From Agromyces sp. ISL-38 (lineage in GTDB: Bacteria; Actinomycetota; Actinomycetes; Actinomycetales; Microbacteriaceae): a DNA stretch of 64,000 nt. Positions 1 to 64,000 of the stretch are shown one piece after another. Position 1 is the first letter of the stretch. Every line of letters begins with the position of its first letter. The stretch spans positions 434,001 to 498,000 of the forward strand of contig NZ_JAGGPF010000001.1 in NCBI RefSeq assembly GCF_018613935.1. The letters are read 5' to 3'. The translations under genes and the position numbers were made by a program. Below the pieces are notes generated by a model that was given only the letters and a program-made list of their open reading frames with translations, was not told the origin of the DNA and made no database searches.

Positions 1-558
1 GCTGGTCGCGTGCACGACATCGAGGGCGACCACGAACGGCCCGCCGGCGATGACGCCGTGGGCGATCGAGCCCGTGCCGCCGGAGCCGCCCGAGAGGAAG
101 CCGCCGAGCGTGCTCTGCGCCGTGGACGGATAGAGCAGCAGCTGCTGGCCTGCCGACCACGCCTGGTTCTCGATCATCGCCAGCACGGCGCCCGCGTCGG
201 CCGTGACGAACCCGTCGCCGACCTCGACGATCGTGCGCGCACGGCTCATGTCGAGCACGAGGCCTCCCGACATCGGGATACCCTGCCCGTAGTTCCCGGT
301 CCCCTTGCCTCGGGGGGTGATCGGCACGCCGTGGCGCACCGCGGCGGCGACCACCTGCGCGATCTGCTGGGCCGACGTGGGGTAGGCGACGATGTCGGCG
401 AGTCCGAGGGGGAGCTTCGCCGAGATCACCGGCGAGAGCTTGCAGCCGTCGACGGAGGCGCGTTCACGCGTCGCGAGGTCGACGCTGACGCCGCGCTCGC
501 CGAGCAGTTCGGTGAGCGTGGCGGCGAGCCCGGCGAGGTCGGGAGTGGTCGGGGTCAT
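1..558 (-). CDS. FAD-binding oxidoreductase, N-terminal part (runs off left edge)
   Basis: The reading frame starts at ATG 558 behind a GGAGG ribosome site and is still open at base 1, so only the first 186 residues are visible. Those residues look like the FAD-binding (PCMH/GlcD-type) half of a flavoprotein oxidoreductase: PITPRGKGTGNYGQ in the middle, then LYPSTAQSTLGGFLSGGSGG, the glycine-rich loop that holds the FAD pyrophosphate. Glycolate oxidase GlcD and lactate or alkyl-DHAP dehydrogenases share this fold, so the substrate cannot be read from this half. It lies 89 bp downstream of the ABC substrate-binding gene on the same strand and is probably the last visible gene of the operon that begins at 4846. 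The family is fairly sure; the substrate is unknown. Confidence 0.8.
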   Translation of the reverse strand, partial: MTPTTPDLAGLAATLTELLGERGVSVDLATRERASVDGCKLSPVISAKLPLGLADIVAYPTSAQQIAQVVAAAVRHGVPITPRGKGTGNYGQGIPMSGGLVLDMSRARTIVEVGDGFVTADAGAVLAMIENQAWSAGQQLLLYPSTAQSTLGGFLSGGSGGTGSIAHGVIAGGPFVVALDVVHATS

Positions 559-647
559 TCGGGATCCTCCGGGTTGTGGGAACGGGGAGCGCGGATGCCG
601 CGCGCTGCAGCTCGGTCACAGCTCGGCGCGCGGCATCCGCTCGCCGG

Positions 648-1811
648 CTAGAAGCCGATCGACTCGTCGATGAACTCGTTGGTGTAGAGGTCCTCGGCGG
701 TCAGGTCTTCTGGGACCTCGAAGCCCTGCTCGGCGTAGATCGGCGTGACGATGTCGAAGAGCTCCTGCACCCGCGCCGGGTCGAGGTTGCCCAGGATGTC
801 GTCGGGGCCGTTGCCGACGAGCTCGCTCTTCATGGTCTCGACCGAGAAGTCGGCGACCTCCTGCGAGTACAGCCATCCGGTGTCGTACGCGTCGATGAGC
901 TCCAGGATGAGCTCGTTCGTCGCGTCGGGGCTCGCGAAGAAGTCGATCTCGGCCTGCTGCAGCACCGGCACGAGCTCGGTGAGGCAGTCGGCGTACTCGG
1001 TCACGGCCTCGGGCTTGAGCGAGAGCACGGCGGCGTACTTCGGGTAGCCGGCGTCGTTGATGAGCTCGTACTCGACGGGCTTGCCCCACTCCGTGATCTC
1101 GTTCTTGTAGATGTACGGCTCGGCCGAGGCGAAGCCCTGCTGGGCGACGGCGCCGCCCTCGGAGACGAACACGGCGGGGCTGCCGTCGTAGGTCGCGTCC
1201 ACCTGGTCGGCCTGCAGGATGCCGGCGCCCACGAAGTAGTCGATGTACGTGCCGCCGGGGAAGACGCGGATCGTCGTGCCCTCGGAGCCGAGGTCGGCGA
1301 TGCTCGTCACGTCGGGGAGCGTCTCGGGGTCCCACATGATCATCTGCGGGTCCTTCTCGAGGGGTGCGAACACGCCGACGGTCGGCAGGTCGCTCGCGTG
1401 CGCGATGGACTCGTCGGTGCCGACGTACGCCAGGAAGATGGAGTCGTCGGTGTACATCTGCGCGTTCGGCTGCGTGAAGCCCGTCGCGGGTCCGCCCGCG
1501 AGGATCGTGACGTCGACGCCCGTGTACTCGCCGCCGGCCATGAGCGGCCCGGTGACCGACTTGATCGAGTCGTCGATCGTGTAGCCGTCGCCGACGAGCT
1601 CGTACAGGTGACCGTGCTCGGCCTCGGGATTCCAGTCGGTCTGGATCTTGATGTCGGCGGGGCAGCCGGCGGCCGCGAGGTCGACGGAGCCGATCTCCAG
1701 TTCGGGTGCGTCCGCTGTGTCGCCGCTCGCGGAGCTGCTGCAGGCCGCGAGGGCGAGGCTGCCGGCCATGAAGCCGGCGACCGCGGCCGCGCGCTTGGTG
1801 GTGGTGCGCAT
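648..1811 (-). CDS. ABC transporter substrate-binding lipoprotein (NMT1/ThiY/SsuA-like)
   Basis: 387-residue secreted binding protein of an ABC importer. The N-terminus is basic, then hydrophobic, ending in a lipobox (SLALAAC, Cys at about 25), so it should be a lipid-anchored surface protein. The body begins KIQTDWNPEAEHGHLYE, which resembles the NMT1/THI5-like solute-binding proteins used for hydroxymethylpyrimidine, riboflavin precursors, taurine or nitrate. I chose ATG 1811 because AGGAGA lies just upstream and the signal peptide starts there; the frame extends further upstream but without protein-like sequence. It follows its permease (83 bp gap) and ATPase. The two amidohydrolases nearby favour a nitrogen heterocycle as ligand, but that is inference. 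Confidence 0.88.
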   Translation of the reverse strand: MRTTTKRAAAVAGFMAGSLALAACSSSASGDTADAPELEIGSVDLAAAGCPADIKIQTDWNPEAEHGHLYELVGDGYTIDDSIKSVTGPLMAGGEYTGVDVTILAGGPATGFTQPNAQMYTDDSIFLAYVGTDESIAHASDLPTVGVFAPLEKDPQMIMWDPETLPDVTSIADLGSEGTTIRVFPGGTYIDYFVGAGILQADQVDATYDGSPAVFVSEGGAVAQQGFASAEPYIYKNEITEWGKPVEYELINDAGYPKYAAVLSLKPEAVTEYADCLTELVPVLQQAEIDFFASPDATNELILELIDAYDTGWLYSQEVADFSVETMKSELVGNGPDDILGNLDPARVQELFDIVTPIYAEQGFEVPEDLTAEDLYTNEFIDESIGF

Positions 1812-1894
1812 GGGATCTCCTCTGTGGTGGGGGTGCTGTGGCGGGGTGCCGGTGGTGCGGGGTGATGTCGTGGCAGTACTGCTGGGGGAGGGGG

Positions 1895-2817
1895 TCAGGC
1901 GAAGTCGTACCATTTGCCGACGACTCGCTTGCCGAGCCAGCCGAAGAACCAGAAGACGACGACGCCGAAGAGCGAGGCGAGGATGATGGAGGCGAACAGG
2001 GGCTCGGCGTTCAGGCGCGACTGGTACTTCGAGATGAGCGCGCCGATGCCCGGCGTGCCGCGCTGGAAGAAGAAGTCGCCGACGATCGCCCCGACCAGTG
2101 CGAGACCGGCCGAGATGCGCATGCCCGCGAAGATCGCCGGAAGGGCGGCCGGGAACTGCAGCTTCTTGAGCATGATCCAGGGGCTCGCCTGCTGCAGCTT
2201 GAAGAGCTCGCGCTGGCTGGCGTCGACGGACTGCAGGCCGAAGAGCGTGTTCGAGACCATCGGGAAGAGTCCGATGAGGACCGCGACGATGACCCGGGCA
2301 GTGAAGTCGAACCCGAACCAGAAACCGATGAGCGGCACGAGTGCAAGGATCGGGATCGTCTGCAGGATGACGGCGTACGGGTAGAGCGAGCGCTCGACCC
2401 ACTTCGCCTGGTTCATCGCGACGGCCCACACGATGCCGACCACGATCGCGATCGCGAGTCCGGTGAGGGCGACGACCGCCGTGTTCCAGAGCGCCTCGTA
2501 GATGTCGGGGGCGATCTTCGGGTCGAGGTACACCGCGAACACCTCGTGCGGTGGCGGCAGCAGGAATGACTTGGACGGGTCGATGAGGCCGACGAGATAC
2601 CAGAGGCCGACGATGAGGATCGCGACGGCGATGGGCGGTCCCCAGTTCGCGATGCCGCCGCCGCGGGAGCGGCGCCGCTTCAGCGGTACCGCGGCGGCCG
2701 TGGCCGGCGCGATCTCCTGTACTGTCTCGCGATGCTCGAGCGCCTGCCGCTCGTCGCCCGTGAGGTCGTCGATCGCCTCAGCGGTGTCCATGCCTTCGTC
2801 GGTGACGCGCTCGATGC

Positions 2818-2821
<4 letters not shown>
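1895..2821 (-). CDS. ABC transporter permease (SsuC/TauC/ThiX type)
   Basis: 308-residue inner-membrane permease with about six transmembrane segments after a hydrophilic N-terminal tail of roughly 55 residues (Arg-rich KRRRSRGGG just before the first helix). The cytoplasmic EAA-type loop that contacts the ATPase is visible around ASQRELFKLQQASPWIMLKK and is followed by PAALPAIFAGMRI. It starts at ATG 2821, overlapping the ATPase stop by 4 bp (ATGA), so the two are translationally coupled. It forms the importer together with the ATPase (2818-3585) and the binding protein (648-1811). The long polar N-tail is more extended than usual for this family. Confidence 0.9.
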
Positions 2822-3585
<764 letters not shown>

Positions 3586-3592
3586 GCGCGAC

Positions 3593-4846
3593 TCACCCCT
3601 TTCCGATGAGGGGTCCGGCCGACTGGGGTGCCGGCTCGGCGATCTGGTGATCGACGGTGCTGCGGGCCACGACGCGGCCCGCGTGGATGACGATGCGTTC
3701 AGCGGATGCCTCGGCGATGACTTCGCCGAGGCTCGCCCCGCGCACCGCCACGAACTCGGCTGCCGCGCCCGGCGCGGCGCCGGCCGGAGGCATCCGCATC
3801 ACGGCGCGCGCGCCGTTCGAGACGAGGTGCCAGGAGTCTTCGAGGTCGAGGTGCCCGGCGAGGACCAGGAGGGCCGCGGTCTCGAGCGCATCACTGCGAC
3901 CGAGCGGGTTGAAGGGGTCGCGCACGTTGTCGGCACCCGCGCCGACGATGGCGCCCGCGTCGATGAGCGAGCGGAGCGCCGTGAGCCCGCGCGGCGTCGA
4001 GACAGGATGCCGTCGGCCCTGCAGGTAGAGGTTCGTGATGGGAAGGCTGACGACGCCGATGCCGGCCTCGATGAGCTCGGCGATGACGACGGCGAGCTCC
4101 GCTGCGGGCAATGTGCCGAGCCGCACGCTGTGACCCGCCGTGCGCACGAGGTGCTCGGGCCACTCGCGCACGATGCGCGCGAACTCCCGCATCGTCAGGG
4201 GTCCGTCGAGCGACTCGTCGGTGTGCAGGTCGACGCCGATACCGCGGCGGTCGGCGATGGCGAGGAGTCGTCGTACCTCTGCGTGCGGGTCGGCTGCGAG
4301 GTGCGGTGCGCCGCCCGCGAGATCGAGGCCGCGGTCGAGCGCCCCCTCGATGGTCTCGTCGTCCATGCCGACCGGGGGGAGTGCGACGAGCTCGAGGTCG
4401 ACGAGGCCGGCGAGGTCGTGGCGGAGCCGAACGAGGGCGTCGACGCCGCGATACGGGCGGTCGCCCGGGAGGATGTTCACGTGGCTGCGGATGGCGGTGG
4501 TGCCGGTGCGCAGCAACTTCAGCGCGGCCGTGCGCGCCCGGTTGTAGATGTCCTCCTCGGAGAGATGCTCCTGGAATGCGTGGAAGCTCTCGATCGCATG
4601 CTCGAGGTCGCCGAAGGGCGGGTTGATCATGTCCCACGTGAGCGCCTTGTCGAGGTGCGCGTGCGGTTCGGCCGCAGCCGGCAGCAGTACGTAGCCGGTG
4701 AGGTCGACGGTGCGCGCGGCATCCGTCACGAGCGCCGTGCCCGCCGGGAGCACTTCGGTCACGGTGTCGCCGGCGATGGCGATGTCAGCGACGCGGCCGT
4801 CGATGAGCGTGGCCCGGCGGAGCAGTGAGACGGGCTCGGCATGCAC
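3593..4846 (-). CDS. Amidohydrolase, cytosine-deaminase-like
   Basis: 417-residue metal-dependent hydrolase of the amidohydrolase superfamily, closest in layout to cytosine deaminase (CodA) and related N-heterocycle deaminases. All metal and catalytic motifs are visible: EPHAHLDK (HxH) near residue 60, HTDESLD (His, acid) near 210, AGHSVRLG near 245 and GADNVRDPFNP (Asp) near 310. Start chosen at GTG 4846, behind AGGAGG with a 7-base spacer; earlier in-frame starts have no such site. It is the first gene of the minus-strand operon with the ABC importer, so its substrate is probably what the importer brings in. Regulation is probably by the divergent XRE-cupin protein. Exact substrate unknown. 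Confidence 0.88.
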   Translation of the reverse strand: MHAEPVSLLRRATLIDGRVADIAIAGDTVTEVLPAGTALVTDAARTVDLTGYVLLPAAAEPHAHLDKALTWDMINPPFGDLEHAIESFHAFQEHLSEEDIYNRARTAALKLLRTGTTAIRSHVNILPGDRPYRGVDALVRLRHDLAGLVDLELVALPPVGMDDETIEGALDRGLDLAGGAPHLAADPHAEVRRLLAIADRRGIGVDLHTDESLDGPLTMREFARIVREWPEHLVRTAGHSVRLGTLPAAELAVVIAELIEAGIGVVSLPITNLYLQGRRHPVSTPRGLTALRSLIDAGAIVGAGADNVRDPFNPLGRSDALETAALLVLAGHLDLEDSWHLVSNGARAVMRMPPAGAAPGAAAEFVAVRGASLGEVIAEASAERIVIHAGRVVARSTVDHQIAEPAPQSAGPLIGKG

Positions 4847-4903
4847 GGTGTTGCCTCCTGACAGCGGTCGTGGGGTGTGGATGCTGCACGTCATCGGGCG
4901 GCG

Positions 4904-4935
4904 AATGTTGATACTCTCAATGTTGATGTTCTCAA
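4904..4935. promoter_or_regulatory. Tandem palindromic operator between divergent genes
   Basis: Two copies of a 15-bp unit, AATGTTGATRYTCTC, lie head to tail at 4904-4918 and 4919-4933. Each contains a short inverted repeat, TTGA-N5-TCAA, at 4908-4920 and 4923-4935, with centres 15 bp apart. The block is unusually AT-rich for this DNA and lies between the divergent amidohydrolase (start 4846) and XRE-cupin regulator (start 5045). The obvious reading is that the regulator binds here and controls both directions. Seen directly: repeats and position. Inferred: which protein binds. Confidence 0.6.
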
Positions 4936-5044
4936 CACGATCGAGCGTACGGACGCGGGGTTTCGCCTGCGTAACCCGAATGTTTCGGTTCCAAGACGCT
5001 GCGGAGTTGGGCGCCGAACTGCCGGCGCAGAGGAGGGAGATGAG

Positions 5045-5719
5045 ATGCCGAGGGTGAAACAAGGCGCGCACAACGAGGGCGTCGCCATCGACCGGCAGGT
5101 CGAGCTCGTGGGTGCCCGCATTCGCAGCCTGCGCCGGGCGAGGTCCCTCACGCTCGTGCAGGTCGCCGAGCTCTCCGGCCTCTCGCACCCGTTCCTCAGC
5201 CAGGTCGAGAACGGCAGGGCGAGACCGAGCTTCGCCTCCCTCGAACGCATCGCCCGCGCACTCGGCACCACGCAGGTGGAGCTCTTCGCGGCGCTCGCGC
5301 AATCCGCGCCCGCCGCGATGCCGACTTCGGGTGCCGTGGTCATCGACGAGGGCGTCGGCGTCTCCGGCCCGTTCGCCGAGGGCTCGGCCCGGGTGCTCGT
5401 GACCGGCGCGTCCGCCTTCACGCCCATGGAGTTCATCGCCCGCAATCGCGACTTCGGCGAGTACTTCGTGCACGACGAAGAGGAGTTCTGCTACGTGGTC
5501 GACGGTTTGGTCGAAGGTGACTTCGGCGGCGCCGAGACCCGCGTCCTGCACGCCGGACAGGCGTTCTACTACCGCGGCGGCACTCCCCACCGCTGGCGCT
5601 CACCCGACGGCGGCGTGTACCGGGTGCTCGTGGTGAAGCAGCGGATCCAACCGGATGCCGGCACCTCGCCGGGCCTGACGCCGGGCCCGACGCCGGGCGC
5701 GGAGCGCACCGGCTCATGA
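5045..5719 (+). CDS. XRE-family regulator with C-terminal cupin sensor
   Basis: 224-residue transcription regulator. Residues about 20-75 form an XRE/Cro-type helix-turn-helix (RIRSLRRARSLTLVQVAELSG then HPFLSQVENGRARPS, which holds the recognition helix). Residues about 130-200 form a small cupin barrel (EFCYVVDG, HAGQAFYYRGGTPH), the usual ligand-sensing part of this class. The C-terminal tail is Pro/Gly/Thr-rich and low in complexity. ATG 5045 follows GGAGGGAG. It is divergent from the amidohydrolase operon and overlaps the flavin reductase by 4 bp, so it probably regulates both through the repeats at 4904-4935. The ligand is likely the cluster's substrate or a breakdown product. Confidence 0.88.
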   Translation: MPRVKQGAHNEGVAIDRQVELVGARIRSLRRARSLTLVQVAELSGLSHPFLSQVENGRARPSFASLERIARALGTTQVELFAALAQSAPAAMPTSGAVVIDEGVGVSGPFAEGSARVLVTGASAFTPMEFIARNRDFGEYFVHDEEEFCYVVDGLVEGDFGGAETRVLHAGQAFYYRGGTPHRWRSPDGGVYRVLVVKQRIQPDAGTSPGLTPGPTPGAERTGS

Positions 5720-6666
5720 CCACGGTCGCTCCCGAATTCGAGGTGATCGTGCGCGGCCGAACGGCGGTCGCCGAGCGCGTCGTGCGTGTCGACCTCGAGC
5801 GCACCGACGGCGAGCCGTTCCCGGGGTGGCGGCCGGGTGCGCACCTCGACCTCGTGCTGCCGATCGGCGTCGAACGCCAGTACTCGCTCTGCGGCGACCC
5901 GGCCGATCGCGACGTCTGGACGATCGGCGTGCTCCGCGAGGAGCACAGCCGCGGCGGCTCCGATTGGGTGCACGACGTCCTCGAGGTGGGCGGGTCGATT
6001 CGCGTGCGCGGCCCCTGGAACCACTTCGCGATGACGGATGCCGCGAGCTACCGTTTCGTCGCCGGTGGCATCGGCATCACGCCATTGCTGCCGATGATCC
6101 GTGCCGCTGAGGCATCCGGTGCCTCATGGACCCTCGACTACGCGGGAGGTTCGACGTCGCGGATGGCCTTCGCATCCGAGCTCGCCGCGCTCGGAGGCGA
6201 ACGGGTGCGGCTGCATGTCGCCGACGAGGGGCGGCGCCTCGATCTCGCAGCGCTGACCCCGCAGGCAGGGGAGCTCGTCTACGCGTGCGGCCCCGCGCGG
6301 ATGATCGACGAGCTCACGTCGCTCTCGACCGGTTGGCCGCCCTCGACGTTGCACGTCGAGCGCTTCGAGGCGAAGCCGCTCGCCGAACCCGTGCTGCACG
6401 AGTCGTTCGAGGTCGAGCTCCTGCTCTCGGGGGAGACCCTCACGGTGCCCCCCGAGCGCACCGTGCTCGACGTCGTCGAGGAGGCGGGGCTCTTCGTGCT
6501 CTCCTCGTGCCGCGAGGGCACGTGCGGCACGTGCGAGACCGTCGTGGTCGAGGGCCAGGTCGACCACCGCGACTCGATCCTGAGCCCCGAGGAGCAGCGC
6601 GCGAACGACCGCATGATGATCTGCGTCTCACGGGCGGCGTGTCCCCGCCTCGTGCTCGAGCTGTAG
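5716..6666 (+). CDS. PDR/VanB-type oxygenase reductase (FMN or FAD + 2Fe-2S)
   Basis: 316-residue electron-transfer protein, the normal length for phthalate dioxygenase reductase and vanillate demethylase VanB. Order: flavin-binding barrel (RQYSLCGDP near residue 55), NAD-binding domain (VAGGIGITPLLPM near 115), then a C-terminal plant-type ferredoxin with SSCREGTCGTCE and a last Cys in MICVSRAACP, giving four [2Fe-2S] cysteines. It carries electrons from NADH to a Rieske-type oxygenase. No oxygenase subunit is present within the window, so the partner must lie to the left or elsewhere. Translationally coupled to the XRE-cupin gene (4 bp overlap) and convergent, 9 bp apart, with the next amidohydrolase. 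Confidence 0.92.
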   Translation: MTTVAPEFEVIVRGRTAVAERVVRVDLERTDGEPFPGWRPGAHLDLVLPIGVERQYSLCGDPADRDVWTIGVLREEHSRGGSDWVHDVLEVGGSIRVRGPWNHFAMTDAASYRFVAGGIGITPLLPMIRAAEASGASWTLDYAGGSTSRMAFASELAALGGERVRLHVADEGRRLDLAALTPQAGELVYACGPARMIDELTSLSTGWPPSTLHVERFEAKPLAEPVLHESFEVELLLSGETLTVPPERTVLDVVEEAGLFVLSSCREGTCGTCETVVVEGQVDHRDSILSPEEQRANDRMMICVSRAACPRLVLEL

Positions 6667-6675
6667 TCGGGGCGC

Positions 6676-7962
6676 TCAGCGTCCGACACGGGCTCGCATC
6701 GCCGCGACGAGGTCGTGCTCAGCGGCGGTGACGAGCACGGAGTCGCGCACCACCACGCGGCCGGCGACGATCACGTGCTTCGGCCGGCGCCCCGGCGACG
6801 CCCACAGCAGTCCCGCGACCGGGTCGGCGACGCCCGCATCTGCGACGCCCGAGACATCCCACACGCAGAGGTCGGCGGCAGCGCCGGGCCTCAGGTGGCC
6901 GAGCTCGGGCCGCCCGAGGCCGAGTGCCGACCCCTCGGTGGCCATCCCGAGCACGTCCTGCGCTGCAAGCGCCGGGCCGAGGAGTCCGGAGACCTGCATC
7001 GCGAGCCGTGCATCGGCGAGCAGGTGTCCCGCGTCGTTCGATCCGCCGCCGCTCGTGCCGAGCCCCACGACGATGCCGGCGTTGCGGAGCGCGGCGACGG
7101 GGGCGACGCCCCAGCCCATCATGACGTCGCAGCCCGGCGCGTGGGTGGCGGTGATGCCGGATGCCGCGAGCCGGCCGATCTCGTCGTCGGTCACACCGCA
7201 AAGGTGTGCGAGCGTGACATCGGGCGCGAGCCATCCCCACTCCTCGAGCAGGTCGAGAGGGCGCCGGCCGTACCGCTCGAGTGCGATCGCGACGTCGACC
7301 TGCTCGTTCGCCTGGGTGCGGCGGCGGAGTCCGTGTCGCGCGGCGACCTCGCCGAGCAGACGGAACGTCTCCTCGCCGTCACTGTGCACGCCGGCCGGCC
7401 CGACCGCGAGTTGCAGCATGCCGTCGGCAGAGACCCCGCCTGCGCCGAGCGGGAGCGCCCGCGCGATCCCAGCGGCGGAGGCCGCGGCCTCCTCGGCGTC
7501 GTCGCGAGCGGCGCCGCGCACGAAGACGAGACGCGCACCGAGGCTCCGGGCGGCATCGGCCGTCGCCTGCGCGATGCCGACGCCGTCGGCGCCGCTCGGC
7601 CAGGTGAGGTGGTGGTCGGCCACCGTGGTCACCCCGGAGAGCAGGCCCTCGGCGAGCCCGACCCGCGCGGAGACTGAGGCGAGCTCTGGGTCGACGACCG
7701 CTGTCGAGTATGCGGCCGCCATCGCCGGCAGCCACTCCGCCATCGGCACGCTGCGAGTGCCGGGCAGCGTGCGGAACGCGCTCTGCAGCAAGTGGTGGTG
7801 CGCGTTCACGAGGCCGGCGGTGACGACGCAGCCGCTCACGTCGATCAACTCGGCGTCTGGCAGTGCCTCGTTCACGATCACGCCGTCGGCCACATGGAGG
7901 TCGCCGCCCCGCACGGTGCGGGGGTCGACGAGGATCGCTTCGGCGCCGGTGAGGGAGAGCAT
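6676..7962 (-). CDS. Amidohydrolase-family protein, 8-oxoguanine-deaminase/TrzN-like, with altered metal site
   Basis: 428-residue protein with the fold and order of 8-oxoguanine deaminase and s-triazine hydrolases: AHHHLLQ near 54-60, GVTTVADHHLTW near 110, THAPGCDVMMGWGVAPV near 273, and a C-terminal ELGHLRPGAAADLCVWD. Two catalytic positions differ. The strand that normally reads HLAE reads QANE (Gln217-Glu220), and the strand that normally carries the metal-binding Asp (GVDGSASND) reads GTSGGGSND, so Asp is replaced around Ser304. His253 and His274 remain. Start chosen at ATG 7962; the frame extends upstream without family-like sequence. It may bind metal differently, act without metal, or be non-catalytic. 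Family sure, activity unsure. Confidence 0.82.
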   Translation of the reverse strand: MLSLTGAEAILVDPRTVRGGDLHVADGVIVNEALPDAELIDVSGCVVTAGLVNAHHHLLQSAFRTLPGTRSVPMAEWLPAMAAAYSTAVVDPELASVSARVGLAEGLLSGVTTVADHHLTWPSGADGVGIAQATADAARSLGARLVFVRGAARDDAEEAAASAAGIARALPLGAGGVSADGMLQLAVGPAGVHSDGEETFRLLGEVAARHGLRRRTQANEQVDVAIALERYGRRPLDLLEEWGWLAPDVTLAHLCGVTDDEIGRLAASGITATHAPGCDVMMGWGVAPVAALRNAGIVVGLGTSGGGSNDAGHLLADARLAMQVSGLLGPALAAQDVLGMATEGSALGLGRPELGHLRPGAAADLCVWDVSGVADAGVADPVAGLLWASPGRRPKHVIVAGRVVVRDSVLVTAAEHDLVAAMRARVGR

Positions 7963-8027
7963 GCCCACCGTTCTAGCAACGGCGTGTGTCGCGGGTGTGT
8001 CGGATGCCTCCGGAGGAGGGACGGCGG

Positions 8028-8109
8028 GGTGGTTTCGATACGCCGGCTTCGCGCGGCTACTCAACCACCGGGGCTACTCAACCACCGGGTGCGGGCTACT
8101 CAACCACCG
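8028..8109. repeat. Interspersed palindromic repeat plus tandem half-copies
   Basis: A 42-bp element at 8028-8069 has outer arms GGTGGTT and AACCACC and a GC-rich inner stem. Its right end, GGCTACTCAACCACCG, is then repeated at 8072-8087 and 8094-8109. I recall elements with the core GGTTTCGATACG...GCTACTCAACC as common intergenic repeats in Microbacteriaceae; that is memory, not a search. The last half-copy overlaps the 3' end of the membrane-protein gene and supplies its last codons (Ser-Val-Val-Glu) and its TAG stop. Confidence 0.75.
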
Positions 8110-8701
8110 AGGGCAGTCGGTCCTCGGCGGCACCGGGTTGGGCCGCCAGGTACGCCATGCCGCACCCCGCGAGCAGGGCCCCGACGCCGCCCACGAGCAG
8201 GTCACCGATCGAATCCGTATAGCCGACATAGATCTCACCGTCGATGAAGGTGTGCCCGAACCACTCGAACATCTCCCAGAACACGCCGAAGGACAGCCCG
8301 AGTGCCGTTGTCATCACTGCGGCTGAGACCGCCGGGCGCGGGAGCGTCGCGGCGTCCGCCAAGACGCCGAGTCGCACGAGCAGGAGGTACGCGAGCGCCG
8401 CCCAGAGTCCGTTGGTGAGGAAGTGGACCGGGAGATCCCACCAGCGCACCGTGACGTAGATGTCCAGCACGCTGCTCCATACGGCGACGAGAGACGCGAT
8501 GCCGAATGCGATGTCGAAGGCCGGCCGAACGCCCATCAGGCGGGGGAGGAACATCGCGCCGGTCACCAGTGCAAGGCTCACCCCCGAGAGCGGCCCCCAG
8601 CCGATGCCGGCGACGACGATGCCGATCGCGGCGAGCGCCCGCAGCGCGTCGGCGACCACCTCGGCGGGCCCCGTGGGGGCACGCATCCACCGGCGGATCA
8701 T
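8096..8701 (-). CDS. Integral membrane protein, YjdF/DUF2238-like
   Basis: 201-residue membrane protein with about six predicted helices. The block FWEMFEWFGHTFIDG, then VGYTDSIGDLLVGGVGAL, matches the acidic WE-x-E...DT-x-D pattern of the YjdF/DUF2238 family, whose function is not known. The start at ATG 8701 is the natural first Met (MIRRWMR). The C-terminus is encoded by the repeat at 8094-8109, so the last residues may not be original. The gene stands alone, 9 bp downstream of the phosphatase-family gene on the same strand. Confidence 0.75.
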   Translation of the reverse strand: MIRRWMRAPTGPAEVVADALRALAAIGIVVAGIGWGPLSGVSLALVTGAMFLPRLMGVRPAFDIAFGIASLVAVWSSVLDIYVTVRWWDLPVHFLTNGLWAALAYLLLVRLGVLADAATLPRPAVSAAVMTTALGLSFGVFWEMFEWFGHTFIDGEIYVGYTDSIGDLLVGGVGALLAGCGMAYLAAQPGAAEDRLPSVVE

Positions 8702-8710
8702 GGCAGCAGA

Positions 8711-9577
8711 CTAGACCCGGTCGGATGCCCCGGACGAGGGGTTGCCGTAGCGAAGCACCGCCTGCACGGGTTCGTGGTCGGATGCCGCCCTGCCGTCGAA
8801 TCGAGCGGCGTTGATTCCCGTGCTCACCGCCTCGACTCCCTCGCCAAGGAGGATGAGGTCGATGCGCTTGCCGCCCGGGCGGCGGCCCCGGTAGTGCGAG
8901 AAGGTGCCCCACTGCGGCGTCAGCTGCTCCGCCGCTGCATCCCACGCATCACGGAGCACGCCGTCGGCCGTCAGCCGGCGGTAGACGGCGGAACCCTCGC
9001 CTGCATTGAAGTCGCCGAGCACGACGACCGCGGTGCCCGGTTGGGCGTCACGCGCATCCTGCGCAAGCTTCAGGATCAGCTGCGCCGACTCGAGCCGCGA
9101 CCGCCACGAGAGGTGATCCAGATGGGTGTTGAAGGCGACGAGCCGTGCCCCGGTCGCCAGATCCGTGAAGGCGGCCGACACGACGACGCGCCGTGTCAGG
9201 TTGCCCCACGACCTGGAACCCGGCAGATCGGGCGTCGCCGACAGGGCAAGCTGCTGCCAGTCCGTCAGTTCCAATCGCCGCGAGTCATAGAAGATGGCGC
9301 AATGCTCGCCACCACCCGACGGATCGCGGCCGCGGCCGACCCATCGGTAGTGCGGCCCGAGGGCCTCCGCGACGAAGTCGACCTGGTCGGTCAATGCCTC
9401 CTGCACGCCGAGGAGCGTCGGCTGTTCTGCGGCGAGGATGCGGCGGACCAGCTGCTTGCGCGTGACCCAACGATCGGGACTCCCCGGCCTGACCCGGGCG
9501 AAGCGCCGGCGGATGTTGAAGGTCATCACATGCAGGTCAGGTGGCGACACCGGACCGATCAGCGCGGCATCGGTCAT
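8711..9577 (-). CDS. Endonuclease/exonuclease/phosphatase-family protein
   Basis: 288-residue protein of the DNase I/sphingomyelinase superfamily. Motifs in order: MTFNIRRRF near residue 18, GVQEA (metal-binding Glu) near 56, NTHLDHLS (catalytic His) near 170, VVLGDFNAGEGS near 205, KRIDLILLG near 255 and DHEPV (last catalytic His) near 275. All hydrolytic residues are in place. No signal peptide, so cytoplasmic. ATG 9577 was chosen because family homology begins just after it. Members cut phosphodiesters in nucleic acids, lipids or sugars, and the substrate cannot be told from sequence. Confidence 0.88.
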   Translation of the reverse strand: MTDAALIGPVSPPDLHVMTFNIRRRFARVRPGSPDRWVTRKQLVRRILAAEQPTLLGVQEALTDQVDFVAEALGPHYRWVGRGRDPSGGGEHCAIFYDSRRLELTDWQQLALSATPDLPGSRSWGNLTRRVVVSAAFTDLATGARLVAFNTHLDHLSWRSRLESAQLILKLAQDARDAQPGTAVVVLGDFNAGEGSAVYRRLTADGVLRDAWDAAAEQLTPQWGTFSHYRGRRPGGKRIDLILLGEGVEAVSTGINAARFDGRAASDHEPVQAVLRYGNPSSGASDRV

Positions 9578-9654
9578 GGCCCCAGCGTAGTTCGCGACGC
9601 GGCCGGCCTCAGCCCGCTGCGCGCGAAGGCGACGGGCGGGTACTCGGGAGCGTT

Positions 9655-10347
9655 TCAGCCGAGCAGCAGGTTGCGCAGCTGGTCGGCGGAGTGCACGACC
9701 GCCATCGCGTCGCCGGCCTCGGCGGGGGAGCCGTAGCCCCACTCCACCATGATCGTCGGCACGCCGTTCGCGGCGGCGCCGAGCGTGTCGTAGCCACGGT
9801 CGCCGACCATCACGGTGTTGCCGGTGTCGACGCCCTTCGCCTCCAGGCGGCGCAGCGCCTCGCGCACGACTTCGGCCTTGGTGCTGAGCTCCTCGTCGTC
9901 GCTCGCGCCGGTGATCTCGGTGAAGTACTCGCTGAGTCCGGCGTGATCGAGCACCTTCCGAGCCATGGACTCGGGCTTGCTCGTCGCGAGCGCGACCGGG
10001 ATGCCCGCGGCGTGCAGCCGCTCGAGCACGCCGGCGACGCCCGGGAACACCGGCGAGTTCAGCACACTGTGTGCGTAGTGGTCGCGGTAGATGTTCAGGG
10101 CTGCCCACGCTTCGGCGTCGTCGAACCCGGCGCTCAGTCGAAGGCTGTCGAGCAGCGGCGGTCCGACGTAGGCGAGCAGCACCTCTTCGGAGGGAACGTC
10201 GAGTCGCAGCTCCGTGAACATGTGGGCGAGCGATGCCGTGATGTCCGACGCCGAATCGACAATGGTGCCGTCGAGGTCGAAGAGCACGGCAGACCAGGTG
10301 CGCGTCGGCGCAATGGTCGTCGTTATGGGTGTGGTCGGGGAAGTCAC
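9655..10347 (-). CDS. HAD hydrolase, phosphoglycolate-phosphatase-like
   Basis: 230-residue HAD-superfamily phosphatase. Motif I is FDLDGTIVDS (nucleophile Asp near 24), motif II is ALATSKP near 122, the Lys of motif III is in STKAEV, and motif IV is MVGDRGYD near 183. An alpha-helical cap between motifs I and II fits the Gph/PpaX subgroup. The first ~17 residues are Thr/Pro-rich and probably a disordered leader. Likely substrates are small phosphoesters such as 2-phosphoglycolate or pyrophosphate. It lies downstream of nucS on the same strand, 84 bp apart. Confidence 0.9.
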   Translation of the reverse strand: MTSPTTPITTTIAPTRTWSAVLFDLDGTIVDSASDITASLAHMFTELRLDVPSEEVLLAYVGPPLLDSLRLSAGFDDAEAWAALNIYRDHYAHSVLNSPVFPGVAGVLERLHAAGIPVALATSKPESMARKVLDHAGLSEYFTEITGASDDEELSTKAEVVREALRRLEAKGVDTGNTVMVGDRGYDTLGAAANGVPTIMVEWGYGSPAEAGDAMAVVHSADQLRNLLLG

Positions 10348-10406
10348 CGTGACATCCTACGCGGACTTAGACGTGAGCCATTCTCAGGAAAGCGTTGGCC
10401 AGTGCT

Positions 10407-10435
10407 TCGTCAGGGAATCGTCAGGGAATCCTCAG
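10407..10435. repeat. 11-bp tandem repeat at the end of nucS
   Basis: TCGTCAGGGAA occurs twice in direct tandem (10407-10417 and 10418-10428), followed by a partial third copy (TCCTCAG) that runs into the nucS stop codon. It lies in the 84-bp gap between nucS and the HAD gene. It may be a slippage product; no function is evident. Confidence 0.55.
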
Positions 10436-11127
10436 AAGAGGCGGGAGTCGCTGTCGTCGAGCCCGCGCATCGCGTCGTAGTCGAGCACGAGGCAGCGGAT
10501 GCCGCGGTCCTGGGCGAGCATGCGGGCCTGCGGCTTGATCTCCTGCGCGGCGAACACGCCCCGCACCGGTGCGAGGTGCGGATCGCGATTCATGAGCTCG
10601 AGATAGCGGGTGAGCTGCTCGACGCCGTCGATGTCGCCGCGGCGCTTGAGCTCGACCGCGACCGAGGCGCCCGAGGCATCCGTCGCCAGGATGTCGACCG
10701 GACCGATCGCGGTCATGTACTCGCGGCGCACGAGCCGGTGGCCCTCGCCGAGGAGTTCGATCTGCTCGGCGAGCAGTTTCTGCAGGTGCGCCTCGACGCC
10801 GTCCTTCTGGAGGCCCGGGTCAGCGCCGAGCTCGTGCGCCGAATCGTGCAGCACCTCATGGATCGACACGATGAGCTGGTCGGCGGTCTTCGTGTGCGTG
10901 ACCTTCCAGAGCTCGAGGATGCCGGCCTCGCGCTGGTCCTCGTCGGGCTCGAGGGTTGCAAGCGTGCACGGCGGGCTCATCCAGTTGAGCGGCTTGTAGC
11001 TGCCGCCGTCGGAGTGCACGAGGAGGCTGCCGTCGCCCTTGACCATGAGCAGCCGCGTTGCGAGCGGCAGGTGGGCGGTGAGGCGGCCCGCGTAATCGAC
11101 GGAGCAGCGGGCGATGACGAGACGCAC
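10432..11127 (-). CDS. nucS: Endonuclease NucS (EndoMS), mismatch-specific
   Basis: 231-residue NucS, the non-canonical mismatch-repair nuclease of actinobacteria and archaea, which cuts both strands at G-T, G-G and T-T mismatches. The N-terminal DNA-binding domain starts [16 protein letters not shown], and the C-terminal RecB-like nuclease core has Asp145 (GPVDILATD) and Glu159-x-Lys161 (AVELKRR). The tail ends DSDSRLF, which resembles the sliding-clamp-binding end known in actinobacterial NucS. The start is GTG 11127, where family sequence begins; an in-frame start farther upstream adds non-conserved residues. Its presence fits an actinobacterium lacking MutS/MutL. Confidence 0.95.
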
Positions 11128-11271
11128 CTGTCGAGTGTACGGGGAGCGGATGACGCGGGGCGCCCGCATGGTTGCGGGCAAGCGTCCCGTTCTCGGATCT
11201 GCCGCGTACGCTTCGCAACGCTGGCGCGTCGCGAGCGCTACGGCTGCCGCCTTTCGAGTCCTGCCGCGTCG

Positions 11272-12516
11272 CTACGCGCCGCGCCGGGACTCGCGGGCAG
11301 CCGGGGCCGCGAGCCCTGCGATCACCATGAGGAGGAGGATCACGAGCAACGCGTTCAGGATGCCGAACTGCTGGCCGAGGAATCCGAGGAACGGCGGGCC
11401 GGCGAGGAATGCGCAGTATCCGATGATCGCCACGGCGCTCACGCGTGCAGCCGCGGTGCGGCGGTCGGGCACGTCGGCCGCGGCCGACATGCCGACGGGG
11501 AAGCCGAGCGCGCCGCCGATACCCCAGAGCACGGTGCCGACGACGAGCATCCACGGCTCGGTGGCGTAGATGAATAGTGCCAGGCCGGCGACGCCGGTCG
11601 CGGCGAGGATTCGGAGCATCGGGACTCTGCCGAAGCGGTCGATGAACGGCCCGCCGAGCACCCGCCCCGCCGTCATCGCGACCGTGAACACGGTGAAGAC
11701 CGCGGCGCCGATCGTCTCGTCGTACCCGTGCCCGTCGACCACCGCGAGGGCGAGCCAGTCATTGGCGCTGCCCTCGGCGAAGGACATGCCGAGCACCACC
11801 ACGCCGATGAGAATCAATCGCAACTCGCCCCAGACCGAGAGGCTCTCGCGCAGGCGATCGCGCCACGGCACTCGGGGTGTCTCGGTGTGCGGATCGTCGC
11901 CGAGCTCCTCGCGCAACGGCACGAAGCGCACGGCGACGACGACGCCGACCGCGATGAGCACGGCGACGACGACGAGGTGCACGGCGACCGAGATGGAAAG
12001 AGCGGATGCCGCAGCGGCGAGCCCCGCGCCGGCGACCGTGCCGAAGCTGAAGAACGCGTGCATGAGCGGCATGAGGGTGCGGCCGATCTCCCGCTCGGCC
12101 TCGGCCCCCTCGACGTTCATCATCACGTCGACCGCGCCGTTGCCGAATCCGAAGAGTGCGAGGCCGATCACCAGGAGCGGGATCGACGGCATTACGGACC
12201 CGCCGAGGCCCACGAGCACGAGACCCGTCGACACGGTCACGAGCGCCCCGATCATGCCGGAGCGCGCGCCGAAGCGCGCCAGGATGCCCGGCGCGGCGAT
12301 GAGGCCCACCACGGAGGCGATCGACCCGCTCAGGATGACGAGGCCGACGCCTTGGGTGTTGAGGCTCGTGTCGTCGCGGATCGCCGGGATGCGAGCCACC
12401 CAGCTCGCGAGGCTCAGCCCGCTGAGGAAGAAGACCGTGAAGATCGCGTTGCGCCACCCGACGAGTTCACGGGTGGAGTGGCGCATTCGTGTGGTTTCGC
12501 GTGGTGTTTCCGTCAT
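11272..12516 (-). CDS. MFS transporter (YbjJ/FucP-like)
   Basis: 414-residue major facilitator with 12 predicted helices in two halves joined by a polar loop (EELGDDPHTETPRVPWRDRL near 210). Features of the sugar-porter-like YbjJ/FucP branch are the conserved GFGNGAVDVMMNVEGAEAE and MPLMHAFFSFGTVAGAG blocks. The start at ATG 12516 gives MTETPRETTRM before the first helix. A 16-bp perfect palindrome sits 37-52 bp upstream and matches one before the LacI gene at 15220, so that LacI protein probably represses it. The substrate is probably a sugar or small organic compound; not resolved. Confidence 0.88.
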   Translation of the reverse strand: MTETPRETTRMRHSTRELVGWRNAIFTVFFLSGLSLASWVARIPAIRDDTSLNTQGVGLVILSGSIASVVGLIAAPGILARFGARSGMIGALVTVSTGLVLVGLGGSVMPSIPLLVIGLALFGFGNGAVDVMMNVEGAEAEREIGRTLMPLMHAFFSFGTVAGAGLAAAASALSISVAVHLVVVAVLIAVGVVVAVRFVPLREELGDDPHTETPRVPWRDRLRESLSVWGELRLILIGVVVLGMSFAEGSANDWLALAVVDGHGYDETIGAAVFTVFTVAMTAGRVLGGPFIDRFGRVPMLRILAATGVAGLALFIYATEPWMLVVGTVLWGIGGALGFPVGMSAAADVPDRRTAAARVSAVAIIGYCAFLAGPPFLGFLGQQFGILNALLVILLLMVIAGLAAPAARESRRGA

Positions 12517-12528
12517 GGTCTCTACTTC

Positions 12529-12568
12529 ATTGTCTCTGACGCGGCCGTGCAGGTCGAATCGATTCGAC
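12529..12568 (-). promoter_or_regulatory. MFS promoter with LacI-type operator
   Basis: A perfect 16-bp palindrome, GTCGAATCGATTCGAC, at 12553-12568 has a central CG, typical of LacI-family operators. On the minus strand its right half (TTCGAC) could be the -35 box, followed after 18 bp by GACAAT (12534-12529) as -10, so a bound repressor would block the promoter. The same core, CGAATCGATTCG, occurs before the LacI gene at 15192-15203. The palindrome is direct observation; the promoter boxes are weaker. Confidence 0.65.
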
Positions 12569-12771
12569 AACCCCGGTTGAAGAACCATATCGATGACGTC
12601 CGACGTCCGCAACACCACTCGCCCACCCGCCCGAGTCGTGAGGAGTGACGGATGCCGCGGCATCCGTGGATACGATGAGCTGACTGGCACTCGGGGCATC
12701 CGGACACAATCCCGCCCCGCCCAGAGCCGGAGACGAGCCGGCTCGCGTTCCAGAGAAACACCGAGGTTTCG

Positions 12772-13814
12772 ATGAAGGCCCTGTTCAAGCCCGCACCCGG
12801 CGCGGGGCTCGAGTACGTCGATCGTCCCGAGCCCGAGACGGGTCCCGCCGACGTGAAGATCCGGGTGCTGCGCACCGGCATCTGCGGCACCGACCTGCAC
12901 ATCGAGCGCTGGGACGACTGGGCGGCATCCACGATCGCGGCGCCGCTCATTCCGGGCCACGAGTTCTACGGCGAGGTCGTCGAGGTCGGCGAGCTCGTGC
13001 ACGACGTCATCGTGGGCGACCGCGTTTCGGGCGAGGGTCACATCGTGTGCGGCATGTGCCGCAATTGCCGCGCCGGGCGACGGCAGATGTGCATCCGCAC
13101 CCAGGGCGTGGGCCTGCAGCGCGACGGCGCGTTCGCCGAATACGTCGTGATCCCGGGGGCCAACGTGTGGGTGCACACCTCGCCCATCGAGCCGAACGTC
13201 GGCGCGATCTTCGACCCGTTCGGCAACGCCGTGCACACCGCGCTCACGTTCTCGGTCGTCGGCGAAGACGTGCTCGTCACGGGCTGCGGCCCGATCGGGC
13301 TCATGTCGATCGCGGTCGCCCGGCACGTCGGCGCCCGCTTCATCGTCGCGACCGACGTCAGCCCCTCTCGCCTCGAGCTCGCATTGCAGATGGGCGCGGA
13401 TGCCGCGGTCGACGTGACGCTCGAGAACCTCCACGACGTGCAGCACCGGCTCGGCATGCGCGAGGGCTTCGACGTGGGATTCGAGATGAGCGGCGCGCCA
13501 TCGGCCCTGCCGCAGATGATCGAGAACATGAACCACGGCGGCCGCATCGCCCTGCTCGGCCTCGCCGCCGAGCCCTTCGCGATCGACTGGGGCAAGGTCG
13601 TCACCCACATGCTCACGATGAAGGGCATCTACGGGCGCGAGATGTTCGAGACTTGGAACTCGATGAGCGCGATGCTGCAGACGAGCGAGACGTTGCACGA
13701 CCGCGTCGCCTCGATCATCTCGGACCGCTATCCGGCACGCGAGTGGCGCGCGGCGTTCGACGCAGCGGCATCCGGCGGTGTCGGCAAGGTGATCCTCGAC
13801 TGGACGGAGCTGTG

Positions 13815-13815
<1 letters not shown>
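12772..13815 (+). CDS. tdh: L-threonine 3-dehydrogenase
   Basis: 347-residue zinc-dependent medium-chain dehydrogenase that oxidises L-threonine to 2-amino-3-ketobutyrate with NAD. Catalytic zinc residues are Cys in GICGTDLH (near 38) and HE in PGHEFYGEV (near 63). The structural zinc loop has four Cys ([15 protein letters not shown]). The Rossmann glycine motif is [11 protein letters not shown], and the C-terminal [13 protein letters not shown] is typical of Tdh. ATG 12772 follows an AGG-type site. The stop overlaps the kbl start (TGATG), so both products are coupled and together turn threonine into glycine plus acetyl-CoA. Length equals the family norm. Confidence 0.96.
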
Positions 13816-15002
<1,187 letters not shown>

Positions 15003-15083
15003 CGGCGGGTCGAGGCATCCGCTGGGCACCCGCTTGGCACCGGCGTGAACGGCGCGTTCGGGCGCTTGGCTGCTGACCGCGGC

Positions 15084-15160
15084 GTGAAAATGCAGGAGAT
15101 TTCGTCGCATGCACCCGCTCGGCGGGGCATAGGCGCGTTTCTCCTGCACTTCTTCGGCGC
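15084..15160. repeat. Inverted repeat after kbl
   Basis: TGCAGGAGA at 15091-15099 is answered by TCTCCTGCA at 15140-15148, with related flanks (GTGAAAATGCAGGAG on the left; CTCCTGCACTTCTTC on the right) and about 40 bases between. It fills part of the 217-bp gap between kbl and the LacI gene, which shows no other gene. It resembles a short dispersed intergenic element; a hairpin ending tdh-kbl transcripts is also possible, although the loop is long. Confidence 0.5.
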
Positions 15161-15191
15161 GGACTCGTCAAACCGCCCATCCGGGCCCACT

Positions 15192-15219
15192 CGAATCGAT
15201 TCGGCCTACAATCAGGCGT
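15192..15219 (+). promoter_or_regulatory. LacI gene promoter with auto-operator
   Basis: CGAATCGATTCG (15192-15203) is a 12-bp perfect palindrome matching the core of the 16-bp palindrome before the MFS gene. TACAAT at 15207-15212 is a good -10 box; with it the transcript would begin at or next to the ATG at 15220, a leaderless mRNA. The operator would lie in the promoter spacer, so autorepression is likely. No clear -35 box is visible. Confidence 0.6.
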
Positions 15220-16281
15220 ATGCAGACGGATGCCGCTCCGCGCCCCACCCTCGCCGACGTCGCGGCGAGGGCCGGGGTGTCGGCGTCGACGGCGTCGCTC
15301 GCCTTCAGCGGCTCAGGACCGGTGTCGGATGCCACGAAGGCGCGCGTGCTCGCCGCCGCCACCGAGCTCGGCTACGCCGGGCCCGACCCGCGAGCGCGCT
15401 CGCTCCGCCGTGGGCGCTCGGGCATCGTGGGCGTGGTACTCGAGGAGCGAGTTCGCGCCGCCTTCCTCGACCCCGTGAAAATCCAGACCCTCGATGGCAT
15501 CAGCGAAGGCATCGCCCCGCTCGGGGCGGGCCTCCTGCTCCTCACTGACACCGGCGAGGCGGGCGGCCAGGCCGTGGGCATCGAGAGCGCCCCCGTGGAT
15601 GCGGTCGTGCTCATCGGCTGCAGCCCACGGCTCGGGCACTCGGTCGAGGTGCTCCGCCGGCGCGGCATCCCGGCCGTGGCGATCGAAGGGCAGACGGGCG
15701 AGGACATCCCCGAGATCTCCATCGACAACCGCAATGCCACTCGCCGCGGTGCCGAGTACCTGCGTGAGCTCGGCCACTCGCAGGTCTCCCTCGTCACGCT
15801 GCCGCTCGACGCCGAGCGCACCCGCGGCCGGCTCACCGCCGAGCTCGAACGAGACAGCACCACCGCCGTCGCGACCGAGCGACTTGCGGGCGCTCGCGCC
15901 GTGTTCCCCGACGCCACCGGTCTCGCAGCCGCCGCGAGCTCGATCGAAGAGGGCCTCGAGGCGGGCCGTGCGCTGCTCTCCGATCCCGCGAACCGGCCGA
16001 CGGCGATCATCGCGCAGAGCGACCTGCTCGCCGCCGGCGTGATCCAGGCGGCCGAGGAGCTCGGCATCGCCGTGCCGCGCGAGCTCAGTGTGCTCGGCTT
16101 CGACGGCATCCGCGTCGACGGCCTGCAGCACGACCTCACGACGCTCGTGCAACCGTCGGTTGCGAAGGGCCGTGCGGCCGGGGAGGCGCTCGTGCGGATG
16201 CTCGCGGGTGAGCAGGCGGTATCCGTCGCCTTCGTCAGCACCCTGCACATCGGCGACACGACCGCGCCGCCGCGCCACTGA
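15220..16281 (+). CDS. LacI-family transcription regulator
   Basis: 353-residue repressor. The N-terminal LacI helix-turn-helix is clear (TLADVAARAGVSASTASLAF, then VSDATKARVLAAATELGY, residues 10-50), with a hinge near 60. The periplasmic-binding-protein-like sensor follows (GIVGVVLEE; AIIAQSDLLAAGVIQAAEELG near 265; VLGFDGIRVDG near 290). Normal length and order. The effector is unknown. Its likely sites are the matching palindromes at 15192-15203 (its own promoter) and 12553-12568 (MFS gene), so it probably regulates uptake by the MFS transporter. The intervening tdh-kbl genes carry no such site in front. Confidence 0.92.
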   Translation: MQTDAAPRPTLADVAARAGVSASTASLAFSGSGPVSDATKARVLAAATELGYAGPDPRARSLRRGRSGIVGVVLEERVRAAFLDPVKIQTLDGISEGIAPLGAGLLLLTDTGEAGGQAVGIESAPVDAVVLIGCSPRLGHSVEVLRRRGIPAVAIEGQTGEDIPEISIDNRNATRRGAEYLRELGHSQVSLVTLPLDAERTRGRLTAELERDSTTAVATERLAGARAVFPDATGLAAAASSIEEGLEAGRALLSDPANRPTAIIAQSDLLAAGVIQAAEELGIAVPRELSVLGFDGIRVDGLQHDLTTLVQPSVAKGRAAGEALVRMLAGEQAVSVAFVSTLHIGDTTAPPRH

Positions 16282-16297
16282 ACCCCTGACGGGGTCG

Positions 16298-16332
16298 TTG
16301 ATCGACCGCACGGTCGTCCCTAGGCTGACGAG
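16298..16332 (+). promoter_or_regulatory. Leaderless promoter of the M20 hydrolase
   Basis: TTGATC (16298-16303), 17 bases, then TAGGCT (16321-16326), then six bases to ATG 16333. The predicted +1 is the A of the start codon, and there is no ribosome-binding site, so the mRNA is probably leaderless, as is common in actinobacteria. Confidence 0.6.
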
Positions 16333-17553
16333 ATGAGCGTCGACCTCGAAGCGACCTATCGTGACCTGCACGCGAACCCCGAGCTGTCGTTCCAGGAGCA
16401 TCGCACCGCCGGCATCGTCGCCGACCAGCTCCGATCTTTCGGCTACGACGTCACCACCGGCATCGGCACGACCGGCGTGCTCGGCCTCCTCCGCAACGGC
16501 GACGGGCCGACCGTGCTGCTCCGCGCCGACATGGACGCCCTGCCCGTCGAAGAGGCGACCGGCCTGCCGTACGCGAGCACGGCGCGCGGCACCGATCACG
16601 AGGGCAACGATGTGGCCGTCATGCACGCGTGCGGCCACGACGTGCACGTCACGTGCCTGCTCGGGGCTGCCGAGCAGCTCGCCGGCGACCGCGCCGAGTG
16701 GACGGGCACCCTCGCCGTGGTGTTCCAGCCCGCCGAGGAGTGGGGCGGCGGCGCCGGCGTGATGGTCGACGACGGCTTGTACGATCGGATGCCGAAGCCC
16801 GACGTCGTGCTCGGCCAGCATGTCGGCCCGCTGCCGGCGGGGTTCGCGGCGGTGCGGGCCGGCGTCGCCTTCGCGAGCGCAGACTCGATGACGATCGTGC
16901 TGCACGGATCAGGCGGCCACGGCTCGCGCCCCGAGACCACGGTCGACCCCGTCGTGATGGCCGCCTCGACGATCATGCGGCTGCAGACCGTGGTGTCGCG
17001 GGAGATCGCGGCTGCCGACGGTGCCGTCGTCACGGTCGGCCAGGTGCACAGCGGCACCAAGAACAACATCATCCCGTCCGAAGCGCGGCTCGGCCTCACG
17101 GTGCGCACGTTCGATGACGCCGTGCGCGTGAGGGTGCTCGCCGCGATCGAGCGCATCGTGAAGGCGGAGGCTGCGGCATCCGGCGCCATCATCGAGCCCG
17201 AGGTGCACTACGACGACCACTACCCGCGCACGGTCAACGACGAGGCCGCGACGGCGCGCACGGCCGCGGCCCTGCGCAGGCTGCTCGGCGATGAGCGCGT
17301 GCTGGACCCTGGCGTCGTCTCGGGCAGCGAGGACGTGAGCGTGCTCGCCACCTCGGCGGGCGCACCACTCTGCTACTGGCTCCTCGGCGGGGCCGACCCG
17401 GAGCTCTTCGCCGACTTCCACATGACCGGGCGGTTGCCCGACAACCTGCCGTCGAACCACTCGCCGAAGTTCGCACCGGTGATCGAGCCGACGCTCACGG
17501 TCGGCGTCAGCACGCTCGTCACTGCTGCTCGGGAGTGGCTCGGGGTGCGCTGA
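16333..17553 (+). CDS. M20-family amidohydrolase (amino-acid amide hydrolase)
   Basis: 406-residue binuclear zinc hydrolase of the M20/hippurate hydrolase (IAL/ILR1) group, which removes acyl groups from amino acids or indole conjugates. Metal and catalytic motifs: LLRADMDALPVEE near 65, MHACGHDVHVT near 97, FQPAEEWGGGAGVM near 132, the dimerisation-domain HGSGGHGSRPE near 196, and C-terminal SNHSPKFAP. Length fits the family. No signal peptide. The 3' end overlaps the convergent membrane-protein gene by 35 bp. The substrate is not predictable. Confidence 0.9.
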   Translation: MSVDLEATYRDLHANPELSFQEHRTAGIVADQLRSFGYDVTTGIGTTGVLGLLRNGDGPTVLLRADMDALPVEEATGLPYASTARGTDHEGNDVAVMHACGHDVHVTCLLGAAEQLAGDRAEWTGTLAVVFQPAEEWGGGAGVMVDDGLYDRMPKPDVVLGQHVGPLPAGFAAVRAGVAFASADSMTIVLHGSGGHGSRPETTVDPVVMAASTIMRLQTVVSREIAAADGAVVTVGQVHSGTKNNIIPSEARLGLTVRTFDDAVRVRVLAAIERIVKAEAAASGAIIEPEVHYDDHYPRTVNDEAATARTAAALRRLLGDERVLDPGVVSGSEDVSVLATSAGAPLCYWLLGGADPELFADFHMTGRLPDNLPSNHSPKFAPVIEPTLTVGVSTLVTAAREWLGVR

Positions 17554-17959
17554 CTCCGCCGGGAGCTCGCCGCACACGGATGGTCGCGACGCCGATCAGG
17601 GCGAACGGCAGGATGACCGTCGCGGCGAGCGCCACCGTGAGCAGACTCGCCTCGACGGCCGTTGCGCCGTGCAGGTGTCCGAGGTGGAACACGAAATGGG
17701 GTGCCGAGAACGCGAGGTACGCGAGCAGCGCGATGACGACGAGTCGTGTTGTCGGCCAGATCGCTGCCGCGCCCAGCACGATGGCGAGCCCCAGCGTGGC
17801 GCCGCCGAAGTCGCGGAACAGATGCTCGCTGTACGGCGGCGTGAGGTTCACGGTCGGCACGTCGCGGTAGAAGCTCTCGGGGAACAACGACGTCCACACG
17901 CCGAGCATGAGTTCGATGAGGGCGAGCACGGCGAGCCCGATGCGCAGCGTGAGCGTCAT
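17519..17959 (-). CDS. Small four-helix membrane protein
   Basis: 146-residue protein with four hydrophobic segments, starting MTLTLRIGLAVLALIELMLG. The stretch SFYRDVPTVNLTPPYSEHLFRDFGGATLGLA after the first helix is like small DoxX-type or DUF4345-like membrane proteins of unknown role. It begins at ATG 17959, overlapping the upstream NAD(P)-binding gene by 4 bp, so the two are coupled. Its last 35 bp are antisense to the M20 gene end. The function is unknown; a redox-linked membrane partner of the upstream protein is only a guess. Confidence 0.72.
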   Translation of the reverse strand: MTLTLRIGLAVLALIELMLGVWTSLFPESFYRDVPTVNLTPPYSEHLFRDFGGATLGLAIVLGAAAIWPTTRLVVIALLAYLAFSAPHFVFHLGHLHGATAVEASLLTVALAATVILPFALIGVATIRVRRAPGGVSAPRATPEQQ

Positions 17960-18705
17960 ACGCTCGCCCCGTATCTCGCGGCGAGGAAGTCGGCGAACGT
18001 CGTCGTGCCGAACGCCGGCCCGGGAACGAGGTTGTGGCCGGCGGCCACCGCGGCGAAGGTGCGGCCCGGCACTGACACCGGCACGATCCTGCGGTGCACG
18101 GATGCCGCCGCCGCCCATTGCCGTGCGAGCTCGCGTGCGGGCAGCTGCTCGGGCCCGCCGACGTCGGGAGCGCGGCCCGCGGGCTCGCCGCCGGCCAGCT
18201 CGGCGAGCCGTGTCGCGACATCGCCGACCGCGATCGGCTGGAACGAGATCTTCGGGGCGAACACGACGGGCAGGAACCGCTGCGCCGCGAAGAGCCCGGC
18301 GACGAGTTCGTGGAACTGCGTCGCCCGGAGGATGGTGTGCGGCAGGCCGGACGACTCGAGCAGGTGCTCGGCCTCGAGCTTCTGCCGGTAGTAGCCGAGC
18401 GGGATCCGGTCGACGCCCACGATGGAGAGGTAGACGACGTGGCCGACGCCGGCCGCATGCGACGCATCGAGGAGGGTTCGCATCAGCGCGCCGTCGCCGA
18501 AGCTGTTCCGCGTCGCGAGGTGCACGACCGTGCCCGCGCCGGTGACCGCTTCGCGGATTCCGTCGCCCGAGCGCAGATCGCCCACTACGCGGCCAGGGCC
18601 CTCGTGGCGGCTGAGCACGCGAACGTCGTGGCCGGCGGATCGGAGGAGTTCGACCGTGGGCCTGCCGGGCCGGCCGGTGCCGCCCGTGACGAGGATGGAG
18701 GTCAT
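17956..18705 (-). CDS. NAD(P)H-binding SDR-like protein (NmrA/ycf39 type)
   Basis: 249-residue atypical short-chain dehydrogenase. The nucleotide-binding motif is VTGGTGRPGRPTVELL at the N-terminus, followed by DLRSGDGIREAVTGAGTVVHLA and HVVYLSIVGVDRIPLGYYRQK with a Tyr-x3-Lys-like YYRQK near 107. Such proteins act as NADP sensors or as quinone or flavonoid reductases. Start ATG 18705. It is followed with a 4-bp overlap by the small membrane protein. No regulator is adjacent. Confidence 0.85.
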   Translation of the reverse strand: MTSILVTGGTGRPGRPTVELLRSAGHDVRVLSRHEGPGRVVGDLRSGDGIREAVTGAGTVVHLATRNSFGDGALMRTLLDASHAAGVGHVVYLSIVGVDRIPLGYYRQKLEAEHLLESSGLPHTILRATQFHELVAGLFAAQRFLPVVFAPKISFQPIAVGDVATRLAELAGGEPAGRAPDVGGPEQLPARELARQWAAAASVHRRIVPVSVPGRTFAAVAAGHNLVPGPAFGTTTFADFLAARYGASV

Positions 18706-18716
18706 TTTTGCCTTTC

Positions 18717-18766
18717 GTTCACAAGTTCACGAGTTCACGAGTTCACAAGCTCACCAAGCTCACCCA
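18717..18766. repeat. Degenerate 8-bp tandem repeat
   Basis: GTTCACAA, GTTCACGA, GTTCACGA and GTTCACAA follow one another, then GCTCACCAA and GCTCACC, which continue into the stop codon of the MATE gene at 18760. The array fills the gap upstream of the NAD(P)-binding gene. It looks like a simple-sequence slippage tract; changes in copy number would alter this promoter region. Confidence 0.65.
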
Positions 18767-20124
18767 AGCACGCCCGTGACCATCCACGCCGACCCGCGAG
18801 CGCGGAGCGAGAGGGTGACGGCGCGGGCAGCGAGGTAGCCGATCGCGAACACGGCCATGAGCCACGCGGGCCCGGCAGCCCCCGGTGGCGCCACCGTCAC
18901 GACCGCGACGGCAAGCGGAACGAACACCGCGAGGTTCACGAGGCCGGTCCAGGCGAGGTAGCGCACGTCGCCGGCTCCGATGAGCACGCCGTCGAGCACG
19001 AACACGAGCCCGCCGAGCGGCGCCGAGATGCCGAGCACCACGAGGGCGGGCGGCAGGAGCGCCGCGACCTCGCCCGAGCTCGTGAACACCGCCGGGATCA
19101 CCCACGCGGTCGCGACCACGAGGGCGCCGAGCACGGCACCGCTCGCGACACCCCACTGCAGGCATCGGCGCAGCACCGCCCGCACGGCGTCGACGTCGCC
19201 AGAGCCGAGCCCGTGCCCGATGAGCGCTTGGGCGGCGATCGCGAGGGCGTCGAGCGCGAACCCGAGCGTGAAGTAGATCGTGATCGCGACCTGGAACGCC
19301 GCGAGCTCCTCTGAGCCGAGCGAAGTCGCCGCCCACGTGGCGAGCAGGAGCGCGGCCCTCAGGCTCAGGGTGCGCAGGAACAGCCAGCCGCCCGACGCCA
19401 CCCCTCGCAGCACTCCCGCGTGGTGCGGCCACGGATTCGCGCCGACCCTCGCGGCATGCCGGCCGACGACCACGAGGTATACCGCGACCATGCCCCACTG
19501 CGCGATGACCGTGCCCACCGCCGAGCCCGCGATGCCCCAGCCGGCGACGTAGATGAAGACGTAGTTCAACGCGATGTTCGCCGCGAAGCCGATGCCCGCG
19601 ACGAAGAGCGGCGTGCGCGTGTCTTGGAGCCCGCGCAGCAGGCCCGTCGCCGCGAAGACGATGAGCATCGCCGGCAGCCCCGCCATCGAGATCGCCAGAT
19701 AGACGGATGCCTCGGCCGTCACCTCCGCCGAAGCACCGAACGCGCCCGCCAGCACCGGCGCCGCCCACCACCCGGCGAGGGCGAGCACCGCACCGATGCC
19801 GAGCGCGAGCCACAACCCGTCGATGCCGGATGCCACGGCGCCGCGCGCATCGCCCGCGCCGAGCCGCCGCGCGACCGCGGGGGTCGTCGCGTAGGCGAGG
19901 AACACCATGAGGCCGATGATCGTCTGCAGCACGGCGCTCGCGAGCCCGAGGCCCGCGAGCGGTGTTGCGCCGAGGTGGCCGACCATCGCCGTGTCGGCGA
20001 GCAGGAACAACGGCTCGGCGATGAGCGCCCCGAGCGCGGGCACGGCGAGGCGCAGGATGTCGCGGTCGACGCCGCGGGACGTGGTGGTGCTGATGTTTTC
20101 GAGCCTACGCGGCGGGGCCGACAC
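18760..20124 (-). CDS. MATE-family efflux transporter (DinF-like)
   Basis: About 454 residues with 12 predicted helices, MATE type. Typical features: LADTAMVGHLGATPLAGLGLAS in helix 1-2, ATPAVARRLGAGDA, and the second half repeating the pattern (AIAAQALIGHGLGSGD). Such proteins export drugs or metabolites with sodium or proton exchange; the DinF branch is widespread in actinobacteria. The start is uncertain: GTG 20124 gives a short basic leader, while ATG 20181 adds 19 poorly hydrophobic residues; neither has a strong ribosome site. Divergent from the potassium transporter. Confidence 0.85.
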   Translation of the reverse strand: MSAPPRRLENISTTTSRGVDRDILRLAVPALGALIAEPLFLLADTAMVGHLGATPLAGLGLASAVLQTIIGLMVFLAYATTPAVARRLGAGDARGAVASGIDGLWLALGIGAVLALAGWWAAPVLAGAFGASAEVTAEASVYLAISMAGLPAMLIVFAATGLLRGLQDTRTPLFVAGIGFAANIALNYVFIYVAGWGIAGSAVGTVIAQWGMVAVYLVVVGRHAARVGANPWPHHAGVLRGVASGGWLFLRTLSLRAALLLATWAATSLGSEELAAFQVAITIYFTLGFALDALAIAAQALIGHGLGSGDVDAVRAVLRRCLQWGVASGAVLGALVVATAWVIPAVFTSSGEVAALLPPALVVLGISAPLGGLVFVLDGVLIGAGDVRYLAWTGLVNLAVFVPLAVAVVTVAPPGAAGPAWLMAVFAIGYLAARAVTLSLRARGSAWMVTGVLG

Positions 20125-20212
20125 GGCCGGCTCGCGGCATCCGCTCGCTCGATCTCGGAGCACTTCGTCACGTCGAGGCATGGCGAAGTGCAGGGAGGTC
20201 TAGAGTACCGAG

Positions 20213-21589
20213 GTGACCACACGTTCGACGGTGGACGCGGCGCGGCGCGGGTCTGCCCGCCGCGGCCTTCGACTGCACCCCGCACAGACCGTGGTACTCG
20301 GCTTCGCGGCGGCGGTCCTCGCGGGCACCGGCCTGCTCTCGCTGCCCTTCGCGACCACGACCGGCACACCCGCTTCCTTCGTCGATGCGCTCTTCACGTC
20401 GACCTCGGCGGTCTGCGTGACGGGTCTGGTGGTCGTCGACACCCCGACGTACTGGAGCTCGTTCGGGCAGGTCGTGATCCTGCTGCTCATCCAGCTCGGC
20501 GGCCTCGGCATCATGATCTTCGCGTCCCTCATCGGCCTCGTGCTGGCGCGCAAGCTCTCGGTTCGGTCGCGGCTCAACACGGCGGCCGAGGCGAAGTCCG
20601 TCGGCTACGACGACGTGCGCGGGCTCGTGCGGGGCATCGTGCTCATCACCCTCCTGGTCGAGGCCGCCACGTTCCTCCTCCTGTTCCTGCGCTTCCTGTT
20701 CGGATACGGCTACGGCGTGGGCGAGGCCGCGTGGCACGCGGTGTTCCATTCCGTGTCGTCGTTCAACAACGCCGGCTTCGCGCTCTACAGCGACAACCTC
20801 ATCGGGTTCGTGAGCGATCCCTTCATCTGCCTGCCCATCGCTGCGGCCGTGATCCTCGGCGGCCTCGGCTTCCCGGTCATCATGCAGTTGCGCAAGGAGT
20901 TCCGCCATCCGCTGCACTGGTCGATGAACACGAAGATCGTGCTGTGGGCCACGCTCGTGCTGCTCGTCCTCGGCACCGTCTACATCACCCTGCTCGAGTG
21001 GGACAACCCCAAGACGCTCGGAGGCCTCGACCCGGGCGCGCGGGTGCTCGCAGGCTTCTTCCAGTCGGTGCAGGCGCGCACCGCCGGGTTCAACTCGATC
21101 GACACCGCCGCGATGCATAACGAGTCGTGGCTCGGCACCGACGTGCTCATGCTCATCGGCGCCGGCCCTGCGGGCACGGCGGGCGGCATCAAGGTCACGA
21201 CGTTCGCCGTGCTCTTCTTCATCATCATGACGGAGCTGCGCGGCGAGGCCGCCGTGAACATCTTCGGCAAGCGGCTCTCCCGCGCGGTGCACCGCCAGGC
21301 GATCACCGTCGCCCTCATCGCGGTCGCCGCGGTGATGGCAGGCACACTCGCCCTGATGCTCATCACGGGCCTCGACCTCGACCGCGTCATGTTCGAGGCG
21401 GTGTCCGCGTTCGGCACGGTGGGGCTCTCCACGGGCATCACGTTCGAGCTTCCGGATGCCGCGAAGCTCGTGCTCGTCGTGCTCATGTTCCTCGGCCGAC
21501 TCGGGCCGCTGACCCTCGGTTCGGCCATCGCGCTCCGCGACCGCCGCATCCTCTACGAGTACCCCAAGGAAAGGCCCGCCATTGGCTAG
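20213..21589 (+). CDS. trkH: TrkH/KtrB-family potassium channel subunit
   Basis: 458-residue membrane subunit of a K+ uptake system. Four selectivity-filter repeats are visible: SAVCVTGL near 64, SSFNNAGF near 185, QARTAGFNS near 286 and SAFGTVGLSTG near 402, with the gating-loop AGPAGTAGGIKV near 323. The start is GTG 20213; TAGAGT lies six bases upstream, a possible leaderless promoter. It overlaps the regulatory subunit by 8 bp. The pair imports potassium at the cytoplasmic membrane, gated by nucleotide binding to the TrkA subunit. Confidence 0.93.
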   Translation: MTTRSTVDAARRGSARRGLRLHPAQTVVLGFAAAVLAGTGLLSLPFATTTGTPASFVDALFTSTSAVCVTGLVVVDTPTYWSSFGQVVILLLIQLGGLGIMIFASLIGLVLARKLSVRSRLNTAAEAKSVGYDDVRGLVRGIVLITLLVEAATFLLLFLRFLFGYGYGVGEAAWHAVFHSVSSFNNAGFALYSDNLIGFVSDPFICLPIAAAVILGGLGFPVIMQLRKEFRHPLHWSMNTKIVLWATLVLLVLGTVYITLLEWDNPKTLGGLDPGARVLAGFFQSVQARTAGFNSIDTAAMHNESWLGTDVLMLIGAGPAGTAGGIKVTTFAVLFFIIMTELRGEAAVNIFGKRLSRAVHRQAITVALIAVAAVMAGTLALMLITGLDLDRVMFEAVSAFGTVGLSTGITFELPDAAKLVLVVLMFLGRLGPLTLGSAIALRDRRILYEYPKERPAIG

Positions 21590-22280
21590 ATTCTCGATCT
21601 TCGGCGGCGACACCACTCGCCGCATCGCCGAGGCCGACTCCGTCGCCGTCATCGGCCTCGGCCGCTTCGGCCGGTCGCTTGCGCTCGAGTTGATGGCTGC
21701 CGGCACGGACGTGCTCGGCATCGACATGGACGAAGAGCTCGTGCAGGCTTTGAACACCCAGCTCACCCAGGTCGTGCGCGCGGACGCCACGAAGGAGGAG
21801 GCCCTCCGTCAGCTCGCAGTCGATGAGTTCGACCGCGTCGTCGTGGCGATCGGCAACGACATCCAGGCCTCGATCCTGACGTGCTCCGTGCTGCTCGGCA
21901 TGGGCGTGCCCATCATCTGGGCGAAGGCGGTCGACGACCGGCACGGCCTCATCCTCGAGCAGCTCGGCGTGCACCACGTGATCTACCCCGAGAAGGACAT
22001 GGGCAAGCGCGTCGCGCATCTTGTGCGCGGTGCGGCGCTCGACTACATCGAGGTCGAGCAGGGCTACGCGATCGTCAAGGCGTCGCCGCCTGCCCGGCTC
22101 TGCGGCGTGCCGCTCGGCCAGAGCGGCCTCCGAAAGGAGTTCGGTGTCACCGTCGCCGCATTCAAGAAGCCGGGCGCCGATTGGCACAACGCCGACGCAG
22201 ACACCGTGCTCGGGCCCGACGACAGGATCCTCATCGTGGGTCCGACCCGCATGGCCGAGGGCTTCGCGCAGCTGCGGTGA
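21582..22280 (+). CDS. trkA: TrkA/KtrA potassium-uptake regulatory subunit
   Basis: 232-residue cytosolic gating subunit with an RCK_N Rossmann domain (VIGLGRFGRSLALEL near 26, Asp at the end of strand 2 in GIDMDEE) and a C-terminal RCK_C domain (residues about 150-232). It binds NAD(H) or ATP/ADP and opens the TrkH pore. The start is TTG 21582, supported by AAGGAAAGG upstream and by the fit with family N-termini; it overlaps trkH by 8 bp. Length is normal for the KtrA type. Confidence 0.93.
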   Translation: MARFSIFGGDTTRRIAEADSVAVIGLGRFGRSLALELMAAGTDVLGIDMDEELVQALNTQLTQVVRADATKEEALRQLAVDEFDRVVVAIGNDIQASILTCSVLLGMGVPIIWAKAVDDRHGLILEQLGVHHVIYPEKDMGKRVAHLVRGAALDYIEVEQGYAIVKASPPARLCGVPLGQSGLRKEFGVTVAAFKKPGADWHNADADTVLGPDDRILIVGPTRMAEGFAQLR

Positions 22281-22370
22281 GCGGGTACCGGATGCCGCGG
22301 GCATGCCGCCACGCTGCGAGTGCGCCGTGAGACGCGCGGCCGAAGCATCCGCTCGCAGGGCACCGAGACG

Positions 22371-22382
22371 TAGGCTGGCGGA
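22371..22382 (+). promoter_or_regulatory. Leaderless -10 box of the M13 peptidase gene
   Basis: TAGGCT (22371-22376) followed by exactly six bases and ATG 22383, the same arrangement as at 16321. No ribosome-binding site is present. The -35 region is not recognisable. Confidence 0.5.
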
Positions 22383-24365
22383 ATGACTGACGTCACGCTC
22401 TCCTCAGGAATCGCGCACGACGAGCTCGACGAGGGGGTCCGCCCCCAAGACGACCTCTTCCGGCACGTCAACGGCAAGTGGATCGAACGCACCGCCATCC
22501 CCGCAGACAAGGCGCGCTACGGCTCCTTCCTCGTGTTGCACGAAGAGGCAGAGCACGCGGTGCGCGAGATCATCGAAGAGGCACAGGACGCTGAGCCCGG
22601 CACCGAGGCGCGCAAGGTCGGAGACCTCTACGCGAGCTTCATGAACGACCAGCGAGCCGACCTCCTCGGCGCCACGCCCATCGCCGGACAGCTCGTCGAG
22701 GTGTCGCTCATCGCCTCGATCGACACGTTCCTCGAGACGCTCGGCCGACTCGAACGCCAAGGCGTCTCGGGCTTCGCGCAGCTCTATGTCGACAACGACC
22801 CGGGCGACCCCGAGCGCTACCTCGTGTTCGTCGAGCAGGGCGGCATCGGCCTGCCCGACGAGAGCTACTTCCGCGAGGAGCGCTTCGCCGAGATCCGCAC
22901 CGCCTACGGTGCCCACCTCGAGCGGATGTTCGGGCTCGCCCGGCTCGAGGATCCCGCGGACCGCGCGGTCCGCGTCTTCGACCTCGAGACGGAGATCGCG
23001 AAGGCGCACTGGGACAACGTGGCGTCGCGCGACAGCGAGAAGACGTACAACCTGTACCAGTGGGCGGATGCCGCAGCGGCGGCATCCGGAACCACCGAAG
23101 CCGATGGCGGCATCGACCTGGCCACGTGGCGCGACGCGATGGGCGTGCCCGCGGGAGCGTTCGACGAGCTCGTGCTGCGCCAGCCCTCGTTCGTGGAGGG
23201 CCTCAGCGCGCTCCTCACCGATGACCGCCTGCCGGCTTGGCGCGACTGGCTGACCTGGCAGGTGATCCGGTCGAGCGCCGCCTACCTCTCCAACGACTTC
23301 GTCGAGGCGAACTTCGATTTCTACGGGCGCACCCTCACCGGCACGCCGCAGATGCGCGAGCGGTGGAAGCGCGGTGTCTCGCTCGTCGAGGGCGCCATGG
23401 GCGAGGCCGTCGGCCGCATCTACGTGGAGCGGCACTTCCCGCCGGCGGCGAAGGCCGAGATGGACGAGCTCGTCGCGAACCTCGTCGAGGCCTACCGGCA
23501 GTCGATCTCGGGGCTCGATTGGATGGGTCCGAAGACCCGCGCGAAGGCGCTCGACAAGCTCGACAAGTTCACGCCGAAGATCGGGTTCCCCGTGAAATGG
23601 CGTGACTATTCGGCGCTCGAGATCGGCGACGACCTCGTGGGCAACGTGCGCGCGACCGCCGAATTCGAGTTCAACCGCGAGCTCGGCAAGATCGGCAAGC
23701 CCATCGATCGCGACGAGTGGTTCATGACCCCGCAGACGATCAACGCGTACTACAACCCGGGCTTCAACGAGATCGTCTTCCCGGCGGCGATCCTGCAGTA
23801 CCCGTTCTTCACGCCCGAGCGGGATGCCGCGGCGAACTACGGCGCGATCGGCGCGGTGATCGGGCACGAGATCGGGCACGGCTTCGACGACCAGGGGTCG
23901 AAGTACGACGGTGACGGCCGGCTCACCGACTGGTGGACCGCGGCCGACCGCGAGGCGTTCGAGGAGCGCACGAAGGCACTCATCGAGCAATTCAACGCGC
24001 TCGCGCCGGCCCAGGTGCCCGACCACCACGTCAACGGCGCCCTCACCATCGGCGAGAACATCGGCGACCTCGGCGGACTCGCGATCGCATGGAAGGCCTA
24101 CGTCATCTCGCTCGAGGGCAGCGAGCCGCCCGTCATCGACGGCCTCACGGGTTCGCAGCGGTTCTTCCTCTCTTGGGCACAGGCCTGGCAGATGAAAGGC
24201 CGTGACGAGGAGGTCGTGCGCCTGCTCGCGATCGATCCGCACTCGCCGAACGAGTTCCGCTGCAACCAGATCGTCAGGAACATCGACGAGTTCTATGCTG
24301 GCTTCGGAGTGACCTCTCATGACGCCCTCTGGCTGGATCCAGCCGAGCGGGTGACGATCTGGTAG
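22383..24365 (+). CDS. pepO: M13-family metallopeptidase (neprilysin/PepO)
   Basis: 660-residue zinc oligopeptidase. The zinc site is IGHEIGHGFDDQGSKYDGDG near 495, the third ligand Glu lies in ENIGDLGG near 556, and the substrate-backbone motif NAYYNPGFNEIVFPA is near 452. The C-terminus ends in ERVTIW, as in the family. No signal peptide or anchor, so it is a cytoplasmic PepO type that degrades short peptides. It is transcribed from a probable leaderless promoter and stands alone between trkA and a serine-hydrolase gene. Full length, all motifs intact. Confidence 0.94.
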   Translation: MTDVTLSSGIAHDELDEGVRPQDDLFRHVNGKWIERTAIPADKARYGSFLVLHEEAEHAVREIIEEAQDAEPGTEARKVGDLYASFMNDQRADLLGATPIAGQLVEVSLIASIDTFLETLGRLERQGVSGFAQLYVDNDPGDPERYLVFVEQGGIGLPDESYFREERFAEIRTAYGAHLERMFGLARLEDPADRAVRVFDLETEIAKAHWDNVASRDSEKTYNLYQWADAAAAASGTTEADGGIDLATWRDAMGVPAGAFDELVLRQPSFVEGLSALLTDDRLPAWRDWLTWQVIRSSAAYLSNDFVEANFDFYGRTLTGTPQMRERWKRGVSLVEGAMGEAVGRIYVERHFPPAAKAEMDELVANLVEAYRQSISGLDWMGPKTRAKALDKLDKFTPKIGFPVKWRDYSALEIGDDLVGNVRATAEFEFNRELGKIGKPIDRDEWFMTPQTINAYYNPGFNEIVFPAAILQYPFFTPERDAAANYGAIGAVIGHEIGHGFDDQGSKYDGDGRLTDWWTAADREAFEERTKALIEQFNALAPAQVPDHHVNGALTIGENIGDLGGLAIAWKAYVISLEGSEPPVIDGLTGSQRFFLSWAQAWQMKGRDEEVVRLLAIDPHSPNEFRCNQIVRNIDEFYAGFGVTSHDALWLDPAERVTIW

Positions 24366-24418
24366 TCGACTTCTCGCAACCGCCAAATTCACCAAGTTCG
24401 AGCGCGCCGCAGACCGCG

Positions 24419-25369
24419 GTGGGGGAGCGCCGACCGTCCGAGGAAGATCGTGCAAGCACCGTGGTGACGTCGTCGCAGGGTTCCGAGCGACGAGCGAGGC
24501 ACGCCAGCATCCGGCGCGGACGGCATCGCACCGAGGAGCCCAACGAGAACTTCTCCCGCGGCTTCCACTCCCTCGGCGAGCTCGCGCTCGCGGGCGTGCA
24601 GGTCTCGGCACGCGCCACCGATCTCGCGACCGGCAAGGTGCTGTTCTCGGTCGACGACCACGTGGTGATGCCGACGGCATCGATCGGCAAGGTGCTGCTC
24701 CTCGTCGAGGTGGCCTCCCGCCTCGCGGGCACGAGCGCCGAGGCGTTCACGGTGCTCGACCGTGCCCCGCGCGACTCCGTGGGCGACTCGGGCATCTGGC
24801 AGCACATGCAGTCGCCGTCGCTGCCGCTCGCCGATCTCGCCTCGCTCATCGGCGCCACGAGTGACAACCTCGCCACGAACGTGCTCATCCGCCACGTGGG
24901 CCTCGAAGCGGTGCGCGCCCGCACCGAGACCCTCGGCCTCACCCGCACCGCGCTCCTCGACCTCGTGCGCGACCATCGCGGCCCCGATGACGCCCCGCAG
25001 CTCTCGATCGGCTCGGCCAAAGAGCTCACGTGGCTCTTCGCCTCGCTCGCGCGCGGCGAGATCGTGAGCCCCGAGGTCTCGCAGCGGGTCGTCGGATGGC
25101 TCTCACTCAACTCCGACCTGTCGATGGTCGCGAGCGCGTTCGGCCTCGACCCGCTCGCGCACCGCATGCCCGACCACAACGTGCTGCTCATGAACAAGAC
25201 CGGCACCGACGGCGGCGTGCGCAGCGAGGTCGGGGTGCTCCGCGGCCCGCGGGCGAGCGTGTCCTACGCCGTGTCGATGTACTTCGCCGACACGATGCTC
25301 TCGTCGCGCCTCGCGGTGCTCGACGGCATGCACCAGGTCGGCCTCGACCTGCTCGAGTACGTGCACTGA
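24419..25369 (+). CDS. Class A beta-lactamase-fold serine hydrolase without the usual Glu166 loop
   Basis: About 316 residues with the three penicillin-recognising motifs: TASIGK (Ser88-x-x-Lys91), SDN (148-150) and KTG (260-262). The omega loop that in true class A beta-lactamases holds the deacylating Glu and the ExxLN motif reads LLDLVRDHRGPDDAPQL here and has no equivalent. A penicillin-binding or other esterase/peptidase role is therefore more likely than efficient beta-lactam hydrolysis. There is no signal peptide: the first ~45 residues are charged. The start at GTG 24419 is uncertain, and homology begins only near residue 45. No ampR/blaI regulator nearby. Confidence 0.8.
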   Translation: MGERRPSEEDRASTVVTSSQGSERRARHASIRRGRHRTEEPNENFSRGFHSLGELALAGVQVSARATDLATGKVLFSVDDHVVMPTASIGKVLLLVEVASRLAGTSAEAFTVLDRAPRDSVGDSGIWQHMQSPSLPLADLASLIGATSDNLATNVLIRHVGLEAVRARTETLGLTRTALLDLVRDHRGPDDAPQLSIGSAKELTWLFASLARGEIVSPEVSQRVVGWLSLNSDLSMVASAFGLDPLAHRMPDHNVLLMNKTGTDGGVRSEVGVLRGPRASVSYAVSMYFADTMLSSRLAVLDGMHQVGLDLLEYVH

Positions 25370-25467
25370 CACTGCCGATCCGGCGCACGTTGGCCGGCTC
25401 GGCGCACGGTGTTCGTTGCGCCCCGGCGATGTACCTGCGCCGAATCGCGGGGACCGGCTCGAGCGGC

Positions 25468-26976
25468 TCAGGGGCGGGTGTCGGCGGTGAGCTGCGCGAT
25501 GCCGTCGATCACCGCGAGCAGCGTCTCGCGCGCCGCGAGCACCCGGAAGTGCCCGGCCACCGGCACTCGCACGTTCGTGGCGCCGTCGAGCACGCTGCCG
25601 TCGGGCACGTGCGGGTCGTACGTGCCGAACACCGAGACGATGCGGGCGTTGACGGATGCCGCGCTCCCGAGCATCACGATCGTCTCGTCGCTCGGCAGCA
25701 GTGCCCTGATGCTCGGGTCGAGGAACAGCCGCGCCCGCCGCGCTCCGCCGAACGGGGTGCACACGCCGACGACCCCGCGGATGCCGAGCGCGCCGGCACG
25801 GTCGCCGCTGTCGTCGCCGCCGACCAGCAGATACTTGCCGATGAGCCCGCCCTTGCTGTGCCCCACGATCACGCGGCCCGCCGGGGGCACCGGCACTCGG
25901 GCGAGGGCACGCTCGAGACGCGTCGCTGTCTCGGCGACCCCCAGCCGGTTCGGGCCGAGTCCGTGCACGACGAGCACGCGATGGCCCGCGGCGTTCAGCG
26001 CATCGCCCAGCGGCCGCAGGAACGACCAGTGCTCGTACACGCCGGGCAGCAGCACGACCTCGGGCTTCGCCGGGTCGCCGGTGCGCCAGTGCACCGGCGG
26101 CCGGCGTGCGCCGGCGAAGGCGAGCTGCCGGCCGGCGGCGTAGGCGTAGTCGCGGGCCCACCATCCGAGGGCACTGAGCCGATTCATCCGCTCGGCCTCG
26201 AGCGGCTCCCGGGGCTGTGTCACCACACGGCCGACCGATTCGCCGCGTGCGTGTCGGACCACCATCTCGCCGACCTCGCGCCCGCCGACGATCATCGTGT
26301 CGTGGCCACGGCCGGGGACCTCGACGAAGCGGCCCTTCGGCGTGAGCGCCGCCATCTCCTCGGCCCAGTAGCGCGGCACGAGGCGGTCGTGCTCGCCGCG
26401 GATGACGAGCGTGTCGGCCTCGATCAGCGGCAGTGCCCGTTCGAGGCGGTGCTCGAGCATCGGCCGCAGGTTCGCGACGAACCACCGCGGCCCCGCCTGC
26501 GTGTACGCGGCGAACCCTTCCACGAGCGCCTTGGGGTTCAAGACCGCGATGTCCTGCAGGAACCGCAGGATCTGCTTCGCGAGCGTCCGCTCGCGGGGGT
26601 TCACGCTGGCCCCGATGAGCACGAGCCGGTCGACGAGCTCCGGATGCCGCGCCGCGGTCTCGGCGGCGACCTGCGCGCCCGTGGAATGCCCGACGAGCAC
26701 CGGCCGCTCGATGCCCTCCGCCACGAGCAGCTCGGCGAGCAGCTCACCCGACTCGGACATGCTCAGCGGTTCAACCGGCTCAGGAGCGTCGCCGAATCCG
26801 GGCAGGTCGAGGGCGTACACGGTACCCGTCGGCTCGAGCACCTCGGCGACGCCGTCCCAGTACTCGTGCGCCATGCCGAGGCCGTGCACGAGCACGTAGT
26901 CGGGCCCGTCGGCGATGCCCGACTGCCGGATGACGACCACGTATTCGCCGCTGCGGAATTCACGGGCGCTCGCCAT
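25468..26976 (-). CDS. Two-domain alpha/beta hydrolase (tandem fusion)
   Basis: 502-residue protein with two alpha/beta-hydrolase folds in a row. The first (about 1-270) has LVHGLGMAHEYWDG, nucleophile GHSTGA near 96, Asp in RGEHDRLVP near 210 and His in GRGHD near 238. The second (about 300-502) has VVLLPGVYEHWSFL, nucleophile GHSKGG near 387 and His in VAGHFRVL near 476. Both catalytic sets look intact. Most relatives are single-domain; the second domain resembles triacylglycerol-lipase-like proteins. Start ATG 26976. It lies 9 bp downstream of the M24 peptidase gene on the same strand. Substrate unknown. Confidence 0.85.
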   Translation of the reverse strand: MASAREFRSGEYVVVIRQSGIADGPDYVLVHGLGMAHEYWDGVAEVLEPTGTVYALDLPGFGDAPEPVEPLSMSESGELLAELLVAEGIERPVLVGHSTGAQVAAETAARHPELVDRLVLIGASVNPRERTLAKQILRFLQDIAVLNPKALVEGFAAYTQAGPRWFVANLRPMLEHRLERALPLIEADTLVIRGEHDRLVPRYWAEEMAALTPKGRFVEVPGRGHDTMIVGGREVGEMVVRHARGESVGRVVTQPREPLEAERMNRLSALGWWARDYAYAAGRQLAFAGARRPPVHWRTGDPAKPEVVLLPGVYEHWSFLRPLGDALNAAGHRVLVVHGLGPNRLGVAETATRLERALARVPVPPAGRVIVGHSKGGLIGKYLLVGGDDSGDRAGALGIRGVVGVCTPFGGARRARLFLDPSIRALLPSDETIVMLGSAASVNARIVSVFGTYDPHVPDGSVLDGATNVRVPVAGHFRVLAARETLLAVIDGIAQLTADTRP

Positions 26977-26985
26977 GACGGCAGT

Positions 26986-28398
26986 CTAGGCGGGCGACTC
27001 CTGCAACCAGGCCTCGAGACCGATGGCGTCGATCGGCAACGCCGCGGTGAGCACCTCATGCCCTGTCGCCGTCACGAGCAGGTCGTCTTCGATGCGGATG
27101 CCGATGCCGCGCAACTCGGGCGGCACCGTGAGGTCGTTCGGTTGGAAGTAGAGGCCCGGTTCCACGGTGAGGACCGCTCCGGGGCGTAGCGGCTCAGCGA
27201 GGTACCGCTCATCGCCGATCTTCGCACAATCGTGCACGTCGAGTCCGAGGTGGTGCCCGGTGCCACTCGGGAGATACCGACGGTGCTGTTGCCCGGTCGG
27301 TGACATGGCCTCGTCGACGGAGACCTGGAGGATGCCGAGCTCGCGCAGCGCGGTCGCGATCGACTCGTAGGCGGTGCTCCGCATGTCGAGGAACGACTTG
27401 CCGGGGCCGACCTCGGCCATCGCCGCGCGGTGCGCGCGCTCGACCAGATCGTGCACCTCCCGCTGCACGGGTGTGAAGGTGCCGTCGACGGGCAGCGAGC
27501 GGGTCACGTCAGCGGTGTAGAGAGAACGGGCTTCGACGCCGGCGTCGATGAGCACGACGTGCCCTGCGAGCACAGGGCCGTCGCACCGCGTCCAGTGCAG
27601 GGTGGGAGCATGCGGGCCGCTGCCGACGACGGTGGAGTAACCGACACCGTTGCCGAACGTCCTCGCGTGGCGCTCGAACGTGGCCTGCAACCAGCGCTCC
27701 CCGCCGAAGTCCATGGCTGCCGGGAACTCGGCGGCGACGGCACGGAATCCGGCCACCGTGGCATCCACCGCCGAACGCAGCTGCGCGATCTCCCAGTCGT
27801 CCTTCTCGAGCTTCGCAGCCGAGAGTGCCACGAGAAGGTCCGCCGACGGGGCGACCCGACCCATGAGTCGAGGCTCGGATGCGCCCGCCCCGAGTGTGTC
27901 GGCGTCGAGCGCGTCACCGAGCGCGTCGAGCGACCTGACGTCGACCTCGAGGGCGGTCGTCCACTCCACGAGGCCCGCGGCCGGGCCGATCCACAGCTCG
28001 CCGCGCAGCGGGTCGGCGTAGAAGGCCTCATCGCCCGGCGCGACGGGCTCCGGGATGAACAGCGTGGCATCGTGTCCGCCGCCAGCCGGCGTCATGATGA
28101 GCACCGCGCCTTCGGCCTGGCATGACGTCAACCAGACGAAGTCGCTGTCCGGGCGGAAGCCGTACTCCGTGTCATTCGAGCGCACGTGGGCGCGGCCGGC
28201 GGGCACGACGATCGTGCGCCCCGGGAACTGCTCCCCGATCGTCGCGCGGTGCCGACTCGCAGCGGGGCCGGCGCCGGCGACGACGTCAGCGCGTCGATCG
28301 ACGGGCCCCCAACCGGAGGCCAGGTAGCGCCGGAACTCCTCGGTCGCGGGGAGCGGCTGGGTGCGAGGGTCGCGGAAGACGAAAGGCTCTGGACGCAT
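26986..28398 (-). CDS. pepP: Xaa-Pro aminopeptidase (M24B, PepP)
   Basis: 470-residue metallopeptidase removing N-terminal residues before proline. The N-terminal creatinase-like domain (SNDTEYGFRPDSDFVWLT near 73) is followed by the pita-bread catalytic domain with metal ligands Asp and Asp (LIDAGVEARSLYTADVTR), His (GTGHHLGLDVHD near 382), Glu (VLTVEPGLYF near 418) and Glu (GIGIRIEDDLLVT near 445). Start ATG 28398. Length matches actinobacterial PepP. It precedes the tandem hydrolase in a two-gene unit. Confidence 0.93.
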   Translation of the reverse strand: MRPEPFVFRDPRTQPLPATEEFRRYLASGWGPVDRRADVVAGAGPAASRHRATIGEQFPGRTIVVPAGRAHVRSNDTEYGFRPDSDFVWLTSCQAEGAVLIMTPAGGGHDATLFIPEPVAPGDEAFYADPLRGELWIGPAAGLVEWTTALEVDVRSLDALGDALDADTLGAGASEPRLMGRVAPSADLLVALSAAKLEKDDWEIAQLRSAVDATVAGFRAVAAEFPAAMDFGGERWLQATFERHARTFGNGVGYSTVVGSGPHAPTLHWTRCDGPVLAGHVVLIDAGVEARSLYTADVTRSLPVDGTFTPVQREVHDLVERAHRAAMAEVGPGKSFLDMRSTAYESIATALRELGILQVSVDEAMSPTGQQHRRYLPSGTGHHLGLDVHDCAKIGDERYLAEPLRPGAVLTVEPGLYFQPNDLTVPPELRGIGIRIEDDLLVTATGHEVLTAALPIDAIGLEAWLQESPA

Positions 28399-28545
28399 AG
28401 TGCCCAGTAAGCCACCAGCCGGGAAAGGTCGTCAAGTCATCAGGAGGGCCCTCGACGAAACATCCGGGCAGGAAGCGACATCCGGTGCAGTTTGTCTCAG
28501 AACCAGACCACCAGGCGCCTCGAATCGAGACGGAACGCGACGCGG

Positions 28546-28581
28546 TTGACACTCGTTTCGCCGCCTCCACACAATGTCGTC
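28546..28581 (+). promoter_or_regulatory. Consensus-like leaderless promoter
   Basis: TTGACA (28546-28551), 18 bases, CACAAT (28570-28575), then six bases to ATG 28582. This is the best sigma-70-like promoter I noticed in the window, and the expected +1 is the start codon itself. Confidence 0.65.
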
Positions 28582-28971
28582 ATGACCGGATCGGACCATC
28601 AGACCACCCCAGCCACTCTCGACGTCGACCTCGACCGGCGGGTGTTCGACATGGTCTCGTCCACCTCGAGCATCGTCGACCACGATGCCCCGACGCGCTT
28701 CGTCTACCACGAGGCCGACGGCGTGCTGTGGGGGGAGTACGTGGGGGACACGGTTGCGGTCGGCCGCTTCTGCGGCGTGCGGAACCAGGCCCGCATCGAG
28801 ATCTCCTTCGTGCACCGTGGCCATGACGCCGGGACGACCACCGGGAACGCCTCGTCGGTCATCTCGCGGAACGAGGACGGCACCCTCCTGCTCACCGAGG
28901 AGTTCCGCACGCCCGACGGCGTGCTCCACACGAGCGTCTGCCGCGAGGTCGTGGGGGCGCAGCCCGCCTGA
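28582..28971 (+). CDS. Small conserved protein of the mis-named 'N-acetylglutamate synthase' type
   Basis: 129 residues. The pattern RVFDMVSSTSSIVDHDAPTRFVYHEADGVLWGEYVGDTVAVGR-like beta-strands with Gly-x-Tyr-x-Gly turns resembles short lipocalin-like proteins that databases often label n-acetylglutamate synthase without evidence. No catalytic motif is seen, and no signal peptide or membrane segment. ATG 28582 was chosen because the promoter directly precedes it and the earlier in-frame sequence overlaps the promoter. The function is unknown. Its end is 12 bp from the end of the convergent Lrp gene. Confidence 0.7.
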   Translation: MTGSDHQTTPATLDVDLDRRVFDMVSSTSSIVDHDAPTRFVYHEADGVLWGEYVGDTVAVGRFCGVRNQARIEISFVHRGHDAGTTTGNASSVISRNEDGTLLLTEEFRTPDGVLHTSVCREVVGAQPA

Positions 28972-28983
28972 TCTGCTCGGCGC

Positions 28984-29544
28984 TCAGCGCCGGCGTCGAT
29001 CGGGCACGCGCTGGGCACGATCGTCGCTCGTGCGCACGAACCGCGTCATCCCGAAGCGCTCACCGGAGTCCTCGACCGAGGTGCGTTCCGACCGGATCAT
29101 CCGGAGCGAGACCTGGGCGCGCTCCTCGTCCATGAGGAACACGGTCGTCGTCGCCTTGATCGACGGCCATTGCGCGAGCCTGGTGGCGACGAGCTCATGG
29201 ATCGCCGCCACGTCGGGAGCGCGCACGAGCAGCATGGCGTCGTGTTCTCCCGTGGTCACCGCGAAGTACTCGAGCTCGGGCACCGACGAGAGTCGCGCGC
29301 GGAAGTCGGCCCATTGGCTCTGGCGGAGCGTGACGAACACCATTGCGGCCACGCCGATGCCGACGGCCGCCGGATCGACCTCGGCATGAACGCCCCGGAT
29401 GACGCCCGCACGCACGAGGGCTTCATAGCGCGTGTAGGCGTTGGACCGGGAGATGCCGAGGTGCTCTGCGAGGGCTGCGACGGACGTGCGGCCGTCTTCG
29501 CGCAAGAGCTCCAGCATCCGGATGTGCGTGTCATCGAGTTGCAT
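28984..29544 (-). CDS. Lrp/AsnC-family transcription regulator
   Basis: About 186 residues. N-terminal AsnC-type helix-turn-helix (QLDDTHIRMLELLREDGR, then LAEHLGISRSNAYTRYEALVRAGVI) and a C-terminal RAM ligand-binding domain (VAAMVFVTLRQ...VTTGEHDAMLLVRAPDVAAI), with a basic tail of ~35 residues beyond the usual length. ATG 29544 has GGAG six bases upstream; ATG 29556 is a possible earlier start. It is divergent from the oligopeptide ABC operon starting at 29719 and probably regulates it in response to an amino acid. Confidence 0.9.
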   Translation of the reverse strand: MQLDDTHIRMLELLREDGRTSVAALAEHLGISRSNAYTRYEALVRAGVIRGVHAEVDPAAVGIGVAAMVFVTLRQSQWADFRARLSSVPELEYFAVTTGEHDAMLLVRAPDVAAIHELVATRLAQWPSIKATTTVFLMDEERAQVSLRMIRSERTSVEDSGERFGMTRFVRTSDDRAQRVPDRRRR

Positions 29545-29718
29545 CAAGGACTCCATCTGTCCAGTCGCAGCAATGGGGAGGGACTTCGATTGAGAGAATA
29601 TGCCATTCGGGTGGCAGAATCGAGACAATTCTTCTTCGTTACCGCATCGATGATTGACGAATGATCTCCGGGCGCACTATTTTCGCACTCATCCTCCATT
29701 CAGATAAGGAGCACCACC
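29545..29718. promoter_or_regulatory. Divergent regulatory region, Lrp gene / oligopeptide operon
   Basis: 174 bp of distinctly AT-rich sequence. It holds AGAAT-N7-ATTCT (29616-29632), an inverted repeat with the spacing of Lrp/AsnC half sites, and AAGGAG just before the TTG start at 29719. No clear -35/-10 pair could be chosen for either side. The operator role is an inference from position. Confidence 0.45.
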
Positions 29719-31302
29719 TTGTCACGATCGTTCCGCCGCACAGCCCGGCGCAGCGCGGCAGCACTCGGCTTGGCCCTCGCCGCCTCGCTCGCGTTCAGCG
29801 CCTGCTCGCCCGCAGCCTCCCCTGACTCCGCCCCCGGCGAGTCGCTCGTCGTCGATGCCTCGTTCGACCTGAAGACCGCCGACCCCAATCGCGAGTATGA
29901 GACGACCGGCTCGATCGTCGCGAAGGCCCTCTATGAGACGCTCCTCACCTTCGACGGCGACGACGTCACGACGCCCGTCGACGGGCTCGCGAGCTATGAG
30001 ATGAACGCCGACAACACCGTGCTGACGCTCACCATGAACGAGGGCCACACGTTCTCAGACGGTTCGGAGGTGACGGTCGACGACGCGGTGTTCTCGCTGC
30101 AGCGCGTGCAGGGCGTCAAGGGCAATCCGTCGTTCCTGCTCGACGGCGTGACGATCGAAAAGACGTCGGACACCACGCTCACGCTGACCTCCGCGACGCC
30201 GAACCCGGCGCTGCCCTTCATTCTCCCGAACCCGGCGCTCGGCGTGGTCAACCAGGAGGTCGTCGAGGAGAACGGCGGCACCACCACGGCCGACGACGCG
30301 GCCGAGGAGTTCCTCAACACCGAGTCGGCGGGCTCCGGTCCCTACATCCTCGAGTCCTTCGACGCTGCATCCCAAGTGGTGTTCACGGCGAACCCCGAGT
30401 ACACCGGCACGAAGCCCGCGTACGAGCGCGTGGTGCTCCGCAACGTGCAGGGCCCGACGCAGAAGCTCAACGTCGAGGCCGGCGACTCGCAGGTGGCGCT
30501 CGACCTCAATCCCGACCAGGTCTCCGAGCTCGACTCCTCCAAGGTCTCGATCATCGCGAACCCCTCGCGGTACATGATCTTCCTGTTCCTGAACCAAGAC
30601 CCCGCGGTCAGCCAGATCACGAGCAACCCGAAGTTCCTCGAGGCGTTCAAGCTCGGCATCGACTACGACAAGATCGTCGATCTCGCCGGCGAGGGCTCGA
30701 TTCGTCCGGGCGGCTTCATCCCGTCGATCTTCAACGGCGCCCTCGACGCGGCCGACGGCAACCAGTTCGACGCCGACGCGGCAGAGGCCGCGCTCGCCGA
30801 GTCCGGGTACGCCGGCGAGGAGGTCACGCTGAACTTCCCCAACGACATCACCGTGCAGGGGCTCTCGCTCCAGAGCGTCGCGGAGTCGATCCAGGCGCAA
30901 CTGAAAGACGTGGGCATCACCATCACGCTCGCCCCCGCACCGGTCGCCACCGAACTCGACGCCTACCGCGACGGCAAGGAGACGGTCGGGCTCTGGTACT
31001 GGGGCCCCGACTTCCCCGACCCGTCGAACTACCTGGCCTTCACCCCCGGCGAGCTCGTGGGCCTGCGGGCCGGCTGGGCTGCAGGCGCCGACCCCGCGGT
31101 GACTGATCTGGCGGCCGCTGCCGTGGCCGCGACCGACGCCGACGCCCGTGCTGGCGCCTACGAGGAGCTGCAGAAGGCGCAGAACGCGAGCGGACCGTTC
31201 ATCCCGCTGCTGCAGCCGGCGCAGAACGTGGTGACCGCGACGAGCATCACCTCGGTGCCCCTCAACCCCACCTGGACTGTCGATCTTGCCGGTATCGAGT
31301 AA
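29719..31302 (+). CDS. Oligopeptide/dipeptide ABC transporter substrate-binding lipoprotein
   Basis: 527-residue family-5 extracellular binding protein (DppA/OppA type). The signal peptide ends in a lipobox (LAFSAC, Cys near 29). The binding domain opens SFDLKTADPNREYETTGSIV, with YEMNADNTVLTLTMNEGHTFSDG near 95, the hallmark strand of this family. The start is TTG 29719 behind AAGGAG. It is the first gene of a five-gene importer operon and captures peptides outside the membrane. The ligand may also be an opine or a small glycan; family 5 is broad. Confidence 0.92.
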   Translation: MSRSFRRTARRSAAALGLALAASLAFSACSPAASPDSAPGESLVVDASFDLKTADPNREYETTGSIVAKALYETLLTFDGDDVTTPVDGLASYEMNADNTVLTLTMNEGHTFSDGSEVTVDDAVFSLQRVQGVKGNPSFLLDGVTIEKTSDTTLTLTSATPNPALPFILPNPALGVVNQEVVEENGGTTTADDAAEEFLNTESAGSGPYILESFDAASQVVFTANPEYTGTKPAYERVVLRNVQGPTQKLNVEAGDSQVALDLNPDQVSELDSSKVSIIANPSRYMIFLFLNQDPAVSQITSNPKFLEAFKLGIDYDKIVDLAGEGSIRPGGFIPSIFNGALDAADGNQFDADAAEAALAESGYAGEEVTLNFPNDITVQGLSLQSVAESIQAQLKDVGITITLAPAPVATELDAYRDGKETVGLWYWGPDFPDPSNYLAFTPGELVGLRAGWAAGADPAVTDLAAAAVAATDADARAGAYEELQKAQNASGPFIPLLQPAQNVVTATSITSVPLNPTWTVDLAGIE

Positions 31303-32359
31303 CACGGCACCAGAGAAGCAGGGCGCGCGAGCGGGCATCCACCCGCTCGCGCGCTATCTCGGCGTCCGGGCAGCCCTGACGATCCTCCTGCTATTCGGGG
31401 TGACGCTCGTCACCTTCACCCTCACGAACCTCGTGCCGGCCGACCCGGTGCAGGCGGCGCTCGGCGAACAGGCCGCCGCGAACCCCGAGATCGTGGCGCA
31501 GTTCCGGGAGAACGCCGGTCTCGACCAGCCGCTCCCCGTGCAATACGTGACCTACCTCGGCAACGTGCTCCAGGGCGACTTGGGGGTGTCGCAGCAGACG
31601 CGGGCACCGGTCTCGAATGACCTCGGCAAGGCGTTCCCGGCGACGGCGGAGCTCGCGCTCACCGCGATCCTGATCTCCATCGTCCTCGGGGTCGGGCTGG
31701 GAATGTGGGCGGCGCTGCGGCGACGCACGATCACCGATCAGGTCATCCGGGTCGTGAGTCTCGTGGGCATCTCGGTGCCGTCGTTCTGGCTGGCACTCGT
31801 CGTCTACTTCGTGTTCTTCTCGCAGCTGCGCTGGTTCCCGGGCTCCGGTCGCCTCTCGCCCGCGGCGATCCCGCCGCCGAAGGTGACCGGCATGTACACC
31901 GTCGACTCCCTGCTCGCCGGCCAGTGGGTCACGTTCGCCGACGCGGTCGCGCACCTGATCCTGCCGGCGGCCGTGCTCGCGCTCTACACGATCGGCCTCC
32001 TGACGCGCTTCGCAAGGTCGGCCATCCTCGAGGTGCTCGATCTCGACTACGTGCGTGCCGCCCGCGCCAAGGGCCTGCCCGGCCGGGTGGTCGTCAGCCG
32101 GTACGTGCTGCGCGGCGCCCTCGTGCCGATCATCACGGTGCTCGGCGTCGCGTTCGGCTCGCTGCTCTCTGGCACGGTGCTCGTCGAGAAGGTCTACTCC
32201 TGGCACGGGCTGGGCGAGTACGCTTACTCGGCCGCCACCAAGCTCGACCTGCCGGCCATCATGGGGGTGGGCCTCGTCGTCGGATGTGTCTACATCGGCT
32301 TGAACTTCCTGGTCGACGTGCTCTACGGCTTCATCGACCCGAGGGTGAGGGTGGCATGA
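31286..32359 (+). CDS. ABC transporter permease (DppB type)
   Basis: 357-residue permease. A short cytoplasmic N-tail is followed by a first helix and the typical LVPADPVQAALGEQAAANPE motif, and five further helices; the ATPase-docking loop is LDYVRAARAKGLPGRVVVSRYVLRGALVP near 255. The start is probably TTG 31286, overlapping the binding-protein gene by 17 bp, because no ATG or GTG occurs in frame before the first helix. It pairs with the DppC-type permease. Confidence 0.88.
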   Translation: MPVSSNTAPEKQGARAGIHPLARYLGVRAALTILLLFGVTLVTFTLTNLVPADPVQAALGEQAAANPEIVAQFRENAGLDQPLPVQYVTYLGNVLQGDLGVSQQTRAPVSNDLGKAFPATAELALTAILISIVLGVGLGMWAALRRRTITDQVIRVVSLVGISVPSFWLALVVYFVFFSQLRWFPGSGRLSPAAIPPPKVTGMYTVDSLLAGQWVTFADAVAHLILPAAVLALYTIGLLTRFARSAILEVLDLDYVRAARAKGLPGRVVVSRYVLRGALVPIITVLGVAFGSLLSGTVLVEKVYSWHGLGEYAYSAATKLDLPAIMGVGLVVGCVYIGLNFLVDVLYGFIDPRVRVA

Positions 32360-33252
32360 CCGAGCGTGGCACGACCGACGTCCTCGCCGTGCAGACGCGG
32401 CGGAAGGGCCGCTTGCGCATCTCGAAGCAGCTCCGCACGCCGCTCGCCATCACCGGCGGGGCGATCGTGGTGTTCTGGCTGCTCGTCGCGGTGTTCGCGC
32501 CGTGGCTCAGCCCGTACGATCCGCTCGCCCAATATTTCCAGCGGCTGCAGGCGCCAAGCGCCGAGCACTGGTTCGGCACCGACCAGGTCGGTCGCGACGT
32601 GCTCTCGCGCGTCATCAGCGGTGCCCAGGTGTCGATCCCGCTCGCCGTCATGCTCGTGGTCTTCGCGATGCTCATCGGCTCCCTACTGGGTGCGATCGCC
32701 GGCTACTTCGGCAAGGCGATCGACGAGACGATCATGCGCATCGCCGACCTCGTGTTCGCCTTCCCCACGATCATCCTCGCGATGGTGATCGCGGCCGCCC
32801 TCGGCCCGAGCCTCACCAACGCCGTCATCGCGATGCTCATCGTGTCGTGGCCGGCGTACGCCCGCGTGACCCGGTCGCTCGTGCTCGGTGCGCGCAACGC
32901 CGAGTACGTGATCGCGGGCCGCCTGCTCGGCAACGGCCCGTTCACCTCGCTCGGCAAGGACATCCTGCCGAACGTGCTCTCGCCCGTTGTCGTGCTCGCG
33001 ACGCTCGACGTCGGAACGGCGATCCTCCTGCTCTCCGGGCTGTCGTTCCTCGGCCTCGGCGCGGTGCCGCCCACGCCCGACTGGGGTTCGATGGTCGCCG
33101 ACGGCGTGCAGAACTTCTCGTCGTGGTGGATCGCGGTGTTCCCCGGCCTCGCCATCCTCACGGTGGTGCTCGCCTTCAACTTCCTGGGCGACGCGCTCCG
33201 CGACGCCCTCGATCCGCGGTCGCAAGAGGCCGTGCAGGGGAGGGCGCTGTGA
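32356..33252 (+). CDS. ABC transporter permease (DppC type)
   Basis: 298-residue second permease. It has the DppC marker APWLSPYDPLAQYF...HWFGTDQVGRDVLSRVISG near residues 50-95, then GYFGKAIDETIMRIADLVFAFP near 118 and the docking loop RNAEYVIAGRLLGNG near 178. ATG 32356 overlaps the DppB-type stop by 4 bp. It completes the membrane channel with the preceding gene. Confidence 0.92.
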   Translation: MTERGTTDVLAVQTRRKGRLRISKQLRTPLAITGGAIVVFWLLVAVFAPWLSPYDPLAQYFQRLQAPSAEHWFGTDQVGRDVLSRVISGAQVSIPLAVMLVVFAMLIGSLLGAIAGYFGKAIDETIMRIADLVFAFPTIILAMVIAAALGPSLTNAVIAMLIVSWPAYARVTRSLVLGARNAEYVIAGRLLGNGPFTSLGKDILPNVLSPVVVLATLDVGTAILLLSGLSFLGLGAVPPTPDWGSMVADGVQNFSSWWIAVFPGLAILTVVLAFNFLGDALRDALDPRSQEAVQGRAL

Positions 33253-34175
33253 GCGAGAGCACGGTGAACACCACGAACCGAGCCGGTATGACCGAACGGG
33301 ATGCCGCGCAGGGCGGCGTCGTCATCTCGGGCCTCACGCTGGGCTTCGGCCGCGGCGAGGCGCGCAAGGAGATCCTGCGGGGCATCGACCTCGACGTGCC
33401 CGCCGGGCGGATCACGGGTCTCGCGGGCGAGTCGGGCTCGGGCAAGACCATGACGGGCCTGGCGGTGTGCGGACTGCTCCCGGCCGGCGCCGACCTCGGC
33501 GGCAGCATCCGCTTCGAGGGCACCGAGCTCATCGGCCTCAAGCAGCGCAGCATGAACCGCTTCCGCGGCGCGAAGATCGCCATGATCTTCCAGGACCCCA
33601 CGGCGAGCCTGCACCCGATGCTCACGATCGAGGCGCAGCTCGTCGACCACTACCGCCATCACACCGGTGCGTCGAAGCGCGCCGCGCGCGAACGCGCGCT
33701 CGAGATGCTCGGTCTCGTCGCCGTGCCGCACCCCGAGGCGGCGCTGCGGAAGTACCCGCACCAGTTCTCGGGTGGCCAGTTGCAGCGCATCGCGATCGCG
33801 TCGGCACTCATGTGCGAGCCGTCGGTGCTGATCGCCGACGAACCGACCACGGCGCTCGACGTCACCGTGCAGGCGGGCATCCTCCGGCTCCTGCGCAAGC
33901 TGTGCGATGAGCTCGGCATCGCGATCGTCCTCGTGACGCACGACCTCGGGGTGATGTCGGCGCTCGCCGACACGATCGCGGTGATGCGCATGGGCGAGAT
34001 CGTCGAGCACGGTGATCGGCACCAGGTGATCACCGCCCCGAGGCATCCGTACACGAAGGCACTCATCGACGCGCTGCCCGAGTCGGGGGCGCGCTCGGGC
34101 GACGGGGGCCCGGGCGACGCGGGCGACCCGGGTGAACGCAGCGACCGCACGTCCGGAAGCGAGACCGCATCATGA
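33249..34175 (+). CDS. ABC transporter ATP-binding protein (DppD type)
   Basis: 308-residue ATPase. Walker A GESGSGKT near 58, Q-loop IFQDPTASLHP near 112, signature FSGGQLQR near 175, Walker B VLIADEPTTALD near 196 and switch His in VTHDLG. The C-terminal ~30 residues are Gly/Asp/Ser-rich and lack the oligopeptide_trans_C cysteine motif found in many DppD proteins. GTG 33249 overlaps the permease stop. It works as a heterodimer with the next ATPase. Confidence 0.92.
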   Translation: MSESTVNTTNRAGMTERDAAQGGVVISGLTLGFGRGEARKEILRGIDLDVPAGRITGLAGESGSGKTMTGLAVCGLLPAGADLGGSIRFEGTELIGLKQRSMNRFRGAKIAMIFQDPTASLHPMLTIEAQLVDHYRHHTGASKRAARERALEMLGLVAVPHPEAALRKYPHQFSGGQLQRIAIASALMCEPSVLIADEPTTALDVTVQAGILRLLRKLCDELGIAIVLVTHDLGVMSALADTIAVMRMGEIVEHGDRHQVITAPRHPYTKALIDALPESGARSGDGGPGDAGDPGERSDRTSGSETAS

Positions 34176-34948
34176 CCCTCTTGAAGCTCGACGACCTCGA
34201 GGTTTCGTACAAGCTGCCCGGTCGCGGCTCGCTCAAGGCGGTCGACGGCGTGAGCTTCGACCTCGAGCCACGCCAGGTGCTCGGGCTCGTCGGCGAGTCC
34301 GGATGCGGCAAGTCGACCCTCGCCCGGGCGGTGTGCGGCCTCGAGCCGGCATCGGGTGGCTCGATCTCGTTCAACGGCCGGCCGGTCGGCAAGCTCGGCC
34401 TGCGCAGGCGCGACCCCGCGTTGATGCGGATCCAGATGGTGTTCCAGAATCCGTACGCGTCGCTCAACCCGCGGCGCACCATCGGCAGCCAGATCGAAGA
34501 CGGCCTGCGGGTGAATCCCGACCGCGACGCCTGGAACGTGCCCGACCTGCTCGAGCACGTCGAACTCGACCCGGCCAGCCGCTCGAGGTTCCCGCACCAG
34601 TTCTCAGGCGGTCAGCGCCAGCGGGTCGCCATCGCCCGCGCCATCGCAGCCGGCCCCGAGCTGCTCATCGGCGACGAGCCGATCGCGTCGCTCGACGCGT
34701 CGCTGCAAGCCCGCATCGCGATCCTCATGCGCAACCTCGCCGTCGAGACGGGCGCGGCCCTGCTGTTCATCAGCCACGACCTCTCGGTCGTGCGGGTGAT
34801 CGCCGACGACGTCGCCGTGATGAGCGCCGGCCGCATCGTCGAGCACGGGCCGGTCGACCGGGTCTGGTCGGCACCCGAGCATGCGTACACCCAGCGCCTG
34901 CTGGCGGCCATCCCCGTCGTCGACGGTCTGGGCGTGCTCCCGGGCTGA
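34172..34948 (+). CDS. ABC transporter ATP-binding protein (DppF type)
   Basis: 258-residue ATPase with Walker A GESGCGKST near 44, Q-loop VFQNPYASLNPR near 92, signature FSGGQRQR near 147, Walker B LLIGDEPIASLD near 168 and FISHDLS. It is shorter than typical DppF because the C-terminal extension is absent. ATG 34172 overlaps the previous stop by 4 bp. It is the last gene of the operon, which ends about 40 bp before the convergent NUDIX gene. Confidence 0.92.
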   Translation: MTLLKLDDLEVSYKLPGRGSLKAVDGVSFDLEPRQVLGLVGESGCGKSTLARAVCGLEPASGGSISFNGRPVGKLGLRRRDPALMRIQMVFQNPYASLNPRRTIGSQIEDGLRVNPDRDAWNVPDLLEHVELDPASRSRFPHQFSGGQRQRVAIARAIAAGPELLIGDEPIASLDASLQARIAILMRNLAVETGAALLFISHDLSVVRVIADDVAVMSAGRIVEHGPVDRVWSAPEHAYTQRLLAAIPVVDGLGVLPG

Positions 34949-34985
34949 TCCGACGCCGCGTGCGCTCGGCGCCGGGTGGGCCGAT

Positions 34986-35402
34986 TCAGTCGATGACGCC
35001 CGATGCCGCGAGCCGGGCGAGCACCTCGGCGCCCGCGGGCGGGCAGCGGTGCGCGTCGGCCGTGGTCACCCAGTGCACGCTGCCGACCTCGGCCGAGGCG
35101 GCGGGCGCGGCATCCGTCTCGGCCCGGAAGACCCGCATGCGCACGAGCCGGCCATCGGGCTCGCCGTGCGCCTGCACGACGACCTCGAAGAGCTCGTCGA
35201 GTGCGGCGGGGTCGAGGTCGAGCGCGACCTCCTCGCGGGCTTCGCGCGCCGCGGCATCCGCTGCGCTCTCGCCGGCGTCGATCTTGCCGCCGGGCATGTA
35301 GTAGACGTCGCGGTCGCGTGCGGTGACCATGAGCACGCGGCGATCGCGCACGAGGGCGATCGCGGCGACGAGGAGGTCGGGCAGGTGCGGCATCCGTTCC
35401 AC
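34986..35402 (-). CDS. NUDIX hydrolase
   Basis: 138-residue NUDIX protein. The Nudix box is present as GGKIDAGESAADAAAREARE followed by EVALDL; the usual Gly after EE-x is Ala. It hydrolyses nucleoside diphosphates linked to another group; the family includes (deoxy)nucleotide sanitisers. GTG 35402 and ATG 35393 are both possible starts; AGGGTGG precedes the latter. It lies on the same strand downstream of the MprF-like gene, 18 bp apart. Confidence 0.88.
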   Translation of the reverse strand: MERMPHLPDLLVAAIALVRDRRVLMVTARDRDVYYMPGGKIDAGESAADAAAREAREEVALDLDPAALDELFEVVVQAHGEPDGRLVRMRVFRAETDAAPAASAEVGSVHWVTTADAHRCPPAGAEVLARLAASGVID

Positions 35403-35420
35403 CCTATGTGCCCCCGGCGG

Positions 35421-37982
35421 CTACTTGGTGAGCGTGCGCACGAGTGCGACGGCCTCTTTCGGCGACACCTCGGGGAGGTAGGCGCGGCCGATCGCCACGC
35501 CGATCGCCGGCAGTGCGAGCGGGTCGGGGTAGGCCATCGAGATGGTGTGGTACTCCGGGTTGAACTTGGCCTTGAAGCGGAAGAGCGAGGTGAAGCCGTA
35601 GGCGGGCTCGAGGGTCTTGGCGAGCCAGTCGAGCAAGCGGGTCATCACCGTCGCGGGCGGCGGCTCCTCGCCGAGTGCGAGGGGCTTCGTCGCGAGCGGA
35701 GCGCCGGAGAGGCTCAGGAACTCGGCGCCCTCCTCTTTCATATGCAGCGCCGCCGACGCGATGAGGAACTCCATCACGCCGTTCATCGAGCCGTCGGCTC
35801 TGCGCATGAAGTCGATCGTCCAGCCGACCGGAACGCCGTCGCGGAACGTCGGCAGCCAGCTCGTCACGGCCTGCAGGCGCCCGTTCGGGCCGACCGCGAG
35901 CATGAGCCGCACCTCTGGATCCTTCAGCTCCTCCATGCCGCCGAGCGTGAAGCCCATCTCGGGCAGCTCCTTCTCGGCGACCCACTCCTCGGAGATCGCG
36001 TTGATCTCGGCGACCGTCGCGAGCGGGAGCTCGGCCCACGTCGTCCACACCGTCGTGAGCCCCTCCTTGATGCCGCGGTTGAGCGCTTGCCGCACCTTCT
36101 GCCAGGGCTTGCCCGTGAGTTCGAGGCCCGTCGTCGTGACGACGGTCTCCTCGCCGACCGACATGTGCTGCCAGCCGAGCGCCTCGAACACCGGCAGGTA
36201 GCGATCGTGCACGCTGTAGAACACCGGCACCCAGCTGTTTCGGTCGCAGAAGGCCGCGAACTCGCGGATCGCCTGCGCATCGCGCTCCGCAAGGCAGATC
36301 GGGTCGGACATCGTGATCGCGATGCCGTTCACCACGCGGTAGGCCACGGCGGCCTGCTCGTCGTCGCTGAACCAATAGGAGTTGCCCGGCCAGGTCGCCA
36401 TGAAGCCGAGCGAACCGCCGCCACCGCGCTGCAGGTTCGCCAGCACGCGGGCGCGGTCGCGCGCATGCGAGCGATCGGCGGTCGCCGACAGGAACGGCAC
36501 GGCCGCGATCACGAAAATCGCCCAGAACAGCGGCCCGACGAGCTGGTAGAGCACGAATGTGAAGTCGTGCACGGGCACGACGATCGGGTCGAACGCGGCC
36601 ACGAAATGCACCGGCACGAATCGCTTGACGGTGTCGACGAGCACGTCGGGCGGCGAGGCATCCGGAACGAACTCCTCGATCGTCACGAGCGCGGTGATGA
36701 AGTACGCCCCCGCGAGCACCACGAACGAACCGACCACCACGCTCGTGAAGCGGGCGACGGCGCGACGCGGCGCGCGGATGGCGAACTGCCGCCGGAACAC
36801 GAGCAGCAGCAGGGCCATGCCGAGCGGCAACAGCACCGCGGCCACCGTCCAGACGATGAGCTCGCCGATGTCGAAGCCCGTCCACTCCTCGCCGTCGGCG
36901 ATCGTCGCCGCGAGATCGAACGAGAACCAGGCGAGCAGGGCGAGCGCGAGGTTCACCGCGACAGCGAGCATGAGCGCGAACCGGCGGCCGTTGCGCAGCC
37001 CCCATGCCGCGAGCAACAGGAGCACGAGCGGCAGGAAGGAGAGCACGATGACGCCCGGCCCCTGCGCGCTCAGCAGCGCGAGTTGCCGGTCGCAGAATGC
37101 CGAGGCCGCGCTCGCGCACTCGGTGAGCACGGTGTCGGCGTCGGGCACCTCCGCGCCGAAGAGCGTCGCCGAGAACGCGAACGGCGTGAGCTCCTCGCCA
37201 TTGATGAGCGACACGATCGGACCGATCGCCGTGATCGCCACCGCGGTCGCGATGAGGGTGCGCGTCTCCCGGTGCGAGCTGCGGCGAGGCGCGAGCGTCG
37301 ACGGACTGCGGGCGAGCACCGCGCCGAGCGCGAGTCCCGCGATGCCCGCGATCAGCCGGTAGACGTTCGAGGAGTCGCCGTCGTAGAGCACGAACACGAG
37401 CACGAAGGCGAAGGTGACGATACGGATGCGTCGGCGCCACAGCGCCGTCATGAACGCCGTGGCGGTGATGAGCGCGCCGACGATGCCCGTCAGCGGATCG
37501 AGCGTGAGGTCGATCGAGGTGCCGGTCGCCCACCACTCCCCGGCGAGGCTGCCCAGCCACTGCAGCGACACGCCGAGGGTCACGCCGATGACGCCCGTGA
37601 CGACGAACGCGAGGATCGACCGCGCGGTGCCGAGGCGCAGCTCGGCGATGCCGAGCAGGGTCGCCGCGAGCACCACGCCGGCCGCGAGCTGGAACGGGTC
37701 GGCGGGGATGGCGAGCGCCGTGAGCACGCTCCACCCGTGGCCGAGCTCGATCGTGGTTCCGACTCCGGCCGCCCAGGTCGTCTCGACGTCCGCACTCGCG
37801 GCGCCGAAGATCGAACCGGTGATCAGCGCCGTCGCGATGAGGAGCACGGCGAGGGCGAAGCTGAACGGGACGCGCCGCGCGAACCCCGCGACGGCCGAGG
37901 CGGTCGAGCGGAGCCGGCCGGCGGGCTCGACGTCGGTCTCGGCAGTGGCCGATGCGCCGGCCGCTCGGTCGGTGTCGCTCAT
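35421..37982 (-). CDS. MprF-like phosphatidylglycerol aminoacyltransferase with large membrane domain (DUF2156)
   Basis: 853 residues. The N-terminal ~500 residues hold many transmembrane helices; the first group (GHGWSVLTALAIPADPFQLAAG, then LRLGTARSILAF) resembles a rhomboid-like fold. The C-terminal ~340 residues are a DUF2156/GNAT-like aminoacyltransferase as in MprF and lysyl/alanyl-PG synthases (LGFMATWPGNSYWFSDDEQA, VNGIAITMSDPIC, FYSVHDRYLPVFEALG, FKAKFNPEYH). Such proteins move an amino acid from aminoacyl-tRNA to a membrane lipid, lowering surface charge. The start ATG 37982 follows GGAGCGC. It is 9 bp downstream of the membrane hydrolase gene, so the two probably act together. Confidence 0.85.
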   Translation of the reverse strand: MSDTDRAAGASATAETDVEPAGRLRSTASAVAGFARRVPFSFALAVLLIATALITGSIFGAASADVETTWAAGVGTTIELGHGWSVLTALAIPADPFQLAAGVVLAATLLGIAELRLGTARSILAFVVTGVIGVTLGVSLQWLGSLAGEWWATGTSIDLTLDPLTGIVGALITATAFMTALWRRRIRIVTFAFVLVFVLYDGDSSNVYRLIAGIAGLALGAVLARSPSTLAPRRSSHRETRTLIATAVAITAIGPIVSLINGEELTPFAFSATLFGAEVPDADTVLTECASAASAFCDRQLALLSAQGPGVIVLSFLPLVLLLLAAWGLRNGRRFALMLAVAVNLALALLAWFSFDLAATIADGEEWTGFDIGELIVWTVAAVLLPLGMALLLLVFRRQFAIRAPRRAVARFTSVVVGSFVVLAGAYFITALVTIEEFVPDASPPDVLVDTVKRFVPVHFVAAFDPIVVPVHDFTFVLYQLVGPLFWAIFVIAAVPFLSATADRSHARDRARVLANLQRGGGGSLGFMATWPGNSYWFSDDEQAAVAYRVVNGIAITMSDPICLAERDAQAIREFAAFCDRNSWVPVFYSVHDRYLPVFEALGWQHMSVGEETVVTTTGLELTGKPWQKVRQALNRGIKEGLTTVWTTWAELPLATVAEINAISEEWVAEKELPEMGFTLGGMEELKDPEVRLMLAVGPNGRLQAVTSWLPTFRDGVPVGWTIDFMRRADGSMNGVMEFLIASAALHMKEEGAEFLSLSGAPLATKPLALGEEPPPATVMTRLLDWLAKTLEPAYGFTSLFRFKAKFNPEYHTISMAYPDPLALPAIGVAIGRAYLPEVSPKEAVALVRTLTK

Positions 37983-37991
37983 ACTGCGCTC

Positions 37992-39296
37992 CTAAGGTGC
38001 CGGTGCTGCGAGTCCGAGCCGTGGGGAGAGCACCTTGAAGCCCTTCTCGAGGGCGCCGTTCAGCGCGCTCACCCCGTGGTCGGCATCGGGCACGGCGTAG
38101 AAGGTGGTGTTCATGCCGGCCAGCGCCGCGGCATCCGACAATCGCTGCGTTCCCGGGCCGAACCCGGAGTCGTCGGCGCCGACCGTGAAGATCGCCGTCG
38201 TGTCGGGATACGGCGCCCTGGCGGCCATCATGTTGGCGGGCTTCACGGCGTCGTAGGCGGCCTGGTCGCCCCCGAAGATCGTGCTGAGCACTTCTTCGGA
38301 TTGCTCGGCGCCCGGGAACTCGACGGGCGACACCGCGAGCAGGTTGCCGAAGGTGTCGAAGTACTTCGTGCCGAAGTACGCCGCGCACTCGCCGCCGTTG
38401 GAGTAGCCCGCGACCGTCCAGAACTGGCGCCCGCGCAGCACGTTCAGCTCCTGCAACGCCCACGGCACGACGTCGCTCATCACGTAGGTCTCGACGTTGC
38501 CGCGCTCCGAGTCGAGGCACAGCGGGTCATCGGCCGGGTCGCCCAGCTGGTCGATGACGAGGGCGATCGGCGCGAGGCCGTCGTGCTGCGCCGCGTACTC
38601 GTCGAGGACCGCGCCGATGTAGCTCGCGTCGGGGTCGCCCGGCTGGCCCATCATCATGATCACGAGGGGCAGTCGCGGGGCGTCGTCGACGAGCGCTGCC
38701 GGCGGCAGGTAGAGCTGTGCCGGCCGGGCCGGGAACCCCGAGTTCGCGTTCGGGATCCCTCCTTCGACGGCTCCGATCGAGCCGGTCTCCGGCATGCCGG
38801 CCGGCGGCTGCCACGTGAGGTAGAGGGGGTCGACCGGGTCGGTCTCGCTCAGGTCGGGTGCTTCAGGGTCGATCGTGCCGACGGTGGAGATGTGCAGCAT
38901 CGATCCGAGCGTGGCGTTCAGCCCGTAGGCCGCATTGATGCCGAACACGGCCGTGAGCGCGAAGATCGGAATCGCGAGCAGGGCTATGAGCTTGCGCCAC
39001 CACCGTGTGAACCACAGGTTCCAGATCGCGACGAAGATGCCCGCGAACACCGCCGGAACCCACAACCACGCCGCTTCGGTCACGGGTCCGCCGAACCACT
39101 TGAGCACGTACACTGCCGCCCAGAGCACGCCCGCGCCGACCATCCCGCCGACGATGATCAGCACGATCGCGGTGAGAACCCAGTGTCCGGATGCCTCGCG
39201 GCCGAGCAGGTAGATCGCGACGAGCGCGCCGAGCGCATACACGGCCCAGAGGAACGGACCATCGATCACGTTCACGTCGAGCAGGAAATCCCACAC
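37992..39296 (-). CDS. Membrane-anchored alpha/beta hydrolase (esterase-like)
   Basis: 434 residues: four transmembrane helices (about 5-130), then an extracytoplasmic alpha/beta hydrolase of the Esterase D/VirJ-like group (PLVIMMMGQPGDPDASYIG; nucleophile motif GYSNGGECA near 300; acid near VGADDSGFG; His in DADHGVSAL near 410). GTG 39296 (VWDFLLDVNV) was chosen, preceded by GAGGGG. Immediately upstream of the MprF-like gene. In Pseudomonas aeruginosa an alanyl-PG hydrolase is paired with alanyl-PG synthase, so this hydrolase may remove amino acids from lipids; that link is inference. Confidence 0.82.
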   Translation of the reverse strand: MWDFLLDVNVIDGPFLWAVYALGALVAIYLLGREASGHWVLTAIVLIIVGGMVGAGVLWAAVYVLKWFGGPVTEAAWLWVPAVFAGIFVAIWNLWFTRWWRKLIALLAIPIFALTAVFGINAAYGLNATLGSMLHISTVGTIDPEAPDLSETDPVDPLYLTWQPPAGMPETGSIGAVEGGIPNANSGFPARPAQLYLPPAALVDDAPRLPLVIMMMGQPGDPDASYIGAVLDEYAAQHDGLAPIALVIDQLGDPADDPLCLDSERGNVETYVMSDVVPWALQELNVLRGRQFWTVAGYSNGGECAAYFGTKYFDTFGNLLAVSPVEFPGAEQSEEVLSTIFGGDQAAYDAVKPANMMAARAPYPDTTAIFTVGADDSGFGPGTQRLSDAAALAGMNTTFYAVPDADHGVSALNGALEKGFKVLSPRLGLAAPAP

Positions 39297-39474
39297 AGTG
39301 CGCCCCCTCGCCCCAGGAGTGACGATGACGCCAGCGTAGTGGTCGCACCGGCGCCGGGCCATGAAGCGGATGCCCCGAGTCGGGGGGACACGGCAGCGCC
39401 CGCGCCCGCCCATAAGATGGTGTCCGTACGTTTCCGGGCCTTCGCCCGATTCCCCCAGGACCATTGGAGCCACC

Positions 39475-40860
39475 GTGGCCGCAGCCAGCCGTCTCGATTC
39501 CGTCATCACCCTCGCCCAGCACCGGGGCTTCGTCTTCCAAGCCGGCGAGATCTACGGCGGATCCCGCTCGGCGTGGGACTACGGGCCCCTCGGCGTGGAG
39601 CTGAAGGAGAACATCAAGCGGCAGTGGTGGCGCTACATGGTGCAGAGCCGTGACGACATCGTCGGCCTCGACTCGAGCGTCATCCTGCCGCGGCAGGTGT
39701 GGGAGGCATCCGGTCACGTCGAGGTCTTCAGCGACCCGCTCGTCGAGTGCCTGCACTGCCACAAGCGCTACCGCGAAGACCACCTCCTCGAGGAGTTCGA
39801 GGAGAAGAAGGGTCGCGAGCCCGTCGGCGGCCTCGCCGAGATCGCGTGCGCGAACTGCGGCACGCGCGGCCAGTGGACCGAGCCGCGCGAGTTCTCGGGC
39901 CTCTTGAAGACGTTCCTCGGCCCGGTCGAAGACGAAGCCGGCATGAACTACCTCCGCCCTGAGACCGCGCAGGGCATCTTCGTGAACTTCGCGAACGTGC
40001 TGCAGACGGCGCGTATGAAGCCGCCGTTCGGCATCGGCCAGATCGGCAAATCGTTCCGCAACGAGATCACGCCCGGCAACTTCATCTTCCGCACGCGCGA
40101 GTTCGAGCAGATGGAGATGGAGTACTTCGTCGAACCCGGCACCGACGAGGAGTGGTTCGACTACTGGATCCAGCACTGCTGGGACTGGTTCACGGGCCTC
40201 GGCCTCAAGCCCGACAACATCCGCTACTTCGAACACCCGAAAGACAAGCTGTCGCACTACTCGAAGCGCACGATCGACATCGAGTACCGCTTCGGGTTCA
40301 CGGGCGGCGAGTGGGGCGAGCTCATGGGCGTCGCGAACCGCACCGACTTCGATCTCTCGACCCACTCGAAGCACTCGGGCAAAGACCTCTCCTACTTCGA
40401 CCAGTCGAAGAACGAGCGCTGGACCCCCTACGTCATCGAGCCCGCGTTCGGCCTCACCCGAGCGCTCATGGCCTTCCTGATCGACGCCTACGACGTCGAA
40501 GAGGTGCCGAACGCGAAGGGCGGCGTCGACACCCGCACGGTGCTCCGCCTCGACCCGCGCCTCGCGCCCGTGAAGGCCGCCGTGCTCCCGCTCTCGCGGA
40601 ACGAACGACTCTCGCCGCTTGCTCGCGAGGTCGCGGCATCCCTTCGCCAGAACTGGAACGTCGACTTCGACGACGCGGGCGCCATCGGGCGCCGCTACCG
40701 TCGCCAAGACGAGATCGGCACGCCGTTCTGCATCACCGTCGACTTCGACTCGCTCGATGACAACGCGGTGACGGTGCGCGACCGCGACAGCATGCAGCAG
40801 GAGCGGGTGCCGCTCGCCGAGCTGCAGGGCTACCTGGCGTCGCGACTGCTCGGCGCGTAG
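39475..40860 (+). CDS. glyS: Glycyl-tRNA synthetase (class II, alpha2)
   Basis: 461 residues, the single-chain dimeric GlyRS of actinobacteria and eukaryotes. Class II motifs: motif 1 region [14 protein letters not shown] near 76, the zinc-like cysteines CLHCHKRY and CANCGTRG, motif 2 [19 protein letters not shown] near 183, and motif 3 [11 protein letters not shown] near 323. It charges tRNA-Gly. The start is GTG 39475 with GGAG upstream, where the family N-terminus ([19 protein letters not shown]) begins; in-frame codons upstream are not conserved. Divergent from the hydrolase-MprF pair. Confidence 0.97.
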
Positions 40861-41036
40861 CGCTCATTCCATCGGCGCACGGCGCCCGGCGCCCGGGTCT
40901 CGTCGACGCGCCGTCGTCGCCGCCGCCCCCACCCCGTCAGCATTCCGTAAGGTCTTCGCCGCGTCTCTGCATGCCGCCTTGGTTAGCGTGAGAGCAGGCA
41001 GAGTCTCAGTGACTCGCGAACCGAGGTGGGGAACTG

Positions 41037-41528
41037 ATGCAGCAGGCACGAACGACCGGTGCGATGATCGCGATCGCGCTCGCCGCATTCACGCTCGCGG
41101 GGTGCGCCGGCGGCACCGAGGCGCCGGCCACCACGGCACCGATGACCGAATCGCCGATGACCGACCACCCGATGACTGACGAGCCCACTGCTGAGCCGAC
41201 CGAGGAACCGGCGGCGGATGCTCCGGGCGCCTACGTCGACTACACCGACGACGTCATCGCGACGACCCCGGGCCAGAAGGTGCTGTTCTTCCACGCGAGC
41301 TGGTGCCCGCAGTGCCGCGCCCTCGACGAGGAGCTGCGTACCCAGGGTGTGCCCGACGGGCTCACCGTCATCAAGGTCGACTACGACAGCATGACCGAGT
41401 TGCGGCAGCGCTACGGCGTCACCCTGCAGACGACGGTCGTCTACGTCGACGACGCGGGGCAGATGCTCTCGAGCGCCGTGATCTACGACGAGCCGTCGGT
41501 CGCCTCGCTCGTCGCCGCGGGCCCGTGA
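41037..41528 (+). CDS. Thioredoxin-like lipoprotein
   Basis: 163 residues. Signal peptide with lipobox TLAGC (Cys near 22), a Pro/Thr/Met/Asp-rich linker with three PMT-type repeats (about 35-62), then a compact thioredoxin fold with active site HASWCPQC near 88-95 and VTLQTTVVYVDDAG. It is an exported disulfide-handling protein held at the membrane outer face. Its stop overlaps the CcdA gene (GTGA), so it is likely reduced by that membrane protein. The domain is shorter than classical TlpA. The 176 bp upstream show no other gene. Confidence 0.88.
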   Translation: MQQARTTGAMIAIALAAFTLAGCAGGTEAPATTAPMTESPMTDHPMTDEPTAEPTEEPAADAPGAYVDYTDDVIATTPGQKVLFFHASWCPQCRALDEELRTQGVPDGLTVIKVDYDSMTELRQRYGVTLQTTVVYVDDAGQMLSSAVIYDEPSVASLVAAGP

Positions 41529-42265
41529 CCGCCTCGCTCTTCCTCGCCCTCGCCGCCGGCGTGCTGACGGTCGCCGCCCCGTGCGTGCTGCCGCTCCTGC
41601 CCGTGATCATCGGCGGATCGATCGTGCGCGACGGCGACGAACGGCGTGCCCAATGGCGGCCCTTCGTCATCGCGGGCTCGCTCGCGGTGAGCGTCGTGGT
41701 CTTCACCCTCCTGCTGAAGGCGACGACCGCGCTGCTCGGCATCCCCCCGCAGGTCTGGCAGGTGATCGCCGGCGGCATCATCATCCTGCTCGGCGTCGAC
41801 CTGCTCTTCCCCTTCCTGTGGGATCGGCTCTCGAGCGCGCTCCGCCTCCAGTCGCGCAGCGGAGAGCTGCTCGATCGGTCGGTGCGGCGGCAGAGCGTTG
41901 CCGGCGACATCCTCACGGGCGCCGCACTCGGGCCCGTGTTCAGCAGCTGCAGCCCCACGTACGCCCTCATCGTCGCGGCAGTGCTGCCCGTCTCGTTCGG
42001 CGAAGGGCTCGGCTATGTCGCGGCCTACGCGGTCGGACTTGCCGGGATGCTGCTGCTCATCGCGCTCCTCGGCCGCGCCTTCGTGCGCCGACTCGGCTGG
42101 CTCGCGAACCCGAACGGATGGTTCCGGCGCACCATCGGAGCCGTGTTCATCCTCGTCGGCGTCGCGGTCGTCGCGGGCCTCGACAAGCAGTTGCAGACCC
42201 TCATCCTCGATCTCGGCTGGTACGAGCCGATCGCGCGACTCGAGGAGTTCCTCGGTTTCAGCTAG
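41525..42265 (+). CDS. CcdA/DsbD-family transmembrane electron carrier
   Basis: 246 residues, six predicted helices. The redox cysteines sit in AAPCVLPLLP (helix 1) and FSSCSPTY (helix 4), the CcdA pattern. It carries electrons from cytosolic thioredoxin across the membrane, probably to the thioredoxin-like lipoprotein encoded just before it (4-bp overlap, GTG start 41525). No cytochrome c maturation genes are nearby, so the task may be general disulfide reduction. Its TAG stop lies in the CTAG that borders the transposon-like element at 42266. Confidence 0.9.
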   Translation: MTASLFLALAAGVLTVAAPCVLPLLPVIIGGSIVRDGDERRAQWRPFVIAGSLAVSVVVFTLLLKATTALLGIPPQVWQVIAGGIIILLGVDLLFPFLWDRLSSALRLQSRSGELLDRSVRRQSVAGDILTGAALGPVFSSCSPTYALIVAAVLPVSFGEGLGYVAAYAVGLAGMLLLIALLGRAFVRRLGWLANPNGWFRRTIGAVFILVGVAVVAGLDKQLQTLILDLGWYEPIARLEEFLGFS

Positions 42266-43112
42266 GGCGTGTCTGAAAAACGCGGCGCCGGTGCGGCGCG
42301 ATGCTGGTCAGCGGCGCTAAGCCCCTCCGCGGGGATTTCGGGCCCGCCGGCGCAAGTCGCTCCGTCGGCCGGCGTGCGGTGGCCTGATAGGTTCGCCGCA
42401 TACCCCGTCGTAAGCAGGCGGCGGAGAGGAGGAGGGCGATGGCCGATCCGGTGGGCGACATCATCGGGGACTATCGGGCGTTCGCCGCGCAGCAGCGCGA
42501 CCGCATGCTCGCGCGAGGCATCGACATCGCGCCGTACGAGCTGAGCCACCTCGCCGTCCGCGTGCCGGAGTGGGACCAGTATGTCCACCTGCGGACCCTG
42601 CTCGAACGCCACGCCATCGCCAATATGGAGAACGTCTGGAACGGGCGGCCGATGTCCATGATCCTCCTCGCTGAGCCGCTCCGCGTCCTCGACGGCCAGG
42701 TGATCCCGCTCATCGAGCTCATCCCGCCCGTCCACCAGCGCGTCTACAAGATGGGCATGGAGCACTTCGGCGTGGTCGTCGGCGAGGAGGTCGACGCGTT
42801 CTCCCGCCGGCATCGGGCGGCGCTGACCGGCCAGCAGTTCCAGAGCCAGTGGAACGAGCCGTATTACGTCCTGTTCGAGGACTTCACTCACGTGAAGTTC
42901 CACCGCCGCTCGCTGCGCGCGGTGATCGAGCTGCAGGGCGGGACGTTCGACGGCATCCACCATGTCGACGGCTGGGTCCCGCAGCGGCTCGTCACGGCGA
43001 CTGGCCCGAACCCTCTGCCGCGCTGAGCGGAGCGGGCGGTTCGAGTACGTCGAGATCTTCGTCTTCCCACGAGGCCAAAACCCCAGCGCGGTCCGCATTT
43101 GTCGGACACGCC
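42266..43112. mobile_element. 847-bp transposon-like element without transposase, carrying a YecM-family gene
   Basis: Terminal inverted repeats start GGCGTGTCTGAAAAACGCGG on the left and, read inward from 43112, GGCGTGTCCGACAAATGCGG on the right: 17 of 20 positions match. Both ends are bordered by CTAG (42262-42265 and 43113-43116), which fits a 4-bp (CTAG) or 2-bp (TA) target duplication. The only gene inside (42439-43026) is not a transposase. Both neighbouring convergent genes end in a TAG within these CTAG sites; removing the element and one CTAG would put the two stops into one shared CTAG. It looks like a non-autonomous element with a passenger gene, mobilised by some IS5-like transposase elsewhere (inference). 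Confidence 0.75.
42439..43026 (+). CDS. YecM-family (VOC-fold) protein, passenger gene
   Basis: 195 residues. Similarity to E. coli YecM and relatives: YELSHLAVRVPEWDQY near 35, NVWNGRPMSMILLAEP near 67, VIPLIELIPP near 85, MEHFGVVVGEEVDAF near 103 and HVKFHRRSLRAVIELQG near 158. These are vicinal-oxygen-chelate-like folds, with His and Glu at likely metal positions, but the biological role of YecM is not established. ATG 42439 follows AGGAGGAGG. It lies wholly between the terminal inverted repeats, so it probably arrived by transposition. No signal peptide. Confidence 0.75.
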   Translation: MADPVGDIIGDYRAFAAQQRDRMLARGIDIAPYELSHLAVRVPEWDQYVHLRTLLERHAIANMENVWNGRPMSMILLAEPLRVLDGQVIPLIELIPPVHQRVYKMGMEHFGVVVGEEVDAFSRRHRAALTGQQFQSQWNEPYYVLFEDFTHVKFHRRSLRAVIELQGGTFDGIHHVDGWVPQRLVTATGPNPLPR

Positions 43113-43802
43113 CTAGAGGTAGGCCGCCCACTCGCGCCGGAGGATGCCGTAGACCGCCGAGTCCTCCCACTCGCCGTAGTGGTACTCCTCCTCGAGCATC
43201 GTTCCCTCGCGGCGCATTCCGAGGCGCTCGCACAGCGCTGCCGACGCGAGGTTGCGTGCGGCGAGCAGGGCATGCACGCGGTGCGCCCTGAGCGACTCGA
43301 ACGCGAACCGCAGCACCTCGCGCGCGCCCTCGAGCGCGAGTCCGCGGCCCTGAAACGCGGGATGCACGACCCAGCCGATCTCGAGTTGCGCATGCTCCAC
43401 ACTCGACACCCGCAGCATCAGGTCGCCGATCACGCGGTCGCCCTTGGCGCCCTCGCGAGAGATCGAGACCGAGGGCTCACCCACGAGCACCATCGCGAAG
43501 ATCAGTGCGTCATCGTCGTCGGCGATCGTGCGCCACGCGGCGCGCTTCTCGGTGTGCTGCCGGCCCTCAACCCGGTCGCGCTCCGGCCACGGGATGAACC
43601 GCAGCACCTCGGGCAATCGCTGGTACTCGTAGACGTCGTCGGCGTCGCTCGGCAGGAGCGGGCGAAGCACCATGCGCTCCGTGCGCAGCGGCGTCGCGTC
43701 GAGGGGGGTCGCGTCGAACGGCACGGCGAGGGCGGGCGGCCCGTCGGCAGCCGCGAGCTTCGCGCGCTCGTCATCCACCGTGGGCTCCGCTGTCTCGTGC
43801 AC
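43113..43802 (-). CDS. GNAT-family N-acetyltransferase (RimJ/RimL type)
   Basis: About 229 residues with Acetyltransf_3 signatures: TERMVLRPLLPSDADDVYEYQ near 57, IGWVVHPAFQGRGLALEG (acetyl-CoA pyrophosphate loop Q-x-x-G-x-A) near 150 and NLASAALCERLGMRREG near 190. It acetylates an amine on a protein N-terminus or small molecule. The first ~50 residues are poorly conserved, so the start (GTG 43802) is unsure. Its TAG stop is part of the CTAG bordering the transposon-like element. Confidence 0.83.
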   Translation of the reverse strand: MHETAEPTVDDERAKLAAADGPPALAVPFDATPLDATPLRTERMVLRPLLPSDADDVYEYQRLPEVLRFIPWPERDRVEGRQHTEKRAAWRTIADDDDALIFAMVLVGEPSVSISREGAKGDRVIGDLMLRVSSVEHAQLEIGWVVHPAFQGRGLALEGAREVLRFAFESLRAHRVHALLAARNLASAALCERLGMRREGTMLEEEYHYGEWEDSAVYGILRREWAAYL

Positions 43803-43867
43803 GTCTACAAATCTACTGATTCCACTAGCGGATGCCTCAGCGGAACAATCTCGCCGACGGCCGAAGC

Positions 43868-45199
43868 TCAGGACGCGTCGGCAGCCCCGGCCGCCGACTG
43901 CGGCCGCGACACCTCGGACGCAGCGGCATCCGGCGTCACACCGAAGACCGCGGCGACACCGTCGACCCAGGCGCGCTGCTCGCCGGCGCGTGCGTGCTCG
44001 CGCGAGCGCACCATCGGGGTGTGCAACAGCACGCCGGCCAGGTGGCGAAGCGCTGCCTCGGTACGGCCGTCTTCGTCGCCACGGGCGCGAGCGCGCTCGA
44101 TCTCGTCTTCGAGGATGCCGAACACGTGCTTGCGCAGGGCGACGACCGCCGGGGCGACGTCGAGCTCTTCGCGTGACTCGCCGAAGGTGCGGGCGGCGCG
44201 GCCGACGATCTCGCGGGCGGCATCCGTGGCTCCGAGCTCTTCGAGCGGCGCATGGATGCGAATGGTCTCGAGGTCGAGCAGGTCGACGCCGGGCACCTCG
44301 GCGACGTCTGGGGCGACATTGCGGGGCAGGCCGAGATCGACCACGAGCTGCCGGGCACCGGGCTTGGCGGCATCGGAAGCGGATGCCGCGAGCACCTCGC
44401 GACCCTCGATGAGCACCGCCTTGTCGACCACGTGGTGCTCGACCGTGGTGCACGTGACAATGATGTCGGCGCTCGCCGCGGCGACCGCGTAGTCGCCCTT
44501 GGTCACGGCGTCGATCGCGTGGCTCGCCGCGAACTTGCCGGCGCGGCCCGAGGGGGAGTAGACGCGCACGTCGGTCGCGCCGCGCTCGCGCAGCGCCGCA
44601 AGCGAGGCGCCGGCGTAGCGGCCCGTGCCGACGAGCAGTACCCGGGTCTCGGCCCAGTCGGGCACGCGGCTCTCGGCGAGGTCGAGGGCGAGGCGCACGA
44701 GCGAGCGGCCTGCGCCGCCGATGCCGGTCTCGTTCTTCACGCGGCGCGAGGTCTGCGAGGCGCGCTGGAAGAGGCGCTCGAGATCAGGGGTCGTCGTGCC
44801 TTCGGCGCGAGCGCGTTCGAGCGAACGGCGCACCTGGCCGGCGATCTCGCCCTCGCCGATGACGACGGATTCGAGTCCGGCTGCCACGGCGAACAGGTGG
44901 CCGGCCACGGCGTTGCCGTGGACGAAGCCGAAGGTCGTGCGCAGCTCTTCAGGCTCGAGGCCTGCAGCGGTGCCCACCGCGCGAATCGCCTCGTGCACGA
45001 GCGGAACCGGCGACGAGCCTTCAGGCGCGTCGAGATCGAGGTAGGCCTCGAAGCGATTGCACGTGGCCACTACGACGGCGCCCTGAACCGCGTCGTCGAC
45101 CGCGAGGATGCGCGGCGCGGCGTGTTCCGCGTTCGCCGAAAGACGCTCGAGCGTATCGAACCCGGCGTTCTTGTGACTCGCGGTGAGGCAGATGAGCAC
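43868..45199 (-). CDS. hemA: Glutamyl-tRNA reductase
   Basis: 443-residue first enzyme of C5 haem/tetrapyrrole synthesis, reducing Glu-tRNA to glutamate-1-semialdehyde with NADPH. Catalytic Cys47 is in VATCNRFEAYLD, VVIGEGEIAGQVRRSLERA is near 115 and VLLVGTGRYAG marks the NADPH domain near 188. An alpha-helical dimerisation domain ends the protein. Family consensus is GEXQILGQV, so GEIAGQV is slightly diverged. The start is GTG 45199, exactly six bases after TAGAAT, suggesting a leaderless mRNA. No other hem gene is adjacent on this strand in the window. Confidence 0.94.
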   Translation of the reverse strand: MLICLTASHKNAGFDTLERLSANAEHAAPRILAVDDAVQGAVVVATCNRFEAYLDLDAPEGSSPVPLVHEAIRAVGTAAGLEPEELRTTFGFVHGNAVAGHLFAVAAGLESVVIGEGEIAGQVRRSLERARAEGTTTPDLERLFQRASQTSRRVKNETGIGGAGRSLVRLALDLAESRVPDWAETRVLLVGTGRYAGASLAALRERGATDVRVYSPSGRAGKFAASHAIDAVTKGDYAVAAASADIIVTCTTVEHHVVDKAVLIEGREVLAASASDAAKPGARQLVVDLGLPRNVAPDVAEVPGVDLLDLETIRIHAPLEELGATDAAREIVGRAARTFGESREELDVAPAVVALRKHVFGILEDEIERARARGDEDGRTEAALRHLAGVLLHTPMVRSREHARAGEQRAWVDGVAAVFGVTPDAAASEVSRPQSAAGAADAS

Positions 45200-45205
45200 G
45201 ATGAG

Positions 45206-45211
45206 ATTCTA
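45206..45211 (-). promoter_or_regulatory. -10 box of hemA, leaderless arrangement
   Basis: On the minus strand TAGAAT (45211-45206) is followed by six bases and the GTG start at 45199. No ribosome-binding site lies in between. A -35 box is not evident. Confidence 0.5.
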
Positions 45212-45275
45212 CCCGCCGTCGAATCCGTTTTTGCCGTGGGGCGTCATCCGCTGAACCGAGCGGATGTCGCGGAGC

Positions 45276-45995
45276 TCAGCGCATCGCGAGCTGCGACCTC
45301 GACCGGCCCAGCGCAGTAGGTGCCGTCTGCGGGCTCAGCTCGAGCCCCTCGGCCTTCAGCGCGTCGCGGTGCTTGGCCTTCCAGCTGCGCACGACCGCGT
45401 AGAACGGAGCCTCGCTGAGCGCGAACGAACCGGGCCGTTCGTTGCCGAGCATGATCGGCAACTCGACGCTCGTGCCGCGCCGGCGCACGCGCATCACGAG
45501 CACGGGCACCACTGAGGTGCCAACCACGATCGTGTCGCTGCGGATGTTGCGCACCTCGCGCCACGGGAACTGGATCGCGCGCCGCGGCCGGCGCCCGCCG
45601 TTCCAGAATGAGATGCCGGAGGGGTCGACGACGATCGAGTAGCGTCGCGCGAGGCGCACTTCGCGCGACCCTTCGGGCAGAAGCTCGTTCAGGCTGCGTA
45701 CGAGCATCCGGCTCCGGATGCCGCAGCTCACCTCGCCCCGCATCGTGTCTTCGAGCGCGGCTCGTCGCGAGCGGGCCCGGGCCAGATCGCTGAGGTGCAT
45801 GAACAGCCAGACGAACGCGCCGATCGCCACGATCGCGACGAAGCCGACCGCGGCACGAGCGCCGGGCACCGGTGGCAGCAAGGTCATCAGCCGATCGAGG
45901 AACGATGAACCAGCGATGATGCCGCCGACGAGGAGCGCCGCGGCGGCCGCGACGAGCGCGGTCAGGCCGCGACGGTGCGGTGCGGCGACGTTCAT
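45276..45995 (-). CDS. Membrane protein with cytosolic PH-like domain
   Basis: 239 residues: two helices near the N-terminus (about 10-30 and 45-70), then a soluble part with alternating strands typical of a bacterial PH-like domain (YSIVVDPSGISFWNGGRRPRRAIQFPWREVRNI near 125-160, then a basic tail). I do not recognise a named family. ATG 45995 begins MNVAAPHRRG. It follows upstream of hemA with a ~75-bp gap. The role is unknown; a gene-neighbour link to haem synthesis is not supported beyond position. Confidence 0.68.
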   Translation of the reverse strand: MNVAAPHRRGLTALVAAAAALLVGGIIAGSSFLDRLMTLLPPVPGARAAVGFVAIVAIGAFVWLFMHLSDLARARSRRAALEDTMRGEVSCGIRSRMLVRSLNELLPEGSREVRLARRYSIVVDPSGISFWNGGRRPRRAIQFPWREVRNIRSDTIVVGTSVVPVLVMRVRRRGTSVELPIMLGNERPGSFALSEAPFYAVVRSWKAKHRDALKAEGLELSPQTAPTALGRSRSQLAMR

Positions 45996-46227
45996 CGCTC
46001 GGCCGCCCGTCGCCTGGGCACAGGTGCACCAGCCGGCGAGGTCAGGTGTGATTCAACGGGTAACGGGCACAGCATGATATTGGGCATGTCTTCTCCGTGG
46101 GGGGCGGAGGCGCGTCATCGGGAACTCGGCGCGTCGTCATGTTTGGGTGAACACGACGGAACCGACTGTAGCGCGGGAGCGCTCTCAGCGACAGTACTTT
46201 CTGGGGCGGTTGACCCACATCGCGCGA

Positions 46228-46249
46228 CCTGCATCCGCTGGGATGCAGG
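46228..46249. other. Perfect hairpin within a 382-bp gene-free stretch (45996-46377)
   Basis: The interval 45996-46377 has no convincing gene; short frames there lack family features. It contains CCTGCATCC-GCTG-GGATGCAGG, a 9-bp perfect stem with a four-base loop at 46228-46249. The position upstream of the membrane-protein gene (45995) and downstream of the acetyltransferase (46378), both on the minus strand, would allow a terminator or small RNA, but there is no T-run. Otherwise nothing recognised. Confidence 0.4.
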
Positions 46250-46377
46250 ATGGCGGACCAGCGCCTCGACAGGATCAGAAGGTGACGGGCTCTCATCGAC
46301 CGGGGCAACACAGTTGGATCGGATTGCCCGCAGGGCGTCCCTGGACGTCACACCTAGTGCCGCGCACGTTTTGTGAG

Positions 46378-46920
46378 TCAGAGCGCCCGTGAAAACGCCA
46401 CGCGGTGCTCGCCCGGGCCGTCGTAGTCGTGCCAAGCCCGCACACCGTCGAAGTCGGCGTCGCCGGATGCCTCGAATCCGAGCGCCGCATGGAACGCCTG
46501 GGAGCGACGGTTCGGCACCCCCGTGATCGCGTCGACGCGGTGGCATCCGGCCGCTCGTGCCTCGGCGAAGAACGTCTCGTAGAGCGTGCGTGCGAGCCCC
46601 GCCTGGCGGAGGTCGGGGCGGACGCCGACGAAGTGGACGTAGGCGACGCCGGGCTGTGCCTGCGAGTGGAACCCGATGAGGAAAGCGGCGAGGCCGTCAG
46701 CGTCCTCGGCGAGGAAGCTCGTGTCGCTGAAGTGCTGGAAGAACAGGGGTGGCAGGAGCAGGTGGATCGAGGTGCCGGGCATGCCCCACCAGTCGGGGAT
46801 CGCGGCGACGACCGCGGGCTGGTCGGCGACCCGAGGGCGACGCACCATGAAACCGCGCGGGAGGGCGGCGTCGGCCGGGAGCTCGATCGGCGGCTGCAGC
46901 ATCCGTGGTTCGAGGACCAT
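46378..46920 (-). CDS. GNAT-family N-acetyltransferase
   Basis: 180 residues. A GNAT core is visible: AAFLIGFHSQAQPGVAYVHFVGVRPDLRQAGLARTLYETFF with the acetyl-CoA loop R-x-x-G-x-A near 118, and GVPNRRSQAFHAALGFEASG (motif B) near 150. The C-terminus YDGPGEHRVAFSRAL is typical of small-molecule acetyltransferases. ATG 46920; no clear ribosome site. Substrate unknown. The 242 bp upstream to the antitoxin gene show no other gene. Confidence 0.85.
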   Translation of the reverse strand: MVLEPRMLQPPIELPADAALPRGFMVRRPRVADQPAVVAAIPDWWGMPGTSIHLLLPPLFFQHFSDTSFLAEDADGLAAFLIGFHSQAQPGVAYVHFVGVRPDLRQAGLARTLYETFFAEARAAGCHRVDAITGVPNRRSQAFHAALGFEASGDADFDGVRAWHDYDGPGEHRVAFSRAL

Positions 46921-47162
46921 GGTCGATTGTCGCAGGCGAACGGCTACGCCACATCCCGCAGCATGTTGGAAGGAGCGTGCGCACCCGCTGGGTGCCGTTC
47001 GGTCGCGAGTCAGTGCCGAGCCAGACCCTGCCGAGCACGCAGGGTCCGGGGCTGAACCCGGTCGCTGCGGGTATCCCGGGCACGGGTCGGACCGAACAAA
47101 CGGGGTCAGCCCGGGGGTCAACGGCGCGGAAAGCGACGGTACGACCAGAGTAGTATCGGAGT

Positions 47163-47384
47163 ATGACCAAGCTCAGCGTCAGTCTTCCCGACGACGATCT
47201 CCGCTTCCTCGACGCGCTCGCAGAGTCCTTCGACGGTAATCGCTCAGCCGCAGTGCACGAGGTCATCCGCACGGCGCGCGAGGTTCACGCGGCCAGGGAG
47301 TACGCCGTCGCGTTCGCAGACTGGTCGAGTTCCGATACGGATGTGGAGTGGGAGGCCACGACGGCAGACGGCATCGACTCGTGA
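47163..47384 (+). CDS. Ribbon-helix-helix antitoxin (MazE/RelB-like)
   Basis: 73 residues. The N-terminal half MTKLSVSLPDDDLRFLDALAE...NRSAAVHEVIRTA is a ribbon-helix-helix DNA-binding fold; the C-terminal half (DWSSSDTDVEWEATTADG) is acidic and probably binds and blocks the toxin. The gene is coupled to the toxin by a 4-bp overlap. TAGTAT sits six bases before the ATG, giving a likely leaderless or very short leader. Autoregulation by the antitoxin-toxin complex is usual in such pairs. Confidence 0.85.
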   Translation: MTKLSVSLPDDDLRFLDALAESFDGNRSAAVHEVIRTAREVHAAREYAVAFADWSSSDTDVEWEATTADGIDS

Positions 47385-47743
47385 GGCGCGGTGACGTCGT
47401 ATTGGTCGACCTCGATCCGGCGCTGGCGGGTGAGGCTGCGAAGCTCAGGCCCGCAGTGGTTGTGAGCAACGAGGGCGCCAACCTCGCCGTCGAGCGGCTC
47501 GGCCGAGGGACGATCACGGTCGTTCCGGTGACGTCCAACGTGTCGCGGGTCTTCGACGCATTCCAGGTGCCGATCTTCGGCGATGACGATCTGACTGCCG
47601 CCGGCCTTCGAGTACCGTCCAAGGCGCAGGCCGAGCAGGTGCGTTCGATCTCGGCAGCCCGCGTGCGGCGCGTCGTCGGTCGTCTTCCCGCGCCGCTTCT
47701 CGCGTCGGTCGACGCGGCGCTGCGGTTCCACCTTTCACTCTGA
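47381..47743 (+). CDS. mazF: MazF/PemK-type endoribonuclease toxin
   Basis: 120 residues. MazF features: RRGDVVLVDLDPALAGEAAKLRPAVVVSN near the start (GDVV...P-x-x-G-E then KLRPAVVVSN), TITVVPVTSNVSRVF near 48, and SKAQAEQVRSISAARVRRVVG near 84. The toxin cleaves mRNA at short sequences and arrests growth until neutralised. GTG 47381 overlaps the antitoxin stop. Complete and apparently functional. Confidence 0.9.
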   Translation: MRRGDVVLVDLDPALAGEAAKLRPAVVVSNEGANLAVERLGRGTITVVPVTSNVSRVFDAFQVPIFGDDDLTAAGLRVPSKAQAEQVRSISAARVRRVVGRLPAPLLASVDAALRFHLSL

Positions 47744-47842
47744 GCCGCTGGCTTCAGGGCGACTCCCGCAGAACGGGCGCTGAAGCAACCAACCCAGCCG
47801 GCCGCGGCCGACGGTATTCGGGTGGGGCGGACGCAGGTCACT

Positions 47843-48046
47843 CTGATTGCGCCTCACGATGAGGAATCCCTTTACGCGCAGCGTCTCTGCCATCGTCGGA
47901 ACGGTGAGTGAGCGCCCCGACGGCAGCGTGACCCGTTGGGTCTCGAGTGGGCGCGTTCGGATCAGCTGTCGGATGCCGGTCTCGATGCCGCCGAGCTCGC
48001 CGAGGATGATCTTGCCCGGCGTGAGCCGGTTCGTGACGAACCCTCC
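47843..48046 (-). pseudogene. Remnant of nucleotidyltransferase (AbiEii-like toxin)
   Basis: About 68 residues of the minus-strand frame resemble an internal part of AbiEii/nucleotidyltransferase toxins: TGIRQLIRTRPLETQRVTLPSGRSLTVPTMAETLRVKGFLIVRRNQ, where family members normally continue with TRDYLDV. The frame breaks off after this (RRNQ then SDLRPPHP) and the N-terminal catalytic part is missing. It lies just behind the MazEF pair in the 459-bp gap 47744-48202, which otherwise shows nothing. Assigned from memory of the family pattern. Confidence 0.55.
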
Positions 48047-48202
48047 CTCGCTCTCGAGCGGAAGCACCCGATGATACCCACACCGGCCCCGTGATCGCCC
48101 AGACGGCAATGACCAGGGCGACGAGCAGCCCGCCCGCGGGTTCGATCATCTGCACATCACGCCTGCGATCCTCGCAGCCGCCGCGTCGCGAGCCGCGCGG
48201 GC

Positions 48203-49222
48203 TCACGCGGAGGTTGTGAGCACGGCCAGGGTGAGGCGGTGCGCGAGTGCCTCGCCGCGCCGGAAGCGGTCGAGCTCGGCGAGCGTCTCGTCCGTCATCC
48301 GGTGCACCTCGCTGCCGAGCGAGCCCGCGATGTGCGGCGTGAGGAACACGTTCGGCATCGCCCGCAGCGGCGAGTCGGCGGGCAGCGGCTCGGGCTCTGT
48401 CACGTCGAGCACTGCAGACAGTCGCCCGCTCGCGCAGGCGGATTCGAGCGCTGCGTGGTCCACGAGGGCGCCGCGCGCAGTGTTGACGAGCGTTGCACCG
48501 TCCGGCAGCGCCGCGAGCTCCGCGGCGCCGATCATGCCGCGCGTGCTGTCGAGCGCCGGCGCGTGCAGCGAGAGCACGCTCACCTGTGGCAGGATGCGCT
48601 CGAGCGGGAGCAACTCGGCACCCGCCGTTGCGACCGCGTCGGCGTCGACGTAGGGGTCGTGCACCAGGATCCTCGCCGTCGGCAGCACGACGCGAAGCAG
48701 CTCGACGACGCGGCGCCCGATGCGCGAAAAGCCGACGATCCCGATCGTCCGCTCATAGTTCGACAGGTCGAAGCGCTCGCCGAGCTCGCGCCGCCCATCG
48801 AGCTGGGCGCCGCCATCGCGACCGAGGCGGAACGCTTGCTTGCCGGCGAACACGATCGCCGCGAGCGCGAACTCCGCGACGGGCACGGCGTTCGCGTCGA
48901 CGTTGCTCGTCACCTCGACGCCGCGCGACCACAGCGCCTCGGTGACGATGCCTCGAACGCTTCCCGCCCCGTGCAACAGCGCGCGCAGACCGGGCAGCCG
49001 CGCCATCGCCGCCTCGTCGAGCTCCGGGGCGCCCCAGGAGCTCACGATGACCTCGACCTCGGCGAGCGCCGCGTCGTCGAGCCCCTCGAGCAAGGTGCGT
49101 GGCGAGGGCGCCACGAGCCGGATCCGGCGCTCCAGCTCGGCATGCCTGGCGGCATCGAAGTGCATACGGTGGGCGAGGTCGTTCATGAGCAGCAGGCCCG
49201 CGGGCCGGTCGTCCGTTGTCAT
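48203..49222 (-). CDS. D-2-hydroxyacid dehydrogenase family protein
   Basis: 339 residues. NAD domain GIVGFSRIGRRVVELLR near 160, catalytic Arg in LVNTARGALVDHAAL near 245, Glu in LDVTEPEPLPADSPL near 275, and His in FLTPHIAGSLGSE near 297. The fold is that of phosphoglycerate/glyoxylate-hydroxypyruvate reductases. ATG 49222 follows GGAGGA. It is divergent from the DUF2264 gene, 64 bp apart. In a sugar-acid locus it may reduce or oxidise a 2-hydroxy/2-keto acid, but the substrate is not shown. Confidence 0.88.
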   Translation of the reverse strand: MTTDDRPAGLLLMNDLAHRMHFDAARHAELERRIRLVAPSPRTLLEGLDDAALAEVEVIVSSWGAPELDEAAMARLPGLRALLHGAGSVRGIVTEALWSRGVEVTSNVDANAVPVAEFALAAIVFAGKQAFRLGRDGGAQLDGRRELGERFDLSNYERTIGIVGFSRIGRRVVELLRVVLPTARILVHDPYVDADAVATAGAELLPLERILPQVSVLSLHAPALDSTRGMIGAAELAALPDGATLVNTARGALVDHAALESACASGRLSAVLDVTEPEPLPADSPLRAMPNVFLTPHIAGSLGSEVHRMTDETLAELDRFRRGEALAHRLTLAVLTTSA

Positions 49223-49286
49223 TGTCGTGTCCTCCGTTGCTGACGTCGCTTGCGGTTCGCGCCGGATCCCGGCGAAGCTGTCGGGG

Positions 49287-51275
49287 ATGCTTCCCAACCA
49301 TCCGGCGCTCTCGGAGCCCGCTGACCCCCGCTCGCCGCTGACCGGGCTCGGCCGCGCCCACTGGGCGGAACTCGCCGACCACATGCTGCGCTCGGTGCGC
49401 CCCTATGCCTCGCCCGGCGGCGCGCTCATCCAGCTGCCGGGCCCCCCGAGCCACAGCGGCAGGCACTCCGACGGTCTTGAGGGCTTCGCCCGCACGATGT
49501 TGCTCGCGGCCTTCCGGCTTCGCGGCGAACGCGGCGACGGCGGGCTCGCGCAACGGCTTGCCGACGGCATCCGCGCCGGCGTCGATCCGAGTGCGCCGGA
49601 CGCCTGGCCGCTGCCGGACGCCGTACCGCAGGCGCGGGTGGAGGCGGCGTCGATTGCGCTCTCCCTCTGGCTCACCGAGCCGTGGCTCTGGGACGAGCTC
49701 GACGACCGCACGCGCGAGCGCGTGCTGGCGTGGCTTGCACGCTCCGCGGCATCGTTTCACCACGCGAACAACTGGGTGTGGTTCCGCATCGTCGTCTCGA
49801 CCTTCCTGCGGCGGCACGGCGGCAGCGCCTCCGGGGAGCAGCTCGAGGCCGATCTCGCATTCCACGAGACACTCGTACGCGCGGACGGCTGGATGAGCGA
49901 CGGCGAGGAGCGCGCCTACGACCACTACAACTGCTGGGCGCTGCACTTCTACCCGCTGCTGTGGGCGCGTATGGCTGGCGAGGCCTGCGAGCACGGGCGA
50001 CGCAGGCGCTACGCCGAGCGCCTCGCCGACGCACTGCCGCGGCTGCTCGCCCTCATCGGCGCGGACGGCACGCCCCTGCTGCAGGGCAGGAGCCTCATCT
50101 ACCGCTTCGCCCCCGCGGCACCGCTGTGGCTCGCGGCCACGCTCGACGAGGAGGAGCTCGACCCGGCCCGCCGCGCGTCGCTGCCCGATCCAGGCATGCT
50201 GCGCAGGGCGGCCTCCGGCATGCTCGGCTCCTTCCTGCGCCGCGGCGCGCCGGACGAGCGGGGGCTCCTCACCCAGGGACTCGGGCAGTCGTGGCCCGCG
50301 ATGTCGCAGAGCTACTCCGGCCCGGGCTCGCCGTATTGGGCCGTCAAGGGCATGGCCGGGCTCATGCTGCCCGCCGACCATCCGGTCTGGACGGCCCGCG
50401 AAGCCGAGCTGCTGGTCGAGCGGGGCCCGCAGCGCGACGTCATCGAGGCCGCGGGCTGGGAGCTCGTCTCGGCGCCCGCCGACGGCATCGTGCGCGTCAC
50501 GAACCACGGCACAGACCACGCCCTCCCGGGTGAGCAGCGATCTGACTCCCCCTGGTACGCGAGACTCGCGTACTCCACCGCCACCGTGCCGCCGGTCAGC
50601 GCTGCGTCGTGGGATCGCCCGCTCGACAACGCCGTCGTGCTCGTCGACGGCGTGGGCCGCGGCTCGCACCGCACCGGCTTCGAGCGCCTCCCCACGCAGG
50701 GCCGTGCGCGCCTGAGTCGCGCGCGGGCGCACTGGATGCTCGACCGGGACGACGATTACGACGCCGGACACCCACGGCGCGGCACCGCACTGCTCGGCCC
50801 GTGGGTGACGGTCGCCTCGATCGTGCACGGCGTGGACGAACTGCGCCTCATCTGCGTCGACGAGGCTTCCGATGGCGTGCCGCTCGCACGGCTGGGACTC
50901 GAGTGCAGCGGCTGGCCGATCGACGATGCCGCAGAGCCCTCGGCGCGCGCCACGGCGCACGGCATCGAGGCAGTGACGGCGGCGGGGCTGCGCAGCGGGC
51001 TGCAGCTCGTCGCCGGACCCCTCGAGCCGGGGCTGCGGCGACTGCGCGACGTGAGCCCGCTCGGGCCGCGCACGGCCGTTCCGCTCGCGCGGGCGGTCCC
51101 GGGCTCGCTCGCCGACGGCGCGGTCATCGGCGTGCTCGTGTCGCTGCGGGGCGACCGCGAGCGGGCGGCGCGGCCGACGCTCACCGTCGGCGATCGCGAC
51201 AGCGTCTCGGTCGCCTGGCCGGACGACACCGTCGTCGACACCGTGGTGTTCGAGGTGCCCGCACACCGCTTCTGA
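49287..51275 (+). CDS. DUF2264-family protein (candidate glucuronidase-type glycoside hydrolase)
   Basis: 662 residues. The N-terminal ~390 residues fit DUF2264, an (alpha/alpha)-barrel: HSDGLEGFARTMLLAAFRLRG near 65, NNWVWFRIVVSTFLRR near 165, DGEERAYDHYNCWALHFYPLLWA near 212, LLQGRSLIYRFA near 270 and QSYSGPGSPYWAVKGMAGLMLP near 345. The remainder is a beta-sandwich domain. No signal peptide, so it acts on imported oligosaccharides. From memory, CAZy family GH154 (beta-glucuronidases acting on arabinogalactan) has this domain; that should be verified. ATG 49287 has a weak ribosome site. It fits the uronate pathway next door. Confidence 0.82.
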   Translation: MLPNHPALSEPADPRSPLTGLGRAHWAELADHMLRSVRPYASPGGALIQLPGPPSHSGRHSDGLEGFARTMLLAAFRLRGERGDGGLAQRLADGIRAGVDPSAPDAWPLPDAVPQARVEAASIALSLWLTEPWLWDELDDRTRERVLAWLARSAASFHHANNWVWFRIVVSTFLRRHGGSASGEQLEADLAFHETLVRADGWMSDGEERAYDHYNCWALHFYPLLWARMAGEACEHGRRRRYAERLADALPRLLALIGADGTPLLQGRSLIYRFAPAAPLWLAATLDEEELDPARRASLPDPGMLRRAASGMLGSFLRRGAPDERGLLTQGLGQSWPAMSQSYSGPGSPYWAVKGMAGLMLPADHPVWTAREAELLVERGPQRDVIEAAGWELVSAPADGIVRVTNHGTDHALPGEQRSDSPWYARLAYSTATVPPVSAASWDRPLDNAVVLVDGVGRGSHRTGFERLPTQGRARLSRARAHWMLDRDDDYDAGHPRRGTALLGPWVTVASIVHGVDELRLICVDEASDGVPLARLGLECSGWPIDDAAEPSARATAHGIEAVTAAGLRSGLQLVAGPLEPGLRRLRDVSPLGPRTAVPLARAVPGSLADGAVIGVLVSLRGDRERAARPTLTVGDRDSVSVAWPDDTVVDTVVFEVPAHRF

Positions 51276-51346
51276 TCCGCAGCATCCGGCCCGGGGAGCC
51301 TGGATGGCCGGCACCATCGCGTCGTCCGCTGCGCGGCGCAGCAGGG

Positions 51347-52657
51347 TCAACGGTGCACGACGGCGACAGGCCAGCTGCCGCTGTAGTCGCTCGTGCGGCT
51401 CGCGACGTTGATCGTGGCGATCACGGCGGTGATGGAGTCACGGTGCTCGATGAAGTTCGTGGTGTAGCTATCGTCGGCCCCGCTGGTGCCATACGGCACG
51501 GCCGTCGACCACAGGTTCGTCACCGTGGCGCCGCTCACGACGTCGGCCCTGAGCGTCGTGGTGCCGGTCATGCTGAGCACTTCGATCTGCCCCTCGTCGG
51601 CGGTCATGTCACGGAAGCGAGAGCTTCCGCTCTGCACCGTCGTCCAGTTCCATCCGCCGCTCCCCTGGCGGCCGACGAGCACCTGCCCGACCCCGTCGAG
51701 CGTCACGCCGACGCCGACGACGAGCTCGTCCGTCGCCGGATCGAGCGCGATCGAGGCGAGCTGTACCGGGTGTGCGACCGCGGCAGAGGTGGGCGCCGCC
51801 AGCACGAGCGTGGCCGCGAGGTCACCGGCGTCGACGGTCGTGCCGAGCGAGGCACCTGGGAGGGTCTCCATGCGAGATTGGGACGGGTCGTAGCAGGCGG
51901 CGTAGAGGTTGCGGCTCGCGGCGTTGTGCGCGGTGCCGCCCGCGAGCGTCCAGGTGAGGCAGACCCTGCCGTCGACGGCGTCGGCGCTCTTCACGTAGAC
52001 CTCGTCGAAGCCCTCCTCGGTCTTGCCCGTGTCGATGATGTTCGAGGGGCCGCTCCAGGTCGTGCCGTTGTCGCTCGAGCGGATCATCTTGTACGTCCGG
52101 TACGGCAAGCTCTGGTCATCGTTGCGGTTGTAGGAGAGGTACACAGTGCCGTCGAGCACGACCGGCTCGGGGTAGGCGACAAGGTCCGTGGAGACCGTGC
52201 TGCTCGTCCAGGTGCCCTGGGCGGAGTGCGGCGTCGGTGCGACGTGCTGCACGAGATCGCTCGTGTGGTGCGAGCCGTAGACGACGAGGCGGCCGTCGGG
52301 CAACTGGTCGAGCACGGCATAGTCGTGGTACGCCCAGGTGCCGGTGTTGCCCCAGGCGGCGACCTTGATCGGGTCCTCCCAGCTCTCGCTCGGGTGGTCG
52401 TACCCGCGGATCCAGATGTCCATCGCCGAGGCGTTCCAGACGATGTATGTGGTGTCGGAGACGGCGTCGTACAGCCCGCCGCCCTGGGTGCGCCGCGCCT
52501 GGTAGCTGGCGTCGTCGGCGACGACCTCGGTCGTGACGCTCGCCGCGGCATCCGCCTGCTCGGGTGTCGCGAACGCGGCGGCGGGGGTGAGGAGGGTGAT
52601 CGCGGTCGCGGTCGCGATCGCGAGCGCCATGCGGCGTCTGCCGGCGGGACGTGTCAT
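51347..52657 (-). CDS. Secreted BNR_4-type beta-propeller protein, candidate polysaccharide lyase
   Basis: 436 residues with a Sec signal peptide (basic MTRPAGRRR, hydrophobic core, cleavage after AAAFA near 31). The mature part has repeated strands of a seven-bladed propeller with family marks QGGGLYDAVSDTTYIVW, WAYHDYAVLDQLPDGRLVVYGSHH near 112, VYLSYNRNDDQSLPYRTYKMIRSSDNGTTW and EVYVKSADAVDGRVCLTW. BNR_4 proteins include ulvan lyases (PL24/25) and, from memory, rhamnosyl-glucuronate lyases. No anchor, so it is released. It is the last gene of the importer/catabolic operon, 33 bp behind the unassigned gene. Activity is inferred, not shown. Confidence 0.78.
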   Translation of the reverse strand: MTRPAGRRRMALAIATATAITLLTPAAAFATPEQADAAASVTTEVVADDASYQARRTQGGGLYDAVSDTTYIVWNASAMDIWIRGYDHPSESWEDPIKVAAWGNTGTWAYHDYAVLDQLPDGRLVVYGSHHTSDLVQHVAPTPHSAQGTWTSSTVSTDLVAYPEPVVLDGTVYLSYNRNDDQSLPYRTYKMIRSSDNGTTWSGPSNIIDTGKTEEGFDEVYVKSADAVDGRVCLTWTLAGGTAHNAASRNLYAACYDPSQSRMETLPGASLGTTVDAGDLAATLVLAAPTSAAVAHPVQLASIALDPATDELVVGVGVTLDGVGQVLVGRQGSGGWNWTTVQSGSSRFRDMTADEGQIEVLSMTGTTTLRADVVSGATVTNLWSTAVPYGTSGADDSYTTNFIEHRDSITAVIATINVASRTSDYSGSWPVAVVHR

Positions 52658-52690
52658 GTTGGTTCCTCTCGGTGATGCGGTGGATGGGGG

Positions 52691-53776
52691 TCAGGGTCTC
52701 CAGGCGCGGAGAACCTCGTCGTCAGCGAGTCCAAGGTGGTAGAGATGCAGTTCGTCGGCGCCCAGGCGTTCTGCCTCGGCGCGCGTGCTGCGGTGGATGC
52801 CGGACTCGGGGAGCACCGACACGTATGCGCCGGTGCGGACGCCACTTCGGCGCGTGACGATCCCGAGCTCCTCGGCCGCGGCGGCCGGCGGCCCCCAGGC
52901 GGGGACGATCGCCGTGTCCACCGCGCCCTCGGGCAGTGCGAGCAGCGGCAGTGCGGGCGAGAAGGCGTCGGGCGCCGCCGTGACGAACGCCGCGATCCGC
53001 TCGATGCCCGCATCGCGCGCCGTCGCGGCGAGCTCGGCGACGAGCACGCGCAGCGTTGCGAGCCGTTCGAGCACGAGGGAGGCCGCTGCGGCGACCGCGT
53101 CGGGCGTCCCGGGATCCACGCGCCCGGTGAGGACGTCGTCGACGACGCTGCGTAGCCGCTCGCCCGCGTCGCCTCTGCGCGTGCGGCAGTCATCGCAGAA
53201 GCACCAGGAAGCGAAGCGCCGCACGGTCGCGCTCCGCCGCAGGGAGGCGGTCTTGTCGTGGCCGACGGGATGATCAGCACCGAGCGAGGCGATGGCCTCG
53301 AGCACGATGCCGTCGCTGCCCGCGTCGGCCGCGGCGAGCACGGCGGCGCGGGCGTGCTCGCGCATGCCGGTGCCCGCGTGGCAGACGGTGTGGTGAAGCG
53401 TCGTGCCGCTCGCGTCGACCGCGAAGTGCTCGCGGCCGGTCGAGCCGTCGAGGTGGGTGAGCACAAGCCAGGCGTCGACGGCGATGCCGCGGGAGCGGGC
53501 GAGCTCGCTCGTGCGGCCGAAGGCATCGCCGGACGCCCAGCCGCTCGGCGGCAGCGGCCGGATCGCCGCGTCCCGCCAGCGCGAAGTGCCGAGGTAGCTC
53601 GCGGCGTGCCACGCGTCCACGACGCGCGGCACGCCGTCGGCGAAGCTCGCCGCGCGGACGGCGTGGTAGAGCCCTGCGACGGCGAGACGGTGGGGCGCGA
53701 GCTCGTCGAGCACGCGGGCGAGGCGGTCACCCGCATCCCACGGGTAGGCGTACCCGACGAGCTCGGCGGGGCTCAC
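52691..53776 (-). CDS. Unassigned protein of the uronate locus, possible TIM-barrel glycosidase-like
   Basis: 361 residues that I cannot place in a named family. Visible features: no signal peptide; VGYAYPWDAGDRLARVLDEL at the start; GIAVDAWLVLTHLDG near 107; GIVLEAIASLGADHPVGHDKT near 165; and FASWCFCDDCRTRRGDAGERL near 193, a Cys-x-Cys-x-x-Cys cluster that could bind zinc. The strand/helix rhythm and acid-bearing strands (LEAI; FCDDC) suggest a (beta/alpha)8 barrel of the kind seen in poorly studied glycoside hydrolases. ATG 53776 overlaps the enolase stop by 4 bp, so it belongs to the operon. Function unknown. Confidence 0.75.
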   Translation of the reverse strand: MSPAELVGYAYPWDAGDRLARVLDELAPHRLAVAGLYHAVRAASFADGVPRVVDAWHAASYLGTSRWRDAAIRPLPPSGWASGDAFGRTSELARSRGIAVDAWLVLTHLDGSTGREHFAVDASGTTLHHTVCHAGTGMREHARAAVLAAADAGSDGIVLEAIASLGADHPVGHDKTASLRRSATVRRFASWCFCDDCRTRRGDAGERLRSVVDDVLTGRVDPGTPDAVAAAASLVLERLATLRVLVAELAATARDAGIERIAAFVTAAPDAFSPALPLLALPEGAVDTAIVPAWGPPAAAAEELGIVTRRSGVRTGAYVSVLPESGIHRSTRAEAERLGADELHLYHLGLADDEVLRAWRP

Positions 53777-55026
53777 GACCCGACCACCCAGCCGGAGCGC
53801 CGGGCCGTCCAGCGGCCGAGGCCGCCGCTGAAGCCCGGTACGAGCCGCCGCGCGTACGCCCCGTCGTTGCGCTCCCGGATGTCCGAGGCGAGATAGCGCT
53901 CATGCGCGATGGCGTGGAGCTCGTGGTCGAGCTCCACGCCGAGTCCCTGAGCGCCGGGCACCGCGACGGTGCCGCCCTCGATCGGGATCGGGCCACCGAC
54001 GATGATGTCGTGCTCGCGGTTCCAGGGGTAGTGGGTGTCATTCGTGCGGACGTCGCCCGTCACGGCCGCAGCGAGGTGGATCATCGCGGCGAAGGAGATG
54101 CCGAGGTGCGAGTTCGAGTGCATCGACAGGCCGATGCCCGCCGCCTCGCAGAGCGACGCGAGGGTGACGGCGCGGCGAAGCCCGCCAACGACGTGGTGGT
54201 CGAGCAGCACAATGTCGGCCGCGCGCTCGGCGATCACCGGCAGGTGGGCGTCGAAGTCCTCGGCGAGCATATTCGTGGCGAGCGGCACCGCGACCCGCTC
54301 ACGCAGCTCGCGCATCGCCGCGAGGCCGAGGCAGGGGTCTTCGAGGTACTCCGCGACCCCGTCCAGCTGCTGCGCGGCCTCGACGGACGCGTCGAGGCTC
54401 CAGCGGCAGTTCGGGTCGATCCGCACGGGCGAGTCCGGGAACGCGTGCCGCAGCGCGCGGACGCCCTCGAGCTCCTCGGCGATGGGGCGCACGCCGCCCT
54501 TGAGCTTCCAGGAGCGGAACCCGTCGCTCGCCTCGAAGCGCCGCGCGAGCCCGACCAGCTGCTCGGGCGTCGCGACCTCGCCCCAGGCGTCGGGCCGCTC
54601 CTCGTCCAGGTGCCCCGCCCACTTGTAGAAGAGGTAACCGGAGAACTCGACGCGTTCGCGCACCGCCCCGCCGAGCAGCTCGACGAGCGGCACGCCGAGG
54701 AGCCGCGCGAAGGCGTCGAGCATCGCGACCTCGAACGGGGCGAAGGCGCGGTCGCCCCGCGCCCGCCCCAGGATCGCGGCGACGCGGGCGCCGGCCTCGG
54801 CGGTCGCATGCACGGGCAGCTCGAGCAGCGCATCCGCGATCTCGCCCATCTCGGCGAGGAGCCGCGCGCTGCCGTGCGCCTCGCCGAGGCCGACGACGCC
54901 GCTCGACGTCTCCAGCTCGACGATCGCGCGCAGCGCGAGCGGCTCGTGCGCGCCCGCCGAGTTGAGCAGCGGCGGATCCGGGAACGCGATGGGCGTCACC
55001 GTGATCCGGCGGATGCGCTCGGTCAC
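53773..55026 (-). CDS. Glucarate-dehydratase-like enolase-superfamily enzyme
   Basis: 417 residues. Enolase-superfamily order: capping domain (FPDPPLLNSAGAHEPLALRAI), then the barrel with Lys174-x-Lys176 (SWKLKGG), metal ligands Asp204/Asn206 (IDPNCRW), Glu229 (YLEDPC) and Asn252 (ATNM), and the Asp/His pair Asp276-His303 (LLDHH; SMHSNSHLGIS). KxK plus HSNxH is the glucarate dehydratase (GudD) pattern. It would dehydrate an aldarate to 5-dehydro-4-deoxyglucarate, feeding the next enzyme. ATG 55026 overlaps the kdgD-like stop by 4 bp. A truncated paralogue lies at 62801-63258. Glucarate versus galactarate preference is open. Confidence 0.87.
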   Translation of the reverse strand: MTERIRRITVTPIAFPDPPLLNSAGAHEPLALRAIVELETSSGVVGLGEAHGSARLLAEMGEIADALLELPVHATAEAGARVAAILGRARGDRAFAPFEVAMLDAFARLLGVPLVELLGGAVRERVEFSGYLFYKWAGHLDEERPDAWGEVATPEQLVGLARRFEASDGFRSWKLKGGVRPIAEELEGVRALRHAFPDSPVRIDPNCRWSLDASVEAAQQLDGVAEYLEDPCLGLAAMRELRERVAVPLATNMLAEDFDAHLPVIAERAADIVLLDHHVVGGLRRAVTLASLCEAAGIGLSMHSNSHLGISFAAMIHLAAAVTGDVRTNDTHYPWNREHDIIVGGPIPIEGGTVAVPGAQGLGVELDHELHAIAHERYLASDIRERNDGAYARRLVPGFSGGLGRWTARRSGWVVGS

Positions 55027-55928
55027 GGGACGGCGACCAGCCCGCGCTCGACCTGCAACAGTTCTTCGAGCGCGTCGAGCACGCCCTGCTCGGGGCGGCC
55101 GAGCGGCGCGCGGGGCGAGCCCACGGCGAGCCCGCGCAGCTCCACGCCGGCCTTGACCAGCGAGATTGCGTAGTCCGGCCGCACCGAGCGCAGCTGTGCG
55201 AGCGGCAGGAAGAACGCGTCGAGCAGGCGCTGCTGCTCGGCGACGTCGTGCTCGGTGAAGGCGCGGTGGAAGGCCAGTGCGACGTCGGGGGCGAAGGCGA
55301 ACACGGCCGAAGAGTAGCGTTCGACGCCCACCGCCCGGTACGCGGGCATCGTCACCTCGGCCGTCGGCAGGCCGTTGACGAAGAGGAAGTCCTCGCGGAC
55401 GGCGCGGATCGCGCGCACCTGGCCCTGCACGAGCTCGATCTTCCCCGAGCCGTCCTTCAGGCCGATGACCTGCGGCAGCTGCGCGATGCGGGTCGCCGCG
55501 TCAACCGAGAGGATCATGCCGGCGCGCTGGTAGACGATGATCGGCAGCGGGCTGGCCGCTGCGACGCGCTCGACGTACCCGACGTAGCCGGTGTCGCCGC
55601 TCGCTGCGCCGCTCGGCGGGAAGAGCAAAGCCCCGTCCGCGCCGAGCTCGGCGGCGCGGCGGATGCGCTCGCACGCCGGTCCGACGCCCACGCCCGCACC
55701 GGTGAAGACGGGCAGCCGGCCCGCCGACTCGGCGACGGCGACCGCGAGCAGCTCGTCGATCTCCGTGCCGTCGAGCGCGGCGAACTCGCCCGTGCCGCAC
55801 GCGGCGAAGACCGCGCCCGCGCCGCGCTCCACGCCGCCCCGCACGTGCTCACCGAAGACCTCGAGGTCGACGGCGCCGTCGGCGCGGAACGGGGTGACGG
55901 GGAAGAAGAGGAGTCCTTCGAGGTTCAT
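55023..55928 (-). CDS. 5-dehydro-4-deoxyglucarate dehydratase
   Basis: 301-residue DapA-superfamily enzyme, the length of KdgD. The N-terminal LLFFPVTPFRADG and FAACGTGEFAAL (near 41) are marks of this branch, distinct from dihydrodipicolinate synthase. Schiff-base Lys158 is in VIGLKDGSGK and Tyr133 in IIVYQRAG. It converts 5-dehydro-4-deoxyglucarate to 2-oxoglutarate semialdehyde with loss of CO2 and water. ATG 55928. It lies 44 bp behind the permease gene and is coupled to the glucarate-dehydratase-like gene. Confidence 0.9.
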   Translation of the reverse strand: MNLEGLLFFPVTPFRADGAVDLEVFGEHVRGGVERGAGAVFAACGTGEFAALDGTEIDELLAVAVAESAGRLPVFTGAGVGVGPACERIRRAAELGADGALLFPPSGAASGDTGYVGYVERVAAASPLPIIVYQRAGMILSVDAATRIAQLPQVIGLKDGSGKIELVQGQVRAIRAVREDFLFVNGLPTAEVTMPAYRAVGVERYSSAVFAFAPDVALAFHRAFTEHDVAEQQRLLDAFFLPLAQLRSVRPDYAISLVKAGVELRGLAVGSPRAPLGRPEQGVLDALEELLQVERGLVAVP

Positions 55929-55972
55929 CGAACGTCTTTCTGGGTGGTGGTCGGTGGTTCGGGCTGCGCGCG

Positions 55973-56854
55973 TCACTTGAGCGCTCCGCTCGTGATCCCG
56001 CGGACCATCGAGCGCTGCAGCAGGATGTAGATGACGAGCGAGGGCAGCAGCGCGAGGAAGGATCCCGCGAGCACGGTACCGATGGAGGCCTCCGCCTGCC
56101 CCGCGAGGCCCTGCAGGGCAACCGTGAGCGTGTAGTCCGAAGTGTCCTTCGCGGCGATGAGCGGGAGCAGGTACTGATCCCAGATCATGTTGAAGCCGAA
56201 GATCGTGACGACGCCCAGCGCCGGCGTGCTGAGCGGCAGGACGATCGCCCAGAGCATCCGCAGCGGACCGACCCCGTCGAGCTTCGCCGCCTCGACGAGC
56301 TCCTTGGGGATCTCGGCCATGAACTCCGACAGCAGCAGCACCGAGAAGCCCCACACCGCGACCGGCAGGATCACGCCCCACATCGAGCCGATGAGGCTGC
56401 CGCCGAAGATCGGCACGTCGCGCAGCACGAGGCCGAGCGGCACCGCGATGAGCTCCTCGGGCACCATGATCGTCGCGAGCATGAGCGCCATCACGAAGCG
56501 CTTGCCGGGGATGTGCAGCAGCGAGATCGCGTAGGCGATGAGCACCGAGGTGGTGATCTGCAGCGCGAGGCCGCCGCCGACGATGACGAGCGATCGCCCG
56601 AGGTATTCGTAGATGCCGTACTCGGCGGCGGTGATGAAGTGCTCGATGGTCGGGTCACTCGGCCACAACGAGATCGACCGAGCAGTCACCCGCGCGTCCA
56701 GCGCGCCCGAGAGGGTCGTCAGGAAGGGGCCGAGGAAGAGCGCGAGGACCGCCGCGATGAGCAGCGCCCGCACCAGGATGTTCGGGCCGAAGCGGGCGCT
56801 CCAGCCCATCGCGGTCGCGGTCTGCGCCTCGACGTCGCTGCGTCGCCTAGGCAT
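55973..56854 (-). CDS. Carbohydrate ABC transporter permease (CUT1, MalG type)
   Basis: 293 residues, six helices. A large extracytoplasmic loop follows helix 1, and the EAA motif EIPKELVEAAKLDGVGPLRMLWAIVLPLSTPAL is near 190. The C-terminus QRSMVRGITSGALK is the CUT1 MalG-type ending. ATG 56854 with AGGAGG upstream; overlaps the preceding permease by 8 bp. It forms the sugar channel with that permease. No ATPase is encoded in the locus, so a shared MsiK-type ATPase is probably used. Confidence 0.92.
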   Translation of the reverse strand: MPRRRSDVEAQTATAMGWSARFGPNILVRALLIAAVLALFLGPFLTTLSGALDARVTARSISLWPSDPTIEHFITAAEYGIYEYLGRSLVIVGGGLALQITTSVLIAYAISLLHIPGKRFVMALMLATIMVPEELIAVPLGLVLRDVPIFGGSLIGSMWGVILPVAVWGFSVLLLSEFMAEIPKELVEAAKLDGVGPLRMLWAIVLPLSTPALGVVTIFGFNMIWDQYLLPLIAAKDTSDYTLTVALQGLAGQAEASIGTVLAGSFLALLPSLVIYILLQRSMVRGITSGALK

Positions 56855-57785
56855 CGCTCCTCCTTCTGGTGATGTACTGCGTGACTGCGGCGAGCGCGCC
56901 AATGACGACGAGCAGGATGATCGCCGCGGCCGAGGACTGGCCGACGTTGTTGCCGATCGTGCCGACGTTGTACATGCGCGTCATCCAGACATCCGTGGAC
57001 CCGGCGGGCCCGCCGCCGGTGAGGACGTAGACCTCAGTGAACACGCGCAGCGCGCGGATCGCGGCGAGCGTGAGCACGATCGCGAAGGACGCGCGCAACG
57101 AGGGGATCACGATGTAGCGCAGCCGCTGCCAGCGGTTGGCGCCGTCAAGCGCCGAGGCCTCGTACATCTCGCGCTCGATGCTCGTCAGTCCGGCGATGAA
57201 GATCACCATGTTGTACGGCGCGCCCGACCAGATGCCGATGAAGATGATGGTCCAGATCGCCGTGCCCGGGCTGTTGAGGAACTCGAGCGGCGGGATCCCG
57301 ACGAAACCGAGCAGCGAGTTCACGAAGCCGAGCTCGCTCGGGTAGAGCAGGGAGCGCCACGCCTCGGCGACGACGGCGACTGCCGCGACGACGGGCAGGA
57401 AGACGGTCGTGCGCACGAACCAGAGGCTGCGCGCCTGGCCCTCGAGCAGCAGCGCGAGCCCGAGCCCGACGACCACCCCGCCGAGGGTCTGGAAGAACGC
57501 GATCTGCACGGTGTGCAGTGCCGCGAGCTGGAATTTCTCGTCGGTGAGGACCTCGGTGTAGTTCTCGAGCCCGATGAATTCGTTGCCGAGGAACGGCTGC
57601 ACCTTCTGGAAGCTATAGATGAAGCTGTTGAACAACGGGATGAACTTGAACAGCAGCGCGAGGACGATGGCGGGGAGCGCGAACGCCCACGCGATCGAAC
57701 CGAGCTTCAAGCGCATGACGAGCTGGCCCTTCCGGGCGACCCCGAGGCTACGCCTCGAGATCGCCCGCTCGGCGAGAGACGTCAT
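56847..57785 (-). CDS. Carbohydrate ABC transporter permease (CUT1, MalF type)
   Basis: 312 residues, six helices. FIPLFNSFIYSFQKVQPFLGNEFIGLENYTEVL near 48-80 and the EAA motif SIEREMYEASALDGANRWQRLRYIVIPSLRASF near 205 are typical of MalF-like sugar permeases. ATG 57785 overlaps the binding-protein stop by 4 bp. Substrate unknown, but operon partners point to a uronic-acid-containing sugar. Confidence 0.92.
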   Translation of the reverse strand: MTSLAERAISRRSLGVARKGQLVMRLKLGSIAWAFALPAIVLALLFKFIPLFNSFIYSFQKVQPFLGNEFIGLENYTEVLTDEKFQLAALHTVQIAFFQTLGGVVVGLGLALLLEGQARSLWFVRTTVFLPVVAAVAVVAEAWRSLLYPSELGFVNSLLGFVGIPPLEFLNSPGTAIWTIIFIGIWSGAPYNMVIFIAGLTSIEREMYEASALDGANRWQRLRYIVIPSLRASFAIVLTLAAIRALRVFTEVYVLTGGGPAGSTDVWMTRMYNVGTIGNNVGQSSAAAIILLVVIGALAAVTQYITRRRSDA

Positions 57786-59113
57786 CCGAGCACACCCTGC
57801 TCGTCGAGGATCTCGGTCACCGCGTCATCGAGCGAGGCGAGCTGAGCGGCGACGTCGCTCGAGCAGTCTGCGTAGGTCGCGTTGAGCGTTTCGCCCGCCG
57901 CCGAGCGGATCGGCGCGAAGTCGATCGCCGACGGGAAGGCGTGGCCGGACTCCTCGTAGATCTCCTGGATGTTCGCCCAGCGCTCGTCGTCCCGGACCTC
58001 GCCGGCGTCGAGCGTGCTGTTGACCGAGAGCCGCACCGAGGGCACGTCGCCCGCGGTCATGCCGATCTTCTGCCCCTCGGCACTGACGAGGAACTCGGCA
58101 AGCGCGAGCTGCGCCACGGGGACCTCGGAGCCCGCCATGAGGTAGACGTTCTCGCCCTCGGCGAGCGCCTGCGTGCCCTCGGGGCCGGATGCGGGCGCGA
58201 CGACGGTCCAGTTCTCCGCGCCGACGTTCGTGTCGAGCCCCTTCATCTGCCACGGGCCCATGCTGTAGATCCCGGCGCCGCCGCTGTAGAAGAGGTCGGC
58301 TGCCTTCCCGGTGGTCGCGGTGATCGCGTCGGCCTGGACGACCCTGGGCTCGGTGCAGACGAGCTGCTTGGCGGCCTCGACGCCCTCGACCGTGGCGTCG
58401 TCGAGGATCGCGGAGGTGTAGGTGCCGTCGCCGTTGTCGGTGACCAGGTCGCCGCCGTACGACCAGATGAAGGGCGCCGTCCACCAGGCGGCGTAGCCGG
58501 ACTCCGAGGAGAGCGCGACCGACCAGCCGTCGGAGTTGTCCTGGCCGTCGCCGTCCGGGTCCTCGGCGGAGAACGCCGAGGCGACCTCGGTGAATTCCTC
58601 GAGGGTCGTCGGTTCCTCGAGGCCGAGGCTCTCGAGCCAGTCGGTGCGGATGCCCGCTCCGATGACGTGACGGGAGTACGGGACACCGTAGGTCTCGCCG
58701 TCGATGCCGACGACCGACTCCCACAGCTCCTCGCCCACGAGTCCGTCGGGGTCGACGGTCGAGGAGTCGACCTTCACCAGCAGGCCTTGCGTCTGGTAGG
58801 AGCCGAGCGACGAGGCGTCGTTGATGACGAGGTCCGGGAGGTCCCCGGCCGCCGCGGCCGTCTGGAGCCTCGTGGCGAGGTCGGGGTCAGGCACGTAGTC
58901 GACCTTGATACCGGTCGCCTCCGTGAAGGCCTCGAAGATCGCCTCGTAGTTGACGGCGGCCGTCTCATCGCTGCGGGTCCAGACCTCGATGGTCTGCTCG
59001 GCAAGGTCGGGGCTGGTCGTCGCGGGCTCGCTCGAGCAGGCCACGAGGGGCACGGTGAGTCCGGCGATCGCCAGGCCGGCCGCGCCGATACGGAGGATGG
59101 AAGACTTGGGCAT
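57782..59113 (-). CDS. Sugar ABC transporter substrate-binding lipoprotein
   Basis: 443-residue family-1 extracellular binding protein. Lipobox PLVAC (Cys near 26). IEVWTRSDETAAVNYEAIFEAFTEATGIKVDYV opens the mature domain, and GVPYSRHVIGAGIRTDWLESLGL is near 140. DPDGDGQDNSDGW near 187 is a Ca-binding-like loop found in some binding proteins. It delivers the glycan to the two permeases. The promoter region shares the inverted repeat at 59161-59183. It is the first gene of the minus-strand operon. Confidence 0.92.
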   Translation of the reverse strand: MPKSSILRIGAAGLAIAGLTVPLVACSSEPATTSPDLAEQTIEVWTRSDETAAVNYEAIFEAFTEATGIKVDYVPDPDLATRLQTAAAAGDLPDLVINDASSLGSYQTQGLLVKVDSSTVDPDGLVGEELWESVVGIDGETYGVPYSRHVIGAGIRTDWLESLGLEEPTTLEEFTEVASAFSAEDPDGDGQDNSDGWSVALSSESGYAAWWTAPFIWSYGGDLVTDNGDGTYTSAILDDATVEGVEAAKQLVCTEPRVVQADAITATTGKAADLFYSGGAGIYSMGPWQMKGLDTNVGAENWTVVAPASGPEGTQALAEGENVYLMAGSEVPVAQLALAEFLVSAEGQKIGMTAGDVPSVRLSVNSTLDAGEVRDDERWANIQEIYEESGHAFPSAIDFAPIRSAAGETLNATYADCSSDVAAQLASLDDAVTEILDEQGVLG

Positions 59114-59160
59114 CTCTGCGCTCTCAATCGATGAAGGGTTCGAACTTCCGAGACGTTCAT

Positions 59161-59183
59161 GTATATGAATTCACTTCATATAC
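59161..59183. promoter_or_regulatory. Operator of the uronate divergon
   Basis: A 9-bp perfect inverted repeat, GTATATGAA and TTCATATAC, separated by TTCAC, lies midway between the divergent starts 59113 and 59268. Such AT-rich symmetry stands out in this GC-rich DNA. The encoded IclR regulator (60065-60856) is the obvious candidate to bind here and control both operons. A second small palindrome, GTTCGAAC, is at 59138-59145. Binding is inference. Confidence 0.65.
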
Positions 59184-59267
59184 CCGACGTGCTTCAGGAA
59201 TCTACGCTACGATCGGTGCACAATCCACCCCCCGACACGAAGTTGTAACAAGCGAGAGGTGCCGAGG

Positions 59268-60068
59268 ATGCAGAAGGTCGTCATCACCGGAGCGGGCGGC
59301 ATCGCCGGAACCCTACTCCGGCCGGTGCTGCGGGATCGCTATGCACTCGTGCTCGTCGATCGGCAGCCGCTCACCGCCCAGCCGGGCGAGCGCGCCGTGC
59401 AGGGAGACATCCTCGACCGCGAGCTGCTACTGGACGCCTTCGCGGGCGCGACCGCGATCGTGCACCTCGCGGGCATCTCGACCGAGGGCGGGTTCGAGCC
59501 GATGATCGACGTGAACATCCGCGGCACCCACACCGTGCTCGAGGCCGCGCGGGAATGCGGCGTCCGCCGCGTCCTCGTCGCGAGCTCCGCGCACGCCGTC
59601 GGCGCGGCCGGCATCGACCGCGCGCACCTCCTCGCCCCCGACGACGTCGCCCCCGGCTCCTTCTACGGCGCATCCAAGGTCGCCGTCGAGGCGATCTCCC
59701 GCGTGCACGCCTCGAAGTTCGGGATGCGCATCGTGCTCGCCCGCATCGGGACGGTCCTCGCCGAGCCGCGCACGAAGCGGCAGCTCGCCACCTGGCTCTC
59801 CCCCGACGACCTCGGCAGGCTCGTCGACGCAACCGTCGGCCTGCAGCAGGGAGGCGCCTTCCCCGTCTGGGCGGTCTCCGCGAACGCCAGGCGATGGGTG
59901 GATCTCTCGGCAGGACGCGTGATCGGCTACGTGCCGCGCGACGACTCGGAGCACTTCGCGCCGCCGATCCTCGCCAACCCCGACGACGACTCTCTCGCCT
60001 GGTCCACGCTCGGCGGACCCTGGAGCGGTCCTGATCCCGACTTCCGGTGGCAGGAGGCGAACCCGTGA
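59268..60068 (+). CDS. udh: Uronate dehydrogenase-like NAD-dependent SDR
   Basis: 266 residues, the length of bacterial uronate dehydrogenase. NAD motif ITGAGGIAG near 6-14, VQGDILD (Asp binding adenine), HLAGISTEGGF near 66, catalytic Ser in VASSAHAVG near 107 and Tyr133-x3-Lys137 in FYGASKVAVE. It oxidises D-glucuronate or D-galacturonate to the aldarolactone. ATG 59268 was chosen; a GTG nine bases upstream is possible. First gene of the plus-strand operon, coupled to the IclR gene by a 4-bp overlap. A related sugar epimerase is the alternative, but the neighbours favour uronate. Confidence 0.82.
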   Translation: MQKVVITGAGGIAGTLLRPVLRDRYALVLVDRQPLTAQPGERAVQGDILDRELLLDAFAGATAIVHLAGISTEGGFEPMIDVNIRGTHTVLEAARECGVRRVLVASSAHAVGAAGIDRAHLLAPDDVAPGSFYGASKVAVEAISRVHASKFGMRIVLARIGTVLAEPRTKRQLATWLSPDDLGRLVDATVGLQQGGAFPVWAVSANARRWVDLSAGRVIGYVPRDDSEHFAPPILANPDDDSLAWSTLGGPWSGPDPDFRWQEANP

Positions 60069-60856
60069 GTGCCGCACGGGCCGCGGATGGCGGCGAATCG
60101 GCAAGCGTCAAAAGCGCGAAGCGCGTTCTCGAACTCCTCGAGCTGTTCGGCGAGGCCGCCGAACCGCTCACCGCGACCGAGATCGCGGCGCGCACCGGTT
60201 TCCCGCGATCCAGCCTCCACGGGCTGCTGCAGACGCTGCTCGGGCAGCGCTGGATCGAGGAGGTCGATCCGGGCCGCTTCACCATCTCGACGCTCGCGCT
60301 GAGCGTCGGGGTCTCCTACATCGACCGCGACCCCGCAGCGCCCCACGCGACCGCGGCGCTCGAACGGCTCCGCACGGAGCTCGGCTGCACGACCAACCTC
60401 GCCCGCCGCATCGGCGACGAGGTCATCTACCTCGCCACCCGCGAAGCGGCCGACCGGCGCAGTCTGCCGTCGCGCACCGGCAGACGAGTGCCCGCCTTCG
60501 CCACCGCGCTCGGCCGGGCACTGCTGGCCGAGCTCACCGACGAAGAGGTGCGCGAGGAGCTCGAACGGCATCCGCGCCTCCAGGTCACCTCGTCGACGAC
60601 CACCGACCTCGACGAGCTGCTCGAGGAGATCCGGGCGGCGCGTACGAACGGCCACGCGATCGAGCGCTCGCAGACGCTCGACGACGTCGTCTGCGTCGCC
60701 GTCGTGGTGCCGTACCGACTGCCCGCGACCGATGCCATCAGCTGCTCGATGTCGCTCGCGCAGGCGACGCCGGAGCGGCTCGAGGAGGTCATCGGCGTCC
60801 TCGAGCGCGAGGTGGCGGGCCTCGCCTCGCAGCTGCGCTGGCTCGGCATCCGCTGA
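60065..60856 (+). CDS. IclR-family transcription regulator
   Basis: 263 residues. Winged helix-turn-helix (SAKRVLELLELFGEAAEPLTATEIAARTGFPRSSLHGLLQTL, about 16-60), then the IclR effector domain (RRIGDEVIYLATREA; RVPAFATALGRALLAEL; AVVVPYRLPATDAISCSMSLA). GTG 60065 follows AGGAGG and overlaps the udh stop. It lies inside the operon it probably controls; the likely site is the inverted repeat at 59161. The effector is probably a uronate or pathway intermediate. Confidence 0.92.
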   Translation: MSAARAADGGESASVKSAKRVLELLELFGEAAEPLTATEIAARTGFPRSSLHGLLQTLLGQRWIEEVDPGRFTISTLALSVGVSYIDRDPAAPHATAALERLRTELGCTTNLARRIGDEVIYLATREAADRRSLPSRTGRRVPAFATALGRALLAELTDEEVREELERHPRLQVTSSTTTDLDELLEEIRAARTNGHAIERSQTLDDVVCVAVVVPYRLPATDAISCSMSLAQATPERLEEVIGVLEREVAGLASQLRWLGIR

Positions 60857-60906
60857 AACCCACGACCACGTCAGCGCCACCGAGCGCGACACGAACAGGA
60901 GGACCG

Positions 60907-62418
60907 ATGAGCCAGCCCGAGGTACGCGCCTGGGATGCCCGAACTGGACGATGGGGCGACACGCTCGCCCACGAGACGAGCGCCGGGGAGCTCGCCGAGG
61001 TGGTCGCCGTGGCGCAAGCCGCATGGGCGGAGCTGAGGGGACTCGACCGATCGGCCCGTGCGGCACTGCTCGACGCGATGGCGGCGGCGCTCGAGGCGGA
61101 CGGCGAGCGCATTCGCGCCCTCGCCGAGCAGGAGTCGGCGCTCGGCACGGCCCGGATCGCGAGCGAACTCGGCCGCACCACCGGCCAGCTCCGCTTCCTC
61201 GCAGGGGTCGTGCGCGAGGGCGCCTACCTCGACGCGGCGATCGACCGCGCGAATCCCGACGCCGTGCCGCCCGTCGCCGACCTCCGCCGTATGCACCTGC
61301 CGCTCGGCGTCGTCGGTGTCTTCGCCGCGAGCAACTTCCCGCTCGCCTTCAGCGTCGCGGGCGGTGACACCGCAAGTGCGCTCGCTGCGGGCTGTGCGGT
61401 CGTCGTGAAGGCGCATCCCTCTCATCCCGCGACCTCGATCGCCGTGCACGAGGCGCTCGTCCGCGCCGCCCGCGAGACCGGCCTCACCAACCCGCCCGTC
61501 GGCATGGTCTTCGGTGTCGACGCCGGGCTCGACCTCGTCCGCCACCCGACGATCGCCGCGGTCGGCTTCACCGGCTCGCTCGGCGGCGGTCAGGCGCTCA
61601 TGCGCGCGATCCAGGAGCGGGAGTCGCCGATCCCCTTCTACGGCGAGCTCGGCTCGAGCAACCCCATCGTGATCACCGGCTCAGCCGCGGCCGAGCGCGC
61701 CGAGGCGATCGGCGACGGACTCGCGCGCGCACTCACCGGAGGCGCCGGGCAGTTCTGTACGAAGCCGGGCATCGCCTTCGTCCCGCGCGGCGAGGCTGGC
61801 GACCGCCTGCTCGCCGCGGCCGTCTCGGCGATGGATGCCGTCGGGGCGCAGACCCCGCTCAACACCATGATCGGCGAGCGCTACCTTGCCGCGGCGAATG
61901 AGGCGGGGGCGCGGACGGCCGTGCGTACGCTCACCGCGACGCCCGCACCCGTGCAGGAGCGGCCGAGTGTCGCGCCGACTCTCCTTGAGGTGGATGCCGC
62001 CGACGCGGGCGCCTGGGTCTTCGAGGAGGTCTTCGGCCCGCTCGGCGTCGCTGTCCGCTACGACGGATCGGAGCTCGATTCGCTGCTGCAGCAGATGCCC
62101 GGCTCGCTCACCGCGAGCGTGCACCTCGGCGAGGGTGAGCCGGTGCCCGACGGACTCGGCGAGCTGCTGGCGCTGCGCGCCGGCCGCGTCATCGTCGACG
62201 GCTTTCCGACCGGCGTCGCCGTCAACTGGTCGCAGCAACACGGCGGCCCGTTCCCCGCGGCCACGACGTCGCAGACGAGTGTCGGTGCGGCCGCGATCGG
62301 CCGCTTCGTGCGGGCCGTGAGTTGGCAGAACGCGCCAGAGCAGCTGCTGCCCGTCGAGCTCCGCGACGGCGCCGCCGGGGTACCACGCCGCGTCGACGGC
62401 GTGCTGGTCCTGCCGTGA
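60907..62418 (+). CDS. 2-oxoglutarate-semialdehyde dehydrogenase (aldehyde dehydrogenase)
   Basis: 503 residues of the KGSADH branch of aldehyde dehydrogenases. FAASNFPLAFSVAGGDTASALAAGCAVVVKAHPSHP near 137-170, VGFTGSLGGGQALM near 218, Glu247 in FYGELGSSNPIVI and Cys284 in GQFCTKPG. It oxidises 2-oxoglutarate semialdehyde to 2-oxoglutarate, the last step of oxidative uronate breakdown. ATG 60907 has AGGAGG eight bases upstream. It lies 50 bp behind the IclR gene, and the ThuA-like remnant follows after 10 bp. Confidence 0.9.
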   Translation: MSQPEVRAWDARTGRWGDTLAHETSAGELAEVVAVAQAAWAELRGLDRSARAALLDAMAAALEADGERIRALAEQESALGTARIASELGRTTGQLRFLAGVVREGAYLDAAIDRANPDAVPPVADLRRMHLPLGVVGVFAASNFPLAFSVAGGDTASALAAGCAVVVKAHPSHPATSIAVHEALVRAARETGLTNPPVGMVFGVDAGLDLVRHPTIAAVGFTGSLGGGQALMRAIQERESPIPFYGELGSSNPIVITGSAAAERAEAIGDGLARALTGGAGQFCTKPGIAFVPRGEAGDRLLAAAVSAMDAVGAQTPLNTMIGERYLAAANEAGARTAVRTLTATPAPVQERPSVAPTLLEVDAADAGAWVFEEVFGPLGVAVRYDGSELDSLLQQMPGSLTASVHLGEGEPVPDGLGELLALRAGRVIVDGFPTGVAVNWSQQHGGPFPAATTSQTSVGAAAIGRFVRAVSWQNAPEQLLPVELRDGAAGVPRRVDGVLVLP

Positions 62419-62428
62419 CGCTCCGCGC

Positions 62429-62800
62429 ATGAGCGTCGCGCTCGTGCTCCCGGGGGTTGGCCGCTACGCCGACCCCTGGCATCCCTTCGACGAGACGACC
62501 GACCGCCTCGCGGCGCTGCTGAGGGATGCAGGCTTCACGACGCGTGTCGCCGGCAACGTGGATGCCGCGCACGGCTCGCTCGCAGGCGTCGAGCTGCTCG
62601 TCGTCACGCGGGCGACCCGTGGCGCGGTCCGGACCCCGACGCTGGCCCGATCCCGCTGCGGTCGCGGCCCTCGACCGCGCCCTCATAGGCATCGGCGTGC
62701 TCGCGATGCACACGAGCGTCGCGAGCCTCCGCGACTATCCCGCCTGGGCCGCGGCGATCGGCGGCTGGCTGCCGGGCGTCTCGTTCCACCCGCCGGGCGG
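62429..62800 (+). pseudogene. ThuA-like gene remnant (frameshifted and 3'-truncated)
   Basis: The frame starting at ATG 62429 reads like the beginning of a ThuA-domain protein (MSVALVLPGVGRYADPWHPF...LRDAGFTTRV...GVELLVV, to about 62610). The family-like sequence then continues in another frame (WPDPAAVAALDRALI, GVLAMHTSVASLRDYPAW, GVSFHPP) up to about 62795, where it stops abruptly at the junction with the inverted enolase remnant. So there is at least one frameshift near 62605-62645 and a missing C-terminal half. ThuA-like proteins occur in sugar operons; this copy is not functional as read. Confidence 0.68.
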
Positions 62801-63258
62801 CCTGCAGGCTGGGCGAACAGGTAGCCGGCCAGCGGGACGGACGCGCGGACCCGTCCGCCGAGCAGGGCGTGCACGGGCAGTCTGTCTCGCCGTGCTCGCG
62901 CGTCCCACAGGGCGACCTCGAAGGCGGAGACGAGGCGGGCCGCCGTCTCGGCCACGCCGCGAGCGTCGAAGTGCGCCCGGCCCGTCACCGACGACCGTGC
63001 GACGTCTTCAGCGATCCGGCGTAGCCCGTTGATGTCGTGCACGGGTGTCCCGTGGAGTCGGCGGGCCGTATCATCGAGCAGGGCGAGATGCGATGCCTGT
63101 CCGTAGCTCTCATCGAGACCCGTGATCCCCTCGTCCGTGCGTACGACGATGACGGATCGCAGCGCCCAAGGTTCGTGGACGCCGACAGCGTTCAGGAGCG
63201 GCGGATCCGGGAAGGCGAGGGGGACCGCGCGGGCTCCGACGATAATCGGCACGCTCAT
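62801..63258 (-). pseudogene. Truncated glucarate-dehydratase-like gene (N-terminal part only)
   Basis: The frame from ATG 63258 matches the intact paralogue at 53773-55026 through its capping domain (AFPDPPLLNAVGVHEPWALRSV; LPVHALLGGRVR; LAGYLF) and stops matching about 150 residues in, near base 62810. The barrel with all catalytic residues is absent, and the frame then runs into unrelated sequence. Its start overlaps the GH35 stop by 4 bp, so it was once the next gene of that operon. It cannot be an active dehydratase. Confidence 0.75.
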
Positions 63259-64000
63259 CGGGCGGCCTCGAATAGCATCCCCATGGTTTCCGTGAAGGAC
63301 AGCTCGTCGAGGATCACGCCGTTCACGTCGACGACGGTGACGTCGTTCCGGCCCCGCCGCAACACGGGCGCCGGGACATACAGCCCTCTCGTCGGCCCGA
63401 TGTCCCAGTAGCGTCCGAGCAGTTCCCCGTTGATCCAGACGTATCCCTTCGACAACCCGCCGACGTCCAGCACGGCGTCGCCGACTATCGAGACGTCGAC
63501 GATGCCCTCGGATCGCACCGGTAACCCCTCGGTCACCGGTGTCGACCCGGTTCCGACGCCCAGCCCCTGGATCGACGGGAGGGCGGCGAGCTCAATGGCG
63601 TCGACGTCCCAGCCGTGCACGATCTGACGCTCGTGACGCACGCCGCCCACGAGTCCCTTGTGTTCACCCAGGCGCGGTCCGTAATTGACGCGGCCCATGG
63701 ACTCCACGATCACCTCGATATCCACGCCCGATCCCATGACCTCGAGCGGCACGATGTGGTCGCCCGATTCGAGCACCGCGACCAGTCGGCCGTCGACAAC
63801 GAGGTGCGCGCGATCCCGTACGTCGTCGATGCGCAGTGCCGCTTCCGCCCGGGGGCCGGGCACGCGTGCGCGGTAGCGGACGAGGCCATGGTCCACGCCG
63901 AGTTGTTCGAAGGTCGGCGGCACGGGCCAGCGTCCGAGGGGGCGATACGCCGAGTCGAGCGAGCTGTGCGCGTGCATTCGCACGGGCCCGGCGACCGCCG
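63255..64000 (-). CDS. GH35 beta-galactosidase, C-terminal part (runs off right edge)
   Basis: The frame is open to the last base of the window, so only about the last 247 residues are seen. They match the C-terminal jelly-roll domains of family 35 beta-galactosidases: VESMGRVNYGPRLGEHKGLV near the middle, and GLSKGYVWINGELLGRYW with GPTRGLYVPAPVLRRGRNDV near the end. The catalytic glutamates lie outside the window. It would release beta-linked galactose; with the uronate genes it suggests a galactose- and uronate-containing glycan. It is upstream of, and overlapping with, the truncated enolase gene. Confidence 0.85.
   Translation of the reverse strand, partial: AVAGPVRMHAHSSLDSAYRPLGRWPVPPTFEQLGVDHGLVRYRARVPGPRAEAALRIDDVRDRAHLVVDGRLVAVLESGDHIVPLEVMGSGVDIEVIVESMGRVNYGPRLGEHKGLVGGVRHERQIVHGWDVDAIELAALPSIQGLGVGTGSTPVTEGLPVRSEGIVDVSIVGDAVLDVGGLSKGYVWINGELLGRYWDIGPTRGLYVPAPVLRRGRNDVTVVDVNGVILDELSFTETMGMLFEAAR

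Follow-up and report, generated by a model that had tools for sequence, protein, structure and literature searches.

A putative inserted island for oxidative uronic acid catabolism in Agromyces sp. ISL-38, with a conserved TIM-barrel protein that may open the lactone made by uronate dehydrogenase

Background

Uronate dehydrogenase (Udh) produces a lactone, and the glucarate dehydratase-like enzyme (GudD) of the oxidative uronate route would act on an open aldarate. What opens the lactone in Agromyces sp. ISL-38, where a locus for this route has no named candidate among the known enzymes for that step? Lactone-opening enzymes are known in proteobacteria. The route as such is ordinary, and it has been explored for aldaric acids (PMC4476818, in excerpt) and for butanediol (PMC6353982, in excerpt).

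The DNA analysed is a stretch of 64,000 nucleotides (the window). For positions 48203-64000, a first-pass annotation had named a CUT1 importer, 5-dehydro-4-deoxyglucarate dehydratase (KdgD), a GudD-like enzyme, Udh, an IclR regulator, an α-ketoglutaric semialdehyde dehydrogenase (KGSADH)-type enzyme, a BNR_4 protein, a DUF2264 protein, and a GH35 protein; family profile searches find all of them, and the GH35 gene proves whole once it is read beyond the window end. Two further genes in the interval, which went unmentioned, encode a D-2-hydroxyacid dehydrogenase (HADH, 48203-49222) and a 361-aa protein referred to here as ORPH (52691-53776).

Organization of the locus

The data give the identities of the genes by family, their linkage, the fold predicted for ORPH, and the insertion. 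The features are listed with coordinates, strand, and evidence; extended coordinates continue past the window end.

47163..47743, +, RHH antitoxin-like ORF and PemK/MazF-like toxin ORF (PF01402, 17.3 bits, below the cut-off of 20.5; PF02452, 79.8 bits)
47842..48060, no strand, left copy of a 219-bp direct repeat (exact match, sharp edges)
48203..49222, -, HADH, adjoining DUF2264 (PF02826, 142 bits)
49287..51275, +, DUF2264 (GH154) protein, probable β-glucuronate dehydratase (PF10022, 345 bits; ten BcGDH active-site positions)
51347..52657, -, secreted BNR_4 protein, probable uronate lyase of the PL25/42 kind (PF15892, 39.4 bits; H111, H131, Y176, R193)
52691..53776, -, ORPH, 361-aa TIM-barrel protein (conservation, model, fold, linkage to Udh/GudD; no family match)
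53773..55026, -, GudD, glucarate dehydratase-like enolase (profile searches and PDB matches)
55023..55928, -, KdgD (NF002958)
55973..56902, -, ABC permease, CUT1 kind (PF00528)
56847..57785, -, ABC permease, CUT1 kind (PF00528)
57782..59113, -, solute-binding protein of the importer (PF13416/PF01547)
59161..59183, no strand, perfect 9-5-9 palindrome in the divergent promoter region, possible IclR operator
59268..60068, +, Udh (best PDB match 3rft)
60047..60856, +, IclR-family regulator (PF01614/PF09339)
60907..62418, +, aldehyde dehydrogenase, probable KGSADH (nearest 3v4c, 1eyy)
62429..62800, +, ThuA-like remnant, frameshifted and truncated (homologue L114:8852-9904 is PF06283)
62800..63258, -, N-terminal remnant of a second GudD-like gene (PF02746, 36 bits; resembles GudD-like genes of fetched loci)
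63255..64000, on to 65012 in extended coordinates (L006:3255-5012), -, GH35 β-galactosidase (PF01301, 354 bits)
L006:4987-6129, +, LacI, divergent from GH35

The locus forms a ~21-kb insertion that separates hemA from hemE, and the island is not present at this place in the 14 genus mates examined. The antitoxin-like and toxin-like ORFs lie at the insertion's left end, and the right copy of the repeat (67394-67612 in extended coordinates) lies within an AbiEii-like gene (PF08843, 20.4 bits, below the cut-off of 22.5). A tRNA-linked insertion was considered and rejected, as no tRNA is present within 40000-64000. The second GudD-like gene (63258 to ~62800) is truncated and lies directly against the ThuA-like remnant, the pieces of which have no Pfam match by themselves; thus, the locus has a single intact GudD-like gene.

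The oxidative uronate core

Udh, an aldarate dehydratase, KdgD, and KGSADH occur together in this single locus; both their families and their joint occurrence in the loci of relatives give good support to an oxidative uronate set. KdgD scores 333 bits against NF002958 (cut-off 278), but 266 against the stricter TIGR03249 (cut-off 374). The GudD-like enolase, at 221 bits, falls far below the TIGR03247 cut-off of 829, and its best PDB chains, 4it1 and 3vdg, are putative or probable glucarate dehydratases by name. The Udh-like short-chain protein (SDR) matches the uronate dehydrogenase 3rft best (E 1.2e-37). The aldehyde dehydrogenase, nearest to 3v4c and 1eyy in the PDB search, is not of the NF042993 type (74 bits against a cut-off of 770).

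Relative to the Agrobacterium/Pseudomonas pathway (PMC6353982, in excerpt), the Udh, KdgD, and aldehyde dehydrogenase steps are alike by family. The locus differs in having ORPH in addition, in having no identified Gli, Gci, or known lactonase, and in a GudD-like enzyme that scores under the cut-off for glucarate dehydratases. In Pseudomonas putida, a lactonase gene adjoining udh (by gene number) is important on glucuronate (PMC9007349, in excerpt). SGL (PF08450), the lactonase family covered by our search, has no match at E 1e-10 in the Agromyces genome, a draft that is 92.9% complete. The pathway had been called complete; its enzyme set holds up by families and by relatives' loci, but completeness is less sure because Udh yields a lactone and this draft has no SGL match.

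Sequence and predicted fold of ORPH

ORPH has no Pfam match (E 0.1), no NCBIfam match (E 0.01), and no PDB sequence match. Its structure model (pLDDT 90.6) predicts a glycoside-hydrolase-like TIM barrel. Among the matches listed, the glycoside-hydrolase-like barrels Cwp19, PgaB, and GH42 have 8-16% identity to ORPH; it shares the barrel fold with GH42 and other named glycoside hydrolase families, with no match at the sequence level. In all 45 aligned sequences, W13, D14, Y37, H38, R41, W103, E160, H169, H173, K175, Y346, H347, and three other residues are invariant; most are predicted to lie at or just past the barrel strands, and D14 and E160 are the only acidic ones. The window's own ORPH differs at 21 of 62 nearly invariant columns.

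UxuL is an SMP-30 propeller, unlike ORPH with its predicted TIM barrel. The reaction proposed for ORPH is that of UxuL and UxuF (Bouvier 2018), which are described as aldaro-1,5-lactonases in the part of PMC6353982 that was available.

Distribution and linkage of ORPH

Udh or GudD is present within the fetched flanks of 42 of 43 ORPH-related loci (Udh in 37, GudD in 28, KdgD in 22, KGSADH in 15). ORPH is kept in four loci that have an HpcH/HpaI aldolase and a MOFRL kinase and are without KdgD, and in four that have an ILVD/EDD dehydratase and are without a GudD match (counts for which families were taken from one scanned member per cluster). This persistence across variants of the lower pathway points to a step upstream of 5-dehydro-4-deoxyglucarate. 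SSF, TRAP, or TctA importers, found in 13 of the 43 loci, suggest that the substrate is a monomer; four of these 13 also contain a gene of a pectate-lyase-like cluster.

In a class sample of 296 genomes, 43 have an ORPH match and 87 have a Udh match (threshold E 1e-20). All 28 genomes with strong ORPH matches (E under 1e-80; own included) also have Udh, no more than 10 kb away in 26. These 28 fall into seven genera and are not independent, since 19 belong to one genus (g112). Of the 15 genomes whose ORPH matches are weaker, eight have Udh, which is linked in one. Given that 51 of the 87 Udh genomes are without an ORPH match, the route need not always use ORPH, which is rare in the window's own family (5/199 genomes, own included). 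Distant homologues are present in one Rhizobium, one Aureimonas, and one Alicyclobacillus plasmid, with sugar importers nearby and no annotated Udh or GudD in those loci; thus, the wider ORPH family is not bound to uronate. Two homologues from Haladaptatus carry a glycoside hydrolase annotation.

SGL genes are present somewhere in the genome in 26 of the 28 strong-ORPH genomes, so ORPH genomes do not generally lack another lactonase. We also considered whether ORPH and SGL exclude each other beside Udh, and the difference is too small to count. Fifty-six chosen genomes were compared by eye, half of them with strong ORPH and half with Udh but no ORPH match (28 each). An SGL gene no more than 10 kb from a Udh match was seen in two of the genomes lacking ORPH (G309 and G299) and in one carrying it (G326); in G326, the Udh match concerned is an additional, weaker one, on a different contig from ORPH. 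Where ORPH is absent, no common substitute is seen beside Udh or GudD among the genes scanned; the neighbours include luciferase-like, MFS, lactate permease, and pectin-related genes and one SGL.

Candidate glycan-processing proteins

The DUF2264 protein keeps all ten active-site residues of BcGDH (eight positions placed by alignment to 9o4u/9nwf, E74 and R78 through 8oi4) and shares these positions with BcGDH and BT_3677, former GH154 members that are β-glucuronate dehydratases (PMC12269599, in excerpt). A dehydratase is more likely than a glucuronidase. By eye, no signal peptide is seen. The ulvan dehydratase P29_PDnc (PMC8511951, in excerpt) was rejected as kin, being sequence-unrelated according to the available part of PMC12269599. 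That source handles the family as GH154, and the term DUF2264 was not met in the literature searched, which fits the earlier remark that BNR_4 and DUF2264 in company with the oxidative route are little studied.

GH88/GH105 is the reported partner that finishes the reaction of the GH154 dehydratase (PMC12269599, in excerpt). In contrast, the Agromyces draft genome has no GH88/GH105 (PF07470) match (3/14 control genomes are positive), and an HADH gene adjoins DUF2264. Within the class sample, 29 of 50 DUF2264 genomes are without a GH88/GH105 match, and the DUF2264 result raises the question of what removes the unsaturated uronate in such dehydratase genomes. Among 20 other DUF2264 loci, hand-picked from 71 match rows, an HADH relative is present in the fetched stretch of 12 and PF07470 in three (L106-L108); the two sets do not overlap, which is suggestive only. 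We considered whether HADH takes the place of GH88/GH105, without arriving at an explanation.

The BNR_4 domain is named for a PL25 lyase (PMC13193363, in excerpt). The window's protein exceeds the PF15892 cut-off of 27.3 and has, by eye, a signal-peptide-like start. From H111, its H131, Y176, and R193 are spaced 20, 65, and 82; the corresponding spacing in PL42 FoRham1 and PL25 lyases is 20, 65, and 81 (PMC10951650 and PMC13193363, in excerpt). Within one residue, this spacing arises in 85 of 100000 shuffles; among 27 other PF15892 loci, one has it so and 19 have it in looser form, in some cases perhaps within spurious frames. In the His-His-Asp triad of the PL25/PL42 enzymes (same excerpts), the Asp is two residues ahead of the first His, whereas the residue two ahead of H111 is Ala here. 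The single-sequence structure model has a pLDDT of 37 and does not confirm the seven-bladed propeller of a PL25/PL42 lyase. Of 221 class genomes, 25 contain PF15892, counting Agromyces itself; in phmmer searches, no ORF of at least 250 aa in the 27 other loci matched the window's protein. A uronate lyase of the PL25/42 kind is the probable function.

Degradation of a glycan containing glucuronate and galactose, as first suggested, is plausible from the BNR_4 spacing, the DUF2264 active site, and the adjacent GH35; which glycan is a guess. The same gene set was not recovered elsewhere, as relatives of BNR_4, DUF2264, or GH35 (at least 35% identity) occur in the fetched flanks of 0/43 ORPH-related loci.

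Proposed pathway and alternatives

The reading we favour, at a probability of about 0.45, is that of an island, acquired by insertion, through which a uronic acid glycan is catabolised oxidatively, with ORPH in the Udh-to-GudD part, most likely as the lactone opener; the substrates, the lactonase role of ORPH, and the IclR operator are what we infer. Outside the cell, the glycan would be trimmed by the secreted BNR_4 protein as a probable uronate lyase; the CUT1 importer would take up the fragments, and GH35 and the DUF2264 dehydratase would process them in the cytoplasm. Udh would convert free glucuronate or galacturonate to an aldaro-1,5-lactone, which would be opened to the aldarate, most likely by ORPH, its glycoside-hydrolase-like barrel acting at C1 in the fashion of a glycosidase. 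GudD would dehydrate the aldarate, KdgD would then dehydrate and decarboxylate, and the aldehyde dehydrogenase would give 2-oxoglutarate as the final product. IclR may control both divergent operons through the intervening palindrome, a possible operator whose scores, taken alone, barely exceed chance.

Some features of the island invite other explanations. Misassembly could account for the junction close to 62800 and for the exact repeat of 219 bp, since the draft consists of 24 contigs at 92.9% completeness and the joins are abrupt; we doubt this, given a contig of 617 kb and a frameshift within the ThuA remnant that a join leaves unexplained. The broken ThuA and second GudD-like genes, the changes at conserved ORPH columns, and the missing PF07470 would suit a decaying island whose glycan part is defunct and which now serves monomer use alone. 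Open frames are intact for the core enzymes, the importer, and the regulators, however, and decay seems unlikely.

For ORPH itself, a cytoplasmic glycosidase that frees uronic acid from imported oligosaccharides is an improbable alternative: the SSF, TRAP, and TctA importers argue against it, and a second carboxylate of the usual kind is not apparent, D14 and E160 being the only invariant acids. Action on another intermediate (as isomerase, epimerase, or lactone cycloisomerase) or non-catalytic binding would accommodate the homologues in other carbohydrate loci, and the invariant His, Lys, and Arg would suit many acidic sugars. The retention of ORPH across lower-pathway variants favours the upper steps, and this reading, too, is rather unlikely. 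Very unlikely is a shortcut in which, GH88/GH105 being absent from the genome, ORPH is a new unsaturated uronyl hydrolase and Udh oxidises the freed 4-deoxy-5-keto-uronate at C1, bypassing GudD, KduI, and KduD. A BNR_4 lyase and a DUF2264 dehydratase would both yield the 4,5-unsaturated uronate ends that it calls for, and the product of C1 oxidation would be 5-dehydro-4-deoxyglucarate, a direct substrate of KdgD. Lactone opening is the role that we prefer for ORPH. The protein is conserved, its model is confident, and its genomic setting is well defined, so a single assay coupled to Udh could assign its function.

Gene content and layout

The source is a draft genome of 3.72 Mb in 24 contigs, 92.9% complete, and the window lies within a 617-kb contig. 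The first-pass annotation had claimed a complete oxidative uronate pathway joined to a polysaccharide-degrading gene set, and searches of Pfam, NCBIfam and PDB sequences, by which enzyme families were assigned, placed all of the families it named in a single stretch at 48203-66129 (window numbering continued into the adjoining locus, L006). Its gene list, correct in the parts it named, overlooked one protein of 361 aa, here called ORPH (52691-53776, minus strand). The features are:

47163-47743: toxin-antitoxin gene pair (RHH, PemK/MazF-like), left end of the insertion
48203-49222, minus: 2-hydroxyacid dehydrogenase, left, divergent from the DUF2264 gene
49287-51275, plus: DUF2264 (PF10022, GH154) gene, left part of the locus
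59113 down to 51347, minus: solute-binding protein, two permeases, KdgD, GudD-like enolase, ORPH, BNR_4
59268-62418, plus: Udh, IclR, aldehyde dehydrogenase
62429-63258, opposite strands: ThuA-like remnant (plus) and second GudD-like remnant (minus), between the aldehyde dehydrogenase and GH35
63255-65012, minus: GH35, right part of the locus
64987-66129, plus: LacI, right part of the locus

Both remnants are truncated where they meet, near 62800, and the ThuA-like one is also frameshifted. There is nothing unusual in the oxidative uronate pathway itself, but none of the 43 related loci showed it together with BNR_4, DUF2264 and GH35. New here are ORPH, the insertion of the locus, and the pairing of DUF2264 with a dehydrogenase in a genome that has no GH88/GH105 match.

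The enzyme names are of varying certainty. KdgD scores above one NCBIfam subfamily cut-off and below a stricter one. The GudD-like enolase falls far under the glucarate dehydratase equivalog cut-off, and its nearest PDB chains (4it1, 3vdg, 3vc5, 3va8) are annotated as putative or probable dehydratases; it keeps the expected GlucD motifs (KxK 174-176, Asp/Asn 204 and 206, Glu 229, Asp 276, His 303), positions that we take to be functional residues of GlucD. In the PDB search the aldehyde dehydrogenase is similar to 3v4c and 1eyy, and by NCBIfam search it is not of the NF042993 type. A Udh from a Streptomyces has been characterised on glucuronate and galacturonate (PMC4476818); thus, the uronate dehydrogenase step is already known in that group.

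ORPH, a companion of the uronate pathway

Searches of Pfam, NCBIfam and the PDB sequences gave no hit for ORPH, and no paper on it was found, a direct search by name being impossible for a nameless protein. A scan of genome contigs with patterns derived from the window protein gave 43 ORPH loci, all from records titled actinobacteria or from genera that we assign to them, in agreement with the first-pass annotation, which took the source for an actinobacterium. Udh or GudD is present in 42 of these within the fetched flanks, some of which are short, the sole exception being L037, and the order KdgD-GudD-ORPH was counted by eye in 16. The lower pathway varies: an HpcH/HpaI aldolase and MOFRL kinase occur without KdgD in 4/43 loci, and an ILVD/EDD dehydratase without a GudD match in 4/43 (identities from one scanned member of each protein cluster). 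ORPH is kept while the lower pathway varies, which points to an action above 5-dehydro-4-deoxyglucarate. The presence of SSF, TRAP or TctA importers in 13/43 loci suggests that it works on a monomer; four of those 13 also contain a pectate-lyase-like gene (one cluster member scanned).

Among 296 genomes of the class (own genome included), ORPH was matched in 43 and Udh, at E 1e-20, in 87, some at only 33-39% identity. Strong ORPH matches (E under 1e-80) occur in 28 genomes, all 28 of which have Udh, within 10 kb in 26; in the other two, ORPH is at a contig end (G326) or the genes are far apart (G469). Fisher's test gives 3.6e-17 for ORPH against Udh, a value that overstates the association because 19 of the 28 genomes belong to one genus and only seven genera are represented. 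The 15 genomes with weaker matches contain Udh in eight cases, linked in one; in 16 stretches fetched around weaker matches GudD adjoins ORPH in two (G368, G319), and most have neither gene. Within the window's own taxonomic family, a single-sequence query found ORPH in 5/199 genomes, own included. Haloarchaeal homologues (L188, L189) adjoin a gene of the mandelate racemase family; genes for an SDR, IclR, a sugar importer and a creatininase-family protein are nearby.

DUF2264 and BNR_4

PMC12269599 describes GH154 proteins as beta-glucuronate dehydratases supplying GH88; in that study, replacing any of ten listed active-site residues by alanine left no activity. By alignment (E74 and R78 via 8oi4), the window DUF2264 protein keeps all ten. 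PF07470 (GH88/GH105) has no match in the 92.9% complete own genome; in the class sample (n=296), DUF2264 occurs in 50 genomes, PF07470 in 42 and both in 21. A second DUF2264 locus of the own genome (L063, contig C6:18001-38000) contains a sugar-acid gene set with an importer: DUF2264, a 2-hydroxyacid dehydrogenase (51% identity to the window copy), a heparinase-like gene (heparinase II/III match weak, 19.7 bits, under the cut-off of 24), enolase, DHDPS and aldehyde dehydrogenase. Among 20 further, hand-picked DUF2264 loci (L106-L125), a relative of the window's D-2-hydroxyacid dehydrogenase lies within the fetched stretch in 12 and one of the heparinase-like gene in seven; among ORPH loci the dehydrogenase is rare (1/43). 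We infer that it goes with DUF2264. The three of these 20 stretches with a GH88/GH105 match all lack the dehydrogenase.

For BNR_4, two papers give His85, His105, Tyr150 and Arg166 for FoRham1 of PL42 (PMC10951650) and His95, His115 (as substrate-binding), Tyr160 and Arg176 for SH2L_Ulv3 of PL25 (PMC13193363), a common spacing of His, His+20, Tyr+65 and Arg+81. Compared with these residues, the window protein (H111, H131, Y176, R193) is off by one, at Arg, and the Asp of the PL25/PL42 triad is not kept. Spacing within one residue was reached by 85 of 100000 shuffles and in 1/27 other PF15892 loci; a looser version occurs in 19/27.

A candidate operator

The region separating the divergent operons contains a perfect palindrome (59161-59183), of which the window has no second copy with ≤3 mismatches. 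A best score of at least 12/18 was found in 17/50 loci versus 4/20 shuffled loci; thus, the score alone says little. Position says more: a score of 12 is reached in 16 of the 43 ORPH loci, and 10 of these 16 palindromes are near a pathway gene start, versus 0-3 in 20 random placements. The palindrome is a candidate operator, to which IclR would bind.

Insertion between hemA and hemE

The sister genome G504 is colinear with the window to 46934, and the match resumes at 67897, at hemE, with ~1.1 kb in between lacking a clear counterpart. In all 14 genus mates, hand-picked from 30 searched, hemA and hemE are at most ~4.3 kb apart (by coordinates for G503 and G504), versus 22.7 kb here. The island is missing at this site in the 14, although not necessarily from their genomes; in G405, for example, an ORPH match as well as Udh and GudD are present at other places. 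Near both ends of the insertion is an exact 219-bp direct repeat (47842-48060 and 67394-67612, the latter L006:7394-7612), the right copy lying within an AbiEii-like gene and the left being a fragment of that gene; the repeat may be a product of the insertion or of assembly. Four genus mates (L147, L149, L152, L154) carry homologues of GH35 and permease genes on the side of hemA opposite hemE, at a distance of ~5-9 kb from hemA.
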